NCBI GenBank assembly: GCA_035236585.1 | Contig: CP141136.1 | Span: 52,283,136-52,347,135, forward strand | DNA from: Warburgia ugandensis | Lineage: Eukaryota > Streptophyta > Magnoliopsida > Canellales > Canellaceae | Reading direction: 5' to 3' | Length of the DNA stretch: 64,000 bases | Shown here: in pieces, positions 1 to 64,000 of the stretch | Numbering within the stretch: position 1 is the stretch's first letter | Layout of the letters: each line of letters begins with the position of its first letter | The notes under the pieces: generated by a model | The model's input: the letters and a program-made list of their open reading frames with translations, nothing else | Database searches by the model: none | What the model was told of the DNA's origin: nothing | Translations under genes and position numbers: made by a program

Positions 1-151
1 ATATGCAAAGTCCAGGGGAAGGGGTGGACCACAAAAGGTTTGTAGTACATAGTCTTACCTTGCACTTTTACAAGAGGCTGTTTCTGTGCCTCAAACTCAT
101 GACCTTTAGGTCACATGGTAACAATTCTACTCTTGGGCCAAGGCTCCCTTT
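1..151 (-). mobile_element. Au SINE, cut by the window edge
   Basis: Read on the minus strand, this shows the Au SINE layout: a head with GCCTTGG near 135-145, a tRNA-like box around the 'tgacctttaggtcaca' segment, the 'cctcttgcaaaa'-type block, then the 'tagacccttgtgg' and 'ggaccctgcat' blocks. The tail (about 30 bp) lies before base 1, so the copy is truncated only by the window. It is clearly diverged from the family consensus as I remember it. Confidence 0.85.
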
Positions 152-1575
152 CTTTCCCTTCAATAAATACAATTCAAATTAAAAAAAAAAAAATCCTATG
201 ATTTGTAGTCTATCCTATGATCTCCGCACAAGTACCGTAATGTCCCAAAATACCATGCGATTTACATGAATCAAGCTCCAAAATACCACGTCCACTCTAT
301 CCTCTAATATGCAATTTTTTTTAAAAATTTAGCTAGAAATCTCAGCCCTATAGGCATGATATTTTCCAACATAGTTCTTGTTTAAGACACTAGCAATCTT
401 ACATTCATTTCTAACCACAAATCCCATCAAGATACTCCACCCAAGGGAAAAAAACAAGAGTAGAAAAATCCCTAATCAACGGAACATTTACAATACAATG
501 CTAGAATAGATTTGTCAAAGAAAAAACTAGCAAAAAGTTCAATAAAAAAAAAATTCACTTGAATCATTCTATATTCAAGAAAATTTCTGCTAAAATACAG
601 TGCCAGAATAGATTTGTCAAAGGAAAAAAAAAACTTACAAAAAGTTCAATCAATCAAAAACCCATATCAATCATCCTATATTCAAGAAAAAATTCCATTT
701 ATCCATCTTACTTTTATAGGGCAAGGAAAAACAAAACAAGAGTAGCTCAATTAAAAGGATAAAACATAGCATGAAACTAGGATTCTTCAACTAAAGTCAA
801 TAGAAAACGAGAAGAAACTTCAAAACCCACATCTACAAATTACTTCTTGAATGAAAAAACCCCAACTATAAATACACCCTAAATCAGAAACCAGTTGAAA
901 CTTGAAACCATGGGTTTCCTTTCTACTTTTTAATCGTTCTTGGTCTTGGTTCTTCTATCGTCTGCAGTCTACTAGAATCAAAGATTGATTCTCCCTAGAG
1001 AAAGAAAGAAATAGAGAAAATTTGAAAAAGGATTTCTAAAGAAAAGTACAAACACTTTTTTTTAAAGTAAAATTATAATTATAACCATTATTGATGGCAT
1101 AATGATTTGACATACAATGGGCAAAGTGAAAGAAAGAAAAAATTAAAAAATTCTTGGCAATTTCTTATTACCGCTTGTACCCTTTGATATCCCAATCTCA
1201 GTTGGTATGCGCTATAAGGTCTGATTTTAATTAGTTTAAAATGAAAGTAGAAAGAAAGATATTTTGTACCATTTTTGGCCTGAGACTGGTACTAGTAGTC
1301 TCACTAGCTAGTACAATACAAGATTGACAACTAAGCTTTGGAATAATGTGCTTATGGTGGTTATTTTTTATCTTTATTTATTTATTTTTATGTACAAGCA
1401 AAGAATTACAAAGCAAATAACTCACATAGTCCTAATTTAAGCCCAACCAAAGGGAAAAGTGGCAATTCGAATATGCGACCAAAGTTACTTCAGGTGAGAT
1501 ATTGTATGTGATCAAGTGTGCTAGACATATGTTGGATTATGATTGTTAAATGTGCACTAATACTTGAGAAAAGTT
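152..1575. other. AT-rich intergenic DNA, nothing recognised
   Basis: Strongly AT-rich, with a local approximate duplication: a block near 480-545 ('gctagaatagatttgtcaaag') recurs near 600-660. I see no gene. The small open frame at 559-762 consists of simple A-rich repeats and has no coding character. Confidence 0.5.
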
Positions 1576-1795
1576 TTTAATCCAATATAACCTAGTGGTT
1601 AGGCTGAGGGGCCACTCATAAGTAAGTCATGGATTCAAGGTAGCTCATCATATCCCTTTGGGGATGTAGAGTGCTTACACATTGAGGGCAATGTCCTAAG
1701 GGCATGTTTGGCAAGGGTGTTCTAAGGATAAGTATGGAAAAGGGTATATGTAAAAAGACCTAATGGGTCTCTAAATTACTAATCAGAAAAAAAGA
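1576..1795 (+). mobile_element. Possible tRNA-derived SINE fragment (not Au)
   Basis: An A-box-like 'cctagtggttagg' near 1590 is followed about 45 bp later by a B-box-like 'tggattcaagg', the spacing of an internal Pol III promoter. A body with 'atccctttggggatgtagag' follows and then an A-rich stretch near 1788-1812. This is the layout of a tRNA-related plant SINE. I cannot name the family, and no target duplication was found. Confidence 0.4.
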
Positions 1796-1864
1796 AAAAG
1801 AAAAAGAAAAAAGTCTATATTTAGCGAATAAAACACATAATTTTGGATGCTTAATATTGTCCAA

Positions 1865-3375
1865 TTATCTAAGCAGCCATAGATTATCATCATCGTCAAA
1901 GCCTTGTTCCGACTAGGGGTCAACTACATGAATCTTGTTCCTCCATTCTCCTCTATCAATCGTCATGGCCTCATTTAGCCCAAAATTTTTTAAATCTTTT
2001 CTCACCACTTTAACCACATCCTTTTAGCCCTTCCCTTTTCTCTTAAGAGCCTTCAAATTGGATCTACTCACACCTTCTAATTAGTTTCATCTCGGTCTCC
2101 TTTGAACATATCCAAACCATTTAAGTCTACACATCTTGTTATCTATTGGTGCTACTCCTGAGTTTCTTTTAAGGTTTTTATTTCTAATTCTATCCTTTTT
2201 TGTCTTGCCAATCATCTATTTTAATATCCGCATTCTAGCTACGCTCATCCTATGTATATATGTTGTTCCTTAATTGCACAACACTATAATCCATAGAGTA
2301 TGGCCAACTTACAGACATCCTATAGAATTTTTCTTTTAATTCGAGTACCACCTGCTGATCACACAAAACACCAAAGGCACATCTCCATTTGTTCTAACTT
2401 GCTTGGATTCTTTGGGTAACATCTCTCTCAATGTCTTTACTCTCATGAGTAACATCGCTCTCAATCTCTCCCCTCTTATGAATTATCAATCCAAATCTAA
2501 ATTGGTCTTTTTGGGGTACTTCTTGATTATAAATATTTACTGGCACTTCCCTCTCACTCCTCTCTTTACTAAAATTGCATTTCATATATTTTATCTCAGT
2601 TCGGCTAATTTTAAATCCTTTAAACTCTATAACATATCTCCACAACTCTACCTTTGTGTTTATGTCCTCCATTGCCTTATCAATCAAAACTATGTCATTT
2701 GCAAAATAATATATACTACAAAATCTCCTCATGTAGATGTTTCATTAACTCATTTATAACTAATTTGAAGAGGTATGGGCTCAATGCTAATCTTTGGTGG
2801 CAATCCTATGGTGAGTCTCTCTGTTAGTGGTCATAACATTTGTTACCACTCTATACATATTCATAATTATGTCAATGTAACACCTTTCTCACTCAACACC
2901 CACCATATTAACTCTCTAGGGATCTTATGCTAAGCTTTTTTTAAGTCAATAAAGACCATGTAAAGGTCCTTTCTTCTTCATCAATTATCTAAAGAGGAAA
3001 ATAGTTTCCATGGTAACCTCCTAGGTATGAAACCAAATTTATTTTCCGATACAGGTCTCATGTCATAGCTTCTTCTCAATTACTTTTTTCCAAAGTTTCA
3101 TCATATGGTCAAAAGTTTGACCCCACAATAATTAGTGCAACTTTGTATATCTCCTTTATTCTTATGAATTAGTACAATAAAGCTTTTCCTCCATTTATTT
3201 GGAATTGTTTTCGATTATACAATTCTATTAAACAACTTTGTTAGCTAAACTACTTCAGTATCTCCCATATACTTCCCATCATCTATTGGTATACCATCGC
3301 GCCCCAGGGGCTTTCCTGATTTTAGCATTTTAAAGCCTCTTTACTTTAGGTATCTTGAACCTATGGTTGTATGTA

Positions 3376-3447
<72 letters not shown>

Positions 3448-4290
3448 GGCTTTACGATTCTTTCAATCTCTATATTCTCAATACATTTGTCATTTAGCAA
3501 TTTTTGAAATTAACTTTTTCACCTTTGATTGATCTTGTCATCTTTGACGAATATTCTTTAGTTATCACTTTTAATGTGTATTTAACATAACCTAAATCGT
3601 TACTCTTTTGTTCACCTATTTTTGCAATTTTGAACATATCTTTCTCACCTTCTTAACCCTAATATGTTACAGAGATCATTATATGTCTTGAGTTTAGCCC
3701 CACTCACTACTCTCTTAGCAACCTTTTTAGCATACTTATACTGCAAAAATCTTTGTTACTTCTAGTCATCGACTATGTTTTAAAATACTCATTTCTCTTT
3801 GATAACTTTTTACACTTTTTCACTCTATTGCCAAGCTTTCTTTATAGATTGCCTTTTACTTTTAGATACTCATAGAATATCTTTTGTCACTTTCTTAATG
3901 GACTTGGTCATAATAGTCTACATGATGTTTACTTCTGTTTCATTATTTCACTTTCCTTCTACTATCAATTTGTTTGTGAATGATGTTAGCTTGTCTCCTT
4001 TTAAGTTTCACCACTTAGCTTTTAGATACTTGCTAAGTTTATTTTCTTCTTCTATCTCTTAATGTAAACATCCATAATCATTAATTTATGTAGTTAAACT
4101 CTCACTTATTATCACCTTATAATCCTTATACATTGATTTCTCGGTGTTCCTAAGTAGATAGTCTATTTGATTTTTATATAGTCCACTTTTAAAGGTTAAT
4201 AAGTGCTCATTCATCTTTTTTAAGTATATCTTTGCTAGAGCTAAATTATATGCCAAAACAAAATTAAAGATAGCTTCCTAATTTAGCAAT
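1865..4290 (-). mobile_element. L1-type LINE, 5'-truncated and decayed
   Basis: Reading the minus strand gives recognisable pieces of a plant L1 polyprotein in the expected order. From about 4290 down come the C-terminal part of the endonuclease ('FKSGLYK'-like and 'NQIDY'-like words), the linker ('MTKSIKKVTKDIL' near 3900-3850) and the reverse transcriptase active-site region ('FANDIVLID', F-A-D-D in intact copies, near 2700). The end of the protein lies near 1900 ('DRGEWRNKIHV'). The frames are broken many times. The N-terminal endonuclease is missing, which is typical 5' truncation. The second LINE at 50.1-51.8 kb belongs to the same family, since both carry the SIKKVTKDIL/SIKKVAKDIL segment. 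The 5' end lies about 340 bp upstream of the RH39 start codon. Confidence 0.8.
3386..3443. repeat. (TA)n microsatellite inside the LINE
   Basis: About 29 uninterrupted TA units following a short GT-rich run. It lies within the decayed LINE. Confidence 0.95.
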
Positions 4291-4629
4291 ATGAATTTTA
4301 TTTTTGTAATTTAGTCTCTTTATCTGTATATATAGAACGACGTGGAAACCCTGCCTAAGTTTATATTGCATTTAGGATCCAACGTTACATAATCGCGTAG
4401 AAGGAACATCCTTGGGCCTATTTTCCATTGACGAGACGCATTCCCTTGCGGAAAATGCAAGGACTTGACCTCTGCTGTTACCTTCATCCCACGTAGAAGT
4501 ATCTCTAGAGTCTAGACGAGGGCATTCATTTCTAGGAAGCCATTGTATCCTCTCACGTCCTGCTAGTTATATATTAGAAACCCCAACAGTAGAAAGCTAC
4601 ATAGACAAAGCTACTGCTAGCACAAGACC
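4291..4629 (+). promoter_or_regulatory. Upstream region of RH39 with a TATA-like box
   Basis: This is the only non-repeat stretch between the LINE and the start codon. A TATA-like TTATATATTA lies at 4567-4576, about 55-60 bases before the ATG, which implies a short 5' leader. No other element can be named with confidence. Confidence 0.4.
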
Positions 4630-7600
4630 ATGATTGGAAGAACTCTCCTCAACCTCTCCTTCTCCACCAACCTCTTCTCCCACACTCTCTTCTCTGCAAC
4701 AAAAGCCTTCCCAAGAATCAGACCAAAGGTTTTTCCAGGGTTTAAGATTCAATCCTTATCCACTGCCGTAACTACCTCAACCCTCGAAGTAGAACAACCA
4801 CTACAATCCAGTCGTCATTCTATCCTTCTAGAGAAACTCAGAACTCGACATTTGAAAGATGCTGCCAAAACCCCACCAACACCACCAAGCCGGACAAAAC
4901 CTCTTGCTGTGGCTGATCAAGTGGAAGCTGAAAAAGGCTCCACTAAAGGTTCAAAGAGGAATCCACTAAGGGTTGCTTCTAGTTTTGGGGAATTGGGTTT
5001 GAGTGAGGAGGTAATGAGTGCTATTGAGGAGTTGGGTATTTCTGTTCCTACTGAAATTCAGTCTTTGGGAATCCCTGCTGTGCTTCAAGGGAAGAGTGTG
5101 GTTTTGGGCTCTCATACTGGATCTGGAAAGACTTTAGCTTATGTGTTGCCTTTGGTTCAGGTAACTATTGTTTACTCAATTTGTTGTTATCAATTGTTTT
5201 CTTTTCTTTTTTTTTGGTGTTTCGTCTTAGAGTTTGTATGCTTTTCTGGATTTGAATGATACTGTTTCTCGGGTTTCGTTGTGCTTAGTATGCTCGTTTC
5301 GTTTTCTGGAAATTTGGTTGCTATCTGTTTGTTTACTTTTCAGGTCTTGGTTTTGCTTACTTTGATTGCTTGTTGCGGGATTTGTTTAAGTATTTATCGG
5401 ATTTTGATTCGAACTTCTGATTATAATTAATCACTTTCACTCTTCCCTCATTTTTCAAAGTTGATTGTTGGGATGTAGTCTACATTTTTGCCTCAAATTT
5501 GTATTGCTTTTGTGATGGGAGAATATATCAAATGTGATAGTTCAGTTGTTAAAATTTGTATGTATCTTTCTGTTTTTTTCTTTGTCATTCATTTTAACAG
5601 TATAGTTCCCTTGTTTTCTTTGTGACTAAGATCGATAAAATTGGTTCACGCTCTTATTTTAGTCAAACTAATGGTGCACTCATATCTCTCTCTATGTATA
5701 TTTAATTTGATGTTTTACCTGCTGTGGTGCATATTATTAAAATATGGTAGTCAAATGAAATGGAGATGTTCTTTTTTTGCTCATTTGGGTTTTGTCAATT
5801 GTTGATTGAGTCTTTCAAAGGATTACGTAAATCTGCTATTTCTCTACCTATTGCAATTGAATGGAATGAAGATGCCCAGTTTGTTTTTTCATGGTTTAAG
5901 CATTTGCAGAGTGAATCTTTGTAAGGGATTAATTGAGTTTCTTTCTTTTGTAGCTATTGAGACGTGATGAATCATTGATGGGCATGCTAATGAAACCTAG
6001 ACGTCCTCGAGCAGTTGTGTTGTGTCCTACAAGGGAGCTATGTGAACAGGTTTTTGCTCACGCTCTTAAATAGATAATGGAATTAACTATGAGTAGTAGG
6101 TTGTGTTAACTGTTTGAGATCCTTCTAGGTGTTTCATGTGGCAAAGTCTGTAAGTCATCATGCACGATTCCGCTCTATCATGGTAAGTGGAGGTAGCCGT
6201 TTAAGGCCTCAAGAAGATTCGTTGAACGTCCCAATTGACATGGTGGTTGGAACTCCTGGCAGAGTTCTTCAACATATTGAAGAGGGAAATATGGTATATG
6301 GTGACATTAAGTACCTGGTGGGTCTTAAACTATTTATATATTTATAGAGTTTTGTGACTCTTGCAACTGCTAATTTCATGTTCAGCAAATCTAATAGAGT
6401 AATTTCTGTCTTAGGTCTTGGATGAAGCTGATACCATGTTTGATCGTGGTTTTGGCCCTGATATCCGTAAATTTCTTGGCCCGTTAAAGAATCGTGTATC
6501 AAAACCCGGTGATCAAGGATTTCAAACCGTTTTGGTCACTGCAACCATGACCAAGGTAATCCAACATGCATTTTTGTCTAGAAAGAAATCTAAGATGTGC
6601 ATATATTAACTTGCATCAAAAAATTCAGTTGCGTATAGCTAGCACTTTGAATGTTCAACCATCATCCACTCAATAATCATTTACTCTTGTATTGAAAAAG
6701 CTAGAGTGACTAGAGTGGTATATGTTGTGTTCCTTTTATATTTTCTTGGCATATGTTCTGTTCCTTTATATTTTCTTTTTGGAGCCGGTAATTGGAAGGA
6801 AGCCTAGAATTCCTTCTGATTTCATTGTCTCATAATATACCAATCAGTGGATCCCAATTTGAAAGTAAAACCCATCTTATGTCTTCATGTTTCATATTCT
6901 TAGAGATTGACATTTCCATACTTTTTGTTATTTGTTTATTTATTGAATGATGGAAAAATTCAATATAGAAGGGGAGTGTGACATCCCGGGTTTTTATAAC
7001 ACTTTTTCATAAATCTTTTGCTTTGGGGGGCCCCAATACTTTTATAAAACTGTTCAAAACCAAATAGCGGAAGAATAACTTTGAAAAGAATACCTTAAAA
7101 ATCCCGAGTGTCTCTTTCTTTTTATTTATTTATTAAAAACAATGATTTTCAGAGGAATGAACATCACATTCCTACCAAAAATCCGACAGAGTCTCCCCTA
7201 TATTTCGGACATCATGCATTTAACGCATACAATGTGACACCTGATAATCATCATGTACATATAAATATCCATGATAGAGACTCCATCTCCCTCCAAATAC
7301 TAACATACACATTTCCATTTAATTTAAATAAATGAAACATTTTGGTAATGCCAAAAAGGCTAGGTAATTGACATGTATACCCAGGATTACTCCAGTCATA
7401 GCCATTCGTGTCAAACGGTAATAAATACACATTCACATGTCCATTTCTAATAGTCATAAAACAATTTTTATTACAGAAGAGTTGTAAGAACCTTCAGAAA
7501 TCTTTACTTATTCCTCACCTTTACTCAAAATAGCTTCCTTGTAGCTTCCAAGTCAAAACTATGTGCCTTTCCCTTTGCTGTAGTCTTTCGAACCTAAGAT

Positions 7601-8343
7601 ATCTTAGCAAGCCTTCGCTTGTGTAGGTAGTTTCATCATCAACACACAAGTTTATGCAGTTCTAACTTTAAAAGGAACAATTTATCATATTTTGTGAAAT
7701 TGTGTCATTTGATGCCAAATAAGTAGTATAATATATTCTGAAATTCATACTATGCCATTTCAAATAGTTTCCATTTCCAATCAGTTTGAATCGTCAATTT
7801 AACATCCATGCTTACTGTTTCCAAATAATGATAATAACCTTAGTAAAACATTTAGATGATATGGAAGATAGTCACGACTCTTCACATGCTTCAAAACCAA
7901 TAGAGAAATGCATTTAAACCAGGAAATGCTTAAATGTAAATAAAGAGTATTTCAACCAGTGTATACGCACACCTATATACACACACACACACACACACAC
8001 ATACTCTAAATCTCATCAAGATTTTACGAGTATAAAGCCACTCAAATCCGGCCACCTGCTATTGGTCATGAGTACTCATTATTGACCTGAAATACCATGG
8101 TGTCCTGCACCTACGCTATTGCGCAATATACATATAAACTCAAAAATAATGGAACCTCTGTGCGACGGACAAGAACCAATCAAGTCTGTGGCTATCAAGC
8201 CGATACCAAACGGATAGACTCCTTTGCACCGTGTTCATGGAAAACACAGCACACAAGCCATGACCTGTCCATGATGACATGAGCTTGCATTAGGCCCCTC
8301 TGGCCAAGTGTCCACCATACATATATATATATATATATCCACC

Positions 8344-8375
<32 letters not shown>

Positions 8376-11300
8376 TTTTAGAAGAAAGAGGATGATCAGT
8401 CCTCAATCTTCCTAGCACAGAGTTCACCGGCCCCAATATGTCCGTCATAATATAATAATAATACTAGGCAGCATCCCATGCCTATAAAAATGATAAAACC
8501 ATATAATTTCATACATTGGTTTTTCAATCTGATAGTAAAGTAAACCTGTCATTTTAAATAAATTGCATGAATATACCCTTCTGATACTTGCATAAACTAA
8601 AAAGATCAAAATCTCAAGTTTCAAGTAAATTCCAAGCATGTTGATGTCCAAACTACCTACCTCCCTTTTTGTGCTCCACAATTTTGCTATATCCTTCCTT
8701 TAATCACTTATCGATCACCTAACCAAATCAAAATTTGAATTCATTGTCAATACAAATCCAAATGTTCATAATTTCAAGTAAATTTACACATTTTCAAATC
8801 AAGATAGCTAGTTCATCCATCCATTCCCAATTTTTGTCATATCCTAGCTAATTTAAGGTCCTAAGATTCATCGGTGATGTCTGATCATCAATCAAACATC
8901 AAGGATTTACTGTGCAAACAGTACTCGATCGGACGGCCAAGATTGTCCGATCGATTTCCTGCCTAGATCTGTCAATCTAGTGTGATTTAGACTACATCAA
9001 TTCTTTAATTTTTCATCCCTACCCTTAGATTAGGGATTAGACGGTTGGATCATCCCTAATTATAGATCTAGGTTAAAAATGCATAAAATTTGCAAACTAC
9101 CAAGATTCAAGAGATGGGTATCTTAGATCTTACCCTTAAGGAGTGTCTTCAACCTCCATTCGTCACCGAAGAATGAGATTGCCGTTGATTTTTCCGTCGC
9201 TGGCAAATCCCGTCGTGGGTACTGTTTTCCCCCTTTTTCCCCACCAAAACTTGCTAAATCAACGAGAAACTCTAGGGCTTTTGCTCGTGGTAGCGAGGGG
9301 AAGACAATGAACGGCATCGATCGTCGATCAATGATGCTGTTCACTCTGTCTTTTTTGGCGACCGTCAACTCTTCTCCACCGTCGATCTCCTCCTCCCTTA
9401 GTTGATGGGAGAAATGGAGGGTGGAGGATGGGTAGTTTCCTCCCCTCCTTTCTCCTCTTTCCTTCTCCCCCACTCTCTCTTCCTCTTTTCTTCTCCCCCA
9501 CTCTCTCTTCCTCTTTTCTTCTTCCTCTCTCAATCGCATGGAGAATAGACCGTGAGGTCTGTTCTTTTTTTTTCTTTAAGTGGGGGGGGTGTCCGTATCA
9601 ATTATGGCCCCCTCTAGTTTAAGTCTTTTTTTCTTTTTTTTTTCAAAGTTCTTACAGGGAGCCTTGGCGCAATGGTTGGGTTATCACTGTGCGACTTGGA
9701 GGTCATGGTTTTGAGGCATGAAAACAGCCTCTTGCAAAATGCAGGGTAAGGCTGTGTATTATTGACCCTTTGTGATCTGCCCCTTCCTTGGACCCTGTGT
9801 ATGTGGGAGCTTCGTGCTCCAAGCTGCCCTTTATGGAAAAATTCGATATATACTGAAACAATGTGTGCTATTATTAGTTTTTGTTACTTGTAAAGTAAGC
9901 TGGGTTCATGAGATCCATGTTCATTCATGATCTCTCCTTTTTTTTTTTTTCTTAAAAGAAAAATCTATTGAACATTTGTTCTAGTTGATATTATTAAAAA
10001 AATGTTATCTGCCTCAACATTTTCAAGTCCATATTTGTCACCTTGGCGCAACAGTAAAGTAGTCGTCATGTGACCTTGAGGTCACAGGTTCAAGGCGTGG
10101 AAACAGTTTTTTGCAAAAATGCAAGGTCAGGCTGTGTACTATAGACCCTTGTGGTTTGTCCCTTCTCTGGACCCTGCATAGGTGGGAGCTTTGTGCACCG
10201 GGGCTGCCTTTTATTTGCCCCCTGTACTTTTTTGTAATGTCAGTCTACCTATCCTTGTATGATCCCATAGTGGTCGTCTAATGACAGGAGGAAAAAAATT
10301 TGATAATTCTATTTCTTAGTCTGACTATGGTATCAAGAAGTTAATTTTCTGCTGGGTTCACTGTGATAAAAAATATTATTTCTCAATTTCCCTCAGAAGG
10401 AGGAAGTCCACTGACAAAGCTTGGAGCATTGAACTGCATTGAACTGTTACTGAATTTCCTTCTTCTATGGAAATATTATTTCATGAAACTGAATTTTTGC
10501 AATATGCTTTTGCATTCTTCCATAATGTTTTTGACTTTACAAAGTATTGTAGGCAGTGCAAAAGCTGGTTGATGAGGAATTCCAGGGGATAGTTCATTTG
10601 CGTACTTCAACGTTGCACAAGAAGATTGCATCTGCTCGGCATGATTTTATCAAACTCTCTGGGTCTGAGAACAAGTTGGAGGCACTGCTTCAGGTAAATT
10701 ATTGATACCATTCAACCTTCTAACTTGGTGAGATTCTTTCTTCTTGTGTGTATTTGAGGGCATGCTTGAAGATAAGGATACTCTGTGTCAATTTTCGTAA
10801 TTGAAGAAACTTAACCTTGTCAAGTGGGAGTTTGTCCATTATAAATTTGTGCATCATAACAGAAAGTAGCAAGTTTTCTTTTCACGGATCTTCTTATGCA
10901 CTTGAGGGTGTAGTGGGATGTGTTTCCACCCTATTCAACAGGATCTGGTAATTCCATAGAAAAAACACATGGTAATTCAATTATAAGGATGACAGGGGGT
11001 GGGGCAGTGAAAATGTGGACTGACATGGGGCAGGGTGGGGTTAGACAAAAACCGAAGACCTGCCCTGTGCAACATATATCACCTTTAGGTCTAAAATGCC
11101 CTTATATTTATGTTTTAGAATTATGATGGGTATGGCAAAATTGTAATTATAACTTTTATGTCTAAAATATTCTTGTATATAATTTTTTAAAATATGGCAT
11201 GGATGGTAACATCGTAATTGTAAGAGTGGGTGGAACTGGCAGCCAGAAAAACCTCCCGACGGGCCCCATTGCCATCTCTATGAATCATTTTCTTCCAATC

Positions 11301-14300
11301 AATAGCCACTTAAGCTGTGTAGGTTTATGTTAGAAAGGACCAAAAAAAACCAAAAGAGAGAGAGAGAGAGAAAAAAAAGGAAAGAATTTTCACTTCTTTC
11401 ATGACTTCTATCCCTGTGGAGTGAAATACACCTCAGGACCAGAGTTGGACGCATTGAGGCTGCACATACATGTACTTGCACCTTTAGTTGTCATAATGGA
11501 ACTCCTTTCTTTATTTTGTATGTCAATGGCTTACTATAATTCCCAAAAAGGCCTCAAAAGCCATCTGTTTGGCCATGTGTGCTCGCATGAACTTCTGTGT
11601 GGGAGTGTATGCATGTGCTTAAGTGCATTCTCATGTCTGGTATGCTTGTGTGGTTTCACTTGTGTGGGTGGGTATGCTAGTGGATTGTGCTTGTGCACAT
11701 GTATGATTTCTGTCTTTTCCTTTTTATATGAAGGATTGTACTGACCTAATAATGTATGTCTAATTTGCTATTATTCTCTCTTATGTATTGGAATATGCTG
11801 AACCTTTAATTTGCTACCCCGTATCGACTCCGTGGACTATAATAGTGTTATTACAGGTTCTTGAGCCAAGTTTGGCAAAAGGAAACCGAGTGATGGTGTT
11901 CTGTAATACACTGAATTCTAGTCGTGCTGTGGATCATTTTCTTACTGAAAATCATATCTTCACTGTTAATTACCATGGGGAGGTGCCAGCAGAAGAAAGG
12001 TGAGATGGCTGTTTATGTTTTGCCACATTAAAGTATTACCATCTTGTAGTGTCTACCATCATATCTCACTTGTCTAAAAGAAAACTTCATAGATCTTTTT
12101 GTTACCCAGCAAACGTAGCCTGATCTTATGCAATTATGTATGTTCCTGTTGCCTTATTTTGTTTAATCCCTTTCTCCGCATTCTACTGAAGTTTAACTGG
12201 CTGTTTTATAAATAGAGTTGAGAAATGGGTTATGGAATAAGATTACTGGAGTTTAGGTATTAAATGTTTTTGTTTACATGGGTAAGTACGTCATGGGATG
12301 GTTCTAAAATAGTTTCCTTTTCTATAATCCTATCCTTTAGTTACTGTAAAGAATATCAATCCACCAGTTACCTTAAGTTGGCAGTTCCTACAGGAAGAGT
12401 ATATATACAGATTATAAGTGTCAACTTAGGCTCTGTAACCATCTTATTTGTAATGAACATGATGGAATGAAAGTCCACTGGTTAGGATTTTGAGATCCAT
12501 CGATGTTTCAGGTCAAGAAAAGCTTATTGTTATGTTTCTCGTTTCCTACTTCTCCTTTTGTGCCACTAGGGCAGCTATGGAAAAAACAATGCTTCTCTTT
12601 TATAATTGTTTGTAGAATGGGACACTAAATTTATAATTTGATGGGACTTGCATACTATTGGGAATGAAACTAAGAATTATGGTTTCTCTTTCCTCAAGGG
12701 CATCTGCCTAACAATCCATGCCCAGTGATAAACTAGGTTTTATGTGCTTACAATGTTCTAGGATTTCATTTTCTCGTACATTTTGCTATAAGCAGGCCTA
12801 TATAGGCCCTAAATGTTTTTCTTGGCCCCTGCTGCTCGTAGTTCTGGAGATTTGATGAGAATGGAATGTGACCTAATATCTTCTATGCATGGGGGTTTCT
12901 ACCCCGAGTCTTCCTCTGTTGTACAGTCGGTGCTTTAGCAAGAAGTTAGGCCAGCCAATATAATAAGGGCAGCCCTAGTGCGCGAAGCTCCCACCTATGT
13001 GGGGTCTGGGGAAGGGGTGGACCACTAACTTTTACTGTTGCGCCAAGGCTCCCCTTCTTAGGCCACCCAATATATAGACAAGTATATCGCCGTGTGAATT
13101 AATTGCATGTAAAGTGAAAAACTGAGATACCTGCAAGAAGGAAAGTTACCTAGTGTATTGTATATAAACTATTAGTTTTATATATCATCTCACTGACATT
13201 TCAAGATTCTCTCTGATACTAGAGTTGAAAACCTCAAAAAATTTAAGAGTGAAGATGGAGACTGCCCCACATTGGTCTGCACAGATTTGGCTGCTCGTGG
13301 ACTGGACTTGGATGTTGATCATGTTATCATGTTTGATTTCCCCTCAAATTCTGTGAGTTTTTGAACAAATAGATAATTACTATTATATTTGTCACTTTGT
13401 GCTCTCTTTCTTCTGCAGTTGACGTCACTAATTCCATTGTTCTTATACATGATATTAGATTGACTACCTTCATCGCACTGGAAGAACTGCTCGAATGGGA
13501 GCTAAAGGTCTGGGCTTTTTGACCTTTTCTTTTCTTGAGCAAGAATAAATCCACTAAATAAAGAAAAGATGAGCCTTTTTACTTGTCTTTTGCAGCATTA
13601 AGTGTGCTTGTATGTGCTTATGTTCACGTGAATGATGCATCCCCTCCAAATTTGTGTGCCCCTTTAGCTGTTGTCCCAACCTATGAAATGTCATATATAC
13701 CATATCTGCAAATGGTATGTCCAATCAAGGGGACGTATTACCTTTCTAGGTTAAGGTACAATTGGATGAAGCCTTTGGGGCTCTCTCTTTTAGTCGTCCA
13801 ACCTTATCATGAGTCTCATGACTAGATTTTAAACCACAGCACTTGTGTATGAACCAGTGAAATGCAAATCAGGTTACTGTTTACTTCACTTCTGTGGCAT
13901 GTTTTCAAGATTTTCATGAGTGTTTATAATTCACACTTGAGATGACTTTGCACACTTGGAGCCCATAAAAATTAAGAGTGCTGTCTGTTTTGGAAAGCTT
14001 GCTACCTCTTTAATCTCTTTTATAATGCTCAGATAATTCTAATTCTTCTCCCTCACACTATACAATCTGTGTATAATGTAAAATAATATAATATGTTATG
14101 ATACATATAATGCATGTACATGCATATTAACTCTCACCTTGCTTAAAAGGATGGATTAGCTTGAGAGTTACTGCAGAATTAATAAATGTGTTCTATAGAA
14201 GGGTCAGAAACAAGAATCTTATCCTTGATCTGTATAATGAAATGATAGCAGGAATCCCTTGTCCTAGTAGCAGTTGCTTCTCTTATTCTAGTATTTTTCA

Positions 14301-16778
14301 GTTGCTGGGAAAAGCTGTTACAATTTCTCAAATGCTGCAAAGGAAAGCCAAGAGGTTTCAAATAAAATGAGTGCCGTTATCGAAGCAAGGGATGAGATAT
14401 CACTTCCTTATGTATGTATCTTGAGAATAACATAGAGATAAAGATCAAGATGGTCTTTCTTTTCTTTTCGTTTCTCCATTTGTAGAATATGTATCTACAT
14501 TTAAAATATAAGTTAAACATACAAAAATATTCTAAAAGGATTGTATATGTCCATTTATAGTTGATTGCTACTGTCAGTAAGTTTACTTGCCAAGAAAAAT
14601 GAAGTCTTTAGAGGCAGAGGGAGAGGAAGCATGACTCTTCCTTACTCTCATGTTTTGCCTTTCTGCCATGTTTGCATGTTTAGAGAGATGAGTGATACCT
14701 TATCCCAAGTCCCATTTCCTCTTACAAAATGCAGAGCTCTCAAAGAAGAGGAAGCATTGTTTAGTTCCATTGATATCCATTAACTCTAGCCAAACTTTCT
14801 TAATTTTTTATTTTTGAGTGTTTAATGCTTTTTTCTGATGGTGATAATGCCTCCTACCTGGCTGCAATAGGTGACCACTTCTGCTTCTCTAGAAAGAAGA
14901 AAAAAAAGGCAGCCCGGTGCATGAGGCTCTGGTGTATGCAGGGTCTGGGGAAGGGGAACACCACAAAGGCAGCCTTACCTTGCATTTTGCAAGATGCTGT
15001 TTCCACGCCTCAAACCTGTGACCTTCAGGTCACACGGTGAAAGCTCAACTGTTGTGCCAAGGCTCCCCTTCACTACTACTTCTCTATGAGGTTGAAATGA
15101 AGCTGTGATATCTGCAAATGGCATCTGTGTACTAGATGATGAAGTGCGGGTAACCCTTGAAGTTCTCTCGCCTATTCTCACCACCTAGTTTAGAGGATGA
15201 TAAAATGGAAATTTTCAAAGAGAGAAAAGGCATGACATTAAGATCCTTCTGGAGAAATGGTGTCTCTTCTGCTCATCATGAAACCCAATGACAATCAATG
15301 CAATTGCATTTAGAGAGAATCATTCAAGTGGGAATAGGCACAATAAGAGAGACTGTTTGCAATTGAGGAGTTAAGGCTGATCCCTTTCAACTTGCCAAGG
15401 GCGGGCTACTTTTTTTTAATTAAAAATGTCTGCTAATGTGAATGTGAGGAAGCCATATGTTAGAACAAGGAGAAGAAAATGCGAATAGGAGCAAAGTATC
15501 ATGAGGGAAATCCAGGAACTAAAATGAGAGAGATCCTTAAGGAAAAAAGAAAGAAAAAGGTGGTTGAAGAAATAAACTGAAGAAACAGTAGTGCTTGGAA
15601 CTTTTAAGGTTAGTCAGAGAGATACTGGCACAAGGAGATATAAGCAAGTTAGGGTGTTAGATAGTGGATAGTCTAACAGGATAAGGAATAAAAGATGAAG
15701 TGAGGAGAAATTGAAGACCTTTATGATGAAGACTTATTCTTTGCACTTTGCTCTTGGAGGAAGGATGGTGAGATTGAAAGAGAAGGGGGAATAGTTACAC
15801 ACACATACATATGAAGTGATTAAATTGGCCTTAGTGCTCGGTGCTCTCTCACCTATACATATAAAACTACAGTTTCCATGTTGAGAAATGATATTCCTGC
15901 TCCCTTTGTGGTTTTTTGGCATTTATGGTTTACTTTTCACTTCTGGTTTAGCCGGTTGTGAATCTCACAACACTAGAATACCAAAAGACCCCAAAGGGGG
16001 TGGGCATATCACTCTCTTTTACTAATTGTCAGTAAAAGATAGCGGTATAATATGCAGACATACAATAAATAAAATGGCCTAACTGGCCTAATGCACATTG
16101 GCCTGCTATTTTTTTGACATAGTATCAACATGCAATGGACACAGAGATGCGTTTATGCATATATCTGGTCTGCTTTCAAGTGCAAATTTTAATTTGCATT
16201 TCAGTTTGGAGTTTGGTCTAGAGTAAAGGATTGTTCTTTCGTTCAGTTCAACAGTTAATTTGATCATGATATCTGAACATGGTATTGACTTCCATTTAAC
16301 AGGGAAAGTCACGAGTCTTGTTGCAAAGAAAAATTTAGTTTTGGCAAACCGAATTGAAGAGGCCATACAGAAGAATGAAAGCTTGGAAGCGCTCACTGCA
16401 GATATTGTTCGGAAGGATATAGCAAAGGCACGACAGGTTGGTCAGAAGGAAAAGAATGCCAAATTTGTGACATTTTCAAATCAGAAAAGTAAGGGTAAAG
16501 TTGTGTTGAAGAAATCATCCAGAGCTGGACGGAATACAGTGCGGACTTCAAGCAGTAAAACTACAGGTCCCAAAACAACGAGAACATCTGTAACAACTAG
16601 AAAAACCTCCACACCCTCAAAGCTGTTGAATACTTCTACAATTAGCTCAAGAAAAGAATCCCCCAAGGCAAAAAAACCCATGGAAAATAGAAAATCCAAT
16701 GTACTCAAATCTACAGAATCTAAGCTCAGTGTTGTCGGATTCCGTGGACGTAGCTCATCTACAAAGAAAGATTCATAA
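4630..16778 (+). CDS. RH39: DEAD-box ATP-dependent RNA helicase 39, chloroplast
   Basis: Nine exons: 4630-5160, 5954-6049, 6129-6317, 6415-6555, 10553-10693, 11857-11999, 13223-13352, 13459-13507, 16303-16778. All introns are GT-AG and the frame stays open to the TAA, giving 631 aa (Arabidopsis RH39 is about 620). Residues 1-50 resemble a transit peptide. Motifs in order: Q motif 119-144, motif I SHTGSGKT 161-168, Ia PTRELCEQ 202-209, Ib TPGR 251-254, II DEAD 275-278, III TAT 314-316 (instead of SAT), IV-region RVMVFCNT 377-384, V TDLAARG 434-440, [10 protein letters not shown] 462-469. A Ser/Thr/Lys-rich basic tail follows (about 540-631). Known family role: Arabidopsis RH39 (NARA12) binds chloroplast 23S rRNA and is needed for its hidden-break processing. 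Intron 4 (about 4.0 kb) and intron 8 (about 2.8 kb) are enlarged, partly by SINE and LTR insertions. The gene looks intact; the symbol rests on remembered homology. Confidence 0.93.
6977..9656 (+). mobile_element. Solo LTR A (long-LTR gypsy-like) within the SINE
   Basis: Starts TGTGACATCCCGGG and ends TTCTTACA, with an exact 5-bp target duplication GGGAG (6972-6976 and 9657-9661). TG...CA ends, a 5-bp duplication, 2680 bp, and no internal coding region or second LTR together indicate a solo LTR. The start resembles LTRs B, D, E and F in this window and the reverse complement of C. The TGT(A/G)AC..CCC type of start and the long LTR suggest a Ty3/gypsy chromovirus such as Tekay/Del, but this is inferred. 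It carries a (CA)n tract near 7978-8000, short (TA)n tracts near 8320-8375 and a CT-rich 3' third. The exact target duplication suggests a fairly recent insertion, younger than the SINE it split. Confidence 0.85.
7594..7621 (+). other. Twin stem-loop motif in LTR A
   Basis: A perfect 14-bp palindrome CTAAGATATCTTAG (7594-7607) is followed directly by CAAGC-cttc-GCTTG (7608-7621) and then tGTAGG. Equivalent motifs with different stem sequences occur in LTRs B, D and E; C and F keep the first stem. Confidence 0.7.
10036..10213 (+). mobile_element. Au SINE in RH39 intron 4
   Basis: A near full-length copy with the head CCTTGGCGCAACAG, the 'tgaccttgaggtcacaggttcaa' box-B segment split over 10070-10095, the 'tatagacccttgtgg' block and the end 'ggggctgcctttt'. 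The first bases of the usual GGGAG start are replaced. Target duplications are not convincing (only TATTTG-like on both sides). It is sense to RH39 and about 200 bp downstream of the preceding copy. Confidence 0.88.
10905..11283. mobile_element. Possible hAT-type MITE remnant in RH39 intron 5
   Basis: The right edge, read in reverse, is TAGAGATGGCAATGGGGC, a typical end of plant non-autonomous hAT elements. The interior has G-rich 'gggtggggcag' words that occur in that class. I could not find the matching left inverted repeat or a clear 8-bp duplication, so the left limit is a guess. Confidence 0.3.
12963..13057 (-). mobile_element. Internally deleted Au SINE in RH39 intron 6
   Basis: Only 95 bp: the tail half (GGCAGCCC to 'ggaccacta') is joined directly to the head ('cgccaaggctcccc'). 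The middle, with the tRNA-like B box, is missing. Target duplications are almost perfect: TTAGGCCA(G/C)CCAATATA at 12946-12962 and 13058-13074. Confidence 0.88.
14892..15075 (-). mobile_element. Au SINE in RH39 intron 8
   Basis: A full-length antisense copy: an A-rich run, GGCAGCCCGG at the left, and the 'gccaaggctcccc' head at the right. Probable target duplication CT(G/A)CTTCTCTA at 14881-14891 and 15076-15086. It lies about 1.2 kb upstream of the last RH39 exon. Confidence 0.9.
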
Positions 16779-17510
16779 AGGCAGCCCACCAGATAACGGT
16801 AAGTTTTGTGATTTTTAATGCATTGAGTTATTGTAAGTGCTTGAGAACTTTACATGAGATTTCACCCCAAGAAAATTTTCTTTTGGATCTTGTTTGGTTC
16901 TTTTTTGGAGTTATCCTTTTCGAGCTTTCTTCCTTCCAGGAGCATTTCTAAAGAAATCTGTGAGGGAGCTTGTAAATATCCTAGATACTTCAGTTGATTA
17001 CTGTAGCTTTTTAAGACATTGTGTATAACTCTTGAATTAGGGACAGTTTCCTCGGACAATTCTTACTCCTAGCCAGGGCCAAGAAACCACCTTTCATAAA
17101 CTCCATAATCATTAAAGGTTTGCTAAACCTTATGGAGTTACCAAAGGAAGAAATACCAGCATTCCTGCAAGTTACCTTTTGCACTAGATACATGTTCTTA
17201 TTTCATGCACCCTCCTTTAGGTTTTAAGAAAATCGGTGAATTGTATGGGTTGAGATTAATCTGCTTGGTGATGTAACAGAATATGCAATTTGACAGTTTT
17301 AATTCGAAACAATGAAGAGGTTTTGGCATGTGTATGTATCCGTGATTATGCTAATGATGACTCCATTGTTGCAGTGGATGGAGTTTTGAAATTGGCGTCT
17401 CATGTCTTTGCTTCTCTTTTTAATAGGCCCATTCCCATCCTACTCTTTGATAAAGTTGCGACCCAAACTGGGCCCACCTTTTGATAGATCCTAACCATTC
17501 ACACTCTTGT
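16779..17510. other. RH39 3' flank, no gene
   Basis: Contains the presumed 3' untranslated region of RH39 just after the stop codon at 16776-16778. Several short open frames on both strands lack coding character. No repeat was recognised. Confidence 0.45.
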
Positions 17511-17528
17511 TCGCTTTGGAGATAAGCT

Positions 17529-17712
17529 AAAAGGGTAGCCCCAGGGCACGAAGCTCCTGCGTATGAGGGGTCTTGGGAAGGGGCAGACCACATGGGTCTA
17601 TAGTATGCAGGATTATTTTGCATTTTTGCAAGAGACTGTTTCCATGCCTTGAGCCCGTGACCTTAAGGTGACACGACAACAACTTTACCTTTGCCCCAAG
17701 GCTCCCCTTACC
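17529..17712 (-). mobile_element. Au SINE downstream of RH39
   Basis: Full-length antisense copy (GGTAGCCCCAGG at left to 'gccccaaggctcccc' at right). Flanks 17511-17528 and 17713-17730 match at 15 of 18 bases, including an exact GAGATAAGCT. Confidence 0.9.
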
Positions 17713-17730
17713 TTGCTTGTGAGATAAGCT

Positions 17731-18833
17731 GCACCGTAAAAATCTCATCCATTGGATAATTTTAGCAAATGCTCCTCTTAAGTTGAAAACTGGACGGTAA
17801 AACTGTTTGCCATTCATTTTCAAGGGAACAGTGACTAGGATCATGCCACAGATGAGATTTTGGTTTATGGCTTATCTACGATGCGGACAAGATTGTGAAT
17901 GGATTGGATCTTGGGGAAATGTGGGTGGCTTAGGTTGGGCCTCCTCAATCCTACAGGTTACTGGGGGAAGATCAAAGAAAAGGACAAATTGGAAGCAAGA
18001 GTCTGGAGAAAGCTTCCAATGTTCCTTGCATACTCCAGCAACTCTCTCTGTCATTATGAATGGAGGAAATAGTAACTCTTTTTTCTTATCAGAAGTTGCC
18101 TGGTTTCTACGTGTTTAATCGATAGGTGAAGCTGAAAGTACCCATGGGGCCCAGCGTTCATCTGCGTGGACTTCATTCTGTCTGAGTTGTGCTGCAGAAG
18201 TCATGAGCTAAACAATCCTATTCTTCCCACCAATTGAGATTTATACAGTTGGTCTAAACTTGCTGTCATCTGGGTTAACAGCGGAAGATCATTTTGATGG
18301 ATAAGATTTTGAAAAATCAAAGGCCTCCCACGCAACTTTAACTCCGTATAAATTATAGGTACGCTTTAGCTTATAAAAAATGTATTGTATAGAATGGTGG
18401 ATAACTTATTAAATGTTGTCTTATGATTTGTTAAATATTATAAAAAAAATAGGTAAGACCATAGAGTTTATGGAAGACTTATTCCTTACTCTCTCTCTAG
18501 GACTACGAAATTTACATGAAAAGATAGTAATTCTTAATCAATTACAAGTGAAAAACATAAAGAAATAAAAATAAGGAGAAGAAGAGAGACTATTTATGAA
18601 AAATTTATAATTGAAATTGATAAAGTGATACCGAGAGTCTTTAACATTTCTAAATAAAAGACGGTTTTTAGAAATGCTTGTAAGGTAAGAGATTAAATAA
18701 AAGGTATGAATTTCATGATCAAGAAATTTTTTTTTTGCATTAATTCACTTCCAATCAGAGTCTTTTTCAATTCCCAAGGATTTGAGAAGAAAATGACTGT
18801 AAGCATCAAATTATGTTTCTTTGACGAAGGAGT
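17731..18833. other. Intergenic, nothing recognised
   Basis: Unique-looking sequence that becomes AT-rich after 18320. No gene, RNA or named repeat can be supported. Confidence 0.4.
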
Positions 18834-18848
18834 TCAACCCAATCAAAA

Positions 18849-19016
18849 GGCAGCCTAGTGCACGATGCTCCTAAGTATGCGGGGTCCCAAGAAAGGGCAG
18901 ATTATAAAGGGTATACGGAGCTTTACCTTGCATTTTGCAAGAGGCTGTTGACACGAGAACCTGTGACCTCCATGTCACACAGCAACAAATCAATCATTGT
19001 GCCAATGCTCTCGTTC
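18849..19016 (-). mobile_element. Au SINE, more diverged
   Basis: Antisense copy from GGCAGCCTAGTGC to 'gtgccaatgctctcg'. Target duplications TCAACCCAATCAAAA (18834-18848) and TCAACCAAATTAAAA (19017-19031) differ at two positions, in keeping with an older insertion. Confidence 0.85.
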
Positions 19017-19589
19017 TCAACCAAATTAAAAGGATTTGACGAAAAAAGTAAAGTTAGAGAGTGGTATACACTTGAGGTATGCCGTGATCAAAACACTAAG
19101 AAGTGTGCCTTAGTGGATAGAAAAGATAGGAGTGACGATATGTGCACTTCTTTTCTTGTTTGGGTCACCATTGCCCTTTGGCTGTCTCTATCTTTCTACA
19201 TAATGTGGTTGCCTATGGTAAGAAAAGGGTGTATGCATTAGTGCCAATAGGAAATAGAAAACTATAAATCATGCCAATAGGAAATAGGAAACTATTCTAT
19301 AAAGTAAATACAAATAGGAAACCATCCTAATATAACTATAACTTGAATAAAAAGATTTCATAGCTTATAAAGTAGGATTTCTAATTAGCAATTTAACCAT
19401 AGTACGTTGATATCTGCATCCTTAATTGATTCATATCATTAAACAATGCAGAGGAAAATGTTTCTTAAACTCGGTATTGATCACTCAAGAGTCCTTGTGC
19501 TTCATATTTGAGTGTTGTTATATAGATCATGCACATATTTTCACTTAAAATATATTAGTGGGCTAAAATACAAATGAAACTAGGCTTCG

Positions 19590-19908
19590 CAAAATACAAC
19601 ATGACACGATAACATAACTCAAACACGACATGGATTTAGTGGGTTAAGGTCTAGTCCTATTGTGTTCGTTTCATTTATTGGGTCAACCTAGAAAAAACAT
19701 GCTCAAAATTGTGTCATGTTCGTATCAACCATGAGGACCTGTCGTGTTGACCTATCTGACACATGACCTGCTAACACTTCGTGTTCACCCATATGACACG
19801 CGACCTGTTAACATATCGTGTTAACCTGTTATACTCGCGACATGTTAAACCGTCGTGTTGACTCGTTTGACCTGTGAATTGCTAACCCATCATGTTGAAT
19901 AGTCTGAC
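19590..19908. repeat. hAT left subterminal repeats
   Basis: Degenerate short repeats built on 'gacacg', 'cgtgttgac' and 'gacctgttaac' in both orientations, matching the mirror set at the right end of the hAT element. Such clustered motifs are typical transposase-binding regions of hAT elements (family knowledge). Confidence 0.65.
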
Positions 19909-19959
19909 TTCTATATAAATATAGGATGGTTACTAAATAACTTTCCTATATTCTTTTAG

Positions 19960-20400
19960 GTTATATACAACGGTTTCTCAGTACCCGTCCTATATTTTAA
20001 CTAATATAGGATAGTTAATAAATAGTTGTCCTATATTTTATATAGGACGGCTAAAAAATACCCGTCCTATATTTTATAATTTATATAGGATGGTTAATAA
20101 ATACCCGTCCTATATCTTATACGTTATAACAATCCTATATTTTAACTGATATAGGACATTAATAAATACCCATCCTATATTTTTATACGTTATATAGGAC
20201 ATTTAATAAATACCTATCCTATATTTTATACGTTATATAAGACGGATAATAAATACACATCCTATATTACTTAATAACAAAACCATTACTCAGAATAGTC
20301 CTATAATCTTATAGAAATAGAGGATCAGTTTTTACTAACTGTCACTTATGATCTTCAATATAAGACCATTTTTTAGTAACCGTCCTTTATTGTACAATTT
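19960..20400. repeat. Array 1 of a ~42-bp palindromic repeat
   Basis: At least six tandem units of 41-66 bp. Each begins ACCCGTCCTATATTTTA, passes through TATATAGGACGG and ends TTAATAAAT, so each unit is itself an inverted repeat (GTCCTATAT / ATATAGGAC). Diverged units continue to about 20400. Confidence 0.85.
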
Positions 20401-21888
20401 TTTAATCTTTACACTTTACCTGCGCATTCTATTTTGTTATTGGTTTCTGTTTGTTACCTGTACATTCTTCCTGTAGTTATATTTATCAAAGTATATCAAT
20501 CAACAGTATATGAGTGTGACAAAATAACACATTCACTGTAATGCCCGAGCAATTTACACTATTTTTAACGAAAATTGGACATTCTGTGGAAAATGGACTG
20601 TGTTGAATGTTTGACTTTATTTAAAATAATAAACAAAGGAATTTGTGAAGGAACTTATACCATTAAATTCTACTTGAAAAATGGAATCCAACGCCTCAAA
20701 AATCACCCAAAACGGAGTTCCTATGAAGAAGTTACAGCCATTTAAAGATAGGGGTATTTCTGGAAATTAAACAGAAAAACGAAAAAGGACAAAAAACGCA
20801 GGGGGCCGTTTTGATAACGGCACCCCCCTGTCGTCTTCAACCTCTAGACCCTCCCAGAAACCTTCGATCCCGATTTTTCTAGAGGGATCTGCCACTGCCA
20901 ATGGCGGCACCGCCATAGCTGGTCTATAAAAACCCCATCTCCCCTCTCCAAAAAACCACGTTTTCTGGTGATTTTCTAGTCATTTGAGACTGGGGTTTCC
21001 GGCAAAAACCGGAAACCCGTTCCTCTATGTTTCTGGCAACGGCCAGGCCAAGATTGGCCGGCCATTCCCATCTCCCCATTCCCCTCTCTTCGCTTGTCCT
21101 GGCCTTGCACAACATGGGGAGTTTCCACTTCATTGAGTTTTTCCGGCAACAAGGGTTTGGACAGGCAGGAAGAGCACCATCTTCGGCTGCAAGGTAAGCC
21201 GTCCTTCCTTCTTTTCCTTTCCATTTGCTTCCCCCATGCCAGATCCATGCCAGATTTGGTCCTTTCCTGTCGTTTTCAACTAGGTTGTTGGCCGGAAAAA
21301 CACCCCACGAAGGCTTAGGCCGGACCTGCACGAGCCAGGCGTCCCAAGGACGCCAAGCACCACCTGCACTTGGGACTGGGTCCCTGGGATGGGTTCCAGG
21401 TGTACGACAGTGCGTACACTGCCCCAGGTACGGCCTTCAGGTGCGCGCGCGACATGGGGCACGGGTCCTGGCTCGACCAGGGTGCATGGGGTGCCCTGGG
21501 AGCTGAGACGCGCTGTGACGACCCGGGTTTTTCAACCCTATATATATGTAAAACTTTTCGAAAGGTGGGGCCCCATTTTTTTTTTCAAAAAAACCAAAAA
21601 CAGTGAAAATAATTTAAATCGAATTTCATTTTCAGAAAAATCCCGAGGTCAGCCATTGACGCAAAACAAGATTTTATTTTTTTATTTTTATTTTCCAAGT
21701 AAACATGTTTAAAATAGATTTGCTATTCCAGGATCATCCAGTCATCAGCCACATTCCCATAACAGTATAATCAAATCCAATAACATATATACATACACAG
21801 TCCATGTGAAATTAGAACATACCTCTAAATGAGACTTCTCAATCACTATTCTTCTAACTCCTCATGTGTCCTGTCTTTCTTTAATATC

Positions 21889-21931
21889 TGAGGCATTGCA
21901 ACAAACGCAATGCCTCAGCAAGCAAGGCTTG
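21889..21931 (+). other. Twin stem-loop motif in LTR D
   Basis: An 11-bp perfect stem TGAGGCATTGC / GCAATGCCTCA (21889-21899 and 21907-21917, 7-nt loop) is followed after one base by CAAGC-aag-GCTTG (21919-21931) and then GTAGG. Confidence 0.75.
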
Positions 21932-23635
21932 GTAGGTACATAGACATTTAATGTATATCAATGGAACAAAATCGAATAATTGTATTGATACAGTGAGTAA
22001 AGTAATTTTTTACAAGAATATAATTATTTTAAGCAATGCTAATGAAATCTCAAAACATCATATACGATAAAACATGCATCTCATGGATTTAAAACATGAT
22101 ATAATCTCATGTAAATGAGCATATAATAACAACAAGGCACCCTAAGGTATATGGGTCCCACGAGTGTCCCATACACTCGTATCACAGATCATGAGTACTC
22201 ATATCAAACCTCTGAGTGTCGTCACACCCAGGCATACCATCACATCTTCATGCTCATCATGCATGCACACCAAATAAGAGTATGGATCGTCATGCCGCAG
22301 TGGCAACCCTCCATGGGTCTCAACCACCGCCGCTCCCCGTCGACACCATAACGGGAGACTTAGCGTCCGTCCCCATGGACAGGCCCGGACCGGTAGTGTG
22401 GACTATCCATGTTACCAACCCCTACCAAATGCCATCTACGGGCAGGTGTCTATCATATCAAAATCTCATCACATCACAAATCTCGGAGGGTGGGTGGCCG
22501 GCCCTCTCCCTCCTAGCATGACATCCACCGGGTGAGAGCACCCGTCATAAAACTCAAAATACAAAAATCATATATGTCGAAACCAAGAGCACTTGTGGCT
22601 CGCAATCCCCAAGGCACGCTCCTCATCCTGGAGTTAGCCTCTAAAAAGACCAGCCACCAAGCCTCTACTTTTCTTTCTCATAAAAACTCATCAATTTCAA
22701 TGATGCAATAAGGAAAGATAATTTTCTAATTGTGTATAAGTAGATAATCTCAATCTCATGAAACCATCGGTCATAGTCCATTCAATACATGATTGAAATC
22801 AAACAGCAATCATAGCATAAAACTCTAAATCTCACAAAATCATCGATTAATAATAAGTGCAATTTAAATCACCATCAATCATAATGCCATGATAATACAA
22901 GGTTTTAAAATCAAAACGAAACATTAAATGTCATCACCTACCTCAATTGTCGTTACTTAGCTCATGTCCCTCCTTCAGTCGAGTCCGAGAATACCTTGGT
23001 AAAGTCCTGAATGACGTTCAAACATAAGAGCTAGACGTTATTTCTAGGTTCACAGGGTAAGGTTAGATCTATATGATTTGTTGGTTTCTAGGGGTTACTC
23101 TCTAATATTTTTAGGTTGATCTATACCTAAGAATGTCTTGCATTTTATTGTATAATTGGGTCCGTGTCAAAATTACGGACGCAACGGTCCTTTTGGCTTG
23201 TCAAGCGGAGTTATATAGGCTCCGAAATTGGAATTTTCAAGATCGCGCCTTAATGGGCGACCCAATTGTAGTGCCTAGGGTCCTGCGCGCCACGGTTCTA
23301 GAATGCGCGCTCTACGGTTTCTAGTATACGCGTGCACCCTGGTTGCACCGCAACCAGGTTGGGTCATGTACGCACGTCCGAATGGTGTGCTAGGGTGTGC
23401 ACTCTTGACAGCATTGCGTGGACGCATCTTAGGCGTAGCTACGGCGTGCTTTGGCTCCTAGGACATCCCATGAGTCCTGGTCGAGCCAAGAAAACTATTT
23501 GCATGCAAAGCGTGCGCAAGGACAGCCCCCAGGGGGCTTGGTACAGGTGTGTGTGTCAAGCTAGGCGCCCCTTGGACCGCGCCATGCACCCAGGACGTCC
23601 GCACCCCTGGGACGCTCATGCGCCCCTGGGAGGTG

Positions 23636-23638
<3 letters not shown>

Positions 23639-23719
<81 letters not shown>
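23639..23719. repeat. (CT)n microsatellite in LTR D
   Basis: About 40 uninterrupted CT units. They generate artificial Ser-Leu open frames on the plus strand and Arg-Glu frames on the minus strand. Confidence 0.98.
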
Positions 23720-23721
<2 letters not shown>

Positions 23722-26086
23722 ACGGGGTTTCACCCGTCTGGTTTTCCTCCCCGAGGACTGGTGATTTCCGGTCGGAAAATTCCCAGATCCGATGAGGATC
23801 TGGGCTGGGAATGAGGCGGAAAGGAGGGGATGGTCTGGGAAGCCTGGAACGACACCCTGGTCGTAGGCCTAGGGTTCTGTAACGAACCCATCTTCCCTAA
23901 TGGGTTCTCCGGCCAGGAGACGCCATATCCGGCCGGATTATGAGGGAAAATGAAGAGAAAGAAGAAGGCAAGAGAAAGGAGTAGGGTGGGGAGGAGACTG
24001 GTACCTGGGGAGCCCTCTATGCTGCCTGATTTTGGTCTTGATCGTGGCTGCAAACCCTTGTGGCCAGATCTGTTTTTGGGAGCAATTTGGAGAGGAGAAA
24101 GCTTGATTTGGAAGAGGGGGAGTGGGGGATTTTATAGAAAGAGTAAGTCGGTGCTGCCAATGGCGATGCCGCCATTTCCCCTGGCACCGCCTTGCAGAGG
24201 CGGTGCTGGGATTTTTTTGGAAAAAAAATCGGGAGAAGGAAGAAGATGGGGTGCCGTTATCAAAACGGCCCCCTGCGTTTTCTGCGTTTTTCGTTTTTAA
24301 TTTAAATTACAAAAATACCCCTATCTTTAAACGGCCATAACTTCTTCATATGGACTCCGTTTTGGGTGATTTTGGTCTTGTTGGATTCCTTTTTCCGAGA
24401 CGCACCTAATGGTACCATTCTCAGGACCAAATTTCTGGGTTCAGTCAGGGTGAATAGTGAAATGACCAAAATACCCTTATCTCCAAAAAGTGATCTTTTT
24501 ATTGCTGACTTGGGATTTCAATGTTACAAAATTGGAGTCATTACACGCGCCATGCTACAAAGTGTGTCTGTGCGATGATGCGTGTCATAGTGCGTCGCTT
24601 AGGCATGCTTGTGCACATACGGACACTACCCCAGGTGCGGCCTTCGGGTACGTGCGCAACATGGGGCACGGGTCCTAGCTCGACCAGGATGCACAGGGTG
24701 CCCTGAGAGCTGAGACGCGCCATGCTACAAGGTGCGTCCGTGTGATGATGCACGTCATAGCGCGTCACTTGAGCATGCATGTGCGTGTGCAAAACACGGT
24801 CTCTAGCACGGCCTTAGGCGCACATGCACGTGAGGCGATCGTGGTTCAACCAAGATGCATGGGTGTCCTGGGAACCGGGACACGCTGACCCAATAAGACT
24901 TGAAAGCTAAGATTAAAGGACAATTTACAGAGTGAGCTATGGACTAGTAGGTCCACATCATAGGATCCAGCCTAACAATGAATTAGGCAAGGACTAGGGA
25001 CCCAATAGACAGGGCTAGCGGTCTAATGTCTAAATAGACTCAAAATAATTAGGACTCCTTGTATCCATTTATACCCAGGAGTTAATGAATGAGACCCAGG
25101 GACGGGTTGAAGTGATAAAGGACGCGACTCCAGGAGACTTTGAGGTAGGTGCTCTATCGCTACTAGACTTTTTAAAAGAGCCATGATTGTTTTAAGAATA
25201 CATGTTTTAAGGATATGACTTGTTTAACATGACTTAATTCAACATACATATGATAAATGCTTTATGCATATATATGTTTTACAAATAATTGCATATACAT
25301 AATGCATAGATATGTTTTGCAAACAATTGAATACATTGTATGATTTGTGAGCATTGAGTTTTTGAAAGATTGCATGTCCTTGAGGGTTACCAAAAGACGC
25401 TGGAGTGCCCAAAAGACGCTGGGTAGGCAGTTGTGAGGGCCAGGCAGTTGTGAGGGACCCAAAGAGGACATGTTTTGAAAAATATATTGCGCATATATTG
25501 CCAAGACATGTGCTACATGCATAGATTGCATGATAAGTGTAGCCTTGACCGATGAGGGCGGGCCAGAGAGAGCTGACCAGGCTTCTAGGCTGGCAGGCTT
25601 CTAGGCTGGGTTATGACTTTGAATGCAATACTAGCATGAGTAGATTTTATGCATTGCATGCATGTTTTGCAACCGATTGCATAAATTGCATGATTTACGA
25701 CGAAGAAGTGTCATAGGCCCCGTTGAGGCTATGACCGAGTGTCCTCAGGTACCTGGGGACCACACGGCGGCGAGGTCGTGGGCATAGTTGGACCCTATGG
25801 TTTCGTGGACTTATTTGCATTGCATATGGCATGATATGAGGTTGGTCGACCATACCATACCAGATATCCATGAGTTGGATTCAGCTGAGCATCTTATGCA
25901 TATCATTATGTTTATGATATATGATACTTTTGACTTGGACTATGCTATTCTTGAAGTCGTTAGTATTCTGGTTTGACAGTGGTTTTTAATATCAATATTG
26001 AACATGATTGTTCGAACATGCACATGTTTTTTAAGAGCACATGATTTTAAACATAGCATGCAAAACTAGTAGTGATAGACTCTTAC

Positions 26087-26105
26087 TGAGTATAGTATAT
26101 ACTCA
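26087..26105 (-). other. Stem-loop in LTR C
   Basis: An 8-bp perfect stem TGAGTATA / TATACTCA with a 3-nt loop, 400 bp from the TG end of this minus-strand LTR. It corresponds in position to the first stem-loop of the other LTRs. The second small stem-loop is not visible here. Confidence 0.6.
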
Positions 26106-26510
26106 CCCTATCCTTAACATTTTTCAGGATAGTTCCACTCATAAATAGAAGACGTCTCAGGAGATATTAGTTCTATGAGCAAGTGAATAAATAAAGGAGA
26201 CAACTATACATGTGAGTAAACTCTCTACCCTTTGGACATGTATTTGTATTTATTTACAATTGGGCTGTGTGTTGTGACTGGATAGACCTGAGGAAAAACA
26301 TTTATGATTTATAAAGTTTTTCAAAAACTACTTTGAGTATTGTGAAAGCAAATGACACTCGAGGTTTTCAAAATAAGTTTAAAACAAAAGATTTTCCGCT
26401 GCATTGCATGGTTTTTTATAAACTGGTTTTCAAATAGGGATGCATCCCGCCTTAAGAAATTAGATATTGCATTTAAAATTGAATGGGAAAACCAGGGTCG
26501 TTACATTCAC

Positions 26511-27560
26511 TCCATTCTTTATGCTATATTTACATTCATTGTAGTTGTCTAGTGTCCACATACCCACATATAATACATTCACAACTCCATTGTCTAGTGT
26601 CCACACACACTTCTCCTCCATCAACAGCCTCACATTATCACAACCCTGTCTGCTTGAAGTTGAAGCCTTGAACACACCAACCTCCCATCATTGAAAATTT
26701 GAAATAAAGAAAGCATATGCATTGGCAAATACTTGAATGAAAAGAAAAATAGAATGCATCCATAGAAATGGACTTATGTTTTGTATTTTATTTGAGTAAA
26801 AAGTACATTAATTAATTTAATTCATTAGTCAGTCAGTATGTGACAAAATAACACATTCACTTTACTTTTGTAACCTACTACATTTACAATCATTATACAC
26901 ATTCACTTCTAGCATTCCATAACTTCTCTATACAGTTCTCATTGCATTGAACAAAAGAAAGCATACCTAATCACCCATACATTCACTCTTCTCCATGGAC
27001 AGTAACATCCCATATGTCTGGTTCAAGACACCAACTTCCCATCATTGAAAGTTTGAAACAAAGAAAGCACCTATATTGACACATAGTATACTTGAATCAA
27101 AAGAAAAATAGAACACATCTATAGAAATGAACTTATGTTTGTATTATATTTTAGTAAAAAGTATATACATGATTGATACATTCATTTACATCATTGAACT
27201 ACAAATTAAAATTCATAATATGATTTGTCCATTCCATTCTAATATCATCTAGATCCAATTGAGAGTAAGTCTTGCTTCCCAAATTCGCCTAGAAGAAACA
27301 TATAATAACTTAGTTCAGACATGTAATCTTGGATTTAGTTAGGAAATATACAAAACTATAACATTGATCAATAAGTCTTACCTTTCTTACTTGTGAGATT
27401 GTAAATCAATTGCGAATGAGGGTTCTCATGTATCTGAGAACATAATACCCACACTCCCAATCAAATTTTTGTTTAGGGCATTATACACCAATGTCACCAA
27501 AGACAACAGAAAAGGTTCAAATATCATGCCAAATAACTTCAAGTTTTAAATTATAGTAAA
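26511..27560. other. 3' non-coding part of the CACTA-like element
   Basis: Internal sequence of the CACTA-like element between LTR C and its Ulp1-like exons. It contains two related blocks (near 26690-26860 and 27030-27210, sharing 'caaagaaagcat', 'aaaagaaaaatagaa' and 'gaacttatgttt'-type words), so part of it is a local duplication. No gene is seen. Confidence 0.5.
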
Positions 27561-28977
27561 GAGTCTAAAGAGTAGTGACTAGTAAACCTTGCCTTAGCCT
27601 TCTTCTAGTTGAGTTTGGTTGGGTGGTCAATACCTTCTTGGCATTCCCGCTTAGCCCATGTATGCCATGCACTACACACATATAATTGAAAAACATTATA
27701 TTATGAATATTATGATAGTTGTCACTTATTAGGTGAGTAGATATATTATAATCAAAGAAATAATAAACACTTACTTGTTTATAATTTCCATAAGGTGTTC
27801 TCGAATGTGCACTCCACAAGAATCGAAAAACATTGCATGGTCACCATACACATCCAAAGCTAGCAGCATTGAATGGGACCTATAAAAATAATAATTCAAT
27901 TGTAAGTTCTCAAATCTTAATTGATATAGATATTCATATGTATGAATTATGAAATTGAAATTTACATAATTTAGCAACATATATTATAACTTACCCACTA
28001 TTGTAGGGAATTAGCAAGGCTTGTCCTTGGCACAACACATGAGCCTAGGAATGATATCTTCACTTTGTTTTTCCATGGGCAAATACTCCAATCAAAAGAT
28101 AAGAGAAGAGTCAAGGAACTTGTTAATGTTCCTTGACCTCTAATCTCTGCAACTTATGCAGAAACCTGCATTAGTAATTTGGGTTAATGTTAAATAATTA
28201 TCAAGTATTATTAAAAAAGCAAGTAATGCTACTTTGATTTGTAATAGTCTAATAGAGTGGTTGCACAAAGACATACCCGATATAGATGATGAAGTGCATG
28301 TATTCCAGTTGAGCCATATTACATATGGCTAAGACGTCCTCCTTGAAGAGTGGAACCTCAACCAAGTTGTCCGCAAGCACACCTGCCTCTATCCTTACGA
28401 GGCTGATTTCCTTATCTTCATTGACCAGTCTGTACAATCCCCTTAGGATTGGAGGAGTGTTAGATGGAACCTCTACCCAATTCCTACACTGTAGATGTAA
28501 CATTTTAGAAATTAGTAATGAATATATACATATACTGCTATACAAGCATATATAAAAGAATAGAGACAGTGAGATCAAATTTTATCATACATGCAACATA
28601 ATACAACTATACAAGTATAAATAAATACTTGAAAAGGCTGGGATGGGGCTATACTAGCCACTATTCTAGAATTTGTAGCCGAGGAGGTTTGCTTCAATGG
28701 CGCCTTGTGCTGCTTCTAGTGATTTGACATGTTGCAGACAATATTAATCAATTAACAATTTATGAGGACTTAAAAAACATAGCTGAAAATGATGCCATGA
28801 CACCACATATTATATATATATATATACCTTAGAATTGGATGTCATTGGTTTGATAAATTCTTCTGGCCAACTCACATGATATCCAATTGCATCCGCAATA
28901 GTTTGAATATCATCCTCTTGTATCGAAAATGGAAGAGGAGCATCTGGTTAAATGGCAGCAGTAATATACACACGCTT

Positions 28978-30865
28978 TGTGACAACTCGGGTTTTTATAA
29001 CACATTTTGTAATACATTTTGTAAAGACAGGGCCCTTAGTAGTGACATTTTTTTTCAAAACAAAGCAACAAAAATTCTTTTCTTTAGAATTTGTTTTGTA
29101 AAACCCAAGTTACTACTTCATACATAACATAAGTAGAGTTTTGTACAAGATAAAATTTCATTGAAAGAATATACTTTTATTAAACTTCAGGATCCATCCA
29201 ATAGTTCACAGTACACATCACATTATATCCTTACAATGCTTGTCCAAATACATAATCCAAATTACAAAGCTCTAAATACAATACTAGCTCTAAATATAAT
29301 GTTTCAAGGGATATACCTTGATTACTTATTCTTCAATAGTTCTTTAAGTCTTAAGCTCCTAAGTCTCTTTCTCTGTATCTGAGATATTGTAAACATTCTA
29401 ACATTTATAATATCTCAGCAAGCTATGCTTGGTAGGGGATAAAAATATAATATATTGACAGTATAATCTCAATATTCAATTATACCATGATTCATTATAT
29501 CATATACACATTCATAGACCATTATCATTTATATGGACATCTCATTACTTTGTCATTTGTATTCATCTTTATACATATATATTGTATACGGACAAATTCG
29601 TTAAAATTGTGAAAATAGTCAATAATTATTCCCATAATAAGCTGATCAACTCCTTTCACTATAGTAGATTAATATGTCAACCAGTTACTATAGTGGGAAT
29701 TTCCCTTCTTGGGAAAATTTTTGGTAATATACAATTACCTGGCATTTCATCATGCCATCACTTAAGGCATTTTACTTTGCCAATTTCATATGCCTCATAA
29801 TGCAAAATAATCAAGGACTACTATGCTTGCAGTCTGATTCGTACAACGCACCCAAATAACTGCTCTATAATCCACTTATACCATTCTCAGTGGAAATTAC
29901 AATATCCATGTCTGTATGGGGGGACCATGGCTGTCACAGTGGTGGCCTTTCCATAATTGCCCCACCCGACTTTCAGCCTTGCTTAGGCTTGGTATTTAAT
30001 ATCATCAAGTTTCAGAGAGCGTGTGCCCAAACCCTTATAACTCTCCTAGCATAGCATCCCCAGGCCTACGCCTATTTAAAACAAAACTACAAGCCTCCAT
30101 GCTTGTATGTAAAGCAATACTTATACATATCAGACTATCTGTCTATTTATCTAGAGCTGGAATATTTTCTACTCCCCTATTCACTTAGGGTTGTTCTAAA
30201 TTATCGACTTTAACTATTTTCTACTTATTTTCCTCATCATTTGGTTGGATCATATTTCATTTTGAGGTATTTACCACAATATATTGGTATTGTACATGTC
30301 AATACTTCAAAACATAAGATTATGTATTAAATATGTATCTTCATGTAAAGGCATTCTTAAAATCCACTTACCACAATAAGGTATTCTTACTCATTGAAAT
30401 CTGCCATAGAAAAATGCTAGGTAATCCAATTCTATAAAATCCACCTACCACATTGTGGGCCCCACCTTAAGTGTGAAATGACTATTTTGGCCTTTTATTC
30501 CCAAAAATATAGAAAAATAGGCACTAATTGTCCGAACTCAGAATTTAGTGTACTTAGAGTAATTTTGATCAATTTTCTCAGTACATTCCAAATATTCATG
30601 TTTAATTCTCTGTTATGAGTAAAATTACCATTTTACCCTTTTATTTATAAAAGTAGGGATTTTTCATTTTAACTCGGAATTGAACGTACTTAATGTCATT
30701 TCGATCAGTTTTTCGAGTACATCCATAATTTCTAGTTTTTAAATCATGGTTTAATATCTATAAATAGAAAATTTTCAATAACCTAATATTCTAGCTCAGA
30801 ATTTTTTTGAAACATTAAACTTTATTGATCTTTAATAATTTACACAAAATTTTGGGGTTATTACA
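28978..30865 (+). mobile_element. Solo LTR B
   Basis: Starts TGTGACAACTCGGG and ends GGGGTTATTACA; 1888 bp. The flanking 5-mers CGCTT (28973-28977) and TGTTT (30866-30870) agree at three of five bases, and both differences are C/T. That suits an older insertion than A, C, D and E. It belongs to the same superfamily of LTRs by its ends and by its twin stem-loop, and has no coding region. Confidence 0.72.
29380..29431 (+). other. Twin stem-loop motif in LTR B
   Basis: A 14-bp stem TGAGATATTGTAAA / TTTATAATATCTCA (29380-29393 and 29404-29417), with one G-T pair, is followed by CAAGC-tat-GCTTG and GTAGG. Confidence 0.7.
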
Positions 30866-32545
30866 TGTTTAGTGTGTGGATATATTAACTTGTCATGCAA
30901 GGTGGTGGAACTCATGGACGAACCTCGTACAATGTTGCATAACCACAAAGTTCTCAAATGTATGTAGTTGCAACATACACTGACCCACCTACATTTGAGA
31001 AATAACATATATATATAATGATTAGTGACGAAAATTGAAAAGGTTACTGAATAATTAAACATTGTAAAAGTAAACATGTCAATATGCATACCTCACTGCT
31101 TGGGGTGTCACCTTCAAATACTTGCTCTACCACCTCTTCTTCTGATGGAGGAGTGCAGCTATTGTCAGATTAGGGTGGTTGAACTTGAGATTGAGGGACA
31201 ACATCCTTACATGAGCTTCTTCCGCCACTACGAGAGTCCTTCAACAAATGATTCTTCACCTTGCTATATATCTCCACAACAATTTGCTCCTTTTATTCTT
31301 CTAGTTCTTATAGTGTAGGATCCTTTTGTTTAGGGAAGAACTTAGAAAGAACAACAACACAACTTTGACCCCTTACTAAGCTAGGGTACTCGTCCTTGTT
31401 GCCCATTGCACTATATAGGATGTTTCCTTTTACAATAGCACTGCTTAGAGTCCCCGTAGTTGTACTTTCTTGGGTCAACTCTTCTTGCACATGTAAATAT
31501 CATAACATGATCAAATCCTTATTATATATGTAATATTTATATAATGCAAGAGTATGAAAGTATAAAACTAGGCAGTAGGCACATAAAATAAAAGTATAAT
31601 ACTTAAACCACTCACAATTTTTGATGCAATTGCTGCAGTTGTTTCATTAGTAAAGGTCTGGGAGTTTCGCCCTTTCAAATGTTCCATTTTCCAAAGAAGA
31701 GCACGGTTGATGGGCTTCGTTGTCCAAACCTTCTTTTGCTGTTAAGAGACGCATAGCCAGAGTTAATGAAATAAAAATATACTATGATTAGACATAAATG
31801 AAATGTCACATGATATACTTACTTCTTCTACCTCTAACAGTGTGTAGCCAACCCTTGAAAGGTGGTGCTGCATATGATTAGTTGCACGCACCATTAGTCT
31901 TTTTATATGCTTTGTATGGACATCAAAGTAATGTAATCAAAATACAATCAACTTTAATAATTAGAGGAATCAAAATATAGCTTGGCTAGTTCAAGTTGTG
32001 ATTACCACAAAATTAGGAGACAACCTAAACTTTATAAATTGATTCCATGCATCCTGGTCAATGAAGTAGAAATACAACTGAGGGACCATGTTAAGCTTGG
32101 AAGAATCATTGGCATTTGGAAGTATATACTTCCTTGCAAAATCACTCTTCCATTTCCTCCATTGTTCACTGGCCCCTACAATGCCTACTTCTTGCACTCA
32201 TCAGATAGGGCAAAGGCAGACTACAAAACAAAAGAATAAGCAAATTAGTGAGTAGTTACTTAGTGTATCATATGCAAAGAAAAATAATATAAGGGACATA
32301 TTATGTTATAGATAGGAAGAATTTACATACCTTGACCATTTCCCATATTGCATCTTTGCCTATTGGCAACACATGTCTCCAATCAGTCACTGAGACTGGC
32401 ACCATACTTTTAATAGTGCAACATATGAAGCTAGCATAAGTGTATGCACTACCATCTATCACCTGGCCTCTATTGTTGAATTGTATAGTTTCTTTTATTA
32501 CCTTTGATGATTTCTTATTTATATGTACCATTTTTGCTAGCTCTT

Positions 32546-34735
<2,190 letters not shown>

Positions 34736-35002
34736 CTCTTTGCCCTTTCTCTTGACGGGTGGTCTTACTGGTGTACATGTGCTCGATTGATCTACTTCTG
34801 TGTGTTGTTCTTGTTCTACTTGTTCATGTTGCTCTTGTTCTACTTCTTCATGTTGTTCTTGCTCTACTTTTTCATATTGTTCTTGTTCTATTTCTTCATG
34901 TTCCATGTTTGCTTCACAAGTGAAAAGTGAAATGATTATAGTTATAAAAGTGAAAAGTGTAACAATCATGCAATCATGAATCAAGCATGCAAGAGGCAAC
35001 AT

Positions 35003-35509
35003 GTAGATGCATATCGCAGTTGCAGCTTGCAGCCATGCAGATGAAGAATATTGTTAATCTTAACCTTATCTTGTGAGATGTACTATAATAAGAGTGTTAC
35101 ATAACAAAAATAGGGCAAAAAATGGTGAAATATAAATTCCAAGAGTAGAACCGGGTTACCTAACCTCTTTCTATTGCCTCTTATCATTTTTATTATGTTT
35201 GTCTTCTTCTTCAGTTCTTCTCTCCCATATCTCTCTTCTTCTTCTTGCTTGAGGTATCGCAGGCACTCAGGTAGCAGTCGGTTTCTGGGTTTCTCCCTTG
35301 CTCTCACTCTTTAGTCTATCTCTTCTTCTTCTTCTCTCTCCTTGGTCGACTAGCACGATTTCTCTCTCCCTATCTCTCCTTCTCCTTCTTACTCTTTTGG
35401 TCAGAGTTTTTGCCCTGGTGCTAATTGAGGGAGGTTTAGTAGTTTGGACTTCGAAGAAATTTCGATATGGTGTGAAAGAGGGGAGAAAGGTTTATAAAGA
35501 AAAAGAAAT
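35003..35509 (-). other. 5' untranslated/promoter region of the CACTA-like gene
   Basis: CT-rich on the plus strand (GA-rich leader on the minus strand), lying between the N-terminal exon and the subterminal repeat array. TATA-like 'tttataaag' near 35490. No separate gene is supported. Confidence 0.4.
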
Positions 35510-35850
35510 ATAGGACGGTTTTAAGAGAACATACCTATATTACCGAAACAATATAGGACTGTTCTATGAAACACGTCCTATATTACCAAAGAAATATCAA
35601 CGGTTATAAATAAACAATCCTTTATTAGTAATCATCATAGGACAGTTCAGAAATAACTGTCCTATATTTAACAAATGTCATATTCACAATATAGGACAGT
35701 TACCCAATAACCGTCTTATACTTATCCAAAATATAGGACCGTTATTACATACACATCTTATATGTATAGAATATAAAGGACGGTTTTGTATTAACCGTCC
35801 TATAGTTTCTAAATATAAAAAGGTTATTCCGTAACCTTCCTATATATATC
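35510..35850. repeat. Array 2 of the ~42-bp palindromic repeat
   Basis: About seven units of TATAGGAC(G/A/T)GTT...AACCGTCCTATATT, more diverged than array 1. Confidence 0.8.
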
Positions 35851-37052
35851 TTAAGAATCAATACAATTTAGTAATGCTGATGTTATCTAGATCACATTTA
35901 TGAAATATGAATGGCATGGAATTCAATTCCATTTGTAGTTGGCAATATATGTAGATGTACAATGATACATATAGACAATATATTAATATATTGCTAAAAG
36001 TAGACATGTACATGTCAATACATAGTGAAGCCTTAGAGTAAGAGTCTCAGTCTTAGACTCTGTCACTGTCAATCTTAATTTAGTTAATGTTTAGAGATTT
36101 GATTACATATTTACATCGATAATTTGAATTTGGCTCTCCTCTTGAAATTTCTTCTTATCATAACTTTTTGATCTTAAGTTATAAACTATAAAGTGTAACA
36201 TTATCTATATCTCAAGTCTAAAGGTCAAACTTATTTCTAATATCCAAATTTGATAATTGTTACATTCATCATAAACATTTTGTAGAGACAATGACATTAT
36301 CTATATATGACCTAAAATTGTTTAGCATCTAAAGGCCAAGTATCATAGTGCAAACTCTGTACACTGTTAGCAGTAGTGCACAATGAAATTGATAGTAGCT
36401 CTTTATTGCTTAATGCTTAAAGCATAAAGAATTAAAGATAAAGGCTAATTGTGACACCCCGAGTTTTTATCAACAATAAATAACAATTTATAAAAACAGT
36501 CAGGATCCCTGTTTTAAAAACATTAATTTTTAAAGTGACAAAAAATAAAGCTCCAATAAAAACATGTATTTCAAAATCCCGGGAGTCATACAACCACAAA
36601 ACCACGGATTTAACAGTGAAATGAAATACCATTTCTACCAAAAATCTGGCAGTCTCCTCTATATTTTGGACAATTACACATGACAAGTCAATACAAAATA
36701 ACCTGATAAACTCAACATATGACACAACACTTGGAGACTCAGTCTCCATGTCCATCCATTCAAATCGAATACAATTTTCAATAAAAATGTATACTCCAAT
36801 AGTGTATAAGAAAATCAAGTCATGACCAATATACTTAGGGTCCCTCCATACAACCATCACATCCAACACGATTTATATCCTCACATCCAAGTCACATTGC
36901 AATTTATATTAAAGTACAGTCCACAAACAATGATTAAAGCGAGGTCTTGAACAAACCTTATCATCTCTAAAATGTCTTCAATACTTCACTAGGAACTGTA
37001 ATCACTTTTTCTTGCTCTATCAGTGCATCATCTTGGTGCAACTCTCTATATC

Positions 37053-37095
37053 TGAGGCATCACAAACAAAGCACTGCCTCAGCAAACTATGCTTG
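37053..37095 (+). other. Twin stem-loop motif in LTR E
   Basis: Stem TGAGGCA / TGCCTCA (37053-37059 and 37075-37081) is followed by CAAAC-tat-GCTTG and then tGTAGG. The stem is shorter and the second stem-loop has one mismatch. Confidence 0.6.
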
Positions 37096-37451
37096 TGTAG
37101 GTGATTCACATTCAATAACAAATGCAATGAAATCATATGGGGTAGAGTATCAAGATCATGGTAAATCTCATAAGATAAAACATGTACAAGGCACGTCAAA
37201 TAGTCAGACATCCATGCTGGATAACACATGAGAGTTTGACAAATCGATATCAAGTCAAACCATCATGACATGCAAGGCATGAGATAAATACATGGATATA
37301 TGTCCATTGAAATAATGAAAATCTATGTCCATAGAATAATGTAATGCATGTCAAAAATCAACAGAACATCATGCATAGTCAAACCCTATGAGTGTCTCAA
37401 CTACACTCATGGCAACGTGGGCCTAACTCTTTGTACTTTCTGCTTTCACCC

Positions 37452-37690
37452 TTTCACCCACAATGGGAGCACTCAGGCACTCACAGAAAGACACATTCCA
37501 ATCCTGCTTTCACTCTTTCACCCACACGGGGCACTCAGGCACTCACAGAAAGATGCATTCCAATCCCACTTTCACCCTTTCACCCACATGGGGCACTCAG
37601 GCACTCACAAAAAGACGTGTTCTAATCCATCTTTCATCCTTTCACCCACACAGGCACTTAGGTGCTCACGAGGGGATGCATCCCATTACA
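37452..37690. repeat. 62-bp tandem repeat in LTR E
   Basis: Four units, each beginning TTTCACCCACA (37452, 37516, 37578, 37640) and containing GGGGCACTCAGGCACTCAC. The period of 62-64 bp is not a multiple of three, so the same peptide-like words appear in all three forward frames. Confidence 0.9.
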
Positions 37691-40449
37691 ACCTCAATTA
37701 TCTCAATTGACAAAGCATAAGTGACTCCCATGGATAACAATCTCAATAAGATCCGATCAAAGACATGGTAGTGTACCATCAGTCATATGTTAAACTATAT
37801 GGCTAAATCATGTAGATCCAGATGTTCTAATATTAATCATATATAATAAAGGAATTTTCATGAAAACATGATAATGCATAATCATTCTTCATAAAACCAA
37901 ATCGAGAGAGTAATTCAATATATCAACATCATGCATCAAAAACTAGTGTATGACATCCTCAATAATCAATTGATGCAACTAAAATATACTAGAAACATTG
38001 CATAAATCATGCACAAAAGAAGTAGCAAGCATATTAACAATACATGCTGAAAAATGATCTCATGCAACATGGCAGAGCATAAAACTCACGCCTCAAAGTT
38101 TCAAGTAATACGTCATGATTTAAGAAATCATGGAAGAACCCCACATGTAATCACCTACTCAGACAAAGTACCCCTCGTTTGTACCTCTCGAATCAATCAG
38201 ACCCAACTCTAGTATAGTCCTCCACAGTTCCATCACCTGGATACATATCACATCTAGTCATACATAAAATCCAATTCACCTAACCTGGATTCTTGATTAC
38301 ACAATCATTACATTTTTGTCTTTCAATACATCGTGTATAAGATATTTTAATGATTCCCAACTATAAAATCTCAAGGCGAGGCCAGCCTTAGTTGGCTACT
38401 AATTCAAATCATACTTAATTGAGCCCACTCATAATTAGTTAGTCATTCTTCTTAATTATATCATTGCATATTTAGAGCTATTAGGCTCAGATCATATCAA
38501 TTTTGGTAATTTATCATTTAAATCAATAATTGGGCATTATTACACGAATATCATGCTCAATCATATCTAATTGAATCAAATAACTCTATCGAATGATTAA
38601 GACTGTAAACTTACCTTCAACAAGTCAATCTAAATAACCTCCAGCTGTCTGCTTGGTTAGATCGTACACCGATCACCTCAATTGTTCCTAATCATCAAAC
38701 ATCCATGCTGATCTCATCAAATATCCTCACCTAATTGCCCTAAATCACATAACAACTTAGTAATTCTAATCAATTAATCCAATTGAGAATATTAGATGGT
38801 TCGGATCATCCAATTGGATCCAATTTCATACCTAGATCTTTAGTTGATCTTAGCCGTTGATTAGGATCAGCTAAATCATCTCCATAAACTCTTTATATCT
38901 AGAATTCTTGTATAGATCCTTGATCTACACTCCATGAGGGTCACTATAGACTACTTGGATAAGAAAAATAAAGCCAGATAAGATAATCTAACATTCGATC
39001 AAAGGTTTGGTCAAATTGATGGTTGAATCTTCCCTGATTAACAATTGGGAAGATAGGTATCATTTCCAGCATTACTAGGATCGCGGGGGTACTCTCGGAT
39101 ATCCGAGATCCTTTCTGGATTGACCAGAATCAAGGGTTGAAGTTTAAGGGTAAAATAGGGGGTTCGGGTCAACTCGGTTCCCTCAAAATGAGTCGGGCGA
39201 GTCGACTCAATCCTAACTTCCCTAAAACAAGGAAAGGTAGGGGAGGGGAGGGGAGGTGATTGCCGGTGATCATCGGGCATCCTCTACCTCGACCCGACAG
39301 AGCATGTGAAGAGCAAAGAGAGGGGCCCTGGCATGCAGGCTACCCAACAGCTTGGCCTTGTCAGCATTGGGCAAAACAAGGGGAGGGGAGATGGTAGCGC
39401 GATCGGCCTGTGCACACAAACGTCATAGGCTGGTTGTGCCCTGTAAAACCCCAATTGGGGAGGTGAAGAGGAGATGAGGGAGTGGGTGGCCTGCCCGGCC
39501 AATGGGTTGTGCTTGTGGAATAGGGTCATGCGAGTGGGGTTTTTTTGAGTGCGTGGTTGCACGGGGGGCAAAACTCAGGTCACATGGCCAAAAGGGAAAC
39601 CCTATCTGGGTTTCTATCGACGCTGGGGAGAGAGAGAGAGAGATGGGAGCGGGTGGCAATCCAGCCGACCCGTTGGCTATATTGGAGCCCGAAAAATGGA
39701 AATCAGGCAAAAGGGGACGCGAGTCGCTGGGGTTTTCTCCCCCTGTGTTCCCCTCTTCTTATCGCGTTTTCATCTTCTGCATTCCCTTAACAAACAAAGT
39801 AGAGGGGTGCCATTATCAATTTCTAACCCCTCTAAATTTGTAAAATTTTTTGAATTTTCTCTCTCGATTTCCGTTTCATGCAAAATTAGTGTCGTTTGAA
39901 TCATATCGACTCATACGTTCCCAATTTGATAGTCTCAAGTCCAAATTTCAATCCCATAAAGAGGTCATTTTCATAAACTTAATTTCCATGGAATTAGTTC
40001 TAAAAATTTCAATCCCCAATTTGATAGTCTCAAGTCTAAATTTTAGAGTTGTTACACTAATTGGCTAAAGGATATGATATAGGAATAAAATTTCCAATTT
40101 CCCATGCTATCAAATGAGTAAATGACTAAAATTAAATCTTAGAGTTTGAAGTTGAAAAAAGTAAGTTAATAATAATTTAAATTTGCAAGGTTGAGGTCTG
40201 GTCTTCAACAACCTTTTTGACAAATTTTTCTAGTGCTTGACGCCTACTTTTATGTTTTTGCACCTCTTTGAAAATTGAAAAATGTTCTCAAATATTCGCG
40301 GCTACACAGCCCTACAAGGTTGCCACACATCAAACATTAGAATAGATAGACACATTCCATTAATTGGAGGAGGCTGTCCGGCACAAACATAGTTCACTGA
40401 CACAGGCATCGTCACGCTCACAGTCACCTCACAAACACAACTCACACAG

Positions 40450-41060
40450 ACTAACCGTCCTTTATGATTATAAAAATAATGGACAATTATACAGTAACCG
40501 TCCTTTATGTTTACAAATATAGGACGGTTCAAAAATACCCATCCTATATTGTGTAAATACATAAGAAAGGTATCATACAACCATCCGTCCTTTATGTTAA
40601 TACTATATAGGATGTTTAACAAATATAGGACTGTTCGTAAATAACGGTCCTATATTATGTAAATATAATAATATATGACAGGCTTCAAATAACTGTCCTA
40701 TATTTTGAAAATATATAGGACGAATATCATGTAACCGTCCTATATTGTGAGTTGAATGCAAACTTCAGTGATGAGTCCACTCCAGACCTCATGTGACGTT
40801 AACAAATAATTTATATATAGGACGAGTCTGACATAACCATCCTATATTTAACAAAATATATAGGACGGTTCATTACTCGTCCTATATCTTTTTCCAAATT
40901 ATATGATGGTTATCTTTTAATCTTCCTATATTTATAATTAAAATAGGGTAGTTATTCATTAACTGTCTTATACTTTTCAATAATATAAGACGGTTGAGGA
41001 ATACCCATCCTATATTTAGTGATATTATAGGATTGTTGTCGTTGAACCGTCTTGTATCAG
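40450..41060. repeat. Array 3 of the ~42-bp palindromic repeat
   Basis: About a dozen diverged units of AACCGTCCT(A/T)TAT and TATAGGACGGTT words in alternating orientation, with a non-repeat gap near 40755-40805. It marks the 5' end of the CACTA-like element, next to the hAT gene. Confidence 0.8.
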
Positions 41061-41210
41061 TACTTTTATTTACCTTTTATTTACAAACTCAAGATGAGAG
41101 AGAGGAATAGATTTAGACTTTAGAGCTTTTGCATGAAACGGTGAAAGCCCTAGCAGGTTTTTCTTCTCTTTTAGATTTTTCTTCCCAGATATCTTCAACA
41201 ATTCTTACAC

Positions 41211-43849
41211 AATGAGCACACCTACAGCACCATAGGTATGTGTTTCTTATTTGTTCTTTCTTTATCATTATGTTTCTCTCTTTTTTCCTCACTCCCTTAT
41301 TTGTGTGATTCTTTATATAGTTTGATTATTGTTTATTTGATTCTATGTTTCTTTGCTTATTCCATGTTATTATTAGTATGGCCTTGACTTTAATGAAGTA
41401 ATTGGTCTTTACTGTGAACTAAATTTTACTTGTCAATTGCAATATAGGCACAGGTTGGGAGCAATGATGCATCTGATAATTTGAATATGTTGCAAGACAA
41501 TGACGACAATGATGAGCTTGCTGATTTAGAGAATGTGGAGTTAGTTTCAAAATCCAATAGAGTTAAAAAACATAGGAAGCTGATGTCTCAAGTTTGGAAT
41601 TTTTTTGCACACCTTTCGATATTAGAAGATGGAAGGCAAAGGAGTAACTGGAAGAAGTGCTTTGCAATATATATTTGCAATAGCAAATTTGGCATAGGCA
41701 ATTTAAAACGTCATTTAAAGACTTGTCAGGCAAGCTCCTCTCGTGATATAGGCCAGTTGCTTTTATCTCAAAGTCAAGAGAGTATGTCACTAAGTTTAGA
41801 AAAGTTTGATCTTAAAGTTTTTCATGAGTTAGTAGCAGCTGTAGTTGTTATGCATGATTTGCCTTTCCAATTTGTTGAGTATGATGGAATTAGAGCTGTA
41901 CTAAAACATTTGCATGCAAACTTGCATTTGATTAGTAGAAATACAGTAAAAGCAGATGTTCTGAGAATATATAAAAGAGATAAAGGAATGATAAAAAGAG
42001 ATGTCAGAGTTGGCACCTTGTAGGACAAGTTTGACATATGATTTGTGGACTTTTGTATTACTGATGTTTATATAAGTCTCACAACACATTTCCAGATAGT
42101 GAGCGGGTACACAAGAGGATATTAAATTTTTGTTTCCTACCACCTCTATATAATGGAATATCATTAGCAGAAAAAGTATACTCATTATTGGTGGAATGGG
42201 GATTGAGAAAAAGATTTTTTCAATCACTTTAGACAATGCTTCTACTAATGATTCTTCTATTGAGCTGTTGAGGCATCAATTGAACATCAGAAACACTCTT
42301 GTTTGTGGTGGAGAGTTCCTTCATCTTTGTTGTTGTTGTTGCTATCATGTTTTGAATTTTATTATTCAAGATGGTTTGAAAGAAATAGATGATGCTATTA
42401 AGAAAATTCAAGAGAGTATCAAGTATGTCAAAGCATTGCAATGTAGAAAACAAATTTTTTTAGAGTGTGCAAATCACATGTCAATTGAGACCAAAAAGAG
42501 CTTAAGGCAAGGTTGTCTTACAAGAAGGAATTCAACCGATGTGATGCTTGAAAGTGTTCTTTGTTACCAATGTGCATTGTGTCACTTAAAACTAAGTGAC
42601 TCAAATTATAAGCATCGTCCTTCTATCGACGAATGAGAAAAGGCTGCAAAAAATTCAAAGTTTTTGGCTATTTTTTATAATGTTCCCTGCAGGTTTTCTA
42701 GATCAAATATCCTACAACAAATCTCTACTTTCATGAGGCATTTGTAATTTATTTGAGTTTAACACAATACATAAGAAATGATGATGACTATATGAAGAGT
42801 ATGTCCACTCAAATGTTTGTCAAGTTTTCAAAGTACTAGTCTGAATTCAGCACCATTTTGGCAATTTGCCTGTGTGTTGAATCCTCAATATTAGCTCTTC
42901 TTTGTGGAATTCTCATATAAGAAATTGTTTAGTAATGGTTGTTTGGAGTTTGCTCAAGTTTGAGAAAAGTTATTCTCTCTCTCTCTCTTTAATGAATATA
43001 TGGTTAAGAGTTCCCCTAATCCTTCATCATCTTCCTCTATAACTAGAGGTAGTGTTCTCAATGTTGAGGATAGACAGAACTTGTCATATATTCAAGAGGT
43101 TTTAGATGTCATGAAGATAATTATATTTATAATTATATCTTTCATTATATGTCGCTTAGGATATTAAAATTTACTATGAATTGTCTTATATTAAGTTGAA
43201 TAATATAATTACATTTGCATTATGAATTTGATTCATTTGAAAGTGAAAAATGTTCTTTGGCTATGCAAAAATCATAATTGGAGCTTTATTTGGATGAACC
43301 AAGGTTGCAAGAGTCAAAGCTAGACATTCTTGCATTATGAAAAGACAACAAATAAAGGTTGGTTGATTAATAATCTCTTGTCTCATAAAAATAATATTTT
43401 TTTTTATAATCTTATTTACATTTGTATTTGATTAAAATGTTGATTTTAGGTATCCTAAACATGTTGCCATGGCTAGTGATGTATTGAGCATTCCTATATC
43501 TACAGTTGCATCAAAGTCTGCTTTTAGTGTTGATGGTTGAGTTCTTGACCAATATAAAACTCTTTAAAGTTAGATACAGTCAAGCATTGATTTGTGTAAG
43601 AGATTGGTTATATGGATTGAAAGACAATAATTTATGATTCTATATTTAAACTATATTTTATGTGATACATATATATATATTATATTTTTAAGAGCTTAGT
43701 AATAATTAATGCATCTTTATTCTATATGATTGCAGACTCTGCCATTACAGTTGTCATTGATGAGCTTGCTAAAGGCATTGTAAGCATAAGTAATAGTGTA
43801 GGACCACCTCAACCAATTGAAGACTCTGGAACATTTCATTTTGATTAAT
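41211..43849 (+). pseudogene. hAT transposase (RICESLEEPER-like), decayed
   Basis: A short first exon (MSTPTAP, 41211) and intron precede the main exon from about 41449. That exon holds a BED-type zinc finger region ('VWNFFAHL', 'NLKRHLKTCQ') and the conserved 'DLPFQFVEYDGIRAV' and 'LISRNTVKADVLRIYK' stretches. A break near 42020 shifts the frame; sequence resumes at 42196 with 'WGIEKKIFSITLDNASTND', a Cys/His region and 'DGLKEIDDAIKKIQESIKYV'. Homology continues past a stop at about 42636 as 'DEWEKAAKNSKFL'. The C-terminal dimerisation part lies at 43280-43560 ('YPKHVAMASDVLSIPIST', 'SKSAFSVDG'), split by an intron at about 43359-43450, and a last exon ends at 43849. Several stops make it non-coding. 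It moves DNA by cut-and-paste in intact relatives. Confidence 0.85.
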
Positions 43850-44079
43850 TTGTACTTATATAATTTTCATAACTTATATTAATTTGCAGTGTTTGAAATT
43901 GATGGAAGTGGATTTCACTCATGTGCTAGTTATCCCTAGTCATTTACTATTACAGCTATTTGATTCATTTGAATACTATTATCCTCTTTCGGGACCTTAT
44001 TAGTGGTGTAAAGTTCTGTGTTGCTTCTGAATAAAACATTACAGGAACTTTATTGGTATGGATCAAGGTTCACTAATAC

Positions 44080-44430
44080 TAAATCGTGTCGTGTCAAATG
44101 GGTCGTTCCATGTCATTACGTGTCACTAATTATAGTGTTATCGAGTCATGTCATGTTGACTCATTTAATAAATTGGTCTTGTTAACGAATCATGTAGTGT
44201 TGTATGACCCGAACACGAATCATTCCTATAATCATGTCACATGAGCCGTGTTGTGTCACCCAAACACGACCCAGTAAAGTAATCGAGTTACATGAGTTGT
44301 GTCGTATCGAATTTTTAAGAATCGGGTCGTGTTCAAGTCAAAGGTTTTTGACACGACTATTAATCATGTCATATTTGTGTCAACCCATACACTATAATGG
44401 GTCAATCCTGGCATGACACGAACATGACTC
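44080..44430. repeat. hAT right subterminal repeats
   Basis: Many 'gtcgtgt', 'cacgac' and 'acacgaa' words, the mirror of the left-end cluster at 19.6-19.9 kb, ending at the inverted terminal repeat. Confidence 0.7.
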
Positions 44431-44589
44431 ACCAACTCGAATTGCCGCTTGTAAATGAGACCGTTATCTCAATGACCTTTAATGTTCATTTGGTTGGTTG
44501 TGCTATGGATAAGAGAAAATATAATAGGGTATTAATGATGCTTGAGATGGGCCATATCACTGTTAGTCGTGCTTGTTCTAGGTTAAGAT

Positions 44590-45390
44590 GAAGTATCATC
44601 TCCTCATCACATAGTTAGTGGGTCTTGAGGTAGATTTGGGGTCCCCTCGACTTAGCTTAAGTCATCTCAAGCCAAAACCATTTGAAGCCCATCTCTCAAT
44701 GTCTCAGTGTTAGAATGGTTGGTTGTTAACTAATTAGTTGATGTTTCCATCTCTTATAGTATTTATAAGAGTCACTTCCTTTGCCGTGCTATATATGTGT
44801 GGTGGTGACCTCTCAAAGATGACCTTTTTGCTTGCTTCTTGCATCCTTTTTTCCAAATGACTCATTTCAGGCACCACTAAATCAGGGAAGGCTTATAATC
44901 CTTTCATGGTGTTGGAGGTGCTTGAGGTTGGATGTGCTGACTTGAGATGAGATCTAGCTTGAGATGATTTGAGCTGAGTTAATAATGACCTAAATTTGGC
45001 ATGAGATGATGTAAGATGACTGAAAATATTACTTAAACTAAGTTGAGATGAGTTTGAGGAGATGACATGATATGGCTTTAGGTGGAGCTAAATTTTGGGA
45101 TGAGACTAAAATGACTCCCTTTACACTAGGAATGAGATGAGATGGCTTAAGCTAGAAGTAATATGCAAACCATTAACAGTGAGTTGAGATGAAATTAGAA
45201 TTTCTCAGCTTAAGCACTGCTAACAATGAATTGGGATGAGTTGATTTTCATCTCATCTTATCTCAAGAGCTACTACCAGTGAGATAAGGAGATATTGTCA
45301 TCTCATCTGAGTTTAAACGACAACAACAATGATGAGGACATATCATCTCAGTTCAAGCACCACTAAGCACCCTGTTTGATAGGTGGTGCA
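44590..45390. repeat. GAGATGAG-rich repeat region
   Basis: At least a dozen copies of GAGATGA(G/T) and its complement ATCTCATC, giving local inverted repeats such as GATGAGTTGATTTTCATCTC near 45235. A 'ca(g/a)gcaccacta' word occurs on both sides (44869 and 45355), which hints at a small transposon. I cannot name a family. Confidence 0.5.
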
Positions 45391-46027
45391 TTTTTCCTGT
45401 TTCTAACCATCATTTTGAAGATCACAAATAAGAGGCCAAAGATTGTAAGATGGTATGTGATTTTGGTGCACGTCTCACTCTTCGACCATTTGGATTACGG
45501 GTGGAAACAGTATGCCCAAAACAACAAAAGCGACAGGGATTAGATCTTCCCTCACTATTTCTCTCTAATTCTCTCTCTCTCTTCCTGTCTCGTGTAGTTC
45601 TTTCTTCCAATCTCCCTCTTCATTTCTCTCTCTCGTATTGGGAAGATATTTTTTTTTAACTTTTATGTTATTTCTTACTTGTTTATATAGTAACTAAATA
45701 ATAAATATATAATTATTTAATATATAAATAATTAAATATATAAAAATAATTTATAACCTAACTTTCAGCATCTTAATCTGATTGGAACTACTAAATACCG
45801 GAGATCTTATAGGATGGAAATAGTTTTTAGACTAGAAACTTAACAGTACCAAGAAATATAAAGTCTTGACAGTCTGTGGAGCGTAACTTTTAAACGGACC
45901 AGTTAGAGTCCTATTTTGGATGATTGTAGAAAGTGGGCCCTACTTGGACTGCTTATATTTTACGTGATCGTGCAGTCTAATTTCTACGCAGGTGGGGTCA
46001 AATGGACTGTGCCCCTCTCCCTCGACT

Positions 46028-46087
46028 CTGCAAGCGAAATTATAAAGTTGCCGCAGACCGGGGGTATAGAAGACAAGGTTTAAGAGA
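46028..46087 (+). promoter_or_regulatory. SG1 core promoter candidate
   Basis: A TATAAAG at 46041-46047 lies 41 bases before the start codon, in an otherwise GC-balanced stretch. The leader would be very short. Confidence 0.35.
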
Positions 46088-49000
46088 ATGAATAGCCTAG
46101 CAATCAATCCTCCTCCCTACTTAAACTTGCTGAAATCCCTCTCAATTCCCACTAAACACCAGTGCTTCAATCTAGTGGGTAAATCTCATTTCCTCCATAC
46201 TCCATTCCTCCTTTCGTCTTTCCCTCTTTCTCCTTTCCTTCAACCTCCTAAATCTAATTTTTCTGAAGTATCTTGTTCTTGCAACCCCCAGAACTGTAGT
46301 ATCAAAACAACAAGTACACATTTCTTGAGGAAGCATGCAGAAAAACTAGCCATCTTGCTTGTTGGGTCTCTTCTCTTCATGGGCAGATTCAACTGCAAAA
46401 CCGCTTTAGCTTCGCCTGGTGCCCAAAACACTAGTTCCTCTGCACCTTTGGAGGAAAAGACAGATACCCAGAATTTCCGGGAGGAAAAGACAGATACCCA
46501 AGAATTAAAAGAGGAAGATGAGGGATTATACTTGAAGATGCTGGAGAAGAACCCAAAAGATGTTGAAGCTTTGAAGGTTGTTTTGTACGGGAAAATGAGG
46601 AAGGGGAAAACTAAGGAGGCTGTAAGATATGTGGAGAGGTTGATAGAAGTGGAACCAAATGAAGTGGAATGGAGACTGTTGCAGGCGCTTTCGTATGAGC
46701 TAATGGGGAACCTGAGCAAGGCCAAGAGATTATTCAAGCAAATATTAGAGGAGAGGCCTTTATTGCTTAGGGCTTTACATGTATGCCCTTCACCTTGTTC
46801 TCCGTTTGCTATTCGTGGATGCATTTCCGGATATAAGATAGTCTAGTTTCCTGTTTTTGGATGTTGTTTGCGATCTTCCTTGCTTGCTTTTCCATATATA
46901 AGAGAAATGACTAACTTATCCTCTCCTCTATTTTCTATTTCTGTCTTTAGATTCTCCCACCACTGAAGCGTGGTCGTTCCCAAATTCTTCGTAGGCTGAT
47001 AATGTTGTTGATTGCTTCCAGTATTTAGACATCGACATTTGAAGTTTTGTGACCTTATTAACTCATCTACCAATTGAGAAATTGCTTTCAATAATCTTGC
47101 CTTTTGATTGTCGCACTTAATTCACCACTATGCGAAGTAGTTCTCTCTCTCAATCTCTGGCAGATTGGTTGAGTTTTTTTCAGTAGGTTTTCTTCAACAA
47201 AAATTTGTGAGTCATCTAGCTTTCCTTCCGTCTGTGGAATGCCCATGTTTTTCTTGCTGTTCAGATTGTATGTGATTGGGTGCCTTTTCATCCTGAACTT
47301 CTCAACTTTAACGTATGTTGCTTTATTGATCTGTAATAACTTGCCTTTTGTACTTCTATCTATAAATCTTCTATGTTTTAATTTTGTCATATAATTTATT
47401 CAAAAGCAGCAAAACTGACAGCTCTCCCTTTATAGGGTTTGGCTCTGGTGATGCATAAGAAACATGAAGGTCCAGCTGTTTTTGAGATGCTGAACAAAGC
47501 TTTGCAACTTGCTCGGGCTGAGAAAAGAGTCACCGAAGAGCGCAACATTACAATCTTGATTGCACAAATGCATGTCGTGAAGGTAGTTTGCATGAGATTT
47601 CTTGGTTGCAGTTGTTACAGATCTTTCTGGTATTCATGTTTTACCTATGCTTAGGCCTTACCTGTTGGGTAGTCTTACTGTTCAAGCTTGAAAGACGTAA
47701 AGCAGAGAATTATGACTTGGTCAGAGACTCAGAGATCAATAATCATTTCTCCCATGCAGGGAAACTTAGAGGCAGGACTGGATAAATTCCAAGAATTGGT
47801 TAAGGAGGACCCTCGAGATTTTAGGCCCTATCTTTGTCAGGTAAATGGTGGCTAGTCAGTATTTAGACATAATGCATTCTGTCCATTGTTGTTCTTGGTG
47901 CTCCTTTGTTTAGTATGGCAGTTTTTTCATCTCTCACAATTTCTTCTTGTATATATGATTTTAACCTTAATCAGAGGTTTGGCATTTTCAGTACGCTTGG
48001 TGCCTTACATGCAATGTTTTATTCTCGCAACTCCTGTGCCCTTCCAGAATTAGGTAATCCTGATATATGTTGCAGAAGCATGAGAAACTGACACCAGTAG
48101 GGTTTTCAATTTGGTTCCCAGTAGAAAAGGACTAGTAGATAGGATCAGTGTTACAGACATGAATCAGCAATGATTTGGCCAGATAAAACCAAGTTGAATT
48201 GCTTGAATCACTGACCATTACTGTTACAATTATCATGGGTGAGTCAAGTTCTATCTGAGCCAGTGGGCAAAACCTGGAGGGAAACCCCAGAAGGCAAGCT
48301 TAGTTGATTCAGGTGATTTGATAATTGATGTGGTGCACATTTAAAGAATGGATCTAACAAGAGATCCTAATTGGCTTTGGTAGTTAATATCTTCTGTGGT
48401 AATACTTGGTCTGCTGGATGTAAGATTGCCGTTTTCATGCCCAACTGGAGAAATCAAACTTGTCACCAATCTAGTTCTTGTTTCCTTAATTCTTCTTTTT
48501 CCCTTTTTTGTTTCTTTTTGAACGCTGTAATCTAGTTCTAAAAGTGAAAATAAATGCTTTAATGTGCTGGAGAATGAAAATAGTCACAAAACTCAATTTT
48601 CATGTACATCATAATGGGAAACTAGGACATGCACAAATTCGAAACACTACAGCCCCTTCTCTCCCATGCAAAACTTTGTTTCCAACACCTTCCCCAGGTT
48701 GATCACTTACCCATTTGAAACTTGCTATAACTGAGACAATCTGTTTGATTTGCATCCCAAGAGTCTCTTTGCTCCAAGTTTGTTACGAACTATCAATTTT
48801 CACAACTTCATGCTTTGGAATACAGCTGGAACCTTGCTTCAGTCTTTGACCCATATATGACAGAAAATGCAAAACATATCAAGCCTTTGTGATCCTTTAG
48901 AACTCCAAGTAATGTCTGGTGGTTCCTAGTTGTTAAATGGTGAACCATGTGAATTAAGGTGGCTATTTTCTTGGGGGACACTACCATGTTGCAGGTTTCT

Positions 49001-52000
49001 TAGCCAGAAGAATGTGCACTATGATCTAAAATCTTGCATTTTCTAAAAGCAAAATTACAGATTTTCTGAAGCTTCTCAATCAATTGCTTGGGCCAGAAGT
49101 TCTGGAACCAATCATTTGTTCACATAGTTACTATAACCATTTAGAAGAATCCTTCTTTTCCAATTTTGTTGTCAGTCAGGATGATGTTTCAATGTCTATG
49201 TTCAACAACACATGGTTGAGGATTTACCAATAGGGAAACAGCTGACTTTCAATGTGGAAAAGTCCTGCCATCTATCCTCAACACTCTAGGTTTTTCCTTA
49301 CATAATCTTTTCCCTAATTGTTGATCGTGACAGGTTGCTTGATAATCTCTTCCTTCACAAGAGCATATAGACAAGGATAAAGAAGCTCGCAGGGCCAAAG
49401 AGAACTGTCTCCGTGATTCCAAATCTAAGTTGGAACAGCCTTTTGCCCACCCATGTGATTACCATTTCGTGAAAAACATGAGGCTCCCAAACTTAACATT
49501 TCCGCATTCTCTTTATGGGATTGCAGAACTTGTGGATAACCATAATACTTTCAATGTTAAATCAGTAGTTCAAAATTTGATCCGCCAAACCCGTAATGCA
49601 TGTTTGTGTTGTGTGGTCTATTCCATTAGATTAAGCATGTGAATCCATTAAGTATCAAGTTTGAAGGCAGTAGGAAGATGAACATGAAATTGGAGAATAC
49701 TGAAGCAAAGTCAGTAATCAAATATTTAGGAGTATCTAGAAACAATAGAATTAACTCCACCTGTGTTCCCCATATAAAGGAGGGTTGCATCAAATGCCAA
49801 CTTGTGGAAAATCCTTTAGCAAACCTTATGGCATAGATCTTATTTCGACATTCCCTAAGGCTAGGGTGTTCCCTATAAGTGATGTGCTTCATTGGATTCC
49901 AGATGCAGTGAGAAATGGGCAAGGGCTGCTAGAGCGTTCCTCATAAGTGACGTTGTATTAGATCTTGAGTGCAGTGAGAAATGGGTAAGGGTTGCTACAG
50001 CATTCCCTTGGAATGGATGAGCTGCATCAGAACCAAGGTGCAGTGGATAGTAAGCAGGAGTTCCCATTCCATTTTAAATGTAGGCGGGTGAAGAGACTAG
50101 CTCAGGAGAATAAGATTTGAATGGTCACATGGAATATAGGCACATTGATAGGTAAGAGTATAGAGTTAGTAGATATAATGAGACGTAAGAGAATCAACAT
50201 AGCTTGTATCCAAGAAACCAAGTGGAAAGGATCTAAAACTAGAGAAATCAATAGGTATAAGCTTTGGTACGTAGGAAAGGACAATAATAGAAATGACGTA
50301 GGATAATAGTGGATGAAGAATAAAAAAATAAAGTTGTTGACGTAAGAAGACCTAGTGATAGAAACCTACTAAACATATTTTAGGAGAGAAGATCATAAAT
50401 GTTATAAGTGCATATGCCCACAAGTAGCATTAGAAGATAGAATTAAAAGACAGTTTTGGGAAGATATGGAGGGAGTAAAGCACGAAATTCTTAGCATAAA
50501 GGGAATATTTACAAGAGCCTACTTAAATTGTCATGTACCATAGGGATAGGGTACATGGAGGATATAGGCAAAGAAATGAGATGGGGGAAACTATCCTATA
50601 TATTGCTTTGGCATATAACCTAGCTCTAACAAACACAGGGATGAATACTTAGTAACCTTTAAAAGTGGACTATATAAAAGCCAAATAGACTTTTTTCTAA
50701 TGAGTCTAATTACATAACTTAAGTTAATGGTTATGATATGTACATTAAGAGATGGAAGAAACAAAGTGAACTTCATAGGAGTTCAAAAACTAAATGGTGG
50801 AACTTAAAAGGAGAGAAGAAAACACCATTTATAAATAAGTTGATGGTAGAAGGAAAGTGGAAAAACGAAACAAAAGTAAACATTATGCGGACTAACATGA
50901 CCGAGTCCATTAAGAAAGTGGCAAAAGATATTCTAGGAGTATCTAAAAGTGAAAGGCAACTAGTAAAGAAAACTTAATAGTGGAGTGAAAAAGTGCAAAA
51001 AGTTATTAAAGAGAAACGAGTGTGCTTTAAAGCATGGTAGAGGACTAGTAATAACAAAAATTTGGAGCAATATAAAATGCTAAAATGGTTGCTAAGAGAG
51101 TAGTAAGTGAAGCCAAACTCAAGGGGTATAATGATCTTTACAATAGATTAGGGTCAAGTGAAGGTGAGAAAGATATCTTTAGACTTGCAAAAATGAGAGA
51201 ACAGAAGAGTGAGGACCTAAACCACATTAAATGCATTAAAAGTGATGACTATAGGGTACTAGTCAAAGAGGGCGAGATTAATCAAAGGTGGGAAAGTTAC
51301 TTTCAAAAATTACTAAATGATGATAGCCCTGAGAATATAGAGATTGAATGAACTGTAAACCCAAATAACATTGGACTATATTGATATAAAGCTGGCCATG
51401 TTCTATGGATCAAAGTGTTGGGCAGTTAAGGAACAACATGTGCATAGGATGAGTGTAGCTGGAATTAGTATGTTGAGATGGATGAGTAGCGAGACAAGAA
51501 AGGATAGAATTAGAAATGAAAACAATAGAAGAAATTTAGGAGCAGCACCAATAGGTAACAAGATGAGAAAGTAGATAGAAAATGACATCTGTTAGAAGGG
51601 AGTTAGTCAATCCAAGTTGAAGGATCTAAAAGGACAAGAGGAAGGCCCAAAAGGTTGTGGTTAGAAGTGGTGAGAAAAGATTTAAAACTCTTGGACTTAA
51701 TGAAACAATGACACTTGATAGAGGTGAATGGAGGAACAAGATTTGTGTAGCCGACCCGTAACATGATAAGGCTTTAATGATGATCTAGAATCAGTAGAAT
51801 TCATGTAAAAGAAACTGAATGCAGTTCTCAAATTATTGAACCCAAGGGAAGTGGAGGAAGACATTGACAACGACCAGAACAAAAAAGGGGCAGTCCCGGT
51901 GCACGAATTTCCTGCCTATGCGGGGTCCGAGGAAGGGGCAGACCACAAGGGTCTATAGTACGCAGCCTTACCTTGCATTTTTTGCAAGAGGCTGTTTCTA

Positions 52001-52348
52001 CCCCTTGAATCTGTGACCTTAAGGTCACACGACGACATCTTTACCGTTGCGCTAGGCTCCCCTTCAACGATCAGAACAATGGAGACAAAAACTGGCGGTG
52101 GATCTAAAGGTGGAAAATGAATAGACTAGAGAATATGAAGTATTATCATACCTGTTTATCAGCGGAATCAAGCATTCTATGTTCATTTTTCTTTACAAGC
52201 CTAGAACTATTTATTGCTTGAAAACAGAGAAGAAATGTATATCCTTTTACTTCTTTTCCAAGGAGTGGGATGGTTGAACATGTTCTGGACATGCAGTCTG
52301 CTTTAGATTCTAGATCGGTCCCATCTTCCCCCTACCCCTCCCACAAGC

Positions 52349-52423
<75 letters not shown>

Positions 52424-52810
52424 GTTAGTGAATATATTTCAACACTGTAATCTGGTGGCTAGCATATTTGATTGATAATGTCACAGGTGTGTGCCTTGAA
52501 TATGTTTTAGGTATCCATTCTGCTTTAGCTTCTGGATCCGCCTCGTCTTTTTTTTATCCTTTTCCATTTTTTTCCCTTTGATCTGCTTCTTTGCGGCATC
52601 TGACCATCTGTCTCTTTGTTACAGGGGATAATTTATAGCTTATTAGACAAGAAGAAGGAAGCAGAAGAGCAGTTTGAGAACTATAGGAGCTTTGTTCCCC
52701 AAGAGTTTCCTCAGAGAGGTTTTCTTGATGATGTCATACTGGCTGCAAAAACAGAATCTCGGGAGCAGTTTGAGAAGGAGTTTGATGCTGAATTCTCTTA
52801 CAAAAAGTGA
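46088..52810 (+). CDS. SG1: SLOW GREEN 1-type chloroplast TPR protein
   Basis: Four exons: 46088-46780, 47436-47582, 47760-47840, 52625-52810. All introns are GT-AG and in phase 0; the frame is open to TGA, giving 368 aa (the Arabidopsis protein is about 340). Residues 1-75 are Ser/Pro-rich and poor in acidic residues, as in a chloroplast transit peptide. A hydrophobic segment lies at about 87-100 and an acidic Glu-rich linker at 120-150. TPR-like helices follow from 158 to about 340, including the repeats ending in 'VEPNEVEWRLLQALSYELMG' and the segment 'DPRDFRPYLCQGIIYSLL'. Known family role: Arabidopsis SG1 is needed for chloroplast development and greening of young leaves. Intron 3 (4.8 kb) holds a LINE, an Au SINE and a CT tract. 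The linker carries a 30-bp in-frame tandem duplication (46451-46510). The gene looks intact. Confidence 0.92.
47841..49850. other. First part of SG1 intron 3, unassigned
   Basis: About 2 kb with no named repeat before the LINE region. Short open frames here lack homology that I recognise. The size suggests inserted DNA, but no ends were found. Confidence 0.35.
49860..51800 (+). mobile_element. L1-type LINE in SG1 intron 3, RT core deleted
   Basis: From about 50120 the plus strand encodes an L1 endonuclease start ('TWNIGTLIGKSIELVDIMRR', then 'INIACIQETKWKGSK'). Broken frames lead to 'NMTESIKKVAKDILGVSKSE' (50.9 kb) and 'RWESYFQKLLNDDSPENIE' (51.35 kb). The next recognisable piece is the C-terminal 'FYGSKCWAVKEQHVHRM' and 'LRWMSSETRKDRIRNE' (51.4-51.57 kb), so the polymerase core between them is missing. 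The end of the protein is near 51740 ('DRGEWRNKI'). A 5' leader with two ~70-bp 'cagtgagaaatggg' repeats occupies 49860-50110. Same family as the LINE at 1.9-4.3 kb, and sense to SG1. Confidence 0.82.
51883..52064 (-). mobile_element. Au SINE in SG1 intron 3
   Basis: Full-length antisense copy (GGGGCAGTCCCGG at left, 'gcgctaggctcccc' at right). Target duplications CAACGA(C/T)CAGAACAA at 51868-51882 and 52065-52079 differ at one base, so the insertion is fairly recent. It sits about 100 bp beyond the 3' end of the LINE. Confidence 0.93.
52352..52421. repeat. (CT)n microsatellite in SG1 intron 3
   Basis: About 35 CT units, 200 bp upstream of the last SG1 exon and its own pyrimidine tract. Confidence 0.97.
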
Positions 52811-53346
52811 ATAACCGGCAACAATTCAAAGCTCAGTAGACAGGTTAGTTCCATCAAATTAGAGATCTGTGTTTATTAAGCCCTATTATATGGTGAATCT
52901 GCAGGAAAGAAAATGCAGCTTCTTCTTCTTGATTGACTTCCAGAATAATAGAATAGAAGGCTTATGTTCATTACTAGATCTGCTGGTAAGTTAGGGCAAT
53001 CTGGTCCCAGGCTTATATCTTTGTTGGCTGCAACCTGATAGTTGCCCCAGTTTTGTGATCCTGTACATTTTGTTTATTTGTTTATTGTTTACTTCTGATC
53101 TATACATTTTGTAGATTTCATTTATTTGTTTATTATTCTGCAGCTATTTCTGTTACCTTTTCTCACTGTCTATATGTAGGCTCTTAGTCAGCCTTCTTCC
53201 ATGGACACAAACATCTTACCGGTGTGTTTTATACAATCTTCACCCCATCAAAACGTTTTTGGTTGCTCTGTTAGATATTCTACATTCATGTGTATCCCGT
53301 CAATTGAGCTTGGAGAATGGTTTTATGTACAAAATATTTCCATTCA
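52811..53346. other. SG1 3' flank
   Basis: Presumed SG1 3' untranslated region and T-rich intergenic sequence. No other feature recognised. Confidence 0.4.
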
Positions 53347-53364
53347 TGGATGTTGTTGCTGTTT

Positions 53365-53542
53365 GAAGGGGAGCCTTGGCGCAACGGTAAAAGTTGTCGT
53401 CATGTGACCTTGAGGTCACGGGTTCAATGCATGGAATCAGCCTCTTGCAAAATGCAAGGTAAGGCTGCCTACTATAGGCCCTTGTGGTCCACCCCTTCCC
53501 TGGACCCTGCATAGGCGGGAGTTTCGTGCACTGGGGCTGCCC
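53365..53542 (+). mobile_element. Au SINE downstream of SG1, well preserved
   Basis: GGGGAGCCTTGGCGCAACGG to 'ctggggctgccc'. Target duplications TGGATGTTGTT(G/A)CTGTTT at 53347-53364 and 53543-53560 match at 17 of 18 bases. One of the best preserved copies in the window. Confidence 0.95.
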
Positions 53543-53704
53543 TGGATGTTGTTACTGTTTCTGCTGCATGGCTACTTTATTATGTTTGAACTCTGGACCT
53601 CCAACATTGGTTATGCTAGTTGTGATATAGTATTCCCTAGCTCTGTTTGATGTGCCTTGGCTGTAGCAGACTTATAGCCTTGCTTATTTGCAGAAATACA
53701 CACC

Positions 53705-53965
53705 ATGATTGGAAGGTCTAGAGTTGAGGTCAGGCAATATGTTTCCAATCTGGATTCTAAATTTGAGAATGCTCTCTGGTCATCAATTGAAATGGCGGCC
53801 ACAATGGCAACTTCATATTGGTCAGCAAGAATGCTTTGGTCATTTCATAAAATCAGTGAAGGTTTTGGTTCTTTTTTGATGAGTTGTAGCCTGGATGCAG
53901 TCATGTTACGACAGAAATGGCTCCTATCAAAGGTATGGCCCCAATTCGAACAATTGATGATGTAA
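53705..53965 (+). CDS. Unrecognised 86-codon open frame
   Basis: Encodes 86 aa starting MIGRSRVEVRQ, with balanced composition and no low-complexity runs, between SG1 and the small membrane-protein gene. I recognise no family, and there is no clear promoter or splice context. It could be an exon of an unannotated transcript or chance. Low support. Confidence 0.15.
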   Translation: MIGRSRVEVRQYVSNLDSKFENALWSSIEMAATMATSYWSARMLWSFHKISEGFGSFLMSCSLDAVMLRQKWLLSKVWPQFEQLMM

Positions 53966-54192
53966 GACGATGACCTCCTAAAGATGCTTTTGATGAAGTG
54001 AAAATTGATGTAGTCTGCCTTTAACTCTTGAATCGATGAAAACACCTACAAATATGCCAACTGTTCTTTTTTGAAAGTTAGAGACACTCATGCAGAGTCG
54101 CCAACCCTGGTCACGGAGGCAAGAGAAGATTCCTTGCGCCACATTATTTCTGTCTTTGCAAGTTACATCCATGACGGGTGATTACAATTATT

Positions 54193-54576
54193 TCAAGAAA
54201 CTGTGATATGATGAGTTGCCGGAGTAATGAGATTTCCGGCAGCATCATAAGCTATGATGCCGGAGTAGTCAGGGAGCTGGCATTTCTCACCCATGAGTAT
54301 GTTCTTTTGCCACACACAGACCCCATGTGCATCCTCTTCCCCTGGCTGAATTTGATGAACACCCAATTTGGTTGTCAATATCCTTGGTTCAGTGTTTACA
54401 ATGACTGGGTCTGAGGATGTATATCGACCTGTAGTTATGAGCCTACGCCATTGCCTGCCATGGGAAGCACACATGGTTAATGCAATCATACACAGGAAGA
54501 AGGTTGCTGCGCCTAGGCTTGCTTGAGCCTCGCTCGTTCCTGTAATCGGTTGTGCCAGGAACAGCTGCCGTGCCAT
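54193..54576 (-). CDS. Small plant membrane protein of unknown function
   Basis: A single-exon frame of 127 aa. A hydrophobic segment at about residues 20-38 (ASLGAATFFLCMIALTMCA) is followed by a basic stretch (HGRQWRRL) and then a polar region. The C-terminal block at 87-115 (VCVWQKNILMGEKCQ, then PDYSGIIAYDAAGN) matches, as I recall it, a conserved ending of small uncharacterised plant proteins ('WQKNILMG.KC...FSG.I.YD..GN'). This conserved tail and a well-placed TATA box support a real gene. Likely a single-pass membrane or secreted protein. I know no function. It is convergent with SG1. Confidence 0.7.
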   Translation of the reverse strand: MARQLFLAQPITGTSEAQASLGAATFFLCMIALTMCASHGRQWRRLITTGRYTSSDPVIVNTEPRILTTKLGVHQIQPGEEDAHGVCVWQKNILMGEKCQLPDYSGIIAYDAAGNLITPATHHITVS

Positions 54577-54617
54577 TTTGGGTATTGGTATGTGTCTTAG
54601 GTGGATAAATCTAGTCT

Positions 54618-54625
54618 TATTTATA
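54618..54625 (-). promoter_or_regulatory. TATA box of the small membrane-protein gene
   Basis: TATAAATA on the minus strand, about 42 bases upstream of the ATG at 54576, in the context CACTATAAATAAGAC. The spacing implies a very short leader. Confidence 0.5.
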
Positions 54626-54786
54626 GTGGTTGTTTGTGAAGGATTTGTTGGTAGTGCAGAGGTTGCGTTGGTGGTTTTGGTGCTCCAACTCCTCTTTTAA
54701 CAGTTTTGATTAGTCAACGTGGATCATAGATATGACTTGGGGATGAGTACAAGTGATGCCTCGAGTTGTGCAAAATAGAACCGGCA

Positions 54787-56135
54787 AGGATGAAAATCCA
54801 TGCATACCCATTTGGTTGTTTAAAATTTGTGGACAAAATGGTTTGAATCAATCTGATCCGTCAAGTTGACATTTGCATGGATATATCTATGGATATTCGT
54901 TTAAAAGTTTAAAAGTGCAATTTTGAAAAATTAAATTGGAAAATGATATGGAGTTTGGATGTTGACTTCTTGTGAAAAATCTAAATCATTAATTTTGTTT
55001 GATGTCTCAAAAATAGGCGATCCATTAAAATTGTTGACATTTTTATGGTCCAAACCACTTCTACTTTTCTAAAAAAGGAAAGAAATCAGTGGTTCTAATT
55101 TTCAACTTTCTTAAGCTGCAAGAATCTATTGCTCTTGAAATGTGGTGCTTAAGTTATTTAAGGCATTTTGAACAAGATTAACGACTAAGATCTTTAAAAA
55201 GAAGTCAACATAAGTAATTCTACATGATGAATAATATGCAAATTAGTGATCCATACCTGGGTCGGATACACATTGGGGTCTTTTGATCGAGGACCATGTG
55301 GATACAAAATTTCAATTCTTACTCGCCCAGATCAGATTGAATTCAATGTGGCATCAGTGCAAAATTAATATAGCAGGGACTACCTGGTTGATGGTACAAA
55401 CCATTCATTGGTAGGCTAGTTTTTAGGCAGGCTATACCCCAAATTAAGATAATCCTGACGTACTAGAAGATAGTCGAGGGTTGTTGGTTTTCTGACTGTT
55501 ATTTTGGACTTTAGTTTGCCATTCTCTTTTGACCTCATGATAACTCGATTTTGAGAAGATCTGGTGTCTGGTCTATCCTAGATGGGTGCATCAGTTGCAG
55601 TGTTTGGACTCCCACATTGATTTTCCCCTAGAATGATGCCAAATGGACCCATCATTTTTACCTATCACTAATGAGTGTCGTAAAGCCGTCCAAATGGATA
55701 AAAATCTGTTCACATTCATTTGTTTGTTTGAAGATAAAACGGATCAAATCAATCCAATCCAATAAATTAGTAATCCACATGGATAACTACAGATATAAAT
55801 TAAATGATTATTTTGAGAAATTAAATTAGAAAATGATATTAATTGTGGATGATAACTTCTTTTAAAAAATTAATCTTGTTTAGTATCCCCAAAATAGGTT
55901 ACCCATGAAAAGTCGTTACATGTGGCTGATTTTAACTACTTGTTTTATTTCTCTGGAAAAAGAAAAATTAGTGGCTCTAACTTTCAACTTTTATAACTTT
56001 AGTTATCTAAGGTACTTTGAACAAGATCAGTTTAGATATTTCAAAAAAAGTCAACATCTAGAATTCTATATAACTTATGTGAGATAAACAGATAATCTTT
56101 AAGTCCATGATTTGCATTTAGGCTGGATTTAATCC
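54787..56135. repeat. Diverged direct duplication (two ~450-bp copies)
   Basis: Copy 1 at about 54787-55290 and copy 2 at about 55690-56135 share the same order of words: 'ggatgaaaatc/ggataaaaatc', 'gaaaaattaaattggaaaatgatat / gagaaattaaattagaaaatgatat' (split), 'ccaaaatagg'-like, 'ttctaattttcaactt / gctctaactttcaactt' and 'aagtcaacat'. Between them lies about 400 bp of unrelated sequence. This may be two copies of an unnamed transposon or a local duplication. Confidence 0.6.
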
Positions 56136-56291
56136 TCTCGTCCATTTTTCCAGAACTAGAGTCTCGGATGTCGTCACAATGCTGGGCCTTATAACCTTGT
56201 TGGAAGATCTTAGGCCCCTTATTCTAGAAAGAGAAACTATAACTAGAGAAGCTCCTATATGGAATATGATCCATTTGTTTAGATTTCTAAG

Positions 56292-56474
56292 AAAGGTGAG
56301 GCTTGGCACAATGGTAAAGTTGCTGTCACGTGACCTTGAGGTCATGGGTTCAAGATGTGAAAACATCCTTTTGCAAAAATGCAAGATAAGGCTGTGTACT
56401 ATAGACCCTTGTGGTCTACTCCTTCCTCAGACCCTGCATACGAGAGAGCTTTGTGCATCGGGGCTATCCTTTTG
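56292..56474 (+). mobile_element. Au SINE
   Basis: AGGTGAGGCTTGGCACAATGG to 'ggggctatccttt'. Target duplications TGTTTAGATTTCT(A/C)AG at 56276-56291 and 56475-56490 match at 15 of 16 bases. The body is more diverged than the flanks suggest. Confidence 0.92.
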
Positions 56475-56743
56475 TGTTTAGATTTCTCAGCCACATGTCA
56501 TGCTAATTGGATGAATTTATGTACTATGTTGTTAGAGTTGTAGTTGGAGTAGGCACTACCTTTTCCATCCACGTGATATTATTTGTAGAGCTAAATCATT
56601 CATCATGTTTGGAGTGGCTTAAGGAGGTTAGAGGTAAAATTTGATGACCAGATGATGCTTTTAGCTTATGTTTCATTGCATCAAAATTCATCACCATCCA
56701 ATTTTATTAATTTTTTGAGAGAGAATTCTAGTTTCAGCCCACC

Positions 56744-57620
56744 TATGACACCCCTATTTTTTATATAAATTTTATGCAAAATCTTTTTCAAATGTGGAGC
56801 CCCAAGTTTTGAAGATGCATTATGTGATGACATCGGTTTTTATAATGCAATTTAAAATAATAAGCTTTCACTTGCGAGATCGATTTCTATTTAAATAATA
56901 AAATTTTGAAATAAATTGTGTGAAAAATTCTTTTTATTTGCAATTCATTCATGAAAACCTTGAGTGCCATTATTTACTTCAAACAAATAGATAATGATCT
57001 AATCATTATTAATAAAGGAAACATGTCACATCAATTTGAAATATATCTAAAAATAGATACTTACTATTCCCAAGATTGTTAATCACGGCCCAAGTTAATA
57101 GTAATCACTTAAAGTCAATTTACATCAAATACTAAAATAATCACTATTAGTTCTAGAATATCTACAATTACACTTGTCTTTACTTTTTCTCACTTGATCG
57201 TAGCACTAAAACTTTCTAAAGCTTCTTCTAATCTTGCTTGGCCTGATCTGTAAAAATATATTTGGTTGAGTATTTTTCATACCCAGTAGGTGATCTGATA
57301 CTATTAATTTGAAAACACAATATATAACATACATAACTTTAAGAAGGATTTTTCAGGTAATAAAATCATACAACCATCTTATGTTAACATGGGTATTCAT
57401 AAATAAACCATTTGAACATTTTATATATTCAAGTGATAAAATTTTCAGCAAAATTAATCAACCAATAATATAAAGATTACTAAATTCCTTAAAGTAGTAA
57501 TTGATTGAACCAAATGCTAGAAATTCCAACCCTATGGCAATTATTATGCATATGGGTATCTCGGCGAATACATTAGTCGGCTAGTTACGAGTACTCGTCT
57601 AAGTGAAGAAAAGTCATAGT
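56744..57620 (+). mobile_element. LTR fragment F of the stem-loop LTR family
   Basis: Starts TATGACACCCC and follows LTR A closely over the first 75 bp ('gtggagccccaa' against 'ggggggccccaa'). A stem-loop TGAGTAT-ttttc-ATACCCA (57267-57285, one mismatch) followed by GTAGG lies 523 bp in. The 3' part is not seen; copia sequence begins at about 57625, so it was probably interrupted or joined there. An older, broken copy. Confidence 0.6.
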
Positions 57621-57624
57621 GTTG

Positions 57625-60600
57625 ATTCTCTACTATCAAGATCTCTTGCAATGTTTGAATGTATATATTCTTCCAAAACATGTTTTGCTTCTATGAAAGA
57701 CAATCACAACTTGAATGTACCCTTTAGGTACCTTAGAATCCACTTCACTATTTTCCAGTGATATCTTCCTAGGTTGGATAAGAACTTACTCATAGTGCTT
57801 ATTGCATGAGTAATGTTTGGCCTTGTATAGACCATTGCGTACATTAGACTCTCAATTATTGAAGAGTATGGAACAATTGTCATCTTAGCTGTAATATATT
57901 TTAAAGGGGGACAAGTGTGTTTAGTTTGCTTGAAATGATTACTAAGCAGAGTGTTGCTTGGCTTAATATTCTCTATGTTAAATCTCTTGATTACTCGTTC
58001 AACATACATTTGTTGTGATAGTCACAACTTCTTTATTTTCTTATTATGGGCTATCTTCACTCCAAAAATTTGCCAAGCTGAGGTTAAGTGCTTCATGTCA
58101 AAGGATGTGGATAACTCCTTTAGTTTGCTGATCATAACCGCATTTTGACCAACTATCAACATATCATCCACATAAAGTAAGAAATTAACAAATCTACTGT
58201 CAATGAATCTTTGCACATATATACACTAATTTGCAAGAGTTCTCTTGTATCCATAACTCGTTATAAATGAGTCAAACTTTTTATACCACTGCCTCAATGC
58301 TTGCTTGAGACCGTAGAGACTCTTCTTCAATTTTCATACAAGTGATTCTTTCTTGAAACTTCAAAAGCTTCTGCTTGCTTCATGTATATTTCTTCCTCTA
58401 GATCTCCATGGAGAAAAGCTATTTTTGCATCCATCTGTTCAAGCTTCAAGTTTTGACTTGTTATCAATACAAGTATAGCCTAGATTGATGTCATCTTTAA
58501 TATTGGTGAGAAGATCTCGTCAAAATCAATTGCCTTCTTTTGTTTAATGTCTTTGACGACTAGTTGATCTTTTGTTTGACTGGTTCACCATTACTACCTC
58601 CCTTCAGCTTGAATACACATTTATTCTTTAGTGTTCTTTTCCCTAAGGAAGTTTAATTAGTTCTTAAGTCCAATTCTTCTTTAGTGAGCTAATTTCTTTT
58701 TGCATGGCTTGCATCCATTTTGCCCTTACTTGCATGTGTTTGTGCTTCCTAGAAATTCTCTAGCTTTCCGTCATCAGTAAGTAGAATATATTCTAATTTC
58801 AAATATTTCATCTCACTCTTTCCACAGTAGTCCTGTTCATTGTTTCAACTATTCCATTTTGTTGTGGGATATGTCGTATTGTCTTCTTGTGCTAAATATT
58901 GTGATCAACACAGTATGTCTTTAACTCCTTAGAAGTGTATTCTCCTTTGTTGTCTGTTCAGAGACACTTGAGCTTCTTTCCTGTCTATCTTTCCACCATT
59001 GAGTGGAATCTCTTAAAGTGTTCAAATGCTTTGCCTTACTTTTTACAAAGTGTACCTATACCCTCCTAGATGGATCACTTATAAATAGTACAAAGTATTT
59101 GTTATAACCTACTAACTCTACTTTCATAAGTCCATATACATATGAGTACACTAAACTCAATAGTTCCTTTCTCTTATCACAAGATAAAGGAAATGCAACT
59201 CTGTGCTGCTTGCCAAATAAATAATGATTACAAGGGTTTATATTTATACCTTTGGCAAATTTGATGATTTGCTTCTTCACAAGAGTGAACAACCCTCTTT
59301 CTCCCATGTGGCTGAGTTTCTTGTGATGAAGATTCAGTGATGCGTTTATCTTCCATTGCACTGAGGCTATCTTTGTAAATCTTTGCATGGGTCTTGTACA
59401 AAAGTGCTGCAAATATGTCCATGTGCAATGATCATAGCATCTTTTGTCAATTTTTTAAGTGTTATTGTCAAAATTGTTAATGTAGCCTTACTAATCAAGG
59501 GCTGGGATCGAGATTAGGTGCAACCAATGTTCCTAAATGTGCCACAATTCCTTCAATAGCATTGTGCAACCAATGTTTGTCTTGATTTGCACATCTCCAA
59601 TTCCTATTATCTTAGAAGAACTATCATTCCTTATCTTCATAGTGCTAAAATCAGCTACCCTGTAAGAAGTGAAGAATTCTTTGTGCAGAGTAGTATGGTA
59701 GGAAGCTACTGTGTCTACTATCCACTCTGCCTCATTCTTCGTGATATGTAGGAGCAACTGTTCTTTAATAGAAAGTATTGCTATGTCTTGTGCAATGCTA
59801 ACAAGTGTTTTACTGTTGTCCTCCTTTGATTGTTTACTGCCTTGACTTTGCAATTTTTAGCATTCTTTCTTCTTGTGGCCTATCTTTCCATAATAAAAGC
59901 ACTTAATTTTTCCCCTGTGCTAACTTTTGGATCTACCTTGATCGTGGGATCTCCCTTAGTCCTGCTTTTACTCCTACCTTTACCCTATCTCTTTCGCTAC
60001 TTTTGTTTTTTGTAACCAAGGCATGTGCCTAGTCTATGCCAACTTCTTTTGTGCTGGCTTCTTCATTAAATAGGACATCCTTAACCATTGCCATGGTAAG
60101 TTTGTTGTCTAGAGTAGAAATACTGAAAGTGATCATAAATGTCTCTCAACTGTTTGGAAGGGGGCTTAGGAGTAGCGGGGCTTGCTCTTCATCACCAAAA
60201 TGCAGGTCAACATATCCAAACTAGTTCACCAGGTTCTGAAACTCGTTAGTTTGCTCGATAATTGTGGTTCCATTGTCCAATTTCAAATTCACAAAGTTGT
60301 CTCATAAGGAATGCTTTGTTACGAGCAGTCTTGGCTTGATACATATTCTCTAATTTCTTCCATAGATCATATAAATTGGTTCTTCTACTACTAATAGCCT
60401 ACCTCTTTTTAGTTGTCGTATGGAAGGACCATGTAGCAATTTGAGTTGTTGATCAGCAGATCTACAAGTCTGTAGCTTTAATACTACTTGTACTATTAAA
60501 GGATCGTATATGAAATCAACATTGATGAGCATACTCATGGGGAAAGAGAGAATTTACATGGTTCGACCAAACTCGATCTACATCCACAGAAGAAGGAAGA
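57625..60600 (-). mobile_element. Ty1/copia retrotransposon copy 1, broken
   Basis: Minus-strand fossil with recognisable parts in copia order: Gag region (about 60560-60040), zinc-knuckle region (about 59900), protease region (about 59740-59540), GAG-pre-integrase and integrase (59410-58600), reverse transcriptase (58500-57700, with the YVDDM motif near 58170). The type resembles TNT1/Tork-like copia elements. It carries many breaks and neither LTR could be delimited, so it is old. Confidence 0.82.
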
Positions 60601-62593
60601 GAACTTCCATTCTAGAGGCATGTATAAGCCTTATATTTGGATGATAATGCTCATTTCTCTTGCTTTTATTTATAAGAGTTCAGGATTGTTAGGATTTCTA
60701 TCAAGAAATTCTCCCCAAATACGATTTTGATTTTAGAAATCCTACCCCCCAAATATGGTCTTGATTTCCCCCCAATCTAGTGCCCAATGATCTCAACATC
60801 TCAAGAAATCCAGCGTTGATCAGGCAGCACCAACTGTCATATTTGGGTATGGATTGATTAGATATTTGTTTTAGTTTTTCATTTACTTCTATTCATGTTC
60901 TTCATTTCCTAATGTGCTTGAAAACACTTTTTCAAACCTCAAGCATACAGAAGACCCTTATGTTACAAGATAACAAAAATTGAAGCTACAATCCAATTAG
61001 ATGTAGGTCCTAATTATGACAATGTGGTAATCTAATTTACTTTAATAGATAGAAGAGCGGCAGAGAGAGGAAGAAGAGAAGGGCAATATGATAATATAAG
61101 TTACTCTACTACATAGAGGACTAGAAGAGTGGCTGTCAAACTAAATTAGTAAATGATTGGTTAACAAGTGTTGATGTGGGTTAAAAGATGGTAGAAAGCC
61201 TGAAAATGAAATTCTCTCTTTCTTCATAGAACATAAATTTATCTGTGTGGAAAAGTACTTTCCAAGGGAAAGTGTTTTCTGCAGCTAAACACTTCAAGGC
61301 TTGAAAACTAAGTATTTAACATGAAAGAATGGATTTTTGTCAATTTCCCACAAGCCAGATAGCCTGGCCCTAAGGAAGGCCAAACAATTGTTCTCTTATT
61401 AACTCATGTTCTTTATTTGTTGGAATTGTTTCTTGTCATATAAATTCATGTTCTCATAAGTTGAAATCATTTCTTCTTATAAAACTCATGTTCATCATAG
61501 TCAGTTGATTCTCTTTATATATATATATATATATAACCATGATTTTCTACTTAAAAGTGAATTTTGAGTTTTATTCTATATAGTACTTCACCAACTATGT
61601 GATGCAATCAAGCCTTCCTTAGGAATGAATGAACACAACGGTAACAATAAGCACAGTATCCCTTATCAACAAACCTACTATCAACTTGTAGAGCAAGAGA
61701 ATGCCCTTGATAGTCAATAACACGAAACATTGAAGAGAAATCCAATATTTCATGCCAAATCTTCTCAATTTCTATGCTCATTGTTGCATATAACCTTTCC
61801 TTATTTATTGTGAATTGAGTCTTCTGATTTTGTGTTTTGAAACCGGACGACATATGAAATGCCCATGGAAGTAAAATGTCTTGATTGCTCTTTCCTGGAG
61901 TTCCTCTTTTGTGTGTTTTTCTTTTGAGGATTGCAGGCCGAGAAATAACTCTAACCTTCCATTTTTTCAATTTATAACTTGAAATTTAATTTTGTTGCTT
62001 GAGATTATATGATGAAATTATACTCGAAATTTTCTAGTACAATGGTAAATTTTAGAATGTTCTTATTATCAAAATACATGAATTGGTTAAACTTCTTAAT
62101 TTTTATTTCATCAATTTCCACACAAGTCTGGATATAATTTTTTTTTACTTAATTAAAAAAAAGTACTCAAAATATTTCTATGTCTGCAATTCTAATGAAA
62201 ATTATTTTTCAAACATAGTATTTTGGAAATATCTCAAAGCCTTCCTTCATGTTAAGCTAAGAGACCAAGAAAAAACATTCTCACACACAAAGATAAACCA
62301 GAATTTATTTGGCCAATTCGGCCAACAGAGAGAGAGAGAGAATTTCACTAAGAAGGGAACCAGATGGATGAATATAACTTCGGTTATGGCTCCAATTTAT
62401 AGGAGTCCAGAGAATCAAAATTCTAGATTTTTCTCCAATCTACCCTAATTTCTTGATTCTGATTTTTCAAGACTTCCAAATCAGTCCTAATGAATCTTTA
62501 ATTTATCCTAATTGATTATGACAATCTTCTTATTTTGGTAGGTCTGATCTAGTTCGATCACCAACTTCCATATGGGGTGGACCTTATCAATTC
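60601..62593. other. Sequence between the two copia copies
   Basis: AT-rich, probably made in part of LTR or leader sequence of the copia copies. 60541-60830 and 62320-62540 share a similar style ('gagaattt', 'aggattt', 'tcaagaaat'-like words), and a short (GA)n lies at 62325. A (TA)n tract is at 61519-61536. Confidence 0.35.
61608..61970 (-). CDS. Unrecognised 120-codon open frame
   Basis: An uninterrupted minus-strand frame of 120 aa without repeats. It is basic at its start (MKKWKVRVISRPAILKRKTH) and has a C-terminal 'DKGYCAYCYRCVH' cluster that could bind a metal. It lies between two broken copia copies, where an intact frame of this length in AT-rich DNA is unexpected. I do not recognise it. 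It may be an exon of a captured or host gene, or chance. Confidence 0.25.
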   Translation of the reverse strand: MKKWKVRVISRPAILKRKTHKRGTPGKSNQDILLPWAFHMSSGFKTQNQKTQFTINKERLYATMSIEIEKIWHEILDFSSMFRVIDYQGHSLALQVDSRFVDKGYCAYCYRCVHSFLRKA

Positions 62594-64000
62594 TCCCCCT
62601 CCATCCCCATGCAATACTTCTTTAGTTAGAATCTATTCATGCTATGTTTCTACATAGCACTAATTTTTCATATGTTACCACCTTTATCAACTTATCTATA
62701 GGATTCTCATCAGTGTGAATCTTTTCAAGTTTTAGCAGCTATTCTTCTGTCACCTCCCTTATCCAGTGATACCAAATGTCAATGTGCTTTGTGCAGGTAT
62801 GATACATTGAGTTCTTACTCAAATGCAGAGTGCTCTAACCGTCACAATGTACCTTATACTCTTCTTGCATGATTCTGAGTTCCTAGAGAAATTGCTTTAT
62901 CCACAACATTTTCTTGCCTACTTCAGCTACAACAATGTATTCAGCTTCTGTTGTCGATAGACCAACACACTTCTACAACTTGGACTACTAAGATATAGCT
63001 CCCCTGCAAAAGTGAAAAGAAATCCTGATGTTCACTTTCTTCCATCAAGATCTCTTGCCATAACAGCGTCTTTATATCCTTCTAAGATTGTTTCTATATT
63101 TGTGAAACACAAGCTCAACTTAGATGTACCCTTCATGTACCTCACTAACACTTTATGGCTTCCCAATGATCCTTGCCTAAGTTGGACAGTACCTGCTCAC
63201 AACACTTGTTGCATGAGCGATATCTGGTCTTGTGCATACCATCGTATATATTAGACTCCCAACTACTGATGAGTAAGGAATCATGTCCATTTTGTTTATC
63301 TCCTGTGTTGTTGAAGGGCATGTTCGTTTGCTCAGTTTGAAATGGTTGCTAAGCAGAGTATTGATTGACTTAATACTCTCTAGGTTGAACCACTTGATTA
63401 CTCATTAAACATACATCTCCTGTGACAACCACAACTTTCTCACTTTTCTGTCATATGTGGTCTTCATTCTCAAGATTTGGTGAGCTGGTCCTAAGTACTT
63501 AATGACAAAGGACTTAGATAACTCCTTCTTCAACCTACAAATTATGGTTGCATCCTGTCCAACTATAAACATATTATCAACGTAAAGTAGGAGAATGACA
63601 CATTTACCCTCAGGTAGTCTTTGCACGTATACACACTGATCTGCCACTGTTATTTTGAATTCTTAACTTGTCATAATAAGTCAAACTTCTTATACCACTG
63701 CCTTAGCACTTGCTTAAGACCATAGAGGCTTTTCTTTAGTTTGCAAACCAACTATTTCTTCCTTGCCACTACAAAGCCCTCTAAGTGTTCCATGTATATC
63801 TCTTCTTTCAAGTCTCCATGAAGAAAGGTTGCCTTTACATCCATCTGTTCAAGCATAAGGTTTTGTTTAACTACCAATCTAAGTATGATTTGGATTGATG
63901 TCATCTTCACTACTAGTGAGAAGATCTGGTCAAAGTCAATTCCCTTCATTTTTTTGAAGCATTTGACAACCAATTGTGCTTTATACTTGACTTGTTCTCC
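62594..64000 (-). mobile_element. Ty1/copia copy 2, runs off the window
   Basis: Minus-strand pol fossil. The reverse transcriptase region with YVDN-type motif lies near 63580, the upstream RT part with 'MDVKATFLHGDLKEEIYME' near 63850-63800, and the RNase H and C-terminal region at 63000-62620. A polypurine tract (GGGGGAGAA) at the 3' end, followed by TGATAAGG near 62590, suggests where the 3' LTR begins. It is related to copy 1, since both share the 'tactatcaagatctcttg'-type segment. Broken several times. The 5' part lies beyond base 64000. Confidence 0.82.

Follow-up and report, generated by a model that had tools for sequence, protein, structure and literature searches.

A stem-loop motif with subfamily-specific arms in LTRs of Warburgia ugandensis, probably a cis-acting RNA structure of chromovirus leaders

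Among the closest described systems are the RNAs of the Ty1 and Ty3 elements, for which a structured 5' end, a tRNA(iMet) primer and signals acting in cis have been reported (PMC11381356, PMC4974528), and where the in vitro dimerisation of Ty3 RNA is driven by a short palindrome at the 5' end (PMC11381356). Furthermore, leftover conservation of long R regions has been linked to stem-loops (Benachenhou 2013, PMC3601003), and ENE elements have been described as U-rich internal loops with G-C pairs on their flanks, the ENE of Evade lying between the ORF and the downstream LTR (PMC12501189). For plant LTR retrotransposons, on the other hand, signals for packaging and dimerisation seem to be little known, though such elements fill plant genomes. 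In the titles and the starts of abstracts listed we found no such signals and no description of the twin motif discussed below, which is no proof of its absence from print.

The window, as we call the whole stretch of DNA analysed here, comprises 64,000 nt of Warburgia ugandensis (GCA_035236585.1, contig CP141136.1, 52,283,136-52,347,135, forward strand). An earlier note on this stretch had claimed six stem-loops, in LTR-like elements A to F, together with a second stem-loop and GTAGG after the first one in A, B, D and E, and GTAGG after the stem of F; all of these are indeed present where it placed them (Table 1). A strict pattern (a stem of 7 bp or more beginning with TGAG, with GTARG no more than 25 nt after it) is matched in the window by B, C, D and E, as compared with a mean of 0.02 and a maximum of 1 match in 60 dinucleotide shuffles of the window. 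A is missed because it is a shortened copy, with approximately 20 inner bases gone (the full-length stem is found in 10 of 10 other aligned A-family copies, in some of them with mismatches), and F because of an A.C position on the strand read in the earlier note; in the sense strand, as defined below, this position is G.U and all 7 pairs form. Stem 1 of E has two inner mismatches. C carries GTAAG in the window, while its 20 family copies have, by eye, 16 GTAGG, 2 GTAAG and 2 TTAGG, and in C-type LTRs (L096-L115 and the window copy) stem 2 is replaced by a CTATCCT/AGGATAG hairpin that flanks stem 1 on its other side. Elsewhere in the window, short AT-rich inverted units (TATAGGACGG...CCGTCCTATA) are clustered in tandem-like arrays at 19989-20303, 35500-35799 and 40516-41051, and arrays with 8-base spacing, partly matched by the D-type LTR L069, lie at 33335-33710 and 23575-23769.

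Table 1. Positions in the window of the LTRs, hairpins and palindromes discussed in the text; TSD denotes the target site duplication.
Feature	Sequence or detail	Position	Strand
Element A, solo LTR	2,680 bp; TSD GGGAG at 6972-6976 and 9657-9661	6977..9656	(-) sense
A twin hairpin	shortened stem 1 CTAAG/CTTAG; stem 2 CAAGC/GCTTG; GTAGG (sense CCTAC)	7594..7627	(-)
A interrupted palindrome near U5 end	TTGGGGGGCCCCAA	7023..7036	(.)
Element D, solo LTR	TSD CGCGC at 21509-21513 and 24546-24550	21514..24545	(-)
D twin hairpin	TGAGGCATTGC/GCAATGCCTCA; CAAGC/GCTTG; GTAGG	21889..21936	(-)
D palindrome near U5 end	TGGGGCCCCA	21566..21575	(.)
C stem 1	TGAGTATA/TATACTCA	26087-26105, within 26087..26132	(+)
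C other hairpin	CTATCCT/AGGATAG, 3' of stem 1 in sense	26108-26132	(+)
C palindrome near U5 end	GGGATGCATCCC	26437..26448	(.)
B twin hairpin	TGAGATATTGTAAA/TTTATAATATCTCA; CAAGC/GCTTG; GTAGG	29380..29436	(-)
B palindrome near U5 end	AGGGCCCT	29029..29036	(.)
E twin hairpin	TGAGGCA/TGCCTCA; CAAAC/GCTTG (sense G.U); GTAGG	37053..37101	(-)
E imperfect palindrome near U5 end	CAGGATCCCTG	36501..36511	(.)
F single hairpin	TGAGTAT/ATACCCA (sense G.U), then GTAGG	57267..57290	(-)

The earlier note had measured the position of the motif from the TG end of the LTRs. While its value of 375-620 bp holds as a distance, what was taken for the TG end is the U5 end in reverse orientation, and the strand on which the motif was described is antisense. 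In particular, TGTGAC is immediately preceded in L072, L075 and others by GCTCTGATACCAAC, the reverse complement of the PBS TGGTATCAGAGC, which we take to match the plant initiator Met-tRNA, and the junction pattern GCTCTGATACCAN{0,6}TGTRAC gives 5,433 exact matches genome-wide as compared with 0 for a read-backwards control. In the element C10:18380685-18390629 (TSD CTCAT), a purine tract, as its reverse complement, is found at the other LTR end, and the minus strand codes for gag, a zinc knuckle, RT, RNase H and integrase, and for a chromodomain whose match barely exceeds the cut-off. PBS, TSD, purine tract and coding strand therefore all identify the TG end as the U5 end, and the relevant RNA as the reverse complement; the lesson is that with LTRs of this kind the two strands are easily confused. 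Within the 64-kb window, the PBS TGGTATCAGAGC has no match. LTR ends and TSDs were determined there for A and D, which, as solo LTRs, have the TG..CA ends and 5-bp TSDs of the class, PBS and PPT being present beside paired LTRs. A purine run, GAAGGGGAG at 6968-6976, was considered as a PPT before A and rejected, A being a minus-strand solo LTR with TSD GGGAG. The flanks of solo LTR D (21413-21513 and 24620-24720), which lie outside the LTR itself, repeat each other directly with 88% identity.

The hairpins lie approximately 350-660 nt upstream of the PBS, in the R/U5 part of the LTR. Along the sense LTR, stem 1 starts at 1,974 of 2,610 in the A-type L071 and at about 2,708 of 3,103 in the D-type L069. 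A TATA-like CTATAAAAA occurs at 392 of L069, and A has TA repeats only; provided that a TATA-like site such as that of L069 is used, the hairpin would fall within the transcribed R/U5 part, and it is the TATA-like sites upstream in D, and only there, on which its putative transcription rests. Another TATA-like sequence, TATAAAAACCCC, is seen upstream of the D insertion (21514) at window 20926 (+), in a D-like plus-strand stretch. A sequence strongly resembling a 5' splice site, AGGTAAGCC, is located at 679 of the sense LTR L069, ~290 nt past the TATA-like site, and also at window 21190 (+); the D-type leader may be spliced at this sequence, which is absent from window D. As for the motif itself, a splice site at the stem end was rejected, the sense-end AG being missing, by eye, in C, F, L032, L036 and L135, and so was GTAGG as a 5' splice site, being antisense.

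What kind of element carries the motif? The A-type host element exhibits the chromovirus order of gag, RT, RNase H, integrase and C-terminal chromodomain (Pfam matches on separate pieces of L157/L158), with a Chromo match of 25.3 bits against a cut-off of 25.1, and may belong to a Tekay/Del-like lineage. In the one D-type element analysed, L156, the internal stretch has no Pfam match in three ORF pieces (67-109 aa) and no stop-to-stop frame over 109 aa; it shows none of the chromovirus coding domains, and D-type is tied to the chromovirus lineage by LTR and PBS only. That D keeps the PBS and the twin hairpin although it is coding-less argues for a cis-acting role in a shared replication cycle. 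Rfam covariance models gave 0 matches at gathering score in the 64-kb window.

The exact twin-hairpin core, CTCAGCAAGC-gap-GCTTG-gap-GTAGG, has 10,078 matches (5,119 + 4,959) in the 1.12-Gb genome and its reversed control 0, where it should be noted that the copies counted are related and that all counts come from one genome. A sample independent of the hairpin was taken from PBS junctions: 22 of the 25 TGTGAC places among the first 100 junctions listed, the other 3 being already in the set, and 18 TGTAAC places among the same 100, picked for varied spacers. The hairpin is kept in 19 of 22 TGTGAC LTRs (18 by pattern, L128 by hairpin scan) and in 5 of 18 TGTAAC LTRs (L138, L139, L140, L147 and L154, the TGTAACACCCCGG type, i.e. 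G). By eye, the three other TGTGAC loci have a shorter TGAGT/ACTCA form (L121), one lost arm (L125) or a degraded motif (L137), and in the other 13 TGTAAC loci the hairpin is not among the three best hairpins. Besides the window copy, 20 of 39 listed places were fetched for E-type and 20 of 39 for C-type, and 89 of 115 loci passed the score cut of the family alignment.

Stem 1 comes in GC (TGAGGCATTGC), AT (TGAGATATTGTA(AA)) and TATA (TGAGTAT(A)) types, each with a matching partner arm. The earlier note had proposed that the arms change together under selection on RNA, and had suggested a covariation test. On the flank tree (62 rows), partner columns are more strongly associated than in simulations of independent evolution at pairs 5, 6, 7 and 11 (p 0.0005-0.0045) and at pairs 5-11 jointly (p 0.0005, the lowest value that 2,000 simulations can give); pair 8 is marginal (p 0.022 and 0.07), and pairs 2 and 10 show no covariation on this tree (p 0.86 and 0.83). 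The joint change thus goes beyond phylogenetic expectation, but it derives from only 3 switches of stem type on the tree, or 2 if the AT types form one clade, which is not rejected (p-AU 0.288). Since only these 2-3 switches are independent, the p-values lean on the independence of columns, and exchange of whole hairpins would give a similar signal. Chimeric GC/AT stems number 21 genome-wide against 7,248 pure AT stems (each found on both strands), the comparison being with pure AT only. The mean number of changes is 1.9 in stem columns (2.3 in pairs 5-11 alone) as opposed to 6.2 and 7.3 in the flanks, i.e. about 3 times fewer, in line with the proposed selection.

The make-up of the tree set bears on how these values should be read. 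From 102 U5-like starts, 17 without a pattern hairpin were left out, including window A, L121, L125, L128 and L137, and the set therefore leans towards intact hairpins; window F, with its damaged U5 end, is outside the set as well. Removing L026 and L039 from the 85 rows gave 83, and thinning 21 D-family copies gave 62. Rows were picked by the outer TGAG/TAAG and CTCA/CTTA/CCCA letters plus the tail, with pairs 5-11 unused in the choice, and for this reason the conservation of pairs 1-4 and of GTAGG does not count as independent evidence. For B and G, the loci (L009-L038) were retrieved with the 3' arm letters CTCAG, making CTCA, and not TAAG, a matter of choice.

Stem 2 hardly varies, only one lineage being clearly compensated, and therefore adds little covariation. 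In the same context, G-C is counted 10,078 times, sense G.U 271 times, sense A.C 179 times and a change on both sides 79 times, the latter compared with 4.8 expected under independence. By eye, 68 of these double changes have loops starting with TTG and look like one lineage; the others (8 with TAT/TATC, 3 of other kinds) hardly exceed the 4.8 expected.

On which strand does the motif act? G.U pairs form in the RNA of one strand where the opposite strand has A.C. At pair 2 of the tree set, 29 rows have sense G.U versus 3 with sense A.C (83 rows, mostly two families); in the family alignment, sense G.U at this pair is fixed in A (9 of 10 copies) and G (15 of 15), and F has it at pair 3. TGAG/CTTA stems show the sense G.U orientation in 98 of 100 among the matches listed, of 3,747, mostly from the G family as read from the loops. 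For the stem 2 counts of sense G.U and A.C given above, p is 1.7e-5 if copies are independent, which they are not. Scattered within-family changes are near even, as neutral decay predicts, with sense G.U:A.C ratios of 3:4 in B, 4:2 in D and 10:8 in E for stem 1, and of 1:1 in A, 0:1 in D and 3:3 in E for stem 2; within-copy decay was accordingly rejected as a strand test. The strand evidence for sense consists only of the family-fixed changes and the genome counts. Sense RNA folds with two adjacent hairpins in L072 (z -4.1), window D (-4.4) and window B (-5.4), while for E, C and F the advantage over shuffles is not clear (z -1.1, -1.4 and -1.4, respectively). Antisense L072 and L020 also fold (z -3.3 and -2.5), the sense fold being better by 2.9 and 2.6 kcal/mol, respectively. 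By eye, loops have UUUGUU-like letters in most twin types, and CCUAC lies ahead of the structure.

Many subfamilies also have a loopless GC-rich palindrome ~45-76 nt from the U5 end, its letters differing among them (window copies, Table 1; L116-L155). In 15 hand-picked representatives the palindromes stand above shuffles (combined Fisher p 2e-4), as compared with 0.25 in a stretch at 180-260 nt that served as control; 9 other TGTAAC loci gave 0.56. No near-U5 palindrome was seen in L116, L117, L119 and L136, and only a short or broken one in L127, L129, L132, L135 and L137. L116 and L117 have a palindrome, TGAGCATGCTCA, inside the control stretch of 180-260 nt (p 0.006 and 0.013 versus shuffles). 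Because Ty3 RNA dimerises in vitro via a short 5' palindrome, the near-PBS palindrome as a candidate dimer site is a fair guess. A bolder idea, to which we give only a small chance, is a two-part U5 RNA signal, with the CCUAC-marked twin hairpin as a common packaging mark and the palindrome as a subfamily-specific dimerisation key. The keys, ~50 nt before the PBS, would be GGGGCCCC, GGGCCC, GGCGCGCC, GGGATCCC, GGGATGCATCCC and GGGATCGATCCC, all self-complementary. If this were true, like RNAs would pair and get packaged together, with one dimerisation key per subfamily, and the shared twin hairpin would be a packaging mark used by non-coding relatives as well.

It is our belief that the motif is probably an RNA structure, conserved and acting in cis, in the R/U5 leader that begins the genomic RNA of a chromodomain Ty3/gypsy (chromovirus) lineage. 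In sense order, it would consist of CCUAC, a 5-bp CAAGC/GCUUG hairpin in most subfamilies and, directly thereafter, a 7- to 18-bp UGAG...CUCA hairpin; it would be transcribed and act as RNA, its fold being kept by selection in source elements, while inserted copies would decay neutrally afterwards. Its job would likely be one for which non-coding relatives, too, depend on a signal in cis, such as packaging, dimerisation, or the start of reverse transcription and first strand transfer. Packaging, dimerisation or early reverse transcription is, in our opinion, a real possibility, if somewhat short of an even chance, and we place it ahead of 3'-end processing. The latter, in which a hairpin at or near the R end of the 3' LTR would place or hide the poly(A) site, we consider rather unlikely: the hairpin would lie in the LTR part common to both transcript ends if R spans it, and upstream sense sequence is U-rich, by eye, in several subfamilies, but AATAAA has no common distance, standing at ~-137 in most G and only at ~-1,230 in most D copies, and poly(A) and TATA sites at one distance from the hairpin are not common to the families. 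That said, the argument from AATAAA is weak, plant signals being loose.

Templated correction of quasi-palindromes is a known process, and one could argue that reverse transcriptase or replication, switching strands in imperfect palindromes, copies arm onto arm without selection. With several pairs changed at once in each of only 2-3 stem switches, such an origin is conceivable, yet it leaves unexplained the slow change of the stems, their survival in 19 of 22 LTRs (between-subfamily flank paths reaching ~1 change per site) and the fixed sense G.U pairs, and we regard it as improbable. The earlier note had allowed for RNA or cruciform structure, of which the RNA fold is favoured and a DNA cruciform is less likely because wobbles that are fixed within families read as G.U in sense. 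More generally, a function at the DNA level, be it a cruciform or a dyad-symmetric protein site in U5, seems very unlikely: the stems are palindromic in DNA too, and the near-PBS palindrome is loopless, but the fixed wobbles pair only in sense RNA, stems reach 18 bp and the loop letters are common to most twin types (by eye). Least likely of all is translation control by a short uORF ending at the UGA of the stem base. Leaders with a uORF and a stem are known from ribosome shunting in plant pararetroviruses, and among copies with a located stem base such a uORF is present in 7 of 7 A, 14 of 17 C and 27 of 27 D, but only in 0 of 9 B, 2 of 16 E and 0 of 15 G copies, and the LTR holds a further 14-24 ATGs downstream of the hairpin; a ribosome shunt was rejected on this uneven distribution.

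Returning to a cis-acting RNA structure of chromovirus leaders, the fold being kept while its letters change between subfamilies suggests that elements need the fold as such in order to copy themselves. Thousands of copies with subfamily-specific arms provide a natural alignment for finding packaging and dimerisation signals, and the motif could explain how coding-less relatives get carried along. As regards known systems, the uORF ending at the stem base of plant pararetrovirus shunt leaders is also found in A, C and D, being absent in B and G and rare in E. With ENE elements, the motif shares an RNA fold in plant LTR-element transcripts (PMC12501189), while an ENE triple helix was rejected, the predicted folds being plain hairpins without U-rich internal loops (by eye). 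The stem-loops of retrovirus R regions are, like the present ones, hairpins in R/U5, a likeness of form and place; the chromovirus model of Benachenhou 2013 (PMC3601003) covers Sushi only, mainly from Danio rerio LTRs. Finally, although Ty1 and Ty3 are yeast elements, for which the accounts cited above describe no twin hairpin of the present form, and although the structure proposed here comes from comparison only, their leaders and the present one would have in common a structured 5' end with cis-acting signals and a tRNA(iMet) primer.
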